Source: Siphonodentalium dalli (lineage: Eukaryota > Mollusca > Scaphopoda > Gadilida > Siphonodentaliidae). Taken from it: 64,000 nucleotides of DNA. Both the position numbers and the translations under genes were made by a program. Within the stretch, counting starts at the first letter, position 1. Every line of letters begins with the position of its first letter. Positions 1 through 64,000 of the stretch are shown one piece after another. The stretch lies in assembly GCA_032622095.1 (NCBI GenBank), contig CP136066.1, positions 170,448,664-170,512,663 on the forward strand, given 5' to 3'. Under the pieces are notes generated by a model. The model ran no database searches. It saw only the letters and a program-made list of their open reading frames with translations, and was not told the DNA's origin.

Positions 1-681
1 AAACTGCTTGAGATATAATGTATTACCCATATATACCTGAAATACATGGATATATGTACAGGATGCGTGGCACTGGGGGTATGTCTGTGGTGGCAGGTGG
101 CAGCGAAAGAGTTAAACAGTGTGAATGGCAAACATCAGTTTAATACCTCACTATATTTAATATAATCATTCCATTTTCCGTCCTTTCATTTGCTTAGCTT
201 TAAGAGGAACAACCTCGATGTTATTTTAGAAGTAGGATACTTCAATGCATATATTTTATTTTATACACTTTCGCAGTTTTATTTCACTACTTGTCTGTTG
301 TTTTGTTTTCTTTATTGGTTCGCAGTTTCAATTATAATGATTCCACAATTAATTGAGCCTTCTAGTCTTGATTTCGGGGATCCCAGATGTATGTCTGAAC
401 TGGCCGCTGGAAATAAAAAATAAAAATAAAAACCGCCCTCCCTCATTCATTTGAAAAAAAAATTGCCTGAGAATCAATTCATTAATTTTGTTTGGCCTAA
501 TGGATTGATAAATGTGTCATCAAATAAATGAATGAAACACTGCGGAAATGACAATTTTCTTGAGCAAAGAACAAAGTGTTTATGTCCGCTTGTCCGACAG
601 ATGATCAAATTCATCTCATTGACATAAACAGCTTAAGCAAGGCACACATAACATATTCGATAGATATTATCGTATACATAC
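1..681. other. TTC27 intron, AT-rich
   Basis: This is the intron after the last visible TTC27 exon. I see no coding exon or clear repeat, only A-rich runs and a short ORF at 190-423 with no recognisable content. Confidence 0.5.
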
Positions 682-748
682 AGTGAGATATGCCTCGACC
701 TCCTCTTCCAGTAATCTCTCTTGTGCTCTGTTTCTACGATGGTCCTCC
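682..748 (-). CDS. TTC27: TTC27 coding exon (last one in the window)
   Basis: This exon has 67 nt and encodes EDHRRNRAQERLLEEEVEAY followed by LT. The acceptor is TTTTCGTAG and the donor is ACT|GTATGT. It joins the previous exon through a split Leu codon and ends in phase 0. The rest of the gene is to the left of the window. Confidence 0.8.
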
Positions 749-3700
749 CTACGAAAAATAAAAGACGACATTGTCAACATATTGAGGAATGGTGGTCTTC
801 TATGATGCAAATGTCAACTGGCTAAGAATTATTCAAACTATTCCTTTTTGAATCATCATATTGCATCGACGAGATGGAACCAGGAAGCAATATCCAATGG
901 TGAACTAAATTAACAGGGGAATCCATGGATTATGTTAATTTATCAGTGTATTACAGTAACGGCCTAAATAATCGACTCCTTAACTACAGCAGAATTATGG
1001 ATAATTTTTCAGGATTTAGTTGGAAATATGGCTTGTTGTCATTCATCAGAAAGTTCTCACTGAGAGCTTTACGATGAATGGCAACAAGCCATATTTCCGA
1101 CTAAATCCTGAAAAATTATCCATAATTCTGCTGTGGTTAAGGAGTCGATTATTTAGGGCATTACCAGGGGGGGACCGGAAAAAAACTGCGGGACACAACG
1201 TACCGGGGGGTGGGGGGGTACCTAGGCGTAAAAAATTTACACGTAAATTTTTTCCTTATTCATTTAGGGGGGGCGGTTGTCGGAAAAAATTTGCATGTAA
1301 TTTTTTTCCAAATATGTATTTTCAGACTCACAACTTCAATTTTCTCTCATTTTATAGAATATGGATTAACCTTAATATCCAAATCATATATACATGAGTA
1401 GTACAATCCACCTAAAATAATTTTGGATAACCACTGTCTTGGTTTACATGTGATATTGACCCCATTAACCCTCTAAATAATGCCGACTATGTCAGTGTCT
1501 ACCAGTCGAATGCAGAATTTTACCCTGCGATCGCTTATCTGGCAAATTTTTACTGCAGAACTATCCCATGTATTAAACAATTTCTCTTCCAATGTTATCA
1601 GAAAACAGTTATATGCTGGTATCTCACTCATCTCATTTGCATCTTTTTCAAAGTCGAGGTAATGACTAGTTGTCATTTTTTAAAGTGCATACAAAGCGTT
1701 GCGATCACCAATAGACAATGACCATTTTAGTCATAATAATCTAAACTAAGTTTTTCTGGGGGGGGGGGGGGGGGGCAAATGGTCAGTGGAAAGGAAAAAA
1801 ACTGCAGTTTTTGCTGTTTGGGGGGGGTACCCAAACCGAAGAAAACAGTTTTTTCCACCCTGCGTCTGCAGTTTTTTTCCGCCCCCCCCCCCCCCTGGCA
1901 TTACTGTAATATTCCACTATTTTATGGTAATATTTACGGTACCATCCAGCCTGATGGGAGTTCCAGGAGAATGATGTGATGAATTGGTAGAACCAAATGT
2001 GGATCATCTGTAGTCATTATATTTCTATGAATTATGTTAACTCAGGTGGAATGCATCTTAGTCAATTTAGGGCAATCATTAAGGACACCTACACCCTCGC
2101 TCATCACAAATGTATCACTTTCTTATGTAAATGATAATTTGTCTTATTATTTCAATTCAATAAATATCTGCTGGAATGGTCAATTCTTCATTATGTTGAT
2201 AAAATAAGGCAGATAGCAGACATAAATCACCATATGAATTGTCATTAATATGTAGAAATGTCCTATAAATAAATCAATGGGAACCAGACTACGGATCAGC
2301 AAACATCCAATTGTTAGATGGTTAAAATAACTCACAAAACACCCAAGAGTAGAACGAGTTCTTGTGGAGTGAGATTTGGCATGAACTTTTCATCAGCGTC
2401 GGTGAAGTTTATTTCATTCAGAACATCCTCATCCTCCAAACTGAGATTCTGTAAAAGTGAAAGCAAAGTGAATTGTTACTACAGAAACAAATAGTCAATG
2501 ATGTACATGTAGTTATAATTGTCATGACAGGAGCTGTGCTGGTTAAAGACCAAGTGGCATTGCATTCATTCTCTTATATATGCGAGTCGACCATAGGTCG
2601 CCTCGCATATGTAAGAGAATGCATTGACCTAACAATTTTTCTTACATTCTTTAACAATTTTTATGACTAAAGGCCTTCGATATTTCTGTATTGGTGAACT
2701 ATCAATGATGAATATAAGAACAAAGTTTATCTAATCCTCTATGTTCTTATTGTTGGTGATGTTTTTTTTAATAGACTTATATATTTTTTGTACATGTATC
2801 CACTGCGAGTGTCTTGCTTAATTGGGTCCCATTAATATTTTTCAACGTCAAAGTTTCCGCAGTTCAATCTTGTTCAATCAACAATTTCAGTCTATTTCTT
2901 ATTTTGCTTTGGACTTACCAATCTGATCATCCTTCATCATAGTAAATCATTTCTCATTCAAAATAATGTATGGAAATATTGCTGAAATGGACATCAATCA
3001 AAAACATTTTCTCTCAGGCATTACATTCACCAAGAGAGGGAAAAACTCACCTTAGGAACAGAAAACTTCTCGTTTTCCATCATCGTTTCTGTATTTTCCA
3101 ATCTTGAGACCTTAAGAACCAATTGAGCTTTATCTTCTTGTTGAAATTTTGTCCTTTTTCCCATAGCACCTGCAATATAATTTAATATAATTATTCAAAT
3201 CAAATTATCACACTATTAACAAGGAAATAATTTATGAAGTATTAAAAAGGTTGAAAAACTCATGTCAAAAACTGTGAGTGAACCAGATTGCGTGCAATTG
3301 TTAACAGTGTATGAAACCTCAGATACAAAAAATATTAAAATCCATTCATAAACATCTAAGATATAGAGGATATGGTCATCTAATCATCAATCATCCCTTG
3401 CCAGACAATAAGTTAAAGGTACTCAATCTGATTCGATGGTCACCATATCATCAGATTCCAACAACAACAACATTTTTTTAAACGCCGCTTCAGTTATCAG
3501 AATCGAGTAATTGCCCAAAGATAATGCTAACCAAAGTCATCTATAGTATAAAATTGTCAAAAAACCTGTTATTTATCAACATTTTGTTCAAAAAACTTTT
3601 GCCGGTTTGTCAAATATATGACACAAAAAAGCCACTTGATTTTAGAGTTATCCATCTTCATCCGCAATTTGGTCCGAGACCATGTTCTCGTCGACTGTTT

Positions 3701-6700
3701 ACTGGGCCACTTAAAAATTATCGGTGGTGAAATATAATAGATTTCAAACATCGATATCTGATCACTCTGAGCTTTGTTGGGTGGGTTCCTACCATCACCC
3801 TCAACCGGTAGATAATATAGAGCGTTCTCAATTATAAAATTTTGTCATCCTTATCAAATATTACTTATGAATGATTGTGCAGATTTTTGCGATGCCTCTG
3901 CCATACAAATGCTGTTGATTAGGAGTATTTTTCAATATTCTTTTGTATGGTAAGATGAAAATTGGTTAAGGAAATTTTGTCAAATTTGATGTCAAATTGG
4001 ACAGGGCTAGACGTGTCTCACCTGTTAGTTCTATCGACAGGCCAGATATTTTCTTGGCACTGGCAAAATGTTCCAAGGCTTTCTTGTACTCGAAGTATGT
4101 GTGGCACATATTACCAGCTTCTATATGGAACATCATCTCCAGGCTGCAATAACATTATTTTAAAATGACTTTGCTAAACTCACATGAATTTCTCGGATTT
4201 TGATTTGCTTAATACAGCTACTGTTATATATTTCAGGAACTGTCCTCGTGCACTATTACTAAGGAGAATTATATTACTGGGTATGTGATGTACCCAGTAT
4301 ATGTATAACCTCATACACACACATATAAAAACATAATTAACATGAGTAATGTTTAGAGGTGTCTTAGAGCAAGTAATCTGTTAAGCGCTATATAAAACCA
4401 TCAGTCATAAATAACCAATCATCCACAAAGAATGACTACAACTCAGCTGATGAGAGAACTTTGTCAGATCTTCAATATTAAAATTTTAAATGAAATGTCT
4501 GGCAAAATCCAGCTTGCTTATGACAGCCCTCGAAATTAGGAAATATATCCCATGGCAAATATAATGCTGTGGCGGGCTAGATTCCACATGTTGACACGGC
4601 ATTTCCCACAACATTGCTTAATGCTGAGGACTGCTTATGATATGAGAAGAAAGATACAAGTAATTCCAACCTTCTGTTGTCATTCATCAGTTCTTTGTTC
4701 TCGAGTACTGTAAATGCAAAAGGAAATTACTTTAATAAAAGTGACTCAGTTTTATCTTCAGGCTCAGCCTATAAACTACTGGACAGAGGTTCATCTCAAT
4801 GCTAAACTGTGACAATAAGTGATAGCATCGATAATGTCGGAAATCAAGACAATTAGTGGACGAACATCAGCACCACATGCACAGCTGTTTTGTTCAGTTC
4901 TCAAATAAACATGACTACAGTTAACTACTAGATTGTAAATTCTGGCAACAAAATGATTGACTGCAGTAAAGTCTGTATTCCGTAGTACATGTACAGTAAT
5001 ACTGATTCATCTTGAAGTTTAATTTGAGGGTAAGTTTCCTTATCAGCTAGCCCAGGTATGTATATGTATAACGTTTTTGAATGTATACATGTATAGTCAT
5101 TCTTTTAAAGAATTTATAGCGTTTGTACCTTCATTCATGAGTTCGATCGCGGCAGCCTTGAGTGTTGGTGATTTGTCTTCCAAAATCTGTTGATGGATCG
5201 CAATACATCTCAGCTGCCACAACTTACTCGTCTGCAATAAATTAGTAATATACTGGTATATCAATTAAATTGTGTATAATTAAGTTATCTAAATATATAC
5301 CGGTATATCAATTAAATTGTGTATAATTAAGGCAATGAGTAATATATAGAGAGCAATCAATTGGTTCCGAGAATTACGTTAAATAATTCACTAGAGGAAA
5401 GAGACGTCGGTAAGAAACGAGTGCGCACAAGTTTCTTACCTAAACATCTCTCGCCTCGAGTGAATTATTTAACGTAATTCTCGGAAACAATTGATTACTC
5501 TATTTATTACACTTCTGCATCAATTTGGTTCGCCAAATATGATTAAAACACCAAGAATTAATGCATGAAAGTCCTGATGTGGAGAAAGATAACCATAGAA
5601 AATTCAGTCTAGATCAGTAAGCGACGTAACGTCAATGACGTCACAAGAAATAACATAATTCACTAGTGACATTACCATTTATAATTAACGGCGTTTTCTA
5701 TGGAAATCGTGCACAGGAGTGTAACAAATAAATATAAAGCTATAACCTGCTTGGGTATCTGTACAAGAAATACAGACCAAGGTGCGTAGCGAATGATGGG
5801 TTGTTTAACTTTTGTTTTTTAACCCTTTACCCAACAAAACGGCCAAAAACGCCCAAATAAAGCTTCAACAGCCTAAAATATCTTTGGTCTGTCTCAATAA
5901 CACCATACAAATATATATATCATTGGAACCGGTTCATTGACCACATTGTGAGGGTTACAGTTATGCCCAATGCATTCTCTTATATATGCCCATAGGTCGC
6001 CTCGCATATATAAGAGAATGCATTGGCCTAAACAAATTCTTTTTTAACACTTTTTACCATTTTTTCTTACATTCTTTAACAATTTTATAATTTTTTCTTA
6101 CATTTTTTAACAATTTTTATAATATTTGTCTACATTCTTTGACAATTTTATCATTTTTAATATGTGTTAAGCCAATGCATTCTCTTATATATGCGAGGCT
6201 ACCTATGGTCGACTCGCATATATAAGAGAATGCATTGGCACAGGGCCGTTCTGTTGGGTAAAGGGTTAAGTAGAAAACATTGTTAGACTGGTCTCACTTC
6301 CAAGTACAGGTATGCTAATTTCATAAATATAATAATTATATTCAGTGACAGCAGTACATCAGTTTTTATGATATTTAGAGGAATACATGTAGCTTAAGTT
6401 TTTAATCTTAAATAACAGTTATTGATCGTATCCAGTGACATCTTGTACTAAGTATTTTTAACTTCTACCTTAAACAGTGCTATAACAAAAAACATTGAAC
6501 CACTATGGAATGGAATTTACATGTGTAGTTGGGATTTATCAATGGTTTAAAGTGCTGATACGACAGATACCCAGTTGTAAGAATCCTACTATATCCATTA
6601 ATATCAGACCACATGTACATAAGGCCATTAAAATAAAATAAATGTGTTCTCAAACAATTAGAGGTCTCAATAAATTTTGAGATGAGGGAGGGAGGCAATT

Positions 6701-9700
6701 TATTTGATTTTTTTCCACAAAATCTGGAAAACATACTCCAGAAAAAAAACCCAGAAAAACTAACAGAAAATATTGTTGGAACAGCTTTCTAAAAGAAAAT
6801 GTCAATGATGAGGAAGGTGCCTGAGAACACAGCATTTGGCCTAATTTACCTTTAAATCACCAAAGCAATTCCCACAGTCAAAGAGCAGAGTTCTGGCGAT
6901 GAGAAGATAGGCTGGGTGCTGAGATAAGTTGTAAACTGCTTCCCCATCGACACTGAGCATCTCCTGTACTGATTGGCTACTAATCTGCAAACAAAGATAC
7001 ATGTGATCACTGATTCATTCGTATCATATATGTACAAATGTCATCACCATCCAATTCTCTATTTCTTACAAAAAAATCCAATAAGTAACAAATGTGGTTC
7101 ATAAAAAACAATTCTAACAACAAACAGATTTTTAAGTAAAATAATTATCATTTGTATGAGTGTCCATGATAATATATGTGAGAAACATACAGTGCTATAC
7201 ATATACAATTAAACATTGATTAAAAAATGTGTTTTCCATCCAAAACTCCACACATGGTTTATTGTTAAAAGTGCAGAAGGAATCCCAATTATTGGGGGAA
7301 AATGTTCAGATAATAATATAATAAGCTCAACAAACTTTTGTTGAACTTATTATCTGAACATTTCCTAAGGATAACTAGCTGAAAAAGCATACAAAGTCTG
7401 TTAACCCTTTGAGTGCCAGGGGCCGATCTCATCGGCCCTAAACCTACAAAATAAGTCTGTTAGAGAATATAAGAATAAATTATTAAAATTGTAAAAAAAA
7501 AAAAAAAAAATTGTTAGGCCAATGCATTCTCTTATATATGCGAGGCGACCTATGGTCGACTCGCATATATAAGAGAATGCATTGGCACAGGGTATATGGG
7601 TTGATACAAAAATCGACCTGGCACTCAAAGGGTTAAACCATTATTACCAAGAAGAACATAAACGTAGAACAAACTTGTTCTTATTGTCAATATTAATAAT
7701 CCTCCAGAGACGAGATTCGGTTTGTTGAAACCAATGTTTGTATATACAGTAATGCTCTAAGTAATTGACTTCTTAACCACAGCAGAATTATGGGTAACTT
7801 TTCAGGTTTAGTCGGAAATATGGCTTGTTGCCATTCATCAGAAACCTCTCCCCGAGAGCTTTCCGATGAATGGCAACAAGCGATATTTCTGACTAAATCC
7901 TGAAAAGTTACCCATAATTCTGCTGTGGTTAAGAAGTCGATTACTTAGAGCATTACTGTAAGTTATTGTAACAGTAGCCAATGTTTACGTTTTCTGTAAT
8001 GAACAATAACTCTAAATACAGACAATGTTGATTACGGTTAGTTACGGGGCAGTGATGATGGTTTACTTTGACTAACGATTATTCGCTGACAGAATTCAAA
8101 TCCCAGATAGACTATCAACTGTACAGTCTGAAGTACATATATGATGACTGAGTTATTGTGACATAACCCTTTACCCAACAGAAAGGCCCTGTGCCAATGC
8201 ATTCTCTTATATATGCGAGTCGACCATAGGTCGCCTCGCATATATAAGAGAATGCATTGGCTTAACACATTTTTTTAGGCCAATGCATTCTCTTATATAT
8301 GCGAGGCGACCTATGGTCGACTCGCATATATAAGAGAATGCATTGGCACAGGGCATAACTGTAACTGTCACAATGTGGTCAAGGAGCCGGTTCCAATGAT
8401 ATCCATATTTGTATGGTTCTATTGAGACAGACCGAAGATATTTTAGGCTGTTGAAGCTTTATTTGGCCGGTTTGTTGGGTAAAGGGTTAAGTGTTTATAA
8501 CCAATTTGATTTGTATATGGGAACCAAAAGTCGAATTACATGTTCCGGAACATTTGATGATTATGATGAATAATGGACCAGCTTCTGTGCCACAGTATAC
8601 TAACTTAACAGCCATTGCAGCACTACACCTTGGAATGGTCTATTATTTATCTGGAGAGGTGTTCAGGAAAAATAAGCAGGTAACGACAGGTAACAAAAGT
8701 GCAGAAGGAATCCTAATTATTGGAGGAAAATGTTCAGATAATAAAATAATAAGTTCATCAATCTTGTCCTTATTGTAATGTCAATATTAATAATCTTCCA
8801 GTGACGAGATTCGGTTCATTGAAACCAATATTTGTAAACCAGTTATTGTAACAGCAGCCAATGCTTATGATTTCTGTAAGGAACAATAACTCTAAAATAC
8901 AGACGATGCTGATTATGATTAGTTACGGAGCACTGATGATGGTTTACTTACACTAACAATTTTGAGATAATGGACCAGCTTCTGTGCCACAGTATACTAA
9001 CTTCACTGCCATTGTTGCACATACGTATATAGATTTCCTTGTGTATATGTTCATGTCAACACTCTAATTTTGTACTTTGTTGTGCTATTGAGTTTTAATA
9101 TAAATCAATCAATCTATATATATAAAACCCGTCGTCTGTGTGTGTAAGGGTGTGTGTATCTGTGTATTTGTGTGTGTGTAACTCGGTCACGCTTTTGGCG
9201 CGTTTATAACTTTTCAACCATGTGTCCAATGTGGCCCAAATTTGTACCACGACATATAGTGTGCCATAAAAGGTGACTCACTAAATTTCACGTCGATTGG
9301 TCAAAGCAAACCTGAGATCTAACATGGTCCCCAAATGCAGCATTTGCACTCAAGTAGACACTATTTCTTATGACGTTTGTCGAAATGACGTCATTGACGT
9401 CAAACGCAAACCAACACTTGCTTTGCTATTGTAGGCGAAACTTCCATGCGCTCTACCAAAGCGTTGTTGGAAATAGGCGCTAAATTGATGTGTCAGTTCA
9501 GGTTCAGTGTGAATATAGGTAACGAATGTTGATTTTGTCGCGGAAGTTCATGTAGCGGGATGTAGAGTCAAGACTCGAACGTTCTATCATCGTTGGGAAT
9601 GGGTGGATGTAGTGGTGTGCAGAGTCAAGACTCAAACGTTCGTCGTTGGGAATTGGTGCTAATATGGTATTTTAATTTGCCAGTTGGGTTTGAACATAAG

Positions 9701-12700
9701 TAAAGAATGCTGTCTTTGATACGAAAGTTGTGCATTGAGAGTGGAATCGAAGGAGTACCGGTATACACGGAAGATGGCGAATGGAGACAGTCTGACCTCC
9801 CGCCAGTGGGTACCGTGAACTCAGTAAATTCGCCGGAACTCAGATGGAAAAAGCACATTCCCGGGACAGGCCTAATAATAGGGCATACAGTGTAAACAAT
9901 ACTGCCGACGCTAATTAATGCTCTTTTAATCTTTCGGTTGAGTGCAAATCTGATACAAGAATAAATGTTTAAAATATCACAATGCGCGAAGCGCACACAG
10001 TTTTAAATTCATATAATGAATTTAAACTCACAAAGGGGCTGCAGACCCCTCCCCCGCTAAATAAAGGTTCCGAATTGAGCCTGTTTCAGTTAGTATAGAT
10101 TAAGTAAAATATCTTGATTGTTGCGTTCCATATATGCGCATGCATATACGTGGGTTGGGAAGATGATGGTGGGGTCAAAAATACAGTTTTATTGAAATAA
10201 AGTGTTCATACAAATGGGCCACGCAGTGCAGGGCGTGTGATCAATAGGCTGCATGTTGAATACAGGGTCCGTTTAAAATGTGCTGCCAGCTCCCAATATG
10301 TGCACGTAGCTCACGCAGTTTAAGACCATATAATATGCGCGAAGTGCAGAAAGGGGCTGTAGGCCCCCCTCTAAATAAAGATTCCGAATTGAGCCTGTTT
10401 CAGTTAGCATAGATAAAGTAAAATGTTTTGATTGTTGCGTTCCATATGTGCATGCATATACATGGGTTGGGGAGATGGGGTGCTGGTAAAAATACAGTTT
10501 TATTGAAATAAAGTGTTCACACAAACGGGCCGCGCAGTGCAGGCGTGTGATCATTAGGCGGCATGCTGAATACAGGTTCCAAAGGGGGTCCGTTCAAAAT
10601 GTGCAGCAAGCTCCTGAATTGAGTATGTTTCAGTTGGTGCATAGTATTTAAATAATATACTGATTTTGTTTCGTTCAATATGTGCATGCGCATATGTGGA
10701 CTGGGTGTGTAGAAATACAGTTTAAGTGAAATAAAGTGTTCCAATGCGCATCCAGTAACAAAAAGAGAAGCATGACCATTCCATGTATCCATGAACGCGG
10801 ACACTAGAAAATAACAAAGAAAACTTACATACCCGTCATTTTGTGACGGGCAACCCCCTAGTCAATAATAGTACGCAAATATTATTTGTAGCAGCATGGG
10901 CAGCATGCAAGTCAAATTACATTATTTTTGCATCAATTTTATAGGAAATACCATGACGAGAATTTTTTTACATCTGATATGCAAATATGTTTTTAGTCAA
11001 TCTATATGCTCATCTTGTAGCACTCAGACATGTTAATATATTATGTGATCGACAGTATTCAATAAAATTACATTCACCTAGTGAGTGACTTCAGGGCCAT
11101 TCACGATCTTTTGACAGGTGTTGAATTTAATGTGTGTTATCATGGCAGAGCCAATGAAAAGATATTTCATTTTACTCAATACTCTTTAAATCAGTTTCCA
11201 GAACTATTTACAAAGTATACCCAGGAGTTCAAAGATTTTAAGCAGTCAAAAAAAAAAAATAATAAAATAAAGGAATAAAATGTGAAACACCATCCAATGA
11301 GATTGTTGACAAGCTACATGTAGGGGAAACATGCCTCAGGTAATGAAAACACATTTATGATATTTATTATGCTGAAAAGATGGCATACTTTACAGGTAAC
11401 AAAGCTAAGTGGATCTCTGTTTGTAGGCGGCCCATTCCAGTTATTCTGCACATACAAATACAAGCAGGCAATACCAACTAACAAAGTCTCAAGCTGCCTG
11501 GAAGAAAAATAAAAATACATAAAAATATGAGAAGGCAGATCATCAACTAACAAAATCTTGAGCTGCCTTGAAGAAAAAAAATACATGCAGATATGAGAAG
11601 GCAACATCAAGTAACAATACCTGGAGTTTCTGGTAGGCAAGCAGATATTATTATCAAACTTGTAGAAGGCTTATAATAAACATACAGAACTGGAATTTTG
11701 CTGCCCAAAAGTATTACATTTTGCTTCCAAAAGTGGTTAATGTAACAAATCCTCGATGGCCAAAAAATGTATGTGCACCCACCTCAGTATATACACGGGG
11801 CGTCATGTGCCCCGCGAGAATCGGTTCGAAATCTGCAGACGACCCAGCGCGAAATCGCACGTGTCTCGGCGCCCTTCCGGTCACAAATGTCAGGGTCGGC
11901 TCCAAACTTATATATAACACACAATGCATACTCCACAATGATTACTAGTATCGAATCAGTAGCTTTTATGGAGTATTATGCGATAAGATAGCATTTGGGT
12001 TCGCATCGGTTTGATCATGCCCCAGTTCCGAATCTGCACGTATTTAGTTTTCGCATTATTTGACCAGTATTTTCGTGCTCGTTGGAGACTTATCACACAT
12101 ATTTTATTTCCATATTTACTAGTAATGACTAGCACCACATATAACACAATTTATACGGCGATATCTTGTTAAATGCACCTTGCTAGGTGACTTCGAAGCA
12201 CAAACTATTATTTTATTTAAAAGGATGTCGTTTTTATGTGTAAACAATAAGTGGGAATACATATACACACCTGGCATTGATCCGATATGACTCGTGTTGC
12301 GCACACGTCGCTAAAATCATAATAGGCCTACTGTCTACATTATATAATGTATCGTCTCAAACTGACACAAGTTTGTTTCTGTTATCTGACCGAATAATGG
12401 TTGTTTATGCCTGTTTGGTGGCTTCGTATGCATGTCCAAGCATACACCATGCATATTGCATAGCAGGATTTAAATTCATTTAACTTGACAAATCTGACAC
12501 CCAAGTAGTGGTGGACTTTTAGAGTACAACGACGACTTCGAATGAGGGACTGGTTGCTTGCTGGTGTCAATTTATCGGATTTCCCCCCTCCTGGCGCACA
12601 CGTGGCAGGAGTCACGTCTACTCAGTTTGAAGGTTTAATGACCAATTTCGATCGTCGGTTGCAGTTATTCAACAATACAATCAATGGATCTTACAACGTG

Positions 12701-15307
12701 CGAGCTCCATCCACACTAGATTCGGAAAACTTCTTCTCGGAGTTTCAGGAGTTAGACCCGAAAGGCTCCGGAGTCCTGTTGCCTGATGACATACACAAAG
12801 CGCTGGGTGCTGCGAGTTACATATTGAGTGCCCGAGTAGATCCAGATAGGTGTGTATATTACTAATTATTACATGATTGCCCCTATATCAGTTCAATAAA
12901 CCCATTCTGTAAATGTTGGTACGCAACATGTTGCGTAACATGAAAAAGTGACCTATATGCATATTCATTCACACACGTTCATTTGTGATCGTAATAGTGT
13001 GAGGTAAGACGAAACATTAATTCCCATTGTAGCTCATTTGTGTACAAGAGTTAATTTAAATTTATCATGTTTAAGTTGATTAATTGCAACTATATTCCCT
13101 GACCAAATCACCCACCACTTCAATTCCTACAGAAGCCATTGTGTTCATGACTGCATTATGCACTGTTATCATCACTTTTTATGTAATTTAATGCAGTTTT
13201 CGATCATGTAATAAATAGAATATCCAACTCGTCCCCAGTTTATATACAAATTTACAAAACTCATCCAGCAAATTAGGTATGGACCTCGCCAAAAAGCTCG
13301 GTCCATACCTAATTTGCTGAACTCGTTTTGTAAATTAGTATATAACATGAGGACTTGTTGGAGATCCTCTATATAATAAATGCATATAGCATGATTTGGA
13401 TTTGACTACGCGAATGTAGTGTCCATAAACAACCATTATTCGGTCAGATAACAGAAACAAACTTGTGTAAGTTTGAGACTATACATTATATAATGTAGAC
13501 AGTAGGCCTATTATGATTTTAGCGACGTGTACGCAACACGAGTCATATCGGATCAATGTCAGGTGTGTATATGTATTCCCACTTATTGTTTACACATAAA
13601 AACAACATCCTTTTAAATAAAATAATAGTTCGTGCTTCGAAGTCGCCTAGCAAGGTGCATTTAACAAGATATCGCCGTATATATTGTGTTATATGTGGTG
13701 CTAGTCATTACTAGTAAATATGGAAATAAAATATGCGTGATAAGACTCCAGCGAGCACGAAAATACTGGTCAAATAATGCGAAAACTAAATACGTGCAGA
13801 TTCGGAACTGGGGCATGATCAAACCGATGCGAACCCAAATGCTAACAGTTGACCGGAAGGGAACCGTGACATTTTCAGGTCATTTTAAGATTCATTTTTT
13901 GTGGCATACAAGTATAATACTAAACTTACTTGTGGTTTGGGAGCTAGGAAATGTATGTATCTAACATTGAGCAACAGTATACTCAAGCGTAGCTTCCAGA
14001 ATTGCGGTTAATCACTCGTGGAAATTGGTGGAATATTCCATTGAAAATGCACTTGGAAATAATGACTTTTGTAAACATGTAAAATAAACAAATCTTATCG
14101 CATAATACTCCATAAATGCTACTGATTCGATACTAGTAATCATTGTGGAGTATGCATTGTGTGTTATATTCTGCATTAACTCACCTTTGTCGCTGTTTAA
14201 TTCAATTTTGGAGCCTACCCTGACATTTGTGACCGGAAGGATTTCAAACCGATTCTCGTGGGGCACATGACGCCCCGTGATATAGATATTTACTATGATA
14301 TAACAACAAAATATTTATGTTCTCATACAAATATTAATATAAAACATTTGACATCATAATTTAATAGATAAATAAATTTTCATTTTAAAGATGGATTATC
14401 TCTTTAAATAACAAATTTTAAATACATGTAGTTGCATGGGTATAAAATAATCAATATGAACTGAAGACCCCTGTCCGGAAAGGCTTCTATTAATTAATTT
14501 TGATTTTATTTCGAATATTTTATTGGGCCCGTTTATTTGTCTATTTTTAGAACAGACCATTCGGGTGATACCATATAGCGATAGAGAGCATTAGGCTGTT
14601 CCTATGGCTACGTACCGAGCGTCAAATGTCCCAGATTGATTGGTTGTATTGTTTTATTCCATGGTTATAAGCAATAATGAGTATAATTAACGTTTATTTG
14701 TGACAAAATTACACAATAAAATGTCTGGTCTCTGTTAGCAGTAACCACTATTGTTCGTTAGCTAAACAACCACACCTTTTTAGACCAGAAAATATTCGAA
14801 ATAAAATGAATATTAATCGATAGAAGCATTTCCGGACAGGGGTCTTCGGCTCAGATCTAATACATTTTATACCCTGGTAACTATATAATACATGTTTACA
14901 AAGAGATAATCCACCTTTAACATAAGAAATTATACTATAAATATGAAATGTTCAACATAGTAATTGAATTATATAAATAATTAAAATTTTAATATAAAAA
15001 ATTAATGGCAGAATCAATGTTATAATGAGCTTATAATTCATCGGAGTTTGTCGATTTTATCTTGCAATCATAATCGCATGACTAGATGAATACATTGTTC
15101 ATTTCTGAACTTATCATCATATACGCCTGGAAATAATGTACCTCAGATGAGAATTGGTTGGGTCACTCTCTATATAATTCTTGGCACTGCTTGCTATCTG
15201 CAGCCTGATATCATCATTTGATATTTCATTCAGGATTTTCTGACACTCTCTGGTTTCCAATAAATTTTGGAATGATCCTTCCGTGAAGATTTTAAGCAGC
15301 TGATTAC
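682..15307 (-). CDS. TTC27: TTC27 (tetratricopeptide repeat protein 27), N-terminal part, nine exons placed
   Basis: The placed exons are, in transcript order, 15142-15307, 11394-11497, 6850-6984, 5129-5231, 4671-4707, 4022-4143, 3051-3169, 2336-2448 and 682-748. All have AG acceptors and GT donors. They encode about 322 residues with compatible phases, except at one gap: exon 11394-11497 ends in phase 1 while 6850-6984 begins in phase 0, so an exon of 3n+2 nt is missing. The recognition rests on my memory of the vertebrate TTC27 N-terminus: the NW-GPP motif, a leucine-rich DGE segment, LRC--IHQ--LE, EY-KA--H, LTGA-GKRT-FQ, and a segment matching the part just before the TPR repeats. TTC27 is a conserved TPR protein thought to act as a scaffold; its biochemical role is poorly known. 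The TPR array and stop codon are off the left edge. The first coding exon was not found and may lie beyond the LINE at 17-23 kb. Confidence 0.88.
954..1905. mobile_element. Palindromic TA-target MITE (family P1), interrupted by a G-tipped hAT-like element
   Basis: P1 tips read CAGTAA(T/C)G(C/G)CC...GGGCATTACTG, flanked by TA. The body is an almost complete inverted repeat around ATGAATGGCAACAAGCC. The right tip is split: GGCATTAC ends at 1164 and reappears at 1897-1904 followed by TG. The DNA between is a later insertion. Confidence 0.75.
1165..1896. mobile_element. hAT-like nonautonomous element with poly-G terminal repeats
   Basis: The left tip CAGGGGGGGACCGGAAAA is mirrored by the right end, with the shared core CGGAAAAAAACTGC. 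The 8-bp GGCATTAC occurs at 1157-1164 and 1897-1904, an hAT-sized duplication. An internal G run (about 17) lies near 1758-1775 and a C run of 14 near 1882-1895. Confidence 0.65.
2336..2448 (-). CDS. TTC27: TTC27 coding exon
   Basis: This exon has 113 nt and encodes NLSLEDEDVLNEINFTDADE followed by KFMPNLTPQELVLLLGV. The acceptor is TTACAG and the donor is TTTT|GTGAGT. It matches the acidic linker and helix preceding the TPR array. Confidence 0.9.
2556..2629. repeat. Solo 70-bp hairpin (ATTCTCTTATATATGCGAG core)
   Basis: This is a near-perfect palindrome with arms CATTCTCTTATATATGCGAG and its complement around CGACCATAGGTCG. It is the same hairpin found inside the TTAA-type MITEs elsewhere, but here without the MITE tips. 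Confidence 0.7.
3051..3169 (-). CDS. TTC27: TTC27 coding exon (GKRT-FQ motif)
   Basis: This exon has 119 nt and encodes AMGKRTKFQQEDKAQLVLKV and ends FSVPK in phase 0. The acceptor is TTGCAG and the donor is AAG|GTGAGT. The LTG(A)-GKRT-FQ---AQL motif is a strong signature of the family. Confidence 0.92.
3170..4021. other. TTC27 intron without recognised element
   Basis: AT-rich intron sequence. I see no conserved coding segment or terminal repeat. Confidence 0.4.
4022..4143 (-). CDS. TTC27: TTC27 coding exon
   Basis: This exon has 122 nt and encodes LEMMFHIEAGNMCHTYFEYK followed by a KALEHFASAKKISGL helix, ending ELT. The acceptor is TTATTGCAG and the donor is ACAG|GTGAGA. It corresponds to the first TPR-like helical pair in TTC27 (E/Y-Y-KA--H pattern). 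Confidence 0.9.
4524..4600. repeat. hAT-type terminal fragment (CAGCCCT tip)
   Basis: Starts CAGCCCTCGAAATTAGG and contains AATGCTGTGGC. A second copy is at 55063-55140 (CAGCCCTAAAAATTAGG). The partner end was not found, so this is probably a relic. Confidence 0.4.
4671..4707 (-). CDS. TTC27: TTC27 short exon (37 nt)
   Basis: This is a small exon encoding LENKELMNDNR with split codons at both ends. The acceptor is TTTACAG. The donor AG|GTTGGA is weak. The phases fit both neighbours, and the residues fill exactly the gap expected from the family. A short exon with a poor donor may be skipped in some transcripts. Confidence 0.75.
5129..5231 (-). CDS. TTC27: TTC27 coding exon
   Basis: This exon has 103 nt and encodes TSKLWQLRCIAIHQQILED, ending IELMNE plus one base. 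The acceptor is TTGCAG and the donor is GAAG|GTACAA. The W-LRC--IHQ--LE pattern is typical of this region of TTC27. Confidence 0.9.
5255..5331. repeat. Two-copy tandem repeat, 47-bp period
   Basis: The segment GGTATATCAATTAAATTGTG followed by TATAATTAAG occurs at about 5256-5285 and again at 5302-5331. Confidence 0.75.
5352..5500. repeat. Palindromic MITE-like hairpin
   Basis: The left arm (AATCAATTGGTTCCGAGAAT, then ACGTTAAATAATTCACT) is mirrored by AGTGAATTATTTAACGT at 5459-5475 and its continuation. The loop is about 55 bp. Immediately to the right, TTTATTACACTTCTGCA (about 5503) and TGCACAGGAGTGTAACAAAT (about 5710) form a second inverted pair. Confidence 0.65.
5823..6265. mobile_element. 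TTAA-target MITE (family P2, CCCTTTACCCAACA), copy 1
   Basis: The tips CCCTTTACCCAACA and TGTTGGGTAAAGGG are flanked on both sides by TTAA (5819-5822, 6266-6269), the target site of piggyBac-type transposases. Two 70-bp hairpins of the TATATATGCGAG type lie inside (about 5970-6035 and 6172-6238), separated by short T-rich repeats. Confidence 0.85.
6850..6984 (-). CDS. TTC27: TTC27 coding exon
   Basis: This exon has 135 nt, exactly 45 codons, phase 0 at both ends. It encodes ISSQSVQEMLSVDGEAVYNL and ends CFGDLK. The acceptor is TTTGCAG and the donor is AAG|GTAAAT. The DGE motif followed by a hydrophobic helix corresponds to the TLDGESIYSL region of the vertebrate protein. Confidence 0.88.
6985..7404. 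other. TTC27 intron with start of a duplicated segment
   Basis: AT-rich. From about 7268 (GTGCAGAAGGAATCC) it begins a segment that is duplicated near 8700 and, more distantly, near 57750. Confidence 0.45.
7405..7632. mobile_element. TTAA-target MITE, CCCTTTGAGTGCC family
   Basis: The tips CCCTTTGAGTGCCAGG and CCTGGCACTCAAAGGG are flanked by TTAA (7401-7404, 7633-7636). It contains one TATATATGCGAG hairpin (about 7516-7588). The tips differ from family P2, but the internal hairpin is the same. Confidence 0.85.
7747..7958. mobile_element. Palindromic TA-target MITE (P1), complete copy
   Basis: CAGTAATGCTCTAAGTAATT is mirrored at the right end, with TA on both sides. The flanks continue into a segment whose duplicate at about 8760-8965 lacks the insertion, which gives a natural empty site. 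Confidence 0.85.
8167..8486. mobile_element. TTAA-target MITE (P2), copy 2
   Basis: CCCTTTACCCAACA tips. The right flank is TTAA; the left has mutated to ATAA. It carries two adjacent hairpins in opposite loop orientation (about 8192-8262 and 8278-8347). Confidence 0.82.
8487..9112. repeat. About 405-bp tandem segmental duplication
   Basis: The stretch from ATAATGGACCAGCTTCTGTG (8568) recurs at about 8968. Its internal part (GTGCAGAAGGAATCC..., GACGAGATTCGGTT...) matches 7268-8090. The longest plus-strand ORF (8491-8778) has no recognisable domain. Confidence 0.65.
9113..10861 (+). mobile_element. Nonautonomous Helitron
   Basis: The 5' end TCTATATATATAAAACCCG is preceded by A. The 3' end is a hairpin (CCCGTCATTTTGTGACGGG, 10832-10850) followed by CAACCCCCTAG and then T. 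These are the classic Helitron termini, inserted between A and T. There is no Rep/helicase ORF, so the element is nonautonomous. The right half is made of imperfect repeats of about 230-310 bp. Confidence 0.88.
10040..10760. repeat. Internal tandem repeats of the Helitron
   Basis: GAATTGAGCCTGTTTCAGTT at about 10073 and 10385 and a diverged copy at about 10617 start three successive units. Each runs through a CATATG(T/C)GCATGCATAT segment, then CAGTTTTATTGAAATAAAGT (shortened in the third). Confidence 0.7.
11120..11276 (+). other. Possible coding fragment of unknown origin
   Basis: A TTTTGACAG acceptor-like site precedes an ORF with coding-like composition (NQFPELFTKYTQEFKDFKQ) that ends in a lysine-rich tail and a stop. 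It lies on the strand opposite TTC27, inside a TTC27 intron. I do not recognise it; it could be a transposon-captured exon or chance. Confidence 0.25.
11394..11497 (-). CDS. TTC27: TTC27 exon with the NW-GPP motif
   Basis: This exon has 104 nt and encodes QLETLLVGIACLYLYVQ followed by NNWNGPP and PLSFVT. It is the clearest single match to TTC27. The acceptor is CTTCCAG|G and the donor is ACCT|GTAAAG. Its 5' boundary lies inside a three-copy tandem repeat (11461-11644), so near-copies of this splice acceptor sit directly upstream. Confidence 0.9.
11461..11644 (-). repeat. Three-copy tandem repeat covering a TTC27 splice acceptor
   Basis: Units are about 11461-11531, 11532-11597 and 11598-11644. 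On the minus strand each contains a CTTC(C/A)AG-type acceptor followed by a version of the first ~40 nt of the exon. The copy at 11497 keeps the open TTC27 frame. The others have CTTCAAGGCAGCTCAAG and CTACCAGAAACTCCAGG. Confidence 0.75.
11794..14279. mobile_element. DNA transposon with long (~0.7 kb) terminal inverted repeats
   Basis: The tip CACGGGGCGTCATGTGCCCC is mirrored as GGGGCACATGACGCCCCGTG. ATATA on both sides (11789-11793, 14280-14284) looks like a 5-bp duplication. The arms run about 11794-12480 and 13390-14279; the right arm has about 240 bp of extra sequence (about 13850-14090). The centre holds an EF-hand-like ORF and a smaller palindrome (about 13220-13375). I cannot assign the superfamily. 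Confidence 0.75.
12542..12865 (+). CDS. EF-hand-like ORF inside the long-TIR element (first exon of a captured or transposon gene)
   Basis: The ORF starts MRDWLLAGVNLSDFPPPGAH. An EF-hand-like loop near residues 76-87 (D-P-K-G-S-G-V-L-L-P-D-D) has Gly at position 6 and Leu at 8, but not the usual acidic residue at every position. The reading ends at GATAG|GTGTGT, a plausible splice donor, so only about 100 residues may be coding. The flanking 0.7-kb inverted repeats put it inside a mobile element. It may be the element's own gene or a captured host exon. I recall similar NLSDFPPPG...DLDPKGSGVL sequences among uncharacterised invertebrate proteins but cannot name a family. Confidence 0.5.
   Translation: MRDWLLAGVNLSDFPPPGAHVAGVTSTQFEGLMTNFDRRLQLFNNTINGSYNVRAPSTLDSENFFSEFQELDPKGSGVLLPDDIHKALGAASYILSARVDPDRCVYY
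14389..14917. mobile_element. Palindromic TTAA-target element (AGATGGATTATCTCTTT tips)
   Basis: AGATGGATTATCTCTTT and AAAGAGATAATCCACCT are flanked by TTAA (14385-14388, 14918-14921). An inner inverted pair, GAAGACCCCTGTCCGGAAA and its complement, continues the symmetry. There is no transposase ORF. Confidence 0.75.
15142..15307 (-). CDS. TTC27: TTC27 coding exon (first one placed)
   Basis: This exon has 166 nt: two bases completing a split codon, 54 codons, and two bases of the next codon. It reads NQLLKIFTEGSF and continues to SDPTNSHL. It follows a TTTTCAG acceptor and ends at GAG|GTACAT. The residue pattern matches the vertebrate segment around GSFLQLLLEG. The split AG joins the G of the next exon to give Arg, keeping the frame. 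Confidence 0.85.
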
Positions 15308-15905
15308 CTGAAAAGATATTATATTAAAGAAAATAAAAACATTGTTAGTACGTTCTTTAATTTTGACAATCACATTTCGGAAGGCTTCATTTCAAGCTTT
15401 GAGTGACTGTGACATAATTTATATAATTATGCAATATATACACAATTGAAGAGAGAGATTATTGAAACATATAAAATACATTCTCAGCCCACTCTGTCAT
15501 TTTTTAACACAAAAAGCGGGCATTTCAATTTCCCAAATTATTTCAATGATTTGTTGAAATCTTCACGATTTTGAAATATTGGTGTTTAGGGAGAAAAAAA
15601 GTGGGTTCCATATTCTTATTGATATAATTGTGTTGTCTCATCTATATAGTTCATTATTAAATGCTGTAATATTCTTTTTGAAATGGTTATCGTGTTAGCG
15701 TATGTTAACAATACAATGAGGGCCCTTGATGGTGTTCACTTGATACATGTATTTCACACAGTCGCCTCCGAGTGAAGTTGTTTGCTTCATCCAATCAGGT
15801 AAGGCATATCGAGTGAATGTTCTCTACATTTAAACAGATATATAAGTGGAGAGAACATGGTACATGTACGTATTCTAACGAAATCGGATAAATTAAAAAA
15901 AATCC

Positions 15906-17223
15906 TACCAGATGTCAGTAAAGCCTTAATTAAGTCAACGTTCAGACGACCATGATGCAATCGTAAGTGGAGGAATCGGGCCCAACGAGATCGTGGATAG
16001 TTTGTTCACACGATGTCGTCTAGACCCCGAAGCCACGACAAATAGTTTTCATGGCTGGCTCAACCGATTTTCGTGGCTGGTTAGCTAGCTAAGCCGGCTC
16101 AGTCACGACGTTCGTGGCTGACGAAATATGGCGGCTCAGCCGGCTGAGATGTTATCATTCAGCGTATTTTCGTTTCCGAAATGTTCCTAATCCCCTGTTA
16201 CCGGTTATAGATGCCGTTTTTTTAGCGTTTGTGGTGAACCCGTAGAATTCCAGATCACACGTAATCTTTTGATGTTAGGCTTTTCCATTATGGCGAAAAT
16301 TTACGAAGGACTGGCATGGATATACTATACATGTATGTAGTTTCCCATCTAATCGGTATAAGTAGTTACATTGGGACTTCTGTCGACTTCAGACTGCTAT
16401 CATCACTGCCATCTTACGATATATGCATGCATCATTGAATGATGAACCCGATAGTAATGATATATAATATTTCCAAATGTTTTCTATTCTTATGTGTATA
16501 TATTGACAAATGCCAGTGATGTCTGAGACAAGGTGTTGTCGATATAAACCGAATTTATATTTTAACCCTTTCAATACCGAATGAATCAGTTATATGAAAG
16601 CATGCATTGGGATAGTCTATTCCACATTAAGGGGCCAGGTGTTCTGATAATATAACAACCATGCCGTGTCCATGCGAGTATGCCAATATTAGGCAATGCG
16701 GTTTAGTTCTTTGCGATTCACAGTACAGTTGTGCTTGATATAAGCCCATGCACACGGCTCAGCCATTTTACAATTCCGGCGGCGGAGATTTTTAAATGTG
16801 GCTGGCGTTAGAAATAATATGGCTGGCGGCGGCTTGTGGCCAATATGGCTGGCGGCGGCGGCGTACGATGGCGGCTTCGGGCTCTAATGTCGTCGTACAT
16901 GATGATATCGTACCGGTAGGTTGTTGGTAAAGCATGTGATTGACTACCCTGCGATCTTTCCACCCACGATTTTTACGTACACACGACTGAGATTACATCG
17001 CAAGTGGAGCAATCCAAGGATACACCCCGATTTTGAATCTAAAATCAAACAGTGCTTGATATTATTTTTTGACGTGAGCATGCACAGTCAAACTACCGGT
17101 TACTTCCTACAACGGAAATCCTTCCACTTACGATTGAATTGTGGTCGTCTGAATTTCATATAATGATTAAGATCGGTAAGGAACTGGAATAATGAAATGG
17201 GAATCTTCTACTGACATCTGGTA
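15906..17223. repeat. Inverted structure of ~1.3 kb abutting the LINE 3' end
   Basis: TTCAGACGACCA-based arms (15941 inward; 17153 inward, about 35 bp) enclose GC-rich DNA containing CGGCTCAGCC and GGCGGCGGC. Outside them, TACCAGATGTCAGTA at 15906-15920 is mirrored by the last bases of LINE ORF2 (17209-17223). The symmetry therefore includes LINE sequence. No clear target duplication is visible. Confidence 0.55.
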
Positions 17224-18146
17224 AGGATTGAGGAGCGGATGCTATGGAGCCTCCCAATATATTGTCTGCTCCATATCTCAATAGAATTTAACATCAACTG
17301 ATCCATGTGTAGGTCTATCATCTCCACTATTACTGACATTGAACAGTCCAATATAAGTTGAGTTAGTAGATTAGAATCTGCCAGTATGTTAGTAAGAGTA
17401 GAGTCAGGGAGAATAGATTGCAGTTTTCTGATTGCCTTCTCTCTTGCATCAATCATTCGTTCATGCCTGCAGGCTGTTAGAAAGTTCTCCCTTGTTTCTT
17501 CTCCATCTTTACAAAGTAGACACACCGAACTCTCCTTTTGCCGACTGTAAACAGATCTATTTCTCTGGAGTGTATAGGTACCAGTCAGGAGTCTTGCTTT
17601 TATTGCTGCCAAATTAACATCATGAACATTGGAGTGTAAACTGACCCATAAGTGATGAGGAGAACCAATCTGTACTGTATCTGGGTTCAAATACTTCAGT
17701 GAAGATTTCAACTTCAAATCCGCCCTGATCCTCCCTTCCCAAAGCTCATGCACCTTCTTTTCTACCAACTCCTTCCAGGACTTCTTATCAAGTGGGCTTT
17801 CCATTACTTCAAAAACTGATGGCAACTCGTACATCCACAAAACCTTTCTTACAGTCACAAACCAGCTAGTAGAGTCCAAATTCTTCATAGCAAGCTGTCT
17901 TTCGGCAATGGAGATTTCCACAGAACCCTTGTTATGGATAATACTAGAGAATAGGGACAACATCTTCTTGTGGATAACAGCCTCAATCGGTAAACAGCCA
18001 AGCAAAGCATAAACAGCAGCATTAGGAGTCCTGGGTGGTAAATACTGCAACTGTTTCAGCACCTTTCTCTGATAAATTTCTAGCAAATTCAAATCAGTCA
18101 TACTGTATGTGACACATTCGATCCCGTATAGCATTCTTGGAAGCAC
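17208..18146 (-). pseudogene. LINE ORF2 C-terminal part, out of frame after a frameshift
   Basis: This frame continues the protein after the shift at about 18144: LPRMLYGIECVTYSM is the normal follow-on to the thumb region. It ends with a degenerate zinc-knuckle (SVCLLC, then FLTAC; the expected His looks replaced) and a stop next to TACCAGATGTCAGTA. One base is gained or lost relative to the main ORF2. This could be a real mutation or an assembly error. Confidence 0.85.
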
Positions 18147-20677
18147 ATAAACATTCCATAGTTAATTGATACATTTGGAGCCAGACCATTTCTTCCATGT
18201 AGACCGGCACCCATCAGCGCATAAACAGTTCTTCGTCCTCTCTGGATTCTCTCATCAACATTTAACTTTCCTCCAATATTTCTTTCAAGCCCAACATGTG
18301 TTAACTTATCTTCTGCAACAATCGGTTTTTCTTCAAACGTGAATGTCTCCAATGCAGGTATATCTTTTATGTTTAGTGATAAGGCAGCACTCTTCATCGG
18401 ATTTATCTTATATATATTTAAGCGTGAGAAATCTTCCACCTCCTTCAGCATTACATTCATTTCCGACCCATCATGAGACAAGAGTGCTACATCATCAGCA
18501 CATGTTGTATGTGGAATCTGAATATGTCCGATCCTCGCACCGTTGTAATGACGCTCAATATTAAGCAGCATTGGATTGTTGAACCTTTTGTAGTGTACAG
18601 CTGATAGGACTCCTCCTTGTCTCACTCCCTGTTGTATATCAAATTGATGAGACAGTTCATTCTCCCATTTTACTCTCGTCGCCATGTCCTTATAGATGTT
18701 GTTAATCAATAGCCACTCATCTCCCTGTACCTCATCCAGATGTGTATGTGGCACAACATCAAAAGCTTTCTGAGTATCAAGCGTGACAAGATGTAATGGT
18801 TTCTTTGATTCCTTTGCTTCATTCAGAACTTCTGTGATGATTACACCTGCATTAGTTGCAGACACCCCTTTGGTAAATCCTTTTTGAAGCTTGGATTGCG
18901 TCAGGTTTAATTTCTCTGATGATGTTTTGATCAGAATATTTTCAATCACTTTAAGGACAATAGGAGTGACTGTGATGCCTCTGTACTTAGTTGGTAGAAT
19001 CTTTTCATCTTTCTTATGTACCGGTGTAAGAACTCCAATCTTCAAAATATCTGGGACTTTCTTCTGTTCAAAACATTGATTGATGAAGTCAGTTAAAAAC
19101 TTGATGACCGGCAGCCCTCCCATTTTGATATGCTCTGCTTGAAGTCCTAGATGATCTTTTGATTTCCCATTCTTCAAACTGCTTATTATCTTTTCAACTT
19201 CAATTTCAGAGATTATCGGTAATGGCATATGTTGATCACTGCAGAGAGATTCAATCGCTAATATGTCCTTGTCAACTTCTTTATCATATGTATCATTGAA
19301 TAAAGGATCCTCCAATGGAGATGCCAAACCCGCAAAGTACTCTGCCCATCCCTCTCTGATATCTTCACTTGATGATAGCGTCCTTCCATTGACAAATAGT
19401 TCCTTAGTGACTGTTGATTTATTTTGTCGCTGTTTATTCACTAATTTGAAGAATAGTGACGAGTTTTCCCCCTTTGCCTGTATAATCTCTTCAATCATCA
19501 TCTTTCTATTGTTAACAGCCTCCAGTCTTTGAGCACTCCTCAGCAATCTCGAAGTCCTTTTCCTATTCATCAATAATCTATTTGTTGGAGATTTAGGTCG
19601 CCCCTGCGTCTTCCATTCCCAAAATGCTTTCTTAGACATCTTCACCGCTGCAATCTCTTCTGACCAAACCCGTTCCTTCTTCTTAACCTTGACCATCTCT
19701 TTAAACTTTGGAATACTCTTTTTTGCAGCTGTTTTGAGAACTTTTGAGAGATCTTCTATCATTAGACCCATATCAAACTGTGACTGTGATTTCCCACTTT
19801 TAAGATGACATCTTACATAGTCCTCATATAGCTGTTGGTTGCAATTCTCCCATTTTATACGGACTGGTACTTTATTGCATTCTTCTTTTCTCTCACCGGA
19901 CAAAATCAATTTAATCTTCCCTGTGACTGGAACATGATCAGATGTATTCAATTCACTTCTTTCAGCTATCGCAATATCTATTAGTAATTCCTGGTATTTC
20001 GTGTGGATAAAGATGTAGTCAATTTGAGACATGTCCCTCTCATTTGTGTGGTAAAATGTTGGCTGCATGCACACGATACTCTTCATTCCAATCTCATCTG
20101 CTGCACAATCAAGCTTGACATCTCTCCTGTTATTATCCCTCATCAAAAGAGAAGTGTTCCAATCCCCACAGTAAATTATTATATGGGTATCTCTATACTT
20201 CTTCGAAATTTCTGTGACCTCATCTAGATATGATCCAAATCTTTCTTCACTATCAGCATCTCCCCTTGAAGGCATATACACATTAATTAAACAGATCGGT
20301 GGTTCTACAGATATTTCCACTACTATAAGATTGGGGGATCCATCTGGCAACATTTTGGTGACAGGAAATTTCTCTCTTTTGAGTAACGTGGCAACACCTC
20401 CGTATCCTCTTGGCATCTCTTGCGGTGATATAATGTTATCTTCATCAACTGATTTGGAGTAAGTTGTATGAGAATCCTGAAATTCTTCCAGAAATCCTTG
20501 TTGGTATTTATATAGCCAATGTTCTTGAATACATAGGATGTCGCATTGATCTAGTAGTTGCTGTGTATATATCTGGTTACTCTTGATGTTTTTTACATTT
20601 ATTGTCATGATGGTAATTACATGCTCATTGCTGATTGAAGATGCCGCCATGTCACTTCCGAGGCTCGGCCCCCGCAT
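18098..20677 (-). CDS. LINE ORF2: endonuclease and reverse transcriptase (C-terminus shifted)
   Basis: 859 residues to the frameshift-induced stop. The endonuclease shows IQEHW (50-54), GYGGVA (91-96), GDWNTSL (171-177), SQIDYIF (217-223) and TSDHVPV (245-251), all expected catalytic motifs. The reverse transcriptase runs from about residue 485: KNGKSKDHLG, VTLDTQKAFDVV (metal-binding Asp634), QGVRQGGVLS and the TCADDVALLS active site (Asp728-729). Cys replaces the usual Tyr before ADD, as in several invertebrate LINEs. Between FDVV and GDEW the protein looks several residues short compared with related elements, a possible small deletion. The upstream ATG at 20675-20677 lies within ORF1. Confidence 0.9.
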   Translation of the reverse strand: MRGPSLGSDMAASSISNEHVITIMTINVKNIKSNQIYTQQLLDQCDILCIQEHWLYKYQQGFLEEFQDSHTTYSKSVDEDNIISPQEMPRGYGGVATLLKREKFPVTKMLPDGSPNLIVVEISVEPPICLINVYMPSRGDADSEERFGSYLDEVTEISKKYRDTHIIIYCGDWNTSLLMRDNNRRDVKLDCAADEIGMKSIVCMQPTFYHTNERDMSQIDYIFIHTKYQELLIDIAIAERSELNTSDHVPVTGKIKLILSGERKEECNKVPVRIKWENCNQQLYEDYVRCHLKSGKSQSQFDMGLMIEDLSKVLKTAAKKSIPKFKEMVKVKKKERVWSEEIAAVKMSKKAFWEWKTQGRPKSPTNRLLMNRKRTSRLLRSAQRLEAVNNRKMMIEEIIQAKGENSSLFFKLVNKQRQNKSTVTKELFVNGRTLSSSEDIREGWAEYFAGLASPLEDPLFNDTYDKEVDKDILAIESLCSDQHMPLPIISEIEVEKIISSLKNGKSKDHLGLQAEHIKMGGLPVIKFLTDFINQCFEQKKVPDILKIGVLTPVHKKDEKILPTKYRGITVTPIVLKVIENILIKTSSEKLNLTQSKLQKGFTKGVSATNAGVIITEVLNEAKESKKPLHLVTLDTQKAFDVVPHTHLDEVQGDEWLLINNIYKDMATRVKWENELSHQFDIQQGVRQGGVLSAVHYKRFNNPMLLNIERHYNGARIGHIQIPHTTCADDVALLSHDGSEMNVMLKEVEDFSRLNIYKINPMKSAALSLNIKDIPALETFTFEEKPIVAEDKLTHVGLERNIGGKLNVDERIQRGRRTVYALMGAGLHGRNGLAPNVSINYGMFMCFQECYTGSNVSHTV

Positions 20678-22956
20678 AAAAAATGCTGTGAGTCTTGACT
20701 TCTATCCACTTCATCAACTGCATCTTCTGTTTCATTAATGTTATTTGATGTATTTCTGATACAAGTTTTCTCCATTATAACAGTCTTCAGAGGGTGCTGT
20801 GGGTTGTGACTTCTATTTGTTTCCACATCAGCAATAACTGAAGGTAGATGACTGATTTTATTTGTATCCACATTAGCAATGACTGATGACTGATGAATAG
20901 TTTTATTTGTATCCACATCAGCAATAACTGAAGACTGATGACTGGTTGACTGATTTGGTATTTCTTCTTGTGATCTGTAGATATCAGGTTGAGTTTCAGA
21001 ACTACCGGTACTTGTACCGGTATATGTTTGCTGTAATTTGGTGTCCATACCCCTTTGAGATATCTCTATCCCGTTATCTTCGAAGCATCGATCCCTTCTT
21101 CTTGTGCTGTCCGACTTATTTGTTTCATTATCAACATAATTATTCATGTAGTCATTTCGGGTATTTCGCCATGAATTTTGGACAAATCTCTTTCTCCGAT
21201 TCTGAATTTGTTCCCTTCCATTCAATACTGGGTGCAGTAGCATGTTTCTGTAAGGACCGTTGACAGCATTGTTGACATAATGTGGATTACATGTACTCAC
21301 ATTTGGATGATACAGATGTTGGCCTTCATAAGAACTTGGAGGTGGATTATTTATACCGGTATGTGTATGAAATAGTTGCTGGCTTTCAGATGAAATTGGT
21401 GGTGATACATGTTGGTTTGTTAATATGGAGTTTTTCATTGTCTGGATCTCCTGTTCTTGAATTTTAGATTGAATCTTCATTATGCTTACTTCCATCTCGA
21501 TGTTCTTCCTTTTCAGCATTTCAAATTCCAGATTACAAGGATGTTGAGACTCCCAGTTACATGTATTATACAAGTTTTGCTTGTTACCTGTATAACCTAG
21601 AGGTATAAATCCAGGTGGAGGTGTTACTGTGTTAAATGCAGGTCTGTCAATTCTTACTTGCTTTTCAGTGGTATCAGGAATTGCAGCCACCTTCATCCTC
21701 AATATTCGGTTGGAGTTGTTGAGTTCTTCAATTTTGTTCTCAAGTTTTGAAATTTCAGATCGAGCAAGGGTTAGTTGATGAGATTGTTCACAAAGTTCTT
21801 GTTCTCGTAACTGGATCTTCTTTTCTTTCAATGCCAATTTTCGTTCTCTCGATTTCAAATCCTTCAGAGCAACTGTACTAGTAACCTGATCCTGTTCTTT
21901 GCTACCGGAAGTTCTCTCCAGAGTATTACATCTATCTTCATCATCATGCTGACTGTCACAAACGTCTTTGATGTTTGTTTGCGATGATAGATTACATGTT
22001 GCTGAATCTGACACATGCTGTATGTCATAAACTCCATTTAGAGAAGTTACCATTGATGTTTGTGATGCATCTTCTAATGTTGAGATATTCATTATGACAT
22101 TTACATCAGGACCACTTCTTAGTTGTCTATCAATGCCTGTGACAGTTGGACCTGAAAATCTGGAAGAGGAACAAGATGGTGCAGCTGGTACTTTCATTTG
22201 ATCGTCTAAAGTGGAACACCCAGGACATACATAGTTATAGTCCGGAACAGATTCAATTTGTTCAATTGTTGCAACTGAGAGCTGCAGACATTGGTAATGC
22301 ATCCAATTTGAGCACTGTGGACACAATACAGCATCTTCTTCAGCCGGATTCAAGCACAAATCACAAACAACATCTATGACTTCTGATCCTGCAATAGACG
22401 CTAAGGTTTCACTTTCGACTGAGTATTGTTGACTGTCAGCAGTCTCTTCACTTTTACCAAACACACGCCTATCAATAAGATGCTTACTCCTTGAATCAGA
22501 TGTTATGTTATCTCGAAATTTCTTTTGTGAAGATTGAGACAGGATATCTTTAAACATGTCATCTATTTCTTCAATCTGGGTCAACTCGAACATACTGTAT
22601 TGTATCAGCGGCAAGTGCTCTTGGTAGAATAAAGAATGAGCCTGTACACCATTAACGAGCACTGAAGAATTTGTATCATAAATGTTCATGGTATATTTCA
22701 GTCTAGAGTTCTCTTCACCTTTTTTCGACTTATTATACACACGTAGCTGATGGTCAACTTTGATCCCCTGTTCATCCACTCCATGAGATGGTTTTACTTC
22801 GTATCTTTCAACTGAACTCAGCACCTCCTTTGAAGCATTCTTGAAAGCTTGCCATAAAGACGAGCTGAGTTGGAGATAATATTGCATACCTGGCTTGACT
22901 ATTGTCGGATGACGCAAGACAGGGCGACGATGTATTAGTATGTGTATCAAGCACAT
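20617..22956 (-). CDS. LINE ORF1: PHD finger plus coiled coil
   Basis: 779 residues. A region around residues 86-103 (KYTMNIYDTNSSVLVNG) resembles a segment seen in ORF1s of this LINE group. A PHD zinc finger spans about residues 198-247: CDLC, then CPQCSNWMHYQC, then CPGC, with Cys4-His-Cys3 spacing. A charged coiled coil follows at about residues 375-440 (ERKLALKEKKIQLREQEL). The C-terminal third is polar and low-complexity, with three repeats of (S)SVIA(D/N)V(D/E)TN. ORF1 proteins of CR1/L2-type LINEs bind the element's RNA and act in its ribonucleoprotein. The reading frame is open throughout, so it is intact as far as I can see. The first ATG (22954-22956) follows the 5' repeats directly. 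Confidence 0.88.
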   Translation of the reverse strand: MCLIHILIHRRPVLRHPTIVKPGMQYYLQLSSSLWQAFKNASKEVLSSVERYEVKPSHGVDEQGIKVDHQLRVYNKSKKGEENSRLKYTMNIYDTNSSVLVNGVQAHSLFYQEHLPLIQYSMFELTQIEEIDDMFKDILSQSSQKKFRDNITSDSRSKHLIDRRVFGKSEETADSQQYSVESETLASIAGSEVIDVVCDLCLNPAEEDAVLCPQCSNWMHYQCLQLSVATIEQIESVPDYNYVCPGCSTLDDQMKVPAAPSCSSSRFSGPTVTGIDRQLRSGPDVNVIMNISTLEDASQTSMVTSLNGVYDIQHVSDSATCNLSSQTNIKDVCDSQHDDEDRCNTLERTSGSKEQDQVTSTVALKDLKSRERKLALKEKKIQLREQELCEQSHQLTLARSEISKLENKIEELNNSNRILRMKVAAIPDTTEKQVRIDRPAFNTVTPPPGFIPLGYTGNKQNLYNTCNWESQHPCNLEFEMLKRKNIEMEVSIMKIQSKIQEQEIQTMKNSILTNQHVSPPISSESQQLFHTHTGINNPPPSSYEGQHLYHPNVSTCNPHYVNNAVNGPYRNMLLHPVLNGREQIQNRRKRFVQNSWRNTRNDYMNNYVDNETNKSDSTRRRDRCFEDNGIEISQRGMDTKLQQTYTGTSTGSSETQPDIYRSQEEIPNQSTSHQSSVIADVDTNKTIHQSSVIANVDTNKISHLPSVIADVETNRSHNPQHPLKTVIMEKTCIRNTSNNINETEDAVDEVDRSQDSQHFLCGGRASEVTWRHLQSAMSM

Positions 22957-22964
22957 AATTAATA

Positions 22965-23100
22965 TGTTTATAGTGCGGTGCCTTCTTTACTCTTATTTTG
23001 CACTCTTATATATTTATAGTGCTGTACCTTCTTGGCACTTATTTTGCACTGGTATATGTTTATAGTGCTGTGCCTTCTTGACACTTATTTTGCACTCGAG
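22965..23100 (-). repeat. Three ~46-bp tandem repeats at the LINE 5' end
   Basis: The unit TTTATAGTGC(T/G)GT(A/G)CCTTCTT followed by (A)CTTATTTTGCACT occurs three times just upstream (minus strand) of the ORF1 ATG. The position is that of a 5' UTR, where some LINEs carry promoter repeats. Confidence 0.7.
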
Positions 23101-23322
23101 ATCAGTTTTCTCGGCGCATTTACCCACATATAAGTGGGAGTTATGCGACTTTGCAACTTGTTTATTATTGCCTTATATGGTAGAAATAAAGAGCGTTTCA
23201 TATTACCATTCAATTTTTTTATTTGCTTTGATTTGGAAAACTGATTAAATTTACAAAGAGCGTTTCTTATTTGATTTGAAAACAAATGTCTGATATGGTA
23301 GAATAAAGAGCGTTTTGTATCA

Positions 23323-23870
23323 TCATTGAGTAAAATTGATTATTGTTACGTTGTTCATGCTTTCACCATTATTGTTCGTCCACAGGCGAGGAATAACAGA
23401 TTGGTAACTTAGTCTGGGAAGAAACACTTTTGCCTTCAATTTTGGAAATAGCGTCTTTGTCAAATATGTGCTAGTGCTGTAAAGATGTAGAAAATCAGTT
23501 TCTATTTCGTCATAAGTCTCTCTGTCATCTATCGTCATCAGTCCTTTGTGCCAAAAATTTTATTGGTAATTTTGTTAACTGTCTTGTCATTTTCTGTCTT
23601 TCCTAAATTATGTCTGGCATTTTTCATTAAATGCAAAGTGCACAACGTGTGTCCCGCTGTTGGGAAACATGCCTTCATCGCATTAACCAGATCGAACAGT
23701 CTCATCGTCCGTTCCAAATACAATTTTGTTCGTCGTTACGTCCGTCAGTTTGCTGTTAAGAAAAGATAAGAAACGATGGTATGTTTGTGTGGTGACATCC
23801 CAATGCATAAAAACAGGTCCTACTAAAATTGGAGGATTTTGAGTGCCATTTTTTCACCAAATTGGGATTT
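23323..23870 (-). pseudogene. MULE-type transposase remnant
   Basis: Minus-strand frames give, in order, PILVGPVFMHWDVTTQTYH, then MKACFPTAGHTLCTLHLMKN, then RLWTNNNGESMNNV. This order and spacing are typical of the MULE transposase catalytic domain (an Asp strand, C-x2-H motif, then the WTNN--ESMN helix). At least two frame breaks (about 23538 and 23710) show it is dead. It lies directly upstream of the LINE, which may have inserted into it. No terminal repeats were found. Confidence 0.7.
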
Positions 23871-24259
23871 TTGAAACAAATTGTTAAGAAATTCCTCGGC
23901 ACAAATACCACATGGATATAGTATTGACGTTGAAGACATGTTGTAATTTACATCAGAATAGCAAAATAGAAAATATGAGATCTCTATATTATAGGCATGG
24001 ATATGACACCATCAACTCATTTAACCATCACTCATGTATTGTTTATTCAACCATTTTGGTTTCTATGAAATCTTTCTGCGAAACCTTGCTTGCATATCAC
24101 TGTCAAAACATCCCTGAAATCTTTTCGGTAAGCCAGAGTAATCTGCGATCGCACATCGGTAATTAATCAGCAACAAAGGCTTAATTAATTATCACCTATA
24201 GCTGATGAACCAAGCAATACATGTAAATGACGAAATTCCAAGCTGAAGACAGTGAAGTT

Positions 24260-25251
24260 CAGGTCGGGCACAGGTGCCAAATGAGCTAAATAGCTCATTT
24301 GAGCTCACATAGCTAAATCGAGCTAAATTTTTAATGTGATTTAAGTCCATTTCCTCAGTTCAACGCATGCATAAAATTATCGCATTGCGAATTTACATTC
24401 ATTAGTTAGACCCCATGTCAAACTTCACAGAACTCCTTCCGTACAAGTAATTAAAACAGCAGTGGCGTGATCAAAGGCAATTTGATTAACACTTTTAGGA
24501 GAATATTAAACTTCTTTTTGAACTTACGAATTGTGTTTATAAAACTGCCGCTTCTGCATATTAATTTACCTGGAAAATATTTCTGAAGGTTAAGGACACA
24601 AGGTTACAATGTCTTGTCCGACTGGATAAACCACGGGCATCGATTTACGATAAATCGTTTGCCGAACATACACTGATCTGCCATTAAGAGAAGAAAAAAT
24701 ACGGAAGCGCGAGTGGTCAGTACATTCATATTTTAATTTTACGCATCGTTTACTGTGTCTTCTATTGTGTCGATATGGTAAAAGCGCGTGGCATTCCATA
24801 TCTTCCAAGTTCCAACCAGTGAAATTCAATTAAAATCATGCTTATAAACACATAGACGGAGCCTGTTTTGAGCAGCCAATCAGAACATTTGTTTCATTTC
24901 ATATTAGGATAAGCTTAGACATAGCGGAGCGAATCTGACACAGCACGATTTGCCGACTGAAAAGTCAATTTAAAACTATTTTCTCTCATGAATTTTAATG
25001 AAAACATATGGATAAATTCTTAAGCAAATGTCACGTAAAAGATATCAAGACTGTTGTGAGTAGATGAGCGCACGATGTATTTGTGAAGCTCAATACTAGG
25101 TTGGTCCAGTAGGAATAAATTCGCAATGCGATAATTTGATGCACGCGTTGAACTGAGGAAATGGACTTAAATCACATTAAAAAATTAGCTCGATTTAGCT
25201 ATGTGAGCTCAAATGAGCTATTTAGCTCATTTGGCATCTGTGCCTGACCTG
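24260..25251. mobile_element. CAGGTC-tipped TIR element with 5-bp target duplication
   Basis: Inverted arms of about 140 bp start CAGGTC(G/A)GGCACAG and include TAGCTCATTTGAGCTCACAT. AAGTT flanks both ends (24255-24259, 25252-25256). A 79-codon minus-strand ORF inside (24590-24829) is unrecognised. Confidence 0.8.
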
Positions 25252-25865
25252 AAGTTTTCGCGATAGCCGCACTGTTTTCTAGTTTTACTCTAGTGATCCG
25301 AATAACCGTACCCGTACGATTGTTAATTTTGGAGAAAAAATCCACCCCCTACGATTCTTATTCAAGCCCCTACGATTATTTAATTTTGATCACCCATACT
25401 CCATGAATGATCGCATTATTCGTAGTTTTTAATCAAATGGCATGCATGAAACGGAATACGTTCAAAGAATTCGCGCAACCGTCTGGCATCGCAATATAAT
25501 CAATGATTTGATCCATGGGAAGTAACTCCATCCTCGCACGTGTCGCTATTTTGCAATTCGTGCGACCCTATTGCAATAGACAGACCCCCTCTGCGGGTAT
25601 TGTTTATCGATCAGTGAGGCGAACAAAGGTGACAACGCGTTATGTCTGTGTTTTTTTTTACAATTGACGCGTTATTAACTAAGAAGTTAATCAACGTCTG
25701 GGGCTCACGTTTGAAAGTTTCTTTAATTAGAACACAATTGAGTAGTTGGTGGACCGATTCCGACCAAAGAATTTTTTTTTCGTATAAAAGTGTTGACGCA
25801 GTGTTCTCCGTTCAAATCAATGACATTGAATAGGTTCTGCAAGAACCAGACGTTGTCCGTGCTGG
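25252..25865. other. Spacer without recognised element
   Basis: Contains CCCCTACGATT-type repeats near 25340-25375. I see no coding exon on either strand. Confidence 0.4.
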
Positions 25866-26674
25866 GTCGATTAATCGTACCTAATAACTTCAGTGGAAGA
25901 TTTCCGTAATATGGCCTATTGGCTGGGGGCTGGTTAAATGCACTGTCGCTGATTGTGGCATCGGCTGATGTAATTTTTTACATTAATAAAGTGCATCATA
26001 AACCACTGTTAATGACCAATGAAGTTTATGAACACAATGTATTGAATACCACCACAGTTCTCGGCGATGTTATGATTATAATATTTGAACGAACGAACGT
26101 TGCGATTGATTTCAGTTATGAATAGCCAAACATACAAACAATATAAAAGTAGGAAAGTTAGAAACTATAAGTTTCACCAAACATCCAGTGCGTGGTTAAC
26201 AATCACAAACGTGTGCTCCCACCCGCAAATTACAGGACTTAGAACAAGTTAAGTATGATACACGATAACCTGTATTAGTAACATCTAAGGTGACAGTCGG
26301 CACATTTCAAAGCCATAGTGCCACCTGTCAAGTTTAAATTTATATACAACGACGTCGCCATAAGTTCAAAGCTGCAGTGCCACCGATTTGTAGAATATAC
26401 AATGGGCCGAAGAGTAACCATGTCGCATCATCAAATGAACTGCCGAGTGTTTGCAACATAAGTTAGTAGTACTCATGTTGTCGGAATCTCTTTGATTAAA
26501 TTGATGTTGTTAACCCTTCGGTTGTAGATTAAACTGTGTAAAAGAAACACCGTATTCAATAATACCCTGCATTTTCCGACGTCTGAAATAAATAACGCAG
26601 ATTAATCGACTATGGCAATGGTAATCGATTATCGGCTTTATCAACGGTTCATCGATTATACGATTAATCGTGGC
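25866..26674. mobile_element. Truncated copy of an hAT element (left end missing)
   Basis: It aligns with 41740-42960 (shared TCAGTGGAAG, AAAGTGCATCATAAACCACT, and the ATCGATTATACGATTAATCG right end followed by GGCACCCCTA). The left TIR is replaced by unrelated sequence. Confidence 0.75.
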
Positions 26675-26683
26675 ACCCCTACT

Positions 26684-27940
26684 GTGTACCCTTCAGCACT
26701 TTTTTTGGTGAGAGTGACCCCTTCACTACAGCCTTGCTATGTCATCAAAACTCAAATAAAATCATGTCGTGTTGCATTATTATGGTTTATTTATTAATTA
26801 TACACTACACAACATGCTTTAAGTGTCATTTTCGCTTTAGTTTTTTTCAGCTTGGTTCTGCTTGGTATTTCGACGTTCCGACTTTTTGAGATTCGAACTT
26901 CGATCAAATATATATATCCCCCGTTATATACCTGTTTCAAAACATGTCGAGAATTTTCCAATAGCTATATCAACTTCCAGCTGTGGAAGGAAGTCGTGTG
27001 ACATTTTTAGGAAACAAATTTAGTAATAATACAGGCAGATATGGGTTATTGTTTCAACGATCATTCGCCGCAATTTTAGTCACGTCTTCTTATGGGCGCA
27101 GCCATTTTAATTACTTGAAAATTTTAAACCGGATCCGGATTGTATGGTCTTATTTGAGGTAAACTATTTCCTAATAAACTGAGGGTGTCTATATGATGTG
27201 TCTAAATAAAGGTCAATATACCAATATGTTATCGATATATATCTCAGAAGATTCTCACAACCAAGTTTATTCTTCTCGAATAGTGCACTCGTCCACAATA
27301 ATCTAGGTCAAATTCCAGGTTTTTAGTTTACTGTGTTGGTGGTTTGGGCTGAACGGCGGAAATACCACCGTGAATTTCAAGTGGGTATTCTCAAATTATT
27401 ATTAGCTTTAAACTGAAAAATTATTTAAGTAGCATGTCAATAATTTCACGAGTGATATATTATTCATTTTAATATACCAGCAACATGGATTGTCGGTCGA
27501 TGTCTGAATTAAACCACGCACACGGTGCCACAGCCTTCCCTTTGTCTGCACAGTGGTATGGCCACCAGGCCACCGCCATTTTAGGCTGTTTTTCTAAATT
27601 AGGTCATGGCATTAATCGATTCTTTCCTGTAATTTCTTAGTTCTACTTAGATCTGTGGAATATTGTTCCATTAAAGAAATTAAATAGATTATTATATGGG
27701 ATCATCCTACATGTACCATAACAATGTAATCTGCCGGTACATCAACCCCAGGAATGTACCACTTCAAGTTCAGTGGTCATACAATATTAAAAGGGGTTCA
27801 TTATGGGGGGTGGGTGCATCTATCTGCATAATTTCTAATATAATCTTGCCACTACATCTGAAGGGTCCGATGTTGTACCACTACACACAAAATGACTCGT
27901 TTCTACATGTTTATTGTCATGTGACATGAAGTTGTTTTAT
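26684..27940. other. Spacer without recognised element
   Basis: AT-rich DNA. I looked for a TTC27 first exon or a promoter here and saw none convincing. Confidence 0.4.
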
Positions 27941-28356
27941 CAGGTCAGGGAGAACCCAAAGTCGATGTACTAAACCTTGATTTGTGTGAAAAAACCTCGA
28001 TTGAGGTTCTTCGAGACCATGTGACCACTGGTGATATAGTGTGGAGTATTTCATCTTACACCTATGGGAGGCCAAATTCACATTTAATAATTAATTGTGC
28101 TTGATTGCGCTTAAGCACAATTAATTATTAAATGTGAATTTGGCCTCCCATAGGTGTAAGATGAAATACTCCACACTATATCACTTACACTATATTACTT
28201 CTATTAGTATCATATTTGGTTTAGAGTGTTTCCCCTTACATGTATATCATGGGTGTATGTTTTTGACCAGTGATCACATGGTCTCGAAGAACCTCGATCA
28301 AGGTTTTTCACACAAATCAAGGTTTAGTACATCGATTTTGGGTTCTCCCTGACCTG
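27941..28356. mobile_element. Palindromic CAGGTC-tipped element with 5-bp target duplication
   Basis: Tips CAGGTCAGGGAGAACCCAAA and complement. The inner arms meet near 28105 around AATTAATTGTGCTTGATTGC. TTTAT flanks both ends (27936-27940, 28357-28361). Confidence 0.8.
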
Positions 28357-28362
28357 TTTATA

Positions 28363-28982
28363 CCGAAAAGAGATGTCACCACCACTACTTATTAATATAA
28401 TTGACAAGTAGGGAAAGCTACTGAGCCCACCCATGATGACCCACCTCCCATCAAACCATGTCACCGCTCGTTTCGTGTTCAATTGCATCAATAAAAACAT
28501 TAATTTCAGAAAAGTACCACATCCTAGTAATAAAACATATATTTCTTTTCATGTTTACCGTAAGTGCAGTAGAAAATTATCACTTTATAATTACTTTTAA
28601 CGTATACAACTTCCCAAACAACAGCGGCTCGCTGATTCCACGAGTCGCCATCCGAGAGTCAAGCATTTGAAATTATCTGCCCTTGACTCTCGGATGGCGA
28701 CTCGTGGAATCAGCAGCCCATAGTTGTTTTCGGATGTTGTATACAATAAAAGTAATTATAAAGTGATAATTTTCTACTGCACTTACGGTAAACATGAAAA
28801 GAAATATATGTTTTATTACTAGGATGTGGTACTTTTCTGAAATTAATGTTTTATTGATGCAATTGAAAACGAAACGAGCGGTGACATGGTGTGATGGAAG
28901 GTGGGTCATCATGGGTGGGCTCAGTAGCTTTCCCTACTTGTCAATTATATTAATAAGTAGTGGTGGTGACATCTCTTTTCGG
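28363..28982. repeat. 620-bp near-perfect palindrome
   Basis: Arms of about 295 bp (starting CCGAAAAGAGATGTCACCAC) are nearly identical around a loop of about 25 bp at 28658-28682. It starts two bases after the target duplication of the preceding element. Confidence 0.9.
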
Positions 28983-31004
28983 GTTTTTTGACAAGTTTCC
29001 AACAACTGTGCTTCAATCTTTACCATTATGAAGGAGTTCAAACTTTTGATAGTCAGATTGGAATGACTCTAAAAATAAAATCAGGGAATCAATCAATCAA
29101 TTAAGATTTTTGGGTACTACATGTATTGTAGTATGATGTACATGGATCGCATTTTGTTTTCCATTGAACAAGGCAAAACAAAGTTTAAATATATATTTGC
29201 ACACTATAAAATGGTGATCTCGGATAATTATGTCGCCTAAATATATTCAGTAATATCACATCAGTGAATTAGAAGAAAGTATGTACTGATAGTATTTTAT
29301 AATATTTGAGGTCCACTCGATTCGCGTTCTGTTATTGCGTACCAGTATACAAAACATGGAATATCACCAACACGGAAACGGAATTTGGGTTTACGCAGCC
29401 ATAGTATGTGCTTGGTTAGTTTAGAGTTACATCCCATTGAGTGCCCGTTATTTAGTAAAGGTAATATCATAGATGAAGGTAATATTTTACTAAATAACGG
29501 GAATATTAGAGTTATATTTCTTTGAAAAACTCAAAACATTGGGCGACGACGGGAAGTCGATTCGTCGAATGATATTGCACTTTGTACAATGCCATGGGCA
29601 TTGGTTGTCAACTACATGTACGAAAGTCAAACTACACGCGCGCCAGACAACACGCCTGTAATAAACTTTCACGCGCCAGGACAACAAATGCGCACACCAA
29701 TTGCGCGCTGGCAACTGGCTAGGTGACGTACAGTGTTAGTGTAGTTTCCAGTAATTATTTGGGGACACCTGTTTTATATGCCAAAGTCATATCCGAAGGC
29801 CGCAGCCCTAAGTTGGGGAGGGTATGGGAAGGGTGGCCTCCCCTGGAACTACATACTGCCATAAAATGACAATTTGTCGCTTTATTTTCTTATTTAGTGT
29901 TAGTTGTGTTTGTTTTCTAGTAGTATAAATGGTCAAAAACAAATTATCTGAGTATTGTTTTCTTCTTTCCAACTTTTTTTGGGCGCCTGGAGTTTGGGCG
30001 CCCATACCTGTTACAGGTACAAAAACTGGCCTGGAAACTACCCTGGTGACGTAGGTCGGTCCCTGAGTATACATGTAGTTGTGATATATACATGTATGTG
30101 TACCGTATACGGTACCTTGTACATGTACTTCAGAAGGGGTGGAACTGCATGGTTTTGCCTTGTTTATCCGTTGCCCTCAGATTATTTTCTTACTTTAACA
30201 TGTACCAGTAGAAGCCAGATATGGGACATGTATTCTCATTTTGTTATTCAATATGACTACATGTACATGTCTGGGACTCAGAAAATTTATCATTGGTGAC
30301 AATGAAGGTTTTTTTTCTGTGATAGAAGCATTAGAGTTCGTAATTTTTGTAAGGTTTTTTGAAAATTACCTACATGTACCGGTAGTTTTTCCCCCTCCAC
30401 CTCAACATATAATGGGCAGTTACTCTGATTTCATTGTTTGATATGACTAAGCAACTCAGAACAATCATTGGTGATAAGGAATCATGTATTTTCTGGGAAA
30501 TAGGCAATAACTTAAGTTCGGAGAATGCCCAGGGGGAAAGATAAACTGTTACAACGGTACTACTAGTATACATGTATACTTGTGCACGTGTACAAGTGTC
30601 TAATAAATATTATTCCATCTCAAAAAATTCAATTTCTTCATTTGGAAAACAGGTGTTTCCAAAAAATATTATACCCGGTATGGTACTCTCAATAGATTTG
30701 CAGGGCAGAATATAAGAACAGGGTGGAAATTAAAATTATTGTAATACATGTAATAGTGGAAGGCGGAATACTAGTAGAAGCACAGGGTTGAAGTTGGGTA
30801 TCAATTCTCACAGAAAAGGCAATAATTATTTAAATGTTCATGGTTTTGATACCTGGTAACTAAATCATGATGTTCAGACCACAGAAAATTAAATGTCTGG
30901 TTAGGGTTACAGGCCTACCCCACCAGAAGGCTTTGACTCAGAATTTGATAAATCAGCCAATTCTAAAACATTTGAAATTGTTTATTATTCATCGTATAAA
31001 TAAC
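28983..31004. other. Spacer; one short hairpin
   Basis: Holds a small inverted repeat (CCCGTTATTTAGTAAA and complement, 29447-29502) and many TACATGTA motifs. No exon recognised. Confidence 0.45.
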
Positions 31005-31735
31005 TAGTGATGTTCCGATAATGAAAAAGCCCATCGGACCGATAAATGAAGGCACACTCGGCCAATTTTCGATTGCGATGTTTATATTATGTGTTTGTTC
31101 CCATAATGTCCTATATACATGTACCGGTACGCTCATTGCACTCAATATCCCGCTATAGTTTCAAAGATAAATACAATTTATAATACATCAAAGAAATATA
31201 TACCGGTACAAACTGTCGCTGAAATATTTCCGCCGACGTCAGTTGTGCACTGCCCTTGATGTATACCGGTGGTTGTTTTGACAAAGAAATCAAAGGTGCC
31301 AACTCAGAGTAATGTTATGACCGTGTGTGGGACACTTGCACGCAGTGTAAAAGTATTGATTGAATACTTGTAAGTTGAGACGATGTATGGAATGGCGATG
31401 ATTATCAACTAATTGATGGATAAGACATCTACCTGTAATTGCTGTCATATTTGTCTGAGATTTCCCAAATTCCCATTGGTCACACCTTTTGTACTGGGAA
31501 GCTTTTTTACGTGGAGCTAATCGTATTTCATTGCATGCGCTGTAACTTCTACATGTACTGAGAGCAACATCATAACAATGGCGACTCGCGGAGCAAACAA
31601 AAAACACGTGGGACTACTTCACCATATTGTCCCCTACAGACGAAAAGCTAATTATGCCCCTCCTCACAGTCGTTATTGAAGACAGTTCTTCTTGCTACTG
31701 TACTATTAATTGTATGTTTTTCCCCGAACAGTTAA
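31005..31735. mobile_element. hAT-like element (TAGTGATGTTCCG), copy lacking its right end
   Basis: Starts TAGTGATGTTCCGATAATGA and aligns with 40516-41110, including CACTTGCA(C/T)GC and TTATTGAAGACAGTTCT. The similarity is lost by about 31700, next to another TIR element. Confidence 0.75.
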
Positions 31736-31743
31736 GAGGGACA

Positions 31744-32734
31744 TACTCTCTCCTGCCAAATAAACGTGACGTCACGTTTATTTATTTAAAGAAAAATACG
31801 ACAGCATCACGATTATTAGGCGCCATCACGATTATTTAAAGTTCTTGCAAAGTCGCGGAATTTTCAGTCAAAAAGTTAGAAAAAACGTGCAGCTCACTAA
31901 AAAAAATAGAAGTGCACTTGACAAGTTGACAGGAATGTGGGAGAATCTCATTCCTAACAGGATTTAGGCCTCTAGATCATGATGTCCGTGTATAAACAGA
32001 CGGATTATCGCAGTTAATTACAACTCATCAAAGCTTATAATCACACAGTGACAACTAATTATCGTTGGGACGGAACCGACTTCTACTATCAAAACGGGAC
32101 TTAATGCTAAAATCACATCACCAGGCTTATATTATAAAATAATCAGTGAAACTAATCTGAGTGACAACTGATGAACTAATTTAACTTGACGTGGCCGACT
32201 TCTCCAAACAATACTGTTATCGTGACCCAATTATGCGCTATCATGAAGACACAGAAGCTGTGAGTCGTGTGCACACATGCGTGACTGGTTTTGGCTATAA
32301 ATGGAAAGTTACGACACCGCAGTAGCTTCTGTGTGTACACAGGAACATGTATTTAAATCTATGCAATAAAGCAATACAATAACATGTCCGTGTATTCAAA
32401 GCACAGTTTAATTATGAATGCGATGACTTGGCAACAGTTCCACATTATTAACCACAACTTACGTTTTATGTCGGATTTAAGTTTTATGTCGGATTTTAAA
32501 TAGCCGATGTGCGACATAAGAAAGATAACTCTAATTTACATCTCGAGCGAAATATTGATGGATGATGCAACCGATATGCCAAATTAATTAAGGCCTACAT
32601 TCTGCTTCATTTATAGTAGAAATATGGTAAAATGCCATCACTATTATTTGGCACCATCACTATTATTAATAACACCCGAAAATGTGCACCATCACTATTA
32701 TTTGGCCATCACTATTATTAGGCAGGGGAGAGTA
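31744..32734. mobile_element. TIR element with CTCTCYCCTGCC tips
   Basis: TACTCTCTCCTGCCAAAT on the left and its near-complement ending GGCAGGGGAGAGTA on the right; TA may be the target duplication. The subterminal regions carry CATCAC(G/T)ATTATT repeats (31805-31840; 32635-32720). Confidence 0.65.
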
Positions 32735-32915
32735 AATGCTTACTCTTTACACTTGTTTGAAGGTTATCCATGTATACTGCAAGTAAACAGTTGATATACC
32801 ACAATAATATGTTAAGTATTGTCATTGTGGACAAGGAATTTCCTCCCAGGCACTCAGCTACATGTATATGCAGCTCTCTTACAATTATCCTCTCAGTTTA
32901 CATTGTGGTGGCACA

Positions 32916-33806
32916 CAGTGTTCGCACTGGACCGAAAAAAACTTTAGCCAAAAGTTTAGCCAAATGAAAATTTTATTAGCCAAATGAACAAAACTTTAGC
33001 CAAATGTTGTTTAGCCAAATTAAAAAAAAATATGGCCAAATTAAATCATCGTTTTCTGGTCGGTTCACAATTAATGACTAAAACGTAAAATCTAACAGGC
33101 ACAGGTAAAATACACAATAATTTAACTAATTTTGATGAACTAGAAATATTTGTAATTTGTTTATCTATCATTTATTAAAAATTTATCAATCTTTATGTGA
33201 AAGAGTGATTGGGGGGGGGGGGGGGGTGGGTAACCCGGGATTATCTGGAAACTAATAACTTAATATTGTTACGCCATTATCAAATTGCAATCTGTCATAA
33301 AAGCATGCATATTATTTTGAATGTATCGGTATTGACGACAAATAGCCACAAAATATCTGTCGTGATTCACATTTGGCTGATTAAGCTATTGTCTTACACT
33401 TGGTGCTCATAAACCTTGGCCGTCATAAATACAATGTCGTCATAAACATACATTGTGCAGGAGTCCCGTGAGTGACCAGACAGACAATGGGGGATTAGCG
33501 GATTAAATGTTAAATAATGATTTTTTGCTGTTTCGTGCAGAGTGACGGGTTTCCCTTTGTACTGTCCGCGATCGGGTTTCCCTTTGTACAGTCAGCGATA
33601 TATTCCCACTTACGATGTTTTCGGACTAGATCGTTCACATCACAAAATTCAAAATTGAAAACCCACTTGCCAAAAATTCATGCTTTCAGTCTCCATTTGG
33701 GGTCAAAAAAGGTTTAGCCAAAAGTTTAGCCAAATGAAATTTTTATTAGCCAAATTCAAAAAAGATTAGCCATTGGCTAATTTGGCTACCGACAGCGCGA
33801 ACACTG
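32916..33806. mobile_element. hAT-type nonautonomous element (CAGTGTTCGC tips)
   Basis: CAGTGTTCGCACTG and CAGCGCGAACACTG ends. The 8-bp flanks GTGGCACA (32908-32915) and ATGGCACA (33807-33814) differ at one base. Repeated TTTAGCCAAA words lie near both ends, and a 17-G run is near 33210. Confidence 0.8.
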
Positions 33807-34119
33807 ATGGCACATCTTCCTCAGAGCTCAATATGGACATATCAGCAGGCCCAAGACGAACACCATAATACATGTAGAGCTTTTCTATGACCTTATAATA
33901 ACATAATTTGTAAGATATTAACCTAAACCTCACTTAAATATATATTTGGCCTCACACCTTGGGCACTCAAAATGGTACCACAGCCCCACACCTTGACTGA
34001 GGTAGCACACCTCAGCATTCAAATTGCCCCCAACTTTGAAGTACCTTATCCACATTGGCATATGCATGCTTGTAAGTTTTATACACCCGAACAAACCAGC
34101 AGATAATTTCTTGTGCTTT

Positions 34120-36850
34120 TTTAGCTCACCTGAGACGAAGTCTCCGGTGGAGCTATAGTCATCACTCCTTGTCCGTCCGTCAAGAATCATCTTCTCCAGT
34201 ACCCTAAGGCCAAATGGGTTCATATTTGGTGTGGATGTTCCCTGGTTGACTCAGACTCAGGGCTGGCGATCTAGAAAATCCAGGAGGGCTATTAATAGCC
34301 CTCCTAGATATGCCTAGGAGGGCTATAGCCCTCCTCAACTTTTAAAGTTATGATTTATTTTATCTGAGTTACTAATGCCGTTAGTTTGTCTATTTTTTAT
34401 GTTGTATAACTCCATCTAAATTAATTTTTTTTATGTGGAAACAAAGTGTCCACAGAGTTGTGAATGTCAAAATCCCCCACGGTAATTATGGTATGGTGAA
34501 TATTTAACTATGTTTTATATGTTATGATAATTTATATGAACAAGAAACAAAATGTAAGAGTGTTTGTACTCAACAATTTGTAAGTCGGTGTCCAACCCAT
34601 GCAACGGAATTGGGTGAGTTTGTCCACGTTAAAAGCATTCTCCATGAAAGTGTAATTTTACATAAAATACACAATCAAGAACAATATTAAATCCAGTATA
34701 TTTGCACTTGAATATTGACTGCTTTTTCTCTCAATGTAATCCATATTCCATTGCCGATCGCAGACTGCTGCTTGCAGCAGTCAAGTCGCTATCTATAGAT
34801 TTACTGGGTGTTTGCAATTGGGGACATAGAAAATAGTTTCTGAACTTTAATAATTGAATAACAGTGTAAACTAGAATACGTGGATATATTTAGCTAATTA
34901 TATTAAAATATTGTCAATCGAAGCGATAAAAGACGGCTGCAAGCTAAATACAATTTTCACTGATAGGAACCGGAAACGGAACGAAAGGTTGAACTTAATT
35001 GGGACAGTGACATTTGGTTCTCACTATCCACAAACATGTGTTCATTTTATCCAGTGAAATATATTGTAAGCTCAATCTTATGAAGAGAAATAATTTATTT
35101 TGGTCATAAAATGTGTGAGAATCGATCAAAAGATCAGATTTACGAAACAGTTCGTTCCGGAATTTACTGATTCCGCTATAATTCCCATTTGACATTACCG
35201 TCAGGTCACGCATGCACACAGTCCCCACACTGTACAATATAATTACGATTTCGATGCAGTATTTTACTCATTAAACACAATAAAATAACTAAATAATAAA
35301 TGTCCTATCGTAGACGAGGCGGGCTATAAAAAGCCCGCCTTGGAAAATTCTAGGCGGGCTGTAGGCGGGCAGCCCGCCAGCCCGCCTTGAGATTTCCAGG
35401 CCTGCAGACTCAGATTTGTTAAAATAAGGTCACTGAGTCAAATAGTTGCTAAGCTAGGGCCATACATTGTAACTCTTTCCCACCATAGTAATTCTTAAAA
35501 CAACTTCTTTTCAAGAACCATCAGGCCTATTTAGCTTATATTTGGTATGGAAGGTCCTTGGGTGACTGGGGGTCAGATTTGTTCAAATGGGGTCACTGGG
35601 TCAAATAGGGGCAGAATCAGGGACATAACTCTATTCTCCCTAGTAATTATTAGAACGACTTCTTCTCCAGAATCATTTGGTCGATTTAGCTAATATTTTG
35701 TATGGTGGGTCCTTGTGTGACTGGGGTTCAGATTTGTTCAAATGGGGTCAGTGTGTCAAATAGGGGCCGTGTCAGGAACATAACTTAAAAAAAAAAATTA
35801 AAAAAAATATTCCACCCCTTCCCCTCCTCACCCCTCCACACCCCTGTCCCCACTACCACCCCCCCCCCCCCCAATCTGTGCCGCCCCTGCACCCACTGCA
35901 GTCAAGAAAAAATTAATTAGAAAAACTTAGTACCATTGTAACATGGTATTAGCCCCAGACAGAAAGAGTTAATAACACAGTCATCAATTCAGATGTTATC
36001 TAGCTGGCTGACAGGTACTAGTAGGTGTAAACATTCATGCCCTGTGTGTATCAAAACAAAATGCTGTATGTCTGACATTTGCAGAATGAGGTCCCCAGAT
36101 GGTGAATATAGGTGATATAGGTGAGAATCCAGGGCCATAACTCTTTCCCTCCATAGTAATTCTTCAAAAACCATCAGGCCTATTTAGCTTTTGGTATTGA
36201 GGGTCCTTTGGTTAGTGGGGTTCAGATTTGTACACATGAGGTCATTTTTTAAAAACTTTTGAGGAAAATCAGTTTTCTTCAACTCTTAAAATCTACCGAA
36301 ATTTCTAGATGAATGGATCTCATAGATGGGGATTCACATTTGTTCAAATAGGGGCAGAGATAAGAGATTTAACTCTCAACCACCCACTCTACCTGTATGT
36401 ATGCTGTTTGATACTGGTATAATAATATATAGATTCCTATTGATTTCTAAGCTGCCTGGGTGGGGGCAATGAGGCCGTAGATTTGATTTTTCAACCAGTA
36501 ACAGTCCATATTTTCCTACTTCGGGTTAAACTGTTCGACCGAAATAGCCACAAATTTTAGCATGCTTCCACCACAAGGACCATCAGGTCTATTTTACTGA
36601 TATTTAGTTTGAAGGGTTCTTTGGTGTCTGGTATTCAAATTTATTCAGATGTGGTCACCAGGTTAAATAGGGTGGGACCAGGGACATAACAGTACATGTA
36701 TGTCTCTATAGTCATTCTTAAATTGTCTTCTCAAGAGAGGTTGGACTATTTAGCTTACATATAGTATGGAGGATCCTTTAGTGACTGATATTCAGGTCAA
36801 CCTGTTAAGAAATGACGGGGCTATGGGGAGTTAACACTTTTGTGTTTAAA
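34120..36850. repeat. Degenerate tandem repeat region (~170-190 bp units)
   Basis: Recurring words are GGGACATAACTCT, CATCAGGCCTATTTAGCT, TTGTTCAAATGGGGTCA and GGGTCAAATAGGGGC. Units start near 35450, 35620, 36120 and 36540, with part before 34260. An hAT-like element interrupts the array. Confidence 0.6.
34260..35404. mobile_element. hAT-type element with AGGAGGGCTAT subterminal repeats
   Basis: Left GGGCTGGCGATCT and right end complement CAGGCCTGGAAATCT. The 8-bp CAGACTCA flanks both ends (34252-34259, 35405-35412). The subterminal inverted repeats are GGAGGGCTATT and AGGCGGGCT. Confidence 0.75.
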
Positions 36851-38119
36851 AAATCATTGAAATACCAAATTCATTAAAACATCTACCTTGGAACTACATG
36901 TACCTAACTGATTAATCTGACATACATGTATGGTGTTTTGGGTCCATGGATAAATGGGCTTCAAACATGTCTAAATGGTTTTATAAAAAGGTGCTTGTGA
37001 GATTGGAAATTTCCAAAAATTGAGAAAGTTTTAGATGTCGGTTGTGAAATTCCAACCCAAGACTTGGTAGTCTGGAGCCCGGTCGGGAGGGGACTTGTTG
37101 AGCTGGAGTAGGGGGGTGATCAGTAGTGTACCGTGGGTAATTTCAAGGTGGATATTCACCTTGAAATCACCCACTGTACACTACTGAAGCCTCTCTAGCC
37201 ACATATCGTGTTTAGATCTACTTCTTTTAAAGTGATTATGAAAAGTTCTGACTATTGTGGTCTCCTGAGTCCCAGTCTCATCAGTCTTTGCAGTCTGGTG
37301 AGCGACCCCACAGTCTTTGACTGTCTTGTTAGTCCCCAACCCAGAAGGGTGTTTGATATTGACTATAGTAGACATGCAGTCATCTTAATACTGTGTACAT
37401 ATACCGGTACATACTACATGTACATGTAGTTCATTGACACTATGCATGAACACTATGAATTCTTGATTGACTGGGGAGAGAAACTTTAAATTCTGAAATA
37501 GAAAGTCTTCTGCATGTATATTGCTCTCTAACAGATGAGGCTTCTTCCTACAAGGCATGGGATTTGAACAAACAAGATTACCAACCGCAGGTTTTGAAGA
37601 CTGCAGATTAATTGCTGAGATTGGGATTCATCTGCAACCACAAATGGACATGTATTTTAATAGAAGTAAATTGTTTTATGAAAATTCCATCTAAAATTAT
37701 GGTTGCTTAATAGTACATAGTATATATTTAGTGATATAGACGTGTTTGAATGCCAATTACATGCATTAACAAAAAAGTTTTTTTTTGGGGTTGAAAATTT
37801 GAAGAAAAAAATCAATTCAAGATCGGCCCAATTTCGGCAGGTTTTTCCCATAACTGGAAACACAGATTTTTTTAGCGTAAGTGATTATCTTGTCTGGATG
37901 GAAAATTATGGATATTAAATCACATGAAAGTTTGAATTTTGGTCTTGTTTGATCATTTATGATACTAGAGTAATTTCCTACATGTATTTCTGACTATGCA
38001 TACAGTTTGAGTTGGAATCAGCGTGGTCCAATGATTTTTTCTGGAATTAATGTTCTTGTTTCTAAAAAGCCACCTACATGTACATGTACAGTACCCTGTA
38101 TTCATGGGACTTGAAGCCA
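36851..38119. other. Spacer upstream of the BTB gene; one hairpin
   Basis: A palindrome at about 37123-37178 (AGTAGTGTACCGTGGGTAAT and complement). A 5' non-coding exon and promoter of the BTB gene are expected near here or further left, but I cannot place them. Confidence 0.4.
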
Positions 38120-38920
38120 AACCAAGCCAGCAAATAGTGTGTCTGTTATTTGCAGAATGATGTTCCCAGAAGGTGAATTTAGTGACGCTATACAGTCTAT
38201 ACTGCACAGTGGGCTAGCATCACTAGCTTTTTACCCTCTGGGAACCTCATTCTGCTTTGGCCTCAAATACTATGGGAGACCTAGGATCAGATTGTGAAGT
38301 TTCCCAGTTGAACTTGAAGTTGTGATGTTCACCCATTAGTCACCTCAATTTTAAAATACATTTTATCTTCTGCAAATTAAGGAAAAAATTAACAAAAAGC
38401 ATAGTTCAAGTCTGCTCGCACGAAAACCAGATACCGGTACATGTACGGTACATGTAAGTAAGATATTTGGATAGCTATCCAAATATCTTAGCTGGTTTTG
38501 GTATGAGCAGACTTTGACTACTAAAATCAATGTTAATTTGAGACTATCAATACTTCCCATAAAATGAGGTCTAAGCAGAATGAGGTCCCCAGAGGGTGAA
38601 TTGGGTGATGCTAGCCCACTGCGGGATAGCATCACTACATTGTAAATTCACCCTCTGGCAGCCCTCGTAATTGGCTATGGCAATCAGCAATGTCAAAGCC
38701 ATTTGCTGAAGCAAACTGGGTCAAGACAAAGGGTTGCCCTAGCACATTGCAGTCGACGTAAACATCTCCGTAATAATTATAATATTAATTTATATGATAT
38801 ACTGAGTCGAAATTTATGTCGACTGAACACATTGGTGAAGCCAAACAATGTGAATTAAGAGGACTGCTCTGGGGACCTGGTTCTGCAAATGACTGACACA
38901 CTATTTCAAGTCTTGAATGT
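38120..38920. mobile_element. P3 hAT-type MITE, long form, ending ~20 bp before the BTB first coding exon
   Basis: Two P3 hairpin regions (GAGGT(C/T)CCCAGAGGGTGAAT; about 38155-38255 and 38578-38660) flank the spacer GGGAGACCTAGGATCAGATT; the right end is CACACTATTTCAAGTCTTG. A separate palindrome (38399-38513, AAGTCTGCTC arms) is nested inside. Confidence 0.7.
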
Positions 38921-38941
38921 TTATTTCCTTTGATATTTCAG

Positions 38942-39083
38942 AATGAGGATGCCACCACGACAGAAGGTTTATATGGATTACATTCACTCCAGTTCATTAC
39001 TACGGCAACTGTCTGATTTGTGGAGGAGTGAAAATAATTTGTGCGATGCTGTAGTCACGGTTGATAAAGTGATCGTCGCCAAG
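38942..39083 (+). CDS. BTB gene, first coding exon
   Basis: After a GATATTTCAG acceptor comes one base and then ATG (38943). It encodes 47 residues from MRMPPRQKVYMDYIHSSSLL to DKVIVAK, including the LCDAVVTVD strand of the BTB fold. The donor is AAG|GTACTG, phase 0. The acceptor just before the ATG means the 5' UTR continues in an upstream exon. Confidence 0.85.
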
Positions 39084-42000
39084 GTACTGTACCTGAAACC
39101 TGTCTTTTGATTTAGAAAACTTGTAGACACGATCTACATGTACATGTACATTTGAATGGTCCTAGTGGTACCTATTTGGTCGAGTTGTTTAAAGACATAT
39201 TAAATTATCACTGAGAGCTTTCCGATGAATGGCAACAAGCCATATTTCCTACCAAATCCTGAAAAATTACCCATAATTCTGCTGTGGTTAAGGAGTTGAT
39301 TATTTAGGGCAGTACTGTATATGGTAGGAACAAGCATTAAAATTATGAAAATCAGTGTATATTAAATCACTAAATATAGATTGTATATTCCTATTTCAAA
39401 CAAATAGAGCAAAACTACTTTGAACAACATCGTTATAACATCAAGGGGCAAGCCTACTTGTGTATATTTTGTTCACAAACCAAGCGAGATTTGTTGAATT
39501 GGGAATTTTGGGGTAAGAAATTTGGAAAAACCTAACTACATTGTATATCCCATTGCTCAAAAAAATCCCTGTCTGCAGACTGCAATTGAATTGATTTAGA
39601 TTGACTTCGAGATCGGCTGCAGCTTCGGTCACAGCCGATATCGGAAATAATTCTGCGCATGTCCATATTTGATGAATCTCGAACGACTATGACTGCGGCT
39701 GCAACCGCAACAAATGTCACTTTCGGTATCCAATACAAACAACATGAATACCCTGTAATTTAATCATCGAATTTGAGGGTTCTGGTATCATAAACTATAT
39801 AGGGATATCTGTTGATCAGACCCAATGCTGTATAATTTATACTTTAAGAGCATTAATTATATCTAAATAAACATTATTAGTTTATATAGGCCTAGGCGTG
39901 TCGTTTATATGGCCTACGCATATATAAAATAAATATTGACATTTGGAATTAACTATAAACTCCAACTTTCCAAAAATAGTTTCATAAAATTAGATATATA
40001 TATATAAAGTGTTTTCCTAAAACAACCATCGAACCCAAAGATAAAAATCTACACGTATCAACAACAGATTAAGTTTTTCATTCATTCAATCATTGTCCGC
40101 CTTTTTTATTTATTCAGTGGCCGCCATTTTGGATTTTATCGCTAGTACAGGAACTCGCAACCAGGATTTGGTGGAAACGTGACGTCACATATCCTGGTCA
40201 TGGTAACTTCGAGGTCCCAAATCCGGCTGTGACTAGCTGCGACCGATCTCGAAGTCACTCTTAACCTTTTACAGAGATACATGTAATTGAACTGCCGTAA
40301 CATATACCAATTATCCACCAGTCTACTCCCTGGTTTCTGATGTTGTACCAAATTTATAATAATACAGTAATGCTCTAAATAATTGACTCCTTAACCAGAG
40401 CAGAATTATGGGTAATTCTGCCATGGTTAAGGAGTCGATTATTTAGGGCATTACTGTGGACCAACAACTGACAGTATCCTATCCAGTCATTCTTCAACTA
40501 ATGCTGTCCTACTGGTAGTGATGTTCCGATAATGAAAAAGCTTATCGGACCGATTTCCGATAACTGGAGGCACAATCGGCCGATTTCCGATTCCGATTCC
40601 GATGTTTATATATATTGTGCGTTTGTTCCTATAATGGACTTGTATACACCCAATGCACTCCATATCCCGCATAGTTTCAAAGCCAAATACATCAAAGAAA
40701 TATATACACACTGTCGTGACAGTATTTCTGCCGACGTTGGTTGTGTGCTTCCTTTGATGTATACCGGTAGTTGTTTTGACAAAGAGATCAAAGGTGCCGA
40801 CTCAGAGTAACGTTATGACCATGTGTGGAACACTTGCATGCGGAGTAAAAGTCTTGATTGAATACTTGTAAGTTGCAACAATGCATGGAATGGCGATGAT
40901 TATTAACTAAATTTTGATTGATGGATAATAATTGCTGTCATATTTGTCTGAGATTTCCCAAGTTTCCATTGGTCACACCTTTTATCTTTTAACAACTCGG
41001 AAGCTTTTATAGTTCCGCCTGCTCAATTTTTTTTTTGCAAGTTCAACGTGGAGCTAAGCGTATTTCATAGCATACGTTGTACAGACGAAAAAGCTAATTA
41101 TGCCCATACTAACGTTGATCGTTATTGAAGACAGTTCTGATAACAACTGTATTAATTCATTCATTGTGTGCTTCAAGTTATTTACATAGCATGTGACGTC
41201 ACATGACACGTGCTCTAGAGGAAGCCTCACTGTAATCAGGTCAGCTTTTTAATTAAAGCTTTCTTTGAATCTATTTCGTGTCAACGCGATTGAACCAATA
41301 ACTTCATCATACACGGGATGTCGGGCATGTGTATTGCCATTCTTATAATATATCATCATATCAGACTGCTTTGATGATGCCAATGGCTTCTTTTTAGGCT
41401 GTTACAACTGCGTTTTTACATTCAATACTACAGTTGTATTGCGTATGTTTATTAAAGCGTGCACATTGCGCTTAGATACTAGAACGTTTTTATTTATTTT
41501 GACAATCGGTAAAAGCCGATGTTCAACTGCGAGGTACGATTAATTTCCGATGGGCTATTATCGGCCGATTGGCCGATTCCGATTCCGATTATCGGAACAT
41601 CACTACCTACTGGTACACTACTAGCAGATGTTTTCTGAACTACTGTCTACAGGTACATGTTAGAGGTGCCACGATTATTGATTTTGATAATCGATAATCA
41701 GTCACTGAATCGGTCAATAATAATCGACTATAATCGATTAATCGTACCTAATATTAATAACATCAGTGGAAGTATACCGTAATATGGCCTATTGCCTGGA
41801 TGCTTGTTAACTCAATAACTGCAATGTCGCTGGTCGTTTGAGACATTGGCTGATGTAATTTTTACGTTAATAAAGTGCATCATAAACCACTGTTAATAAC
41901 TAATGAGCACAATGTATTGAATACCAGCACAGTTCTCGGCGATGTTATGGTTATAATATTTTTGAGTTCATTAGAACGAACGTAGCGATTAATTTCAGTT

Positions 42001-45000
42001 TTAGGAATTGCCACATATACAAACAATACAAAAGTAGGAATGAACGATGGACCACCGGTGGTTCCTAAAGAAAGGAATAAAATGTTATGGAAACTATAAG
42101 TTTCATCAAACTTCCAGAGCGTGGTTAACAATCACAAAAGTGTGCCCCCACCTGCAAATTGCACGACTCAGAACAAGCTAAGTATTTGATAACAGTCTGT
42201 TTCATTCAGCATTCACCACACGAGATGCGATAGCCTTTACTAGTAACTTCTAAGTATACATTTGTACTTATACAAACAAAGTACACTCGCAATGCAATTG
42301 CGGAGAACATCACTGATTAAAAGCCATATATATATTGTTCCCTGGTTTTAGAGAGAATGTCAATCAACTTCCCATTGGTCCAACCAGATCCAAGGGCGAG
42401 TTCATTCAGTTCATTGAACACGGTGACAGTCGGCACATTTCAAAGACATATTGCCACCTTTCAAGTATATTAAAATATACAACGATGTCGCAATGTGTTC
42501 AAATCTGCAGTGCCGCCAATTTGTAGAATATACAACGATCCGACGAGAAACCATGTCGCATCATCAAATGAATTGCCGACTGTTTGCAACATATATCAGA
42601 AGTACTCAGGGGTGATAGGAAGACAGTCAGCCATGACTATATCACCCCTAGCAATATACATGTATAGTCTATTAATATTATATTTATTTGTAATTGTACT
42701 TTCCATGTATGTGTATTGTAAATAAAATTATCCTATCCTATCCTATCCTCATGTTATTGGAAAATCTTTGGTACGCGATCAAAGGACGTTAACACCTCGT
42801 ATGTAGATTGAACTGTGTAAAATAAACACGGTATTCAATAATACATGGCATCTTCTGACGTCCGATATAAACAATGCAGATTAATCGACGATGGAAATGG
42901 TAATCGATTATCGGCTTTATCAACGGTTCATCGATTATACGATTAATCGTGGCACCCCTAGTACATGTATCAGCTAAAAATATTGCAATGATCGATCATT
43001 ATGCCTATCAAACTAAATGTGCCCATAAAGTAGTCCCATCAAGGTTTTTCTTTAGGCAAAAGAAAAAATAAATGTGTGGTTTGGGTTTCCCTACCGACCC
43101 TATTTTAAACACCCTACATGTACTCTAAAGTTTTTTTCATGGTGTTCAAGAAAATCTATTGAATTTTTCTCAAAAAATTTCATTAAAAAAAACAACACAT
43201 TTCAGCATCTCAGAATAGGTTGATTTCTTAATAAAAGTAGTTTTATGATAATCTTGCTGAGTAAAATATGCATATGAAAAGTAATAAGATCATGTCAAAA
43301 TAAAAAAAATAATTAAATAAAATAAAATTTCAAGCCTACATGTACCTACCTACCGGTATACCCATTAAATGGTATTTACTGTATCTTTCCAGGCACACAA
43401 GTTACTGCTATATGCTATAAGTCCAAAGCTGAAGTCGGATTCTCAAACGGAACAACAGGCACCAATTCTCGACGTTTGCTTGCCTAGTGGAATAAATCAT
43501 TCAGCCGTCCACTCATTTTTATCATACGTATACGACGGATATCTCATTCTCGTGGAGAACCAACTACCAGATCTCATAAAAATAGCAAAGCAGCTCAAAC
43601 TCCGATGCCTCTACAAATGTTGTCAGGACTTCATGAAGACATTCAATGTGAACATTTCCAATGAGGTTGATGTGTTCCAACAACAGGATGAATTCGATCA
43701 TGTGAGGAACTCAAACATTAATGTCGAGGTTCCACCATGTGATCATGAAGACGAACTTCATTTTCGGAAAAAGAAACCAAAACTAGTCAGTGCTAGTCAA
43801 TCGTCTCCTATTGTGGTTGACAGTGATGTTTACGAATCGCCAACTCCGACAAGTAGATTCACACCAAGAGTTTCTAGTGCGTCTAAATCAGAACATTCTC
43901 AACAACACAACTCTCGCATTCCTCATCATGACAACTCTCGTGTTCCTCATCAAGCATCTGGAGATGGACAAATTATCGTACAGAATAACCTCAGTAATGA
44001 GAGAATCGTGCTTTCCAGTAATAACTATCAAAGTCCAACTGTTGACAGTCAGAGTAACACGTTGGTATCCAGACAGAGGAATGATCACGATCGAATGGAT
44101 ACAAGTGATCGTGCACGAGATCGAATGGAAACCAGTGATCGCGCACAAGAGTCAACGCAGTAAGTATGGTAGAAATTTGTGTCCGGATAATAGCACATAC
44201 GGGCTAGCATCACCAAATTCACCCTCTGGGAACCTCATTCTGCTTAGGCCTCAATTGCTTGGGGATCAGATTCACAAATATTGTGATATTTTGTATGTTG
44301 TTTAAATCCTTTTCAGTTTCAATTTAGTGGCATGTTCAAATGTTCAAGTGTAATTGGGGTGCTTTGGCTATTCCATAATGATACTTCGTGTGAGAAAAGC
44401 CAATAAGGTAACTACTAGTAATAATATATAGGGGAGCAAGTATTCTGAAATGTGGGAGCAAATAATTGCCCTTGCTGTGAGAAAATATTTGAGTTCTCGC
44501 ACCATGCGTAAAGTGTCGATGGACAGACAGACGGACGAATGACAAGTGGTCAATCCAGACATCGACACTATGTTTACCATATTATGGTATGGGTAAACAT
44601 AAAAAAAGTTTACTTGTGCACCAAATGATCACTACTCAACAAGATTTTAAGGGAATAGTTGAAATAATCGGTAATACGGTATACTGCAATGTGATTTTAG
44701 GATTACCGCTGTATTTTTATGCTTAAATACCACCCAGCACTAAATGGAATGGACTACTTATTTTGTATCATTACCTTGTTAATTCATATCTTAGTTGTTG
44801 ATTGATAATAATTGCTATTTTATTCTCCAGACCTGAAAGTAGCCAGCAAATATCAAATACTGTGATTCCCGATATCCAGAATATTAAACAGGAGGTCGAC
44901 GAATCAGTTCAAGCATTTCAATTCTCTACATTAAAAACGGACCCTGACGCAGACCAGTCATATCAAGGAGATGAGAATTTTCCCTCTATGTGGTTCCCGT

Positions 45001-48000
45001 CTGCCTCTGCTAGTAACACAGGAGAGGACGGTGGAGGGATTTCATCACTTGACAATAGCAATGTTTCCATGTATACTGACAACCAAGGTGCGAGCTTCAC
45101 AGGTGAACAGCCAAGAGCAGGCCAATCAGAGGTGAGTTTGAATCTTTGTTTTCTTGAGAAAGGTCACTGTTCATCAAACATGTTTAGCATCACTTCGGCT
45201 GAAGAAGGTATAACTCTTTAACATAGAATCGCGAGTGGATTCTTGGCCTTTATATTCCCCTGAATTCAAGTCGGTAAAGGATGCCCTCAAAATACAGAAA
45301 TCAGTCTTGTTAAAACTAGACCATGTTTCATTTCAATCAACTTACGGTCTAGGGGCTCTCATGAAATAAATTGTTTCAAACTGGAGGAATCGCGCCAACG
45401 AAATCACTTGCACATCGAAGATTTCATGCGTTGCTTGACCAATCAATAGCTTCCTGCAAAACCAATAATTATTCACACTTTGTCACGTATTTAACAAATC
45501 CCGCCCAATGTTGCTAAAAGTAAGTATTACAAAAAGCAGAAGTGATGGAGAAGCGATGTTGTACGAAAACAACATGGCTGATTTTTCCGAAATCTAAATT
45601 CTCGACGTTGCAATTAAGAATGTATTGCATAAAATAGGCATGGATTCACTGAAGAAACCAAAATAAGAGAATATTCTACGAAGCTTATTTACCTACAGAA
45701 AAGACATTTGAGCTATTCTGTCTATTTGTTACGGCCATTGTTATTAACATATGGGCATTGAAATTGTCACACGTCGATCAAAAAACAATAAAGAGTGCCT
45801 TATTTCAAAATATGAATATTAATGAGCTGTCGCTGGGGATTCCCCGTTCATCTCTGAAATCAATTTAAGTACCAGAGTCTCTAGGCTGAGTGTTTACTGT
45901 AACAAATCCTCGGTCTAGTTTTAATGAGACTGTATGGAAATGTACCAAAAATAAATATGAGAATACAATTTTTGTCATTACATAGCCATCAGACCTTCAG
46001 ATTATTAATCAGTATTCAGTACCATAATTTAATTTATAAACGTGAATATGCAATGACAAATATTGTATTCTCATGTTTATTGTGGGCCATTTGTGGCACA
46101 TTTCTAAATTTTTTGGACACATCATATTCCGTTTAGGGGATGTAAAGGCCTGATAGCCATGTTTATTTATTAATGAAAAACATTGAAATAATACCACATT
46201 TGAATCAAAGAACTAAATTCTCGGAACCGATCATGCTAGGAAATAGAATGCAATGATTTCATGTTTTTGGTCAAATCTCAAAATTTCCTCTCCTACCTGC
46301 TCCTACCAAGCCAAACCATGGTTCATCCCGATGTGCCAAATTTAGGTTGATATACATGATACCAAAATGTGTGTGAGGATACACAGCTTTCAATTAAAAC
46401 TGGGTACATGACTCTAAAAGTGTCTAATGTTGCATTCCCTAATTTACCATAATTTAAATAACTAGATTGTATAACCTAGTATAACATATACAGTATAACC
46501 TGTCTTGAGAGACCACCGTCAACAGCGACCACTTGCAATTTACGACTCAATTTCCTGTTCACCGACTGGTTTATTCTATATACATGTATTACCTTCATTG
46601 GGGAAACCACTTGTCAAACGCGACACCTAATTTTCGGTTCAAAACACAAATTCCACAGGTCTGTGCTGAGAGACCACCACCATTTATTAAAGAAGAAAGA
46701 AGCAGAAACTTTTGTTAAAGGCACGGATCGCCTTTGCGGTGGGTATTGCTGTTAAAATTGTCACATCCGTTTAAACTGCCATAAACAGAAAGAATATTAA
46801 AATATGGACAGAGTTTGTTCTTATTCCAATCATAAATAGTGCGTAAATAGTATGTTATTGTCAAGTTCGTACCCTTTGTAAACAAAAGCCAAAAACGTTC
46901 CGGAACCCGGCTTTTGTTTTCATATTATAACACAGCATATGAACTTGACAATAACATACTATTTATGCGATATTTATGATTGGTGTAAGAACAAAAAATG
47001 TCTATATTTTAATTTAATATTCTTTCTGTTTATGACAGTTTTAATGGGTGTGACTATTTTAACAGCATACGCACCATGATGGCTATCCGTGCCTTTAATC
47101 AAAGTAAAAATGCACCATAATTTCACCGGATATGTGCGAAAAACCGAAATTAAAATATCGGAATAAACTACAAAATGGACTCATCTTACAGTGTAAGCCC
47201 TAAAAGAAATGGAGACATTAAACCATTTATTAAAAATTTATGAAGCAGAAACTTTGGTTAAACTAAGTCAAAATGCCCCAGAATTATAATGGATACAACT
47301 GGATATGCACGAAACCAAAAGTACGAAAAGGGCTCGTCTTACGATTTTACGCGCCAAAGAAATGGACACATTGCATTCGCATGCACAGTAATTTGTGTTT
47401 TGAGACTTATTGTTATTTAACAGCTGTGTGATTATATTTTAATTCGCATCAGTCTGGAGGCCATTAACAATGGAAATAAAGTAAACTTGATTGCATATTT
47501 GTTTTGACAAACTACATGTTTCTCAGAACAATTAATTAATATATCGAGAGATGCTCAAACTGTGAAAAAGGGTTTAGTGGAAGCGGGTACTCAATTTATC
47601 TGTTGACATGGGTGGCCCAACTAATTAGCCATGTTGTCTTATAAATGCATTTGAAAGTTTTTTGGCTAGCAGTTTTTAAGTTCTTAAATCATGGATCGTT
47701 TTTCTTTATAGGCAGCACCACAGAAAAAACGTAAAATTCTCACTCTTCGGGAAAGAATCTCGGTGATTGATATGTCTGAGAAAGGTTTAAGTTCCAGAAA
47801 AATATCATGTGAACTTTCTGCTGGAAAAACGCAAATTCAGAATATAATTAAAAACAAAGATTCCATCCGAAAAGAATGGGAGATTGAACACAATTCGTGA
47901 CAATTGTATATTTGTGCTTTTTGAATACTGATCCATGTTCCCATCAACCATCTTAAAAGACAGAATTTGACCTTTTTGAGTATGAGTGTTCATTGCTTCA

Positions 48001-51000
48001 AATGTGCTTGCTTCAGTGATCGTGAACAAATTCTCATTTCTTATCGGAATGGCAGTATACAAAATAAATATCTATTTTGTACATTATTCCATCACGTTTA
48101 CCATCTTGTCTATTTGAATTCATTCAAGAGCAGATATCATCATGCCTTGAAATAATGTGTCTGACATTTGCAGAATGAGGTCCCCAGAAGGTGAGTTTAG
48201 TGATGTTATACTGCACGGTGTGCTAGCATCACCAAATTTACCCTCTGGGAACCTCATTCTGCTTTAATAGGCCTCAATTGCTATGGGAGACCTAGGATCC
48301 GATTGAAGTTCCCCAGTTGAAGTTGGTGATGTTCACCCATTAATAGCCTCGATTATGCATTTTATCTTCTGAAAAATAAGGGATATCTAGAAACTGAAGG
48401 AGAAGGGAAAAAGGAACCAACGACATTTGAGACTATAGATACTTCCCAGAAGATAAGGCCTAAGAGGAATGAGGTCTCCAGAAGGTGAATTTGGTGATGC
48501 TAGCCCACTGTACGGGGGTAGCATCACTGATTTCACCCTCTGGGGACCTCATTCTGCAAATATCATTCATACACGTACTAATTCAAGGCTTGGTCATCAG
48601 TCCTGCATATCCTTTCCCACTTTTGCTAAATATTATGGTCAGATTGACTTCTTTGGCATCACAAATGCTTATCACTATATCTGTAATTTGTACACTTAAC
48701 ATTGAGATAATTCCAGGTGTATGCAACGGTAACGACCTTTTATTATACCAGCCCTGTTATTTTGCGTCGGCTATCGGCTGAGCCGTGGCAAGAAAATTTT
48801 GTCGGCTAAAAAATAATTTCAAAACTTGCCAATGTTTTGTGCAAAATTGAAACAAATTGCTGCAGGAATTGTCTTACAGTAATGCCCAAAGTAATTGACC
48901 ACTTAACCACAGCAGAATTATGGGTAATTTTTCAGGATTTAGTCGGGGGGGAAATATGGCTTGTTGCCATTCATCGCCAAGAGCTTTCCGATGAATGGCA
49001 ACAAGCCATATTTCCGACTAAATCCTGAAAAATTACCCATAATTCGGCTGTGGTTAAGTGGTCAATTACTTTGGGCATTACTGTATGAGTTGTACTGTGA
49101 ATGTATGCAGACAGCAACAATTCATTGTTGAATGCACATGAGCTTGGAACTTCAATGGAGACCCCCTCCCCCTCAAATTAATTTCTACTGAAACCTGTGG
49201 TATACCCTCTAGGGGTGAAGAGGGTATATCACAGGGGGTGGGCAGAAACCAAGGTCTTCCATGATAATGGACCATGATCCATTTGTAGACTGAAGTTAAC
49301 CCTTCCATGACTGGATTTTCCTGATATTTTGCGAAAACCCTGTGCCAATGCATTCTCTTATATATGCGAGTCTCCCATAAGGAGTCGAGTCAAAGTTCTG
49401 CTAATTAACAGTGCTATTATTCTGTTGATATTGCTCTCATAAAAAAATAATATTTGTTGCCTTTGTGATGCTAAGTAATTGTTTGAAAATAAATCCAGTG
49501 ATCACATTGCATGCTAATGTTGTATTCCTACATGTTCATATTCTGTGTCTCAGCCCATCTATTGGAAAAAGACCGTCTGGTATATGAAACGTTATTCCTT
49601 TGTTCGTAATAATTTTATCATGATTTCAAAGGTGACATGCAAAGACATTCACAAATTTTCTATATCCTGAGCAAGCCTTGAAATAGGGTGTCTGTCATTT
49701 GCAGAATGAGGTCCCCAGAGGGTGAATTTAGTGATGCTACCCTGCATAGCGGGCTAGCATCACCAAATTCACCCTCTGAGAACCTCATTCTGCTGAGGTG
49801 TAAGCAGAATGAGGTCCCCAGAGGGTGAATTTGGTGATGCTAGCCTGCTTTGCGGGGTAATATCACTAAATTCACCCTCTGGGGACCTCATTCTGCAAAT
49901 GACAGACACCCTATTTCAAGGCTTGACCCTGAGGCTGTAAATAGTGAGATTGAACCTTTTAACCTATTCATGGGGGATTTTGACGGTCAGATTTTTACTA
50001 CCAACATAGTCAGTTTTATTGGGCATTGTGTTTTGGTCGAACATAAAAAAAAAAAAAAAGAAGATATTTAAAAGAGTACAGGTATCTTTATTTTTGTTTT
50101 GCCCATTTAATAACAGCATACCGGTATATTGAAGAACATTCATAAAATGTTCTTCTAAGCTTATTGGGGTATCAATCAGCGCACATGTTTCAATTTATGT
50201 TAACTGCGATTACATTTTTATTCACCTGGTACATGTAAGTGTAAAACCATCCGGGTTCACGTTGGCCCCGAAATTTTTTTTCGCCAATTTTTTGGCCATT
50301 TCAGAATTAGTTTTTGCCATTTTTCGGAAACTTGGGCCAAAATTAAAACTCAAAATATGGCACCATCGAGAAAATCAAAACTAAAACAAAAATATTAAGA
50401 AACATTCACAACAATAACTGATACATTTTGTGTTGGACAAAAGTGACAATGGAAATGTGCACAAATTGGATCCGCGAAAAATGAAATACATGTAGGTCCA
50501 GCCGGCAACGTATATCAACATAAAGGAGCACTGATTCATCTAGATTGTCATATTTTGAAACCATAGAGTAATCAAGTATTGTCACTTGATTAACAAGCCT
50601 TGAAATAGTGTGTCTGTCATTTGCAGAATGAGGTTCTCAGAGGGTGAATTTGGTGATGCTAGCCCGCTATGCGGGGTAGCATCACTAAATTCACCCTCTG
50701 GGGACCTCATTCTGCAAATGACAGACACACTATTTCAAGGCTTGTTGATTAAGAAAGTACACCATTCTTGCAGCTGATCAACATCATATTTTGATAACTA
50801 AGCATGTGTGACATTTGATCAATTATTATGCATACACAGCCAAGTAACTGCCGATCACATGCTAACGAATTAAGGGTTTCATGGAGATCTGATGATTATT
50901 TCAGATCGCTGACTATAGCCTTGAAACTTTTTGGCCAAATTTAATTTTCTTTGGCAAATTACCTCTAATTGGCCAATTTGGCCACCGACAACGTGAACAA

Positions 51001-54000
51001 TTCAGGTTTGGAAATAATTTGGTGTCAAAGCATGGTGTCAAAGAATATTTAATTATGGCAATAGATTTGCTGAATGAAAGTACATATGATCATATACATG
51101 TATAGTGTATATATATTATAGTTGGTATACAAGTACAGGTACTCAAAATTGTACTGGAATAAGCTTTTTGTTGCGTTCAATGAATTGTATTGGGTTTGGT
51201 ATCTCATTACAAGCATTGTATTTGCACTGTGGATTACTGTTTCTGTACAATTGTCTACCGTTTTGAACTGACTTGGCAACACTGGCCTAGTCAATTGTCT
51301 TTTGTTCAGATAAAACAACATTGACATTGGGTTGTTAAAACTTTCATACATACTAGTACATGTACAGGTGTGTATCCATAGGCCTTAGAAAACACAAATT
51401 CTTTGCATGCCACTTTTGAAGGTGCTGTATATGTTGTGGGTAGTCACGATTCACACATACATCTTTAGGCTTGTTCACAGTATCAAGTCTGCAAATAGCG
51501 TGTCTGTAATTTGCAGAATGAGGTCCCCTGAGGGTGAATTTAGTGATGCTATCCCACATGGCGGGCTAGCATCACCAAATTCAACCTCTGGGAACCTCAT
51601 TATGGTTAGGTCTCAAATGCTATGGGAGACCTAGGATCAGATTGAATTTCCCCAGTTGAAGTTGGTGATGTTCACGTATTAGTCACCTTGATTTTGCATT
51701 TTATATTGTGAAATTAGGGGATCTAGAAACTTCCCAGAAGGGAAAAAGTAACTAAAAACAATCTTAATTTAAGACTAAATACTTCCCAAAGATGTCAGAG
51801 GACTAAGCGGAATGAGGTCCCCAGAGGGTGAATTTGGTAATGCTAGCCCGCTGTGCGGGATACCATCACTAAATTCACCCTCTGAGTACCTCATTCTGTA
51901 AATGACAGACACGCTACGGTATTTGCAGGCTTGAGTAGTATTAGTAACTATTACTGAATTGGTCAAGTTTTCGTGGTACCAATGATCAAGGTACCCAGAA
52001 TCTGTTAAATATTGATTAGTTCCTGATATTCTTGGTACCCAAATTACCGTATTTGAATCCAATGTACCATACCATTTTCAACAGGACCATTCAAATTTGC
52101 CCCATGTTGGTGCCACCTAACAGTCTGGGTTGTTCGTCAGAGTTCAGTGTATTAAATTGCCACAACTGCAGCATACCGGTAACCCTAAGTGCTCTCTATA
52201 AATTGTACATGTAGCAGTTCTCGGCTTAGAAATCTTAATTTTATGTCGTCCTCGTCATGAGATGTGAGGCAATGCTATAACTATTTCTCTACACTGTACA
52301 TGAGGCAAAATTAAAAAAAAATTGTGGTTCCCGTTTCTATACCTGCCCTTTTTGATACACCCTACCCTACAGTTTATTTTAATGGTTTTCCAGGGTTCTT
52401 TAAGAAATTTTTCTGAATTGTTTTATTTTAAAAAAACAAAAATGAATTTTCAATGGCTCAGAATGGGTTATTTGTCAAAGAAATTTATTTATTAGTTTTT
52501 CAACCCAAAATATTGTTAACAAAATCTTGCAGAAGAAATTAAAAAACAGTTTAATATACTCTATACACCTACATGTACATGTAGTAGGTATAAAAAAAAA
52601 CCAATTCTATATCCCCTCTAAATCAGCTGAAATTGTGTCCGTTTAAGTTGGTCGGGTCCGCTTAACCAAGTTATTAAAAAAGGCCTTACTGTAACATTGT
52701 GATAACGTCAGTTAATAGAGAGCACTTATTTAGGGTTATGCTGTATTTTCAGTCGAAAGTCTACACGCCTCTAGCCAAGATGAGGTCCGAACCTGCGGTT
52801 AGAAGTTTGCCATCAGAGCAGCCACACGGTCCACACGATAGAAGCGGCATGTGTAGAAATAATGTTCGGAATCTATTGCATCATGGGAACCAAGGGAACA
52901 ATTATCAAATCTACCCTCTGGATTCATCATATGCACCATCCAATGCTAATACGTTGCATCTACAGCACTCTGGTGACAATACACACAAACGTTTTCACAG
53001 AGATAATAGGTCTCATAGAGAGCGTTTCAGTGGCGATGATACACATGAACAATTTTACCAAGATAATTGTGACATACCTAATAGGGAGCGCTTGAGTGGT
53101 GATGATTCACATCATCAAGGTGATATACCTAATAGAGAGCGTTTCCATGGTGATGATACACATCTTGAGATTTACATAGATGAAGTGGCCCATGACGATG
53201 AATATTTTGGTGATAATTCCTCAAGCAGTATCATGTGTAGCGGTGTTTGTAAATTCAGTTCCGATCAGATGCTCGAACAGAAACCGCTGAGGGGAAAACC
53301 CTCCCCGGCTCAAAAATTCTTCCACACTCTGATTAGGGATGCAGCTAGGCAGACAAACATCTGGAAAAATGCTCCAATTCTCTCAGAAATATCGGATAAT
53401 GGGAGAGAAAACTTTTTGGAGATTGTGTTTCAGCGTGCACCTCAACTTGAACCTGAGAGATATCGGGTTTGGCAACGATTTGGTCACCAGTTAGCTAACA
53501 GACGCAAATATTTAAGGGACAAAACTTCTGGGAAAAGATGAAATGAGTCTGGATGACTTTTAAACAGACACAATGTACTGGTAGGCACATTTTGAATGTC
53601 TGAAACTAGTTAAAATTAGCATTGTACATTTACATCATCAGCGAAACCATATTTGAAATTATTTAACATCATATAATATTATAGTGTCTTTCTCCAGCCC
53701 TTAAAATTAGCTGTGGCAAAAGGCGATGTCAAAAAAGCCATAGATGCCACTATAGAATTTCATGCATATCAAAAGCAATGCCATAGAAGAAAAATTTCGA
53801 CACAAACTCTACCAACTTTATGATATTGAAAAAAGATTTATAGCAACTAAAACTTCCAGCAGTTCTTCAGTGGGTATTATACATTGTAACACGTTCCATC
53901 CCCCCTTTAATGCCATTTGTACACAAAATTGCATACCCCATCTACATGTACATGTACATTACCAGGAGTAAAGCTGCTGTTCATGGATGGTTTTGGCCAC

Positions 54001-57000
54001 TAAATGTATTTTGTTACTCAGGTTCGCTGAAGCTGGTATTCTTATACCCAGGTTGGTTTCATTTCACCCCGATTCAATTCGGCTGTCAACCCCACTCGCA
54101 GGGCCCTAATTCAAGCAGTGTCCATTATACTGTATGTTGCTTGGCATCTTCTATATGCCCAGAGATGCATGGAAAACATTGTTTTTGTTTTCTTTATGTA
54201 ATCCATTTCCTACCAATCAAGAGACTTGGTCTTCATGACCGAACAATCATACATGTACCCCGCTGGACAAAACAAGTGTCCATTGGCACCGCGGTGTACT
54301 TGCCATTCGGCCGCGGTGTCAGAGTTTGTAACTACAGTTGAGCACAGTCTGGAGTAAACTACATACCCACATATATCAGTATCATTATGAATCTGAGTGT
54401 ATGTTTACATAGACTGAGTTGAGCACTGCAGCCAAAAGACAAGTACCCTGCGGCCGAACGGCAAGTACACTTCGGCCGAACGGCAAGTACACCGCGGCCG
54501 AACGGCATGTACACTGTGGTTAGATTTCTGGTTTGTATCGTCTTTTTTCGGCAACTACACCATGGCCGAACGGCAAGTACACCGCAGCCCAACTGTAGTT
54601 AGCCGGTGGAGCCACGATGTAGTTGCATTTCGGCCACTGTGGCATCGCTAACCACATTGCGGTTAAGTGGACACTTGTTTTGTCCAGCAGGGTACCTTGT
54701 ATGTGTTTTGAGAACAGGATTGCAATGTACACTACATATAGCTACCGGTAATTACCTTTATACATGTATGGATAGGATTCTTGGGTCTGGCTTCATGTCT
54801 CATAATTTCTCCTCTGAACTCGAAACTGGGAGGCGATTCTGTGTCATTATTAATGTTTCTGTGATCTGTACATGACATTATTCCCCCGCCCTGGATATGA
54901 TAACCGGATCACTAGTGAGGTACCCAAGTTATGATTTAGATGTTCAGTAAATGGTTAAAGACTCATGTTTTAAGTGCTATATAAAACTATCCATTATTAT
55001 GATAACTAGTAACCAATATTGTGCACCAAATATTTGTGTCTTAACATCGTTACTGTAATATACAGCCCTAAAAATTAGGAAAAATGTCCCACTGCAAATT
55101 TAATGCTGTGGCATGTTCGATTCCAAATGTTTCCATGGCATTGCTTATTGCCGTGTCCAATTTTGAGGACTACGTATATGCCTGTATATGCCAGTGTATC
55201 TTCCCTGGGTACATGTACATGTACCAGTATCTTCCATGGTTTCTACATGTTCATCTATATTAATCAAAACATAAGATATATTATCAAAATTATCTTTATC
55301 AGATACAACCAATCGACTACCAACCCAATTATTTTATTCATAAGCTTTCCAAAGTACATTCTTGTTGCAAGCAGTTGAAACCAGAGTTTTATTCATGAAA
55401 TTTCATCTAGTTTAATCTTAAATGACCGCTCTCTTGTGAGAAGTCAATGAATTATCTTCTCACGATGTGATAAAATCAGATACATGTACAGTGGGTACTC
55501 AAATTTCTGCTGTCCATAACATTTCGATGCATACTCTTTTGAACAGTTACATGTAGCTTTCCAAAAGTACCGATGTGACAAACAGTATGACTGAGTTACT
55601 CTGTTGAGGCTTTTATTCACCATAAAGCATGTACATTAATGCTCGAAGTAATCAACTAAATTCTGAAAAGTTACCCATAATTCTGCTGTGGTTAAGAAGT
55701 CGATTACTTAGAAAATTACTGTACCGGTACATTTATTGCACTCCTACATGTATTGCTGTCTTTCGGTTGATAACATTGCAAAAACCATGCAAAACAAATA
55801 CATGTATTTGATAGTGAAGATTACTGATTGCTGGTGTATAATAAACACAGAACCACACAGACTTGTGAAGGAGGTGAACTTTATCACACTCATTTGTTAT
55901 GCAGATGGCTCTCGTTTTAATTCCCACTTTCACATGCTTGTCAGGTTCTGTCTATTGATCACATGTGTTACAAAAATTGTCAGCAATATTTGTGCCTTAT
56001 AATAAATAAAAAACACTGTTTTATTCACAATTAATGATAATGACACTTTACAATGTGTCTTTGGAAACCCCATACTGGTGCAAGCATACTGCATTTATAT
56101 TATCGTATACATGTACCCATACCTGTACAGCAAAAGTTGTTTCTTCCAGGAATAATACAGATCTTGGCTGATATCAGGCATTTGTTTTTTGTTTGTACAT
56201 CTGCAAATACTTAGTACTAGAACATGTATGCTGGTTTATGCCGAAGATCTGTTCCATTTTTCTCCGACGGCAGAGTTTACACTCAGACTCTTTGGCCAAT
56301 TTTTTTTTCGATAGTTGTAATTGACATACATGTATAATCCTACATATCAACACAGTAGCTACAGTACATGTATATCAAAAGTGTGATATCTTATGGTCAC
56401 AATGATCTAGTTTTGATGTTAAAATACATGTATGTATAGATTAATTATGATGTGTAACTTTTGTGCAAGACTGGATATAGTGTTTCTGACATTTGCAGAA
56501 TGATTTCCCAGAGGGTGAGTTTAGTGACGCTATCCCGCACATCGGGCTGGCATCAGTTCACCAAATTAACTCTCTGGGAACTTCATTCTGCTGATGGCTT
56601 AACCCTTTACCCAACAAACCGGCCAAAACCGGCCAAAGAAAGCTTCAACAGCCTAAAATATCTTCGGTCTGTCTCAACAGAACCATACAAATATGGATAT
56701 CATTGGAACCGGCTCATTGACCACATTGTGATGGTTATAGTTATGCCCTGTGCCAATGCATTCTCTTATATATGCGAGTCGACCATAGGTCGCCTCGCAT
56801 ATATAAGAGAATGCATTGGCCTAAAAAAATCTTTTTTTGACACTTTTTACCATTTTTTCTTACATTCTTTAACAATTTTATAATTTTTAATGTGTTAAGC
56901 CAATGCATTCTCTTATATATGCGAGGCGACCTATGGTCGACTCGCATATATAAGAGAACGCATTGGCACAGGGCCCTTCTGTTGGGTAAAGGGTTAACTG

Positions 57001-60000
57001 CTATCCATGGAGACCTAGGATCAGATTGAAGTTCCCCAGTTAAAAGTTGGTGATATTCACCCATTAGTCACTTCTATTTATATTCTGCAAATCAGGGGAT
57101 ACAGAAACTGAACAGAAAGGGAAAAGTAACTAAAAACAATGTTAATTTGAGACTATAGACACTTCCCATAAGATGAGGTCTAAGCAGAATGAGGTCCCCA
57201 GAAGATGAATTTAGTGTGTTAGCCCGCTATGACTAACTAACTAGCATAACTAAATTCACCCTCTGGGAACCTCATTATGCAAATGACAGACACTTTAACT
57301 CAGGCCTACATGTCTGTTTAAACTCGGCTGTAAGAGAGTAATGGATCAGATCTCCAATGTGCAGTAATGCCCTAAATAATCGACTCCTTAACCACAGCAG
57401 AATTATGGGTAACTTTTCAGGATTTAGTTGGTAATATGGATTGTTGCCTTTCATCGGAAAGCTCTCACTGAGAGCTTTCCCATGAATGGCAACAAGCTAT
57501 ATTTCCGACTAAATCCTGAAAAGTTACCCATAATTCTGCTGTGGTCAAGGAGTTGATTATTTAGGGCATTACTGTAAACCAACATCCAGAACAACTAATA
57601 ACACAAGCTGGTTTAACCCTTTATATACTAAATGGATTCTCCCTGTCAGTTAATAAGTGTATACATCAGGAATGGTCTATTAATGATTTACAGGGATGTA
57701 CACAGGTAATATAAAGCAGGTACTATGAGCAGATCACAGATAAATGAAAGTGCAGAAGCAGTCCTACTTGTATTTATTGAGGAAAATGTTGAGATAACAA
57801 GTATAACAAATGGTTAGACAAAACAACCTGCTGGTCATTTGTTGAACTTATCTGAACAATTCATATGGGATAACTAATCATCAATGATGCTTTAGTATAG
57901 AGAGGGTTAAGTCCAGGGAAACTCAGATTAGTGTTATGTGCTGTTTTTCAACATATTATAATCAGCTACATGTACTAGTATACCGGTACATGTATGGGTA
58001 ACTCACAAGGAATGTTATATTATCTTGATGCCTGATGTGCCAAGTTTGACATTCATCAATCCTGACATTAATCAATATATCAATCTTATTTGTCACTACG
58101 GGACTTAAAGCTGAAACACCACCAGGCCAAAAAATTAGTGAAAAATAAAGAATGACTATAAAAGTGGTAGGACTGCAATGATTCATTGTGAATTCAATGC
58201 ATTCTGTTTGACTTCCACCTTAAAAATCCTACACCATTAGTTTCGTTACTGTATCGTGATACTCATGTGTACATGTATGTAATTTGTATTTTAACAAGAA
58301 CTGACCTGTTGCTGAAATATGCATTGTTATTCAAGCTCATGTACATACATGTAGGTTATTATAATTCAGGGCATTTATTGGGTGATTTCAATATTAATGC
58401 AGCTGTGGGCATATAATTTAAGGGATACATTTAAATTTCTGTAATATCAGTATAATATAATACTGCAGAGACCACACAAACAATTTATTTATTGAATCTT
58501 CCACTCAGTCCTTAATACATTTATATGTTGCCATTTGTTTCTTGCCTTTCTGTGGTGGAACATATCGAGATACGTATTGTATCATCAGAATTGTATCATG
58601 ATACATGTACATATCATATCATGGAAAATCATATCGTTTCAGCCCTAGTAAGTGGATAGTTTGTTATCATGTCACAAACATTTTCGGTATACAAAGCTTT
58701 CCGATGAATGGCAACAAGCCATATTTCCGACTAAATCCTGAAACGTTACCCATAATTTTGCTGTGGTTATGGAGTCGATTAATTAGAGCATTAATGTACA
58801 TCATATTTTGTCATCTTGATCCAAATTGACTTGGTCTATTTTTGTGATACTTGGTCAAAATTAAAATTGGGTCCGGTCTGAATATTTATTACATTGTTAT
58901 GGACTTTTTACGTCATGGAAGAATAACTTTTTCGCAGATTAGAAAACTGGATAACAATGACGAGGTGAGTAATTATTGTGTTTATTAATATGTGTACATG
59001 TAAATAAATGAAAATAAAAAGCTGCAAGATGTGGCATGTTTTTTAAGTAGACATAATTTGGAGGTTCAAATAGCCATGTCCATTTACATATAATTCAAGT
59101 TTATTCTTTATGGCCACAGCTGTGTTGGTAAGAGATTGGTTGCATAAAGAAATAGCTATCTTAAAGATACACATATATATATTATATATATGTACATGTA
59201 TATACACATGTACAGTACTGAGAGCTTTCCGATGAATGGCAACAAGCCATATTTCCGACTAAATCCTGAAAATTACCCATATTTCTGCTGTGGTTAAGAA
59301 GTCGATTACTTAGAGCATTACTGTATATAATCAGCCTTGAGAATTTATAAGAGAAAAATGCCAAGTTACCACATGTATTTAAGCCTAGGGGGCAACTTTA
59401 TAAAAGAAAATGCAATTTATAATCAATAAGCAATAATAAGCTTACTGGCCATGGCTTACAACTCAGAAATGCTATTTCATGGCAGACAACATGCATTAAA
59501 GTATAATATATTCATATTACTGTCATCTTAGTGTCTTGGGGTGGGAAACAGCATTGTTTCCAGACCACCATCCCATAGGGAGCCTCGCATATATAAGAGA
59601 ATGCATTGGCCTAACAATATTTACCTTGACCTTGTAAGCCAGTGCTTTCTCTTGCGATGCTCCCTATGGGAGCCTCGGATATATAAGAAAATGCCCTTGC
59701 ACAGGGTCTTTAATGTTGCACCACAAAGCTACCATCATGAAAGGAATATATACATGTACGGTATGTATATAATCAGTGTTAGCGAAATCTGTATTTTTTA
59801 CAGCCTGAGTGAACAAAGACTATTGAACTGCTACACACTCAACGTTATGAAACCTTCCGATATCCTTCACATTCAAGCCTTGAAATAGGGTGTCTGTCAT
59901 TTGCAGAATGAGGTCCCCAGAGGGTGAATTTAGTGATGCTACCACGCATAGCGGGCTAGCATCACCAAATTCACCCTCTGGGAACCTCATTCTGCTAAGG

Positions 60001-61495
60001 TGTAAGCAGAATGAGGTCCCCAGAGGGTGATGCTAGCCCACTATGCGGGGTAGCATCACTAAATTCACCCTCTGGGGACCTCATTCTGCAAATGACAGAC
60101 ACCCTATTTCAAGGCTTGTTCACATTACCAATTGATGGGACAAATCACTGTCACAGTTTTCTTTTTTTTTGCATAACAAGGTATTCCAGCAGGCAAAATT
60201 ACTCCCTGTTCTTAGTTATAATGTTTGTATAAACTTTTATATTTTTGCACATTTACCCACTGTGATTGCCTTGTGTCCCTTTAATAGTAAGCTCCCATTA
60301 GTATATCACATCATCTTGCCAAGCCTGGAAAAAGTGTGTCTGACATTTGCAGAATGAGGTTTAAATTTAATTTACCCTTGGGGACCCCATTCTTCTCGGG
60401 CCTCAACTTCTTGGATGTATCGATCTTTCATCTCAAATTAACATTGTTTTTAGTTACTTTTTCCCCTTCTGTTCAGTTTCTATATCACCTAATTTGTAGA
60501 AGATAAAATGCATAATAAAGTTGACTACATGTAATTCCTGGAACTTCAATCTGATCACAAGTATCCCATAGCAGTTGAGGCATAAGCAGAATGAGGTTCC
60601 CAGAGGGTGAGTTTGGTGATGATAGCCCACCATGTAAGATATGGTTACTAAACTCACCCTCTCAGGACCTCATTCTGCAACGTCAGATGCACTATATTCT
60701 GGCTTGTATCAGGCCTGGTTTATTCCATGTTTATGTCTTTTTTTTATCATACTTTTCATTTTACAGAGAGTGTCCAAGACGCCTGCAATCGATTCTACGT
60801 CTGTGGTAAACAAAGATGTAGAACAATTGGAGCAGAGCGTCGTTCACAAGTCAGTGCCGGATACGTCTGCAGTGGCTTTAAAAGAAAACTCAAAGAAAAC
60901 CTGGCTTTGTTCATTGTGTGCCACAACTTTTTCATCAAAATTCAACATGAATCGACACGAAAAAGAGAGGCACAACCTTAACCCGGCCAAGTACAAGTGT
61001 TCTGATTGCCACATCGAATGCACCGACTTAGCTGCGTTAAATTCTCATAAGAAAAAACATAACGAAAAGAACCTGTGTCCATCGTGTGGTAAATGCTTTA
61101 AGAGAAGGAGTGAATTAACACGGCATTTAAAACAGCATGACCCTAGTTCTTTGATTACATGTCCATATGAGGGTTGCGGTAAAACTTTCCATGTTAAAGA
61201 AAGCTATGATGATCACCTCAATACCCACACCAAGATGAAACCATTCTCATGTTCTAATTGTGGCAAATGCTATGGTTCGCGTAGAGTTCTGCATAACCAC
61301 GAACATATCTGTAATGGAGAACATGGAGGCAAGATTCTTTGTGTGTTATGTGGTAAAGGCTTCGCCAATTCATCTGGAGTTTATCACCATAAGGTAGCTG
61401 TGCATGATGGGAAACTCTACAAGTGCGGCTGTAGAATGACTTTTAGATATCCGTCGTCACTTATTAAGCACAAGAAACTCAAGGGTCATAAATGA
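38942..61495 (+). CDS. BTB/POZ gene with three candidate alternative DNA-binding 3' exons
   Basis: The shared exons 38942-39083, 43393-44159 and 44831-45131 encode 403 residues with a BTB domain (about 33-132). The third ends exactly between codons (GAG|GTGAGT). Three downstream ORFs each begin right after an AG acceptor in phase 0 and end in a stop: 47712-47900 (CENP-B/psq HTH, protein of 465 aa), 52753-53541 (repeats plus helical module, 665 aa) and 60767-61495 (seven zinc fingers, 645 aa). The BTB domain mediates dimerisation; the tails would choose DNA targets in the nucleus. Insect lola, broad and tramtrack use this layout. That the exons are alternatives of one gene is inferred; separate genes or partial pseudo-exons remain possible. 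Confidence 0.75.
39211..39317. repeat. Half copy of the P1 palindrome
   Basis: Only the right arm: GAGAGCTTTCCGATGAATGG to GGGCAGTACTG. Confidence 0.75.
40365..40456. mobile_element. Short P1 MITE with deleted centre
   Basis: CAGTAATGCTCTAAATAATT and GGGCATTACTG ends survive; about 120 bp of the central palindrome are missing. Confidence 0.75.
40516..41605. mobile_element. hAT-like nonautonomous element (TAGTGATGTTCCGATAAT), complete
   Basis: Tips TAGTGATGTTCCGATAAT and complement. A perfect 8-bp duplication CCTACTGG lies at 40508-40515 and 41606-41613. CGATTTCCGATTCCGAT-type subterminal repeats. The related copy at 31005 lacks its right end. Confidence 0.88.
41661..42960. mobile_element. 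hAT-like nonautonomous element (TAG(A/G)GGTGCCACGATTA), complete
   Basis: Tips TAGAGGTGCCACGATTATTG and GATTAATCGTGGCACCCCTA. A perfect 8-bp duplication GTACATGT lies at 41653-41660 and 42961-42968. It contains a LINE-tail insertion (42609-42749) absent from the copy at 25866-26674. Confidence 0.88.
42609..42749 (+). mobile_element. 5'-truncated LINE 3' end with (ATCCT)n tail
   Basis: Present here but missing from the related hAT copy near 26470. It ends TAAATAAAATTATCC followed by (TATCC)n. CTCA at both junctions may be a short target duplication. Confidence 0.7.
43393..44159 (+). CDS. BTB gene, second coding exon (rest of the BTB domain, disordered linker)
   Basis: Acceptor CTTTCCAG, 767 nt, donor CGCA|GTAAGT (phase 2). 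AHKLLLYAISPKL, FLSYVYDGYL and LPDLIKIAKQLKL-CLYKCC-DF complete the BTB domain. The remainder is polar, rich in Ser, Asp, His and Arg, with RMDTSDRA/RMETSDRA repeats at the end. The frame reaches TAA at the donor, so retention of the next intron would give a BTB-only protein. Confidence 0.9.
44197..44290. repeat. Fragment of the P3 hairpin family
   Basis: GGGCTAGCATCACCAAATTC, then ACCCTCTGGGAACCTCATTC. It starts about 37 bp after the donor of the second coding exon. Confidence 0.7.
44831..45131 (+). CDS. BTB gene, third shared exon (acidic linker)
   Basis: Acceptor TTCTCCAG, 301 nt, donor GAG|GTGAGT (phase 0). It encodes an acidic Ser/Asp-rich linker: PESSQQISNTV, then IKQEVDE (a sumoylation-like site), ending AGQSE. 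Reading on past the donor adds 29 residues to a stop at 45221. Confidence 0.8.
45303..45934. mobile_element. TIR element (CAGTCT..TTAAAACTAGACC)
   Basis: CAGTCTTGTTAAAACTAGAC on the left is mirrored at about 45913-45934. The target duplication is not clear. Confidence 0.55.
45945..46095. repeat. Palindromic MITE-like repeat
   Basis: AATAAATATGAGAATACAAT with TTTTGTCATT at the left is mirrored by AATGACAAATATTGTATTCT with CATGTTTATT at the right. Confidence 0.6.
46719..47094. mobile_element. Palindromic TTAA-target MITE (AGGCACGGAT tips)
   Basis: AGGCACGGATCGCC and GGCTATCCGTGCCT tips are flanked by TTAA (46715-46718, 47095-47098). The arms meet around AACGTTCCGGAACCCGG. Confidence 0.82.
47712..47900 (+). 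CDS. Candidate terminal exon A: CENP-B/psq-type helix-turn-helix
   Basis: Acceptor TTTATAG, phase 0, 62 codons and TGA. It reads KKRKILTLRERISVIDMSEK, then GLSSRKISCEL, AGKTQIQNIIKNKDSI and KEWE. The pattern K-LTL-E---VI---E-G-S-R-IA---GK-Q-Q-I--NK matches the N-terminal DNA-binding domain of CENP-B/Tigger transposases and pipsqueak proteins. An AATAAA lies at 48063-48068, about 165 bp downstream. It could have been recruited from a pogo/Tigger transposon. Confidence 0.8.
   Translation, partial: AAPQKKRKILTLRERISVIDMSEKGLSSRKISCELSAGKTQIQNIIKNKDSIRKEWEIEHNS
48143..48565. mobile_element. P3 hAT-type MITE, long form
   Basis: Two GAGGTC(C/T)CCAGA(A/G)GGTGA hairpins around the GGGAGACCTAGGATC spacer. 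It starts about 240 bp after the stop of terminal exon A, just past its poly(A) signal. Confidence 0.7.
48877..49083. mobile_element. Palindromic TA-target MITE (P1), complete
   Basis: CAGTAATGCCCAAAGTAATT and its mirror GGGCATTACTG, flanked by TA. Confidence 0.82.
49297..49390. repeat. Broken TTAA-type MITE with half a hairpin
   Basis: GTTAACCCTTCCATGACTGG followed by CCCTGTGCCAATGCATTCTC and TATATATGCGAG; the right half is gone. Confidence 0.55.
49672..49925. mobile_element. P3 hAT-type MITE, double-hairpin form
   Basis: CAAGCCTTGAAATAGGGTGT and complement at the ends. Flanks ATCCTGAG and ACCCTGAG match at 7 of 8 bases. Two hairpins are in tandem. Confidence 0.8.
50251..51003. mobile_element. 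Diverged hAT-type element, relative of 32916-33806
   Basis: GGTTCACGTTGG and CCGACAACGTGAAC ends, with repeated TTTGGCCAA words near both ends. It is split by a P3 MITE. Confidence 0.55.
50594..50744. mobile_element. P3 hAT-type MITE, single-hairpin form
   Basis: A complete 151-bp palindrome with CAAGCCTTGAAATAGTGTGT arms. Perfect 8-bp duplication TTGATTAA (50586-50593, 50745-50752). Confidence 0.92.
51482..51935. mobile_element. P3 hAT-type MITE, long form
   Basis: CAAGTCTGCAAATAGCGTGT and its mirror, with two hairpins around the GGGAGACCTAGGATCAGATT spacer. Confidence 0.75.
51936..52752. other. Intron before terminal exon B
   Basis: AT-rich. A segment at about 52370-52510 (ACACCCTACCCTACAG, TTTTTCTGAATTG, CAATGGCTCAGAATGGGTTA) is distantly similar to 43105-43240, upstream of the second coding exon. 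Confidence 0.4.
52753..53541 (+). CDS. Candidate terminal exon B: repeats plus unassigned helical module
   Basis: Acceptor TATTTTCAG, phase 0, 262 codons and TGA. The middle holds three or four degenerate repeats of RERFSGDDTHEQFYQDN with NRER starts. The last ~80 residues (SPAQKFFHTLIRDAARQTN, LEIVFQRAPQLEPERYRVWQ, RFGHQLANRRKYLRDK) look helical with a basic end, as in small DNA-binding domains. Size and basic tail recall BEN domains, but the match is not good enough to claim. No AATAAA is obvious in the next 200 bp. Confidence 0.65.
   Translation, partial: SKVYTPLAKMRSEPAVRSLPSEQPHGPHDRSGMCRNNVRNLLHHGNQGNNYQIYPLDSSYAPSNANTLHLQHSGDNTHKRFHRDNRSHRERFSGDDTHEQFYQDNCDIPNRERLSGDDSHHQGDIPNRERFHGDDTHLEIYIDEVAHDDEYFGDNSSSSIMCSGVCKFSSDQMLEQKPLRGKPSPAQKFFHTLIRDAARQTNIWKNAPILSEISDNGRENFLEIVFQRAPQLEPERYRVWQRFGHQLANRRKYLRDKTSGKR
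53542..54257. other. Sequence after terminal exon B
   Basis: Likely 3' UTR then intron. A CTTTCTCCAG site at 53696 opens a 41-codon frame (PLKLAVAKGDVKKAIDATIE) to a stop, but the AGCCCTTAAAATTAG start resembles hAT tips (4524, 55063), so I do not call it an exon. Confidence 0.35.
54258..54692. mobile_element. TIR element with 22-bp CCGAACGGCAAGTACAC repeats
   Basis: CCCCGCTGGACAAAACAAGT and complement at the ends with TA on both sides. The centre has three tandem GGCCGAACGGCAAGTACAC units (about 54450-54514), a fourth at about 54556, and an inverted one at 54291-54318. Confidence 0.75.
54693..56460. other. Intron with repeat fragments
   Basis: Holds a CAGCCCTAAAAATTAGG hAT relic (55063-55140), a P1 half copy (55631-55724) and many ACATGTA motifs. 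No exon recognised. Confidence 0.45.
56470..57312. mobile_element. P3 MITE, long form, split by a TTAA MITE
   Basis: P3 hairpins at about 56495-56592 and 57183-57280. The spacer (CATGGAGACCTAGGATCAG) continues right after the nested element at 56603-56993. Confidence 0.7.
56603..56993. mobile_element. TTAA-target MITE (P2), copy 3, nested in P3
   Basis: CCCTTTACCCAACAAACCGG and GGGCCCTTCTGTTGGG-type ends flanked by TTAA (56599-56602, 56994-56997). Two hairpins (about 56752-56820 and 56899-56967). Confidence 0.87.
57362..57574. mobile_element. Palindromic TA-target MITE (P1), complete
   Basis: CAGTAATGCCCTAAATAATC and GGGCATTACTG, with central GAGAGCTTTCC mirrored as GGAAAGCTCTC. Confidence 0.85.
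57617..57906. mobile_element. TTAA-target element (CCCT(T)TATATACTAAA tips)
   Basis: CCCTTTATATACTAAA and TTTAGTATAGAGAGGG are flanked by TTAA (57613-57616, 57907-57910). The interior shares GTGCAGAAG...GAGGAAAATGTT with 7268 and 8700. Confidence 0.7.
57911..58937. other. Intron with a P1 half copy
   Basis: Right-arm P1 fragment at 58694-58797; otherwise AT-rich DNA without recognised exons. Confidence 0.45.
58938..58964 (+). CDS. Possible 27-nt cassette microexon of the BTB gene
   Basis: TTTTTCGCAG acceptor, nine codons (IRKLDNNDE), and donor GAG|GTGAGT identical to that of the third shared exon. Length is a multiple of 3 and phase is 0, so it could precede the zinc-finger exon. A match this short can arise by chance. 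Confidence 0.25.
59217..59323. repeat. Half copy of the P1 palindrome
   Basis: GAGAGCTTTCCGATGAATGG to GAGCATTACTG; right arm only. Confidence 0.75.
59575..59708. repeat. Variant hairpin pair of the TATATATGCGAG type
   Basis: CCCATAGGGAGCCTCGCATA, then TATAAGAGAATGCATTGGCC, followed by a diverged inverted copy ending GCCCTTGCACAGGG. The loop reads CATAGGGAG, not CCTATGGTCG. Confidence 0.55.
59874..60118. mobile_element. P3 hAT-type MITE, double-hairpin form
   Basis: CAAGCCTTGAAATAGGGTGT and complement. Perfect 8-bp duplication TTCACATT (59866-59873, 60119-60126). Confidence 0.92.
60320..60706. mobile_element. P3 MITE, degenerate, 60 bp before the zinc-finger exon
   Basis: CAAGCCTGGAAAAAGTGTGT and TGCACTATATTCTGGCTTG ends. 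The spacer is in inverted orientation relative to other long copies, and one hairpin is partly lost. Confidence 0.65.
60767..61495 (+). CDS. Candidate terminal exon C: seven C2H2-type zinc fingers
   Basis: Acceptor TTTTACAG, phase 0, 242 codons and TGA. Fingers span exon residues 48-69, 78-98, 104-124, 132-154, 162-182, 192-213 and 220-241. Finger 4 has C-x4-C, finger 5 ends in Cys (C2HC), and finger 7 has C-x-C and H-x5-H. Canonical TGEKP linkers are mostly absent, although TKMKPF joins fingers 4 and 5. The order BTB, acidic linker, then zinc fingers is the usual BTB-ZF plan. Confidence 0.88.
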   Translation, partial: RVSKTPAIDSTSVVNKDVEQLEQSVVHKSVPDTSAVALKENSKKTWLCSLCATTFSSKFNMNRHEKERHNLNPAKYKCSDCHIECTDLAALNSHKKKHNEKNLCPSCGKCFKRRSELTRHLKQHDPSSLITCPYEGCGKTFHVKESYDDHLNTHTKMKPFSCSNCGKCYGSRRVLHNHEHICNGEHGGKILCVLCGKGFANSSGVYHHKVAVHDGKLYKCGCRMTFRYPSSLIKHKKLKGHK

Positions 61496-61653
61496 AAACT
61501 CTCCAGATAGGCAGATACATAATTGACATTTTTGTGAAATCTGAATTTTGTTTTACATGAATGTTCTCAAAGGATGTTTTTTTGAATTTGCGACAACAGA
61601 TGAATATGGCATTCTGTATATATGTTACATTCTTCATACATGTATATGTATGT

Positions 61654-61902
61654 TAGCAAGCCTTGAAATACATGTAGGGTGTCTGTCATTTGCAGAATGA
61701 GGTCCCCAGAGGGTGAATTTAGTGATGCTACTCCGCATAGCGGGCTAGAATCACCAAATTCAGCCTCTGGAAACCTCATTCTGCTGAGGTGTAAGCAGAA
61801 TGAGGTACCCAGAGGGTGAATTTGGTGATGCTATGCGGGGTAGCATCACTAAATTCACCCTCTGGGGACCTCATTCTGCAAATGACAGACACACTATTTT
61901 AG
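61654..61902. mobile_element. P3 MITE, double-hairpin form, after the zinc-finger exon
   Basis: CAAGCCTTGAAATACATGTA on the left (an ACATGTA insertion in the arm); the right end is decayed (ACACTATTTTAGGG). Two hairpins. Confidence 0.75.
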
Positions 61903-62439
61903 GGCCCTGCAATCATGGGTTTTCATTAGAATCAAATCCCGAATTGAAATGTTCTGAATCGCATCAAATCTCAATTAAATTTGAATTGTATTGAATCGAA
62001 TCAATTCATAGAGCCCTAATATATACTACAGGGACCAGCTTAAAAGTTTCAAATAGGGAGAAGCTACTTCTCCCTATTTGATTATTAGGGAGTATCAGGG
62101 AGAAGTCATACCAGTAATGTCTGAAGTTCAATTTTCACCCCAACATCACCTTTTATAATCCAATAAGTATTATGGTATACAAGATTTATAAAACCTTTAT
62201 ACAGAGTAAGAACACCATTATAATCAGTATTTATACTTTAGATATGCTGTTGGGACATGCATGTACATGTATGCATATGAGTGAGAAGTCACTTGTCCCC
62301 GGGACAAAAATATGGATAAGTGGCACACTTCAGAGAGAAGTTAACTTCAAAATCGCCCTCTAGGCTGGTTCCTGATTTAATATATATGAATAAATGCATA
62401 ATATAAGCCTTTACGTGCACAAATTTACACTTTAGTTAA

Positions 62440-62683
62440 CCCTTTACCCAACAGAAAGGCCCTGTGCCAATGCATTCTCTTATATATGCGAGTCGACCAT
62501 AGGTCGCCTCGCATATATAAGAGAATGCATTGGCACAGGGCATAACTGTAACCATCACAATGTGTTCAATGAACCGGTTCCAATGATATCCATATTTGTA
62601 TGGTGTTATTGAGACAGACAGAAGATATTTTAGGCTGTTGAAGCTTTATTTGGGCGTTTTTGGCCGTTTCGTTGGGTAAAGGG
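62440..62683. mobile_element. TTAA-target MITE (P2), copy 4, single hairpin
   Basis: CCCTTTACCCAACAGAAAGG and complement, flanked by TTAA (62436-62439, 62684-62687). One hairpin (about 62468-62535). Confidence 0.88.
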
Positions 62684-62687
62684 TTAA

Positions 62688-63490
62688 TTCATATGAATGA
62701 AACAACCTGTGTTTTGATTCACTTTTCTTAGTAAGCAGACTTGTGTCTTCATCCCTGTGAACCTTGGCATCAGTCTTTGCTGCTTGTTTGTTTTGTCATG
62801 TAATGCTTCACTCAATAGTATACCTTAATTGTTAATTTTGTATATTTGTAAAGACAGAATTTACTTGTTCTTTTTGTAAGCCAGTTTTTTTTTTTAAATG
62901 GACGTTTTATGTTATTGGTCCATCCATCCGTCCGTCCGTCTTTCCATCTGTCTGCCCATTCGCTTTTGGTTTCCTGATGATAATCTAAATAGTTGCAACT
63001 GAATGGAATAAAATTTTATATGTGGGTTAACTAGAACAAAATACAGGTCAAGTTCAAATTTGTGTTCTGCCCTTCAATATTCATCAGAATGATATGGCCT
63101 AAACCTACATGTACATGTATATAAGCCCAGACACAAGAACAAAAAAGGAACAAGCATATAACTTTGAAGACTGTATTATCGTGGTTACAGGTCATTCCGG
63201 CCCGTTACTGGGTACATTGTACATCACTAGTTTTTTTTTTTTACACCTTAGTTATCTTTCAGTTGAAAGAAACTGTTCATTCTTCACTTGTGTCACTTCT
63301 TTCCTGATGACATTTGCCAAAAAATTGCATTCATTTGCTTCCGGGGACAAAATCCAGCCCAATATTATATTGCATCATTCTGTGCTATTTTTAAACCACT
63401 GAATGCGTGGGACAGCTCATTATTTCCCAGGGTGTTATCGAGTGGGAGTGATTGATCACCTTCATAAACATGGATTTATATAAGTATTAA
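62688..63490. other. Spacer without recognised gene
   Basis: CCGTCCGTC microsatellite-like run near 62930. No further terminal exon of the BTB gene was seen up to 64000. Confidence 0.4.
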
Positions 63491-63634
63491 CTGTCATGTG
63501 GACTGTTTTATGGAGATGTAACCGTGAGGTAAGTGGTCATAACTTGTGTAAAACCAGAAGTGTTTTACATACAAGTTATGACCACTTACATGTACCTCAC
63601 GGTTACATCTCCATAAAAACAGTCCGCATGACAG
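63491..63634. mobile_element. Palindromic TTAA-target MITE (CTGTCATGTGG tips)
   Basis: A 144-bp palindrome with arms CTGTCATGTGGACTGTTTTA and complement around CCAGAAGT; TTAA on both sides (63487-63490, 63635-63638). The arms also contain ACCGTGAGGTAAGTGGTCAT. Confidence 0.88.
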
Positions 63635-64000
63635 TTAATCCTTATATTTGTATACATTTAGCGAAAAAGCCACTTTTGTTAATGTATTTAAATCGAAAAG
63701 AGTATCGTGACAAAACCAGCCCAAAATATCCCATAGCACCCTTGGCAAAAGTTAACAGGAACAATTGAAACCTGATGATTTATTAAGTCAATCCTGCGTG
63801 AATCCAAATGCGCCCAAAACATTACGCGTTCGTCTTTCCAAACCCAAATGACGTATCGATGTTGTTATGAGCTTGCAGTTATAAGCCGTTGCGCATTCAC
63901 CGAGAAATAATTGCAACTAGCCACGTGGGCGCCGACCAATCAGAATGCTGGATTTAGTGATGACAACACTTAGTATGTAAATATATGTATATGATTAATA

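Follow-up and report, generated by a model that had tools for sequence, protein, structure and literature searches.

The shared BTB head

The window analyzed here is a stretch of 64,000 nucleotides from the scaphopod mollusc Siphonodentalium dalli (C6:170448664-170512663; C6 is contig CP136066.1), and the genome searched along with it comprises 2.23 Gb in nine contigs. Three exons on the plus strand of the window specify the N-terminal part, or head, of a BTB protein (plain coordinates are those of the window):

Exon A, 38943..39083, plus strand: ATG and the first part of the BTB domain (MRMPPRQKVYMDYIHSSSLLRQLSDLW...VAK)
Exon B, 43393..44159, plus strand: remainder of the BTB domain (AHKLLLYAISPKLK...) and an acidic/Ser-rich linker; entered in phase 0, left in phase 2
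Exon C, 44831..45131, plus strand: linker with IKQE; phase-0 donor GAG|GTGAGT, the proposed choice point

The original prediction of three common exons ending at GAG|GTGAGT in phase 0 was verified: the exons follow one another with phases 0 (K|AHK), 2 and 0 and join into an open frame of 403 amino acids, which matches the BTB family of Pfam (PF00651, E 8e-11) and no second Pfam family. An acceptor AG ends at 38941, just 5' of the ATG, and hence one or more 5'UTR exons probably lie upstream of exon A. The IKQE of exon C is a SUMO-like motif. On a simple home-made consensus scale, used here for all splice sites in place of a trained predictor, the donor of exon C scores 6.8, a value reached by 0.11% of the 3,749 GT sites in the window, and the donors of exons A and B are weak (0.4 and 1.2). 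Among solved structures in the PDB, the closest BTB domain by sequence is that of a ZBTB17-BCL6 chimera (E 4e-8), with the kelch-type gigaxonin, ZBTB9 and BACH1 also ranking high and the alignments starting at residue 8-15. With an N-terminal extension (by eye), neither kelch nor BACK domains, and DNA-binding domains as partners, the BTB domain of the head appears to be of the ZBTB subtype.

Three candidate tails within the window

Downstream of the head lie three open reading frames that could each serve as a terminal exon, or tail:

Tail 1, 47712..47900, plus strand: 62-aa terminal exon with a CENP-B_N domain (pogo-type helix-turn-helix)
Tail 2, 52753..53541, plus strand: 262-aa terminal exon with a repetitive N-terminal part and a conserved C-terminal domain of about 90 aa
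Tail 3, 60767..61495, plus strand: 242-aa terminal exon with seven C2H2 motifs

As had been claimed, each of the three opens behind a phase-0 AG and closes with a stop codon; the acceptor scores are 4.05, 2.1 and 3.0 for tails 1, 2 and 3 (reached by 0.25%, 3.0% and 1.2% of 3,217 AGs, respectively). That they encode different modules also holds: tail 1 matches CENP-B_N (PF04218) with 36.7 bits against a cut-off of 21.2 (E 3e-9), tail 2 gives no Pfam match up to E 1, and tail 3 contains seven C2H2 fingers by pattern and six stretches of them by Pfam. When the 3' region was simulated 200 times with a first-order Markov model, the longest phase-0 frame behind an acceptor of at least 2.1 had a median length of 56.5 aa, a 95th percentile of 100 and a maximum of 155. 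Tails 2 and 3 are longer than this maximum and are thus beyond chance; the length of tail 1 falls within the chance range, and this tail therefore rests on its domain match and not on its length. Tail 3 needs an upstream exon, since its first methionine sits inside the first finger.

The absence of internal donors, which had been stated without qualification, stands insofar as no GT within any of these tails scores above 3.2; nevertheless, tails 2 and 3 hold one site each at 3.2, which exceeds the donors of exons A and B. An AATAAA or ATTAAA occurs once, not at all and twice within 1.5 kb past the stops of tails 1, 2 and 3; these counts lend no support to poly(A) signals behind the tails, being below the window average of 3.7 per 1.5 kb by the same crude count. 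Tails 1 and 2 could be relics instead of used exons.

The window also contains a non-LTR retrotransposon on the minus strand (17208-22986) with an 867-aa frame for endonuclease and reverse transcriptase and a 789-aa frame with a PHD finger. A short element starting with CAGAATGAGGTCCCCAGAGGGTGAATT occurs, for instance, at 48171, 49702 and 50624 and is often paired with an inverted copy; its first 11 bases match 14 times on the plus and 13 times on the minus strand of the window. A second hairpin, GCCAATGCATTCTC..., has eight matches per strand. The open frame at 12509-12862 on the plus strand includes a stretch that is EF-hand-like by eye and gives no Pfam match. As a marker of the taxon, the molluscan haemocyanin domain yielded no match, and neither did any control.

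Continuation of the array beyond the window

The locus had been delimited as 38942..61495. The three tails do lie within this span, but the array continues past it, with at least eight tail ORFs up to C6:170558119. Of these, a two-finger C2H2 exon starts in phase 0 at C6:170515098 (acceptor 3.0), 23 kb past the head, and a three-finger C2H2 exon, likewise in phase 0, at C6:170523257 (acceptor 4.05); Pfam confirms the C2H2 fingers in both. When the two-finger tail was used as a query against the 2.23 Gb, at least seven more ORFs were recovered 3' of the same head, all on the plus strand and none broken by stops:

C6:170523356, plus strand: outer tail, the same as the three-finger exon
C6:170528063, plus strand: outer tail
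C6:170536285, plus strand: outer tail
C6:170537338, plus strand: outer tail
C6:170542566, plus strand: outer tail
C6:170544890, plus strand: outer tail
C6:170557898, plus strand: outer tail

Three of these seven take ranks 2, 3 and 4, and the other four also fall within the top 26 rows, so that the three best non-self matches all lie at the query's own locus. The three-finger tail (C6:170523257) as a query recovered, by eye and among the matches listed, only finger genes elsewhere and no head-adjacent tail but itself. The locus thus presents at least 11 candidate tails over about 70 kb, at least eight of them short C2H2 tails in the 48 kb that follow the window's own. Acceptors were read for five of the at least 11 tails, and all five are in phase 0; the first three of these had been chosen for their phase by the earlier reader, and the last two had not.

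Paralogous heads and their tail arrays

At the level of the second exon, the BTB head gives 30 rows genome-wide, itself included, that is, about 29 further heads, the weakest of which (e.g., C5:95331740, with 28% identity) may be ordinary BTB genes. The gene structure is widely shared among them. An acceptor before AHK/AHR is common to 20 of the 21 paralogous loci read (for L062, from the printed letters), and a phase-2 donor of exon 2 is present in 19 of the 21, with L044 and L062 lacking a clear donor there. Ten exon-1 donors, this gene's included, sit at the identical place, AK|GT (L048 and L066 being one locus). The heads L053, L059 and L061 have a predicted exon resembling exon C, entered in phase 2 and left in phase 0; within the stretches read, several heads gave no such equivalent, C6:207 and C6:167 among them, and the tails at C6:207 need one. 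The head L040 (C4:236451650-236452021) is without the first intron, exons A and B being precisely fused, and keeps a phase-2 donor-like end of exon 2; it represents either intron loss or a partial retrocopy.

Zinc-finger sequences recur next to these heads in the same arrangement. Among the matches listed, 35 distinct zinc-finger places are no more than 200 kb away from a head, and all 35 lie downstream of it on the head's strand, the farthest up to 180 kb away. Without the present locus the count is 26 of 26 places at 11 heads, again among the matches listed, or 11 of 11 when counted by head; tandem tails are not independent of one another in the count of 35. When the heads were rotated along the chromosomes, 0.35 places were obtained on average and 19 at most in 5,000 trials. 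The 35 places derive from four queries on chromosomes C4, C6, C7 and C8, which cover 27 of the 30 heads, and one of the queries is represented by the listed part of its 209 matches. By eye, none of the finger matches on C3 and C5 is near the three heads there. Tails are undercounted by this procedure, since each genome search scored the best 150 of approximately 9,000-15,000 finger candidates.

The last finger of many paralogous tails (L069-L080) has C-x-C instead of C-x2-C spacing, as in YKCACGKVFKYGAGLQKHKK and HTCGCGTVFKYRNGLRRH, and so does the last finger of tail 3 (YKCGCRMTFRYPSSLIKHKK). This spacing is a possible hallmark of the family.

Phase agreement across loci

If single heads are joined to alternative tails, the tail acceptors of any one locus should agree in phase. 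A common phase is found at five of the six loci with at least two readable tail acceptors, namely the present one (five of five tails read), C6:207, C7:60, C7:190+ and C7:190-; at C6:167 the two tails read differ, with acceptor phases 0 and 1. The best head donor at C7:60 is in phase 1 (5.6), as are the best acceptors of both its tail-2-like exons (3.0 and 4.05). The three duplicated tails at C6:207 have their best acceptors in phase 0, with dN/dS values of 0.60, 0.37 and 0.33. At C7:190+ two tails are in phase 1, preceded by a 50-nt candidate exon that ends in phase 1, and at C7:190- four of six tails were read, two being in phase 1 and two without a good acceptor.

Elsewhere, the best donor (5.2) and the best acceptor (1.2) at C7:118 are both in phase 1. 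The tail at C6:131 has its best acceptor in phase 2 (2.25) and a weak phase-0 site (1.05), and exon 2 there ends in phase 2. The single tail read at C6:105 has a phase-1 acceptor against an exon 2 ending in phase 2, and would hence require a linking exon. Across loci, the evidence from phase is good but not uniform.

Tail 1 as a probable exonized transposon domain

Tail 1 is embedded in transposon-derived DNA, an origin that the original prediction had not recognized:

Remnant of a pogo/Tigger-type DNA transposon, 47401..47983, plus strand: holds tail 1; homology to 14 aligned genomic copies

The homology starts at or before 47401, which is the edge of the stretch compared, and the name pogo/Tigger is one that we presume from the CENP-B_N domain. 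Jointly, the 14 copies cover both flanks of the exon, with L027 lacking the upstream part and four aligning over only about 12 bases downstream. Tail 1 has 63 matches in the genome, itself included, and by eye none of them is near another head.

The acceptor of tail 1 is TTTCTTTATAG|GCA, as against TTTCTAAATATGCA in the transposon copies. Specifically, the 13 copies, out of 14, that are readable at the site carry AAATATGCA and the window TTATAG|GCA; three of the six bases differ, two by a change to T and one by a change from T to G. In the copies, this stretch lies within the beginning of the transposase frame (‘MDRFSKYA’ in L025). Fixed differences between the window and the copies amount to 34/250 upstream of the exon, 30/182 within it and 10/78 downstream. 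Those within the exon are 17 synonymous to 13 non-synonymous, as opposed to 16 to 48 (four stops included) for the private changes of the copies, a contrast with p=0.005 by the Fisher test and p=0.07 when counted by codon position. This synonymous excess suggests selection for the protein, though part of it could date from the active life of the transposon, before insertion. Judged by these alignments, tail 1 is a transposon-derived pogo/Tigger CENP-B_N domain, probably exonized, with its predicted acceptor within what had been transposase coding sequence, and we lean toward counting it among the tails used at the locus.

An undescribed domain in tail 2

The last ~90 residues of tail 2 match ORFs of 553-561 aa at ten places and of 439 aa at four, with 52% and 46-47% identity, respectively. 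In all, the domain has 34 matches, and those outside the two sets, tail 2 itself apart, are more decayed or distant. At the DNA level, identity within each set is 98.5-99.97% across the 3.3 kb that were compared, and both types start behind acceptor-like sequence; they thus resemble spliced exons of a repeat that multiplied recently. At 27-30% identity, the domain is also found 3' of two other heads, in three tails altogether. In 15 of 15 pairs it is the third codon position that has changed most, in line with long selection. No relative was found in the PDB at E 10 or in Pfam, and a single-sequence AlphaFold model is all helical, at low confidence (pLDDT 51). Tail 2 carries an undescribed domain.

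By eye, a BEN domain had seemed conceivable; neither tail 2 nor six aligned members match PF10523 at E 10, and the genome's six PF10523 matches lie elsewhere. A simple transposon insertion was likewise rejected for tail 2, as window positions 52000-55000 are without a DNA-level match to the 14 repeat copies; for the same reason its link to the repeats is at the protein level only. The repeat ORFs with this domain, which we take by eye to have a possible SAM-like start, lie in dispersed, near-identical repeats (L010-L019 and L020-L023, with L093-L096). Two copies of one such repeat are 99.2-100% identical over about 11 kb, and the 8 kb flanking one copy contain no open frame above 148 aa. Taken with tail 1, one or two of the at least 11 DNA-binding ends of the locus appear to be related to mobile DNA.

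A proposed mode of expression and its alternatives

We propose that the locus represents a single transcription-factor gene, in which one head on the promoter side is followed by many 3' terminal exons that exclude one another. The transcript would start 5' of exon A and run through the tail array, the phase-0 donor of exon C being joined in each transcript to one of at least 11 terminal exons, and the message would take its stop and its poly(A) site from the chosen tail. Exons A-C would supply a ZBTB-type BTB dimerization domain and a disordered acidic linker. If, as in the ZBTB family, the BTB domain dimerizes, isoforms with different fingers could pair with one another; since the proposed isoforms share their dimerization surface and bind different DNA, homodimers and heterodimers would multiply the repertoire, in the way of insect lola. 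The family of about 30 heads, many of them with tail arrays, would have grown by the copying of both heads and tails, and at least once a transposon DNA-binding domain would have turned into a tail.

The head-plus-tails organization predicts more tails on the same strand, acceptors in phase and a like layout in the paralogs. The same-strand position of 35 of 35 places among the matches listed, along with the phase agreement at five of six loci, supports the earlier proposal of one head with alternative tails in the manner of lola and broad. We consider it very likely, from the genomic sequence, that alternative tails are used at this locus.

One alternative would be that only a single 3' end is real, as in an ordinary BTB-zinc finger gene, and that the remaining tails are small separate zinc-finger genes or dead exons produced by tandem duplication. 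It would account for the two of the four C7:190- tails read that are without a good acceptor and for the mixed phases at C6:167, and tandem duplication of tails is indeed evident at C6:207. However, the duplicated tails at C6:207 have dN/dS below 1, the eight tails past the window match and none is broken by stops, tail 3 has no start codon ahead of its fingers, and the head's strand and side are kept in 35 of 35 places among the matches listed, which together make such a gene unlikely. The tails could alternatively be trans-spliced to the head from separately transcribed units, as in lola and mod(mdg4), for both of which trans-spliced isoforms are reported in the sections of PMC11426971 drawn on here. 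The long arrays, in which places can be as distant as 180 kb from their head, would agree with this. Nonetheless, zinc-finger places near heads on the opposite strand number 0 of 35 among the matches listed, so that ordinary cis-splicing would suffice; we regard trans-splicing as very improbable here.

A stronger contender, although still less probable than its opposite, is that the zinc-finger tails alone are genuine, tail 1 and possibly tail 2 being transposon remnants with fortuitous acceptors in a long intron. The transposon homology does extend to either side of tail 1 with roughly equal divergence, its 62-aa frame is within chance length, and none of its 63 matches is, by eye, near another head. 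On the other hand, precisely at the acceptor, three of six bases in the window are unlike those of the copies, and the fixed differences of 17 to 13 against 16 to 48 in the copies (synonymous to non-synonymous, p=0.005) speak against a relic, even if part of the synonymous excess may predate the insertion. For tail 2, phase-matched exons of the same kind behind two other heads point in the same direction. We accordingly retain alternative tails on a shared head as the preferred interpretation of the locus.

Relation to lola and other known systems

The Drosophila genes lola, broad and tramtrack share with the present locus a single BTB head and many alternative 3' exons, mostly of the C2H2 type. 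They differ in that the head described here is without the FxLRWN motif, the layout recurs at many heads, and the tails include pogo-type and novel domains. In the sections of PMC11426971 drawn on here, FxLRWN is the N-terminal motif of TTK-type BTB domains, 17 of the 20 lola isoforms have different C2H2 fingers, and non-TTK BTB-C2H2 proteins of Drosophila have one isoform each. The survey of TTK-type BTB domains in those sections reports them from arthropods only, with none in Mollusca or Annelida. We found no FxLRWN in 12 head N-termini representing 11 distinct heads, none of them from C7, C8 or C3, and no match to the motif in L039-L068 or in the six frames of the window. As the motif is missing from the 11 distinct head N-termini read, the head of this locus falls outside the TTK type. 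The tentative suggestion of independent evolution in the original prediction thereby gains support, given 0 of 11 distinct heads with FxLRWN and a TTK type confined to arthropods in the consulted part of PMC11426971.

At mod(mdg4), too, one BTB head is combined with a choice of many C-terminal domains. Its isoforms are mostly FLYWCH proteins according to the same sections of PMC11426971; in contrast, Pfam finds no FLYWCH domain in the five tails of the present locus that were scanned, and 0 of 35 places near heads are on the opposite strand among the matches listed. Vertebrate ZBTB proteins (ZBTB17/BCL6, ZBTB9 and BACH1) are among the closest solved BTB domains without being close sequence matches (best E 4e-8). 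These vertebrate proteins have one DNA-binding region per gene.

Host-transposase fusion genes such as KRABINER and SETMAR, for which the model of Cosby et al. 2021 is cited in the part of PMC12062965 used here, resemble tail 1 in that a transposon DNA-binding domain became an exon of a host regulatory gene. Unlike in those fusions, the captured domain is here one option among alternative tails, and the acceptor of tail 1 sits in what the copies have as transposase coding sequence. Tail 1 fits the transposase-capture model as discussed in that part of PMC12062965.

Searches of an open-licence library, by titles and the beginnings of abstracts, yielded no description of a lola-like locus outside the arthropods, which does not prove that none exists. 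The present locus is probably an independent, lola-like system built on a non-TTK BTB domain. The fuller proposition, which we hold to be somewhat more likely than not, is that outside arthropods a family of about 30 non-TTK BTB heads became lola-like independently, with up to 11 or more same-strand tails for a single head, local duplication of tails, and transposon-derived tails recruited via acceptors within coding sequence. The making of many transcription factors from one head via alternative 3' exons is best known in insects, where it is tied to the TTK-type BTB, and our results suggest that a comparable means of deriving many regulators from one gene evolved outside insects as well. If true, an independent origin on another BTB type, at many loci in one genome, would mean that the layout evolves readily. 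It would also offer a stepwise path from the DNA-binding domains of transposons to host regulators, with the old isoforms kept.
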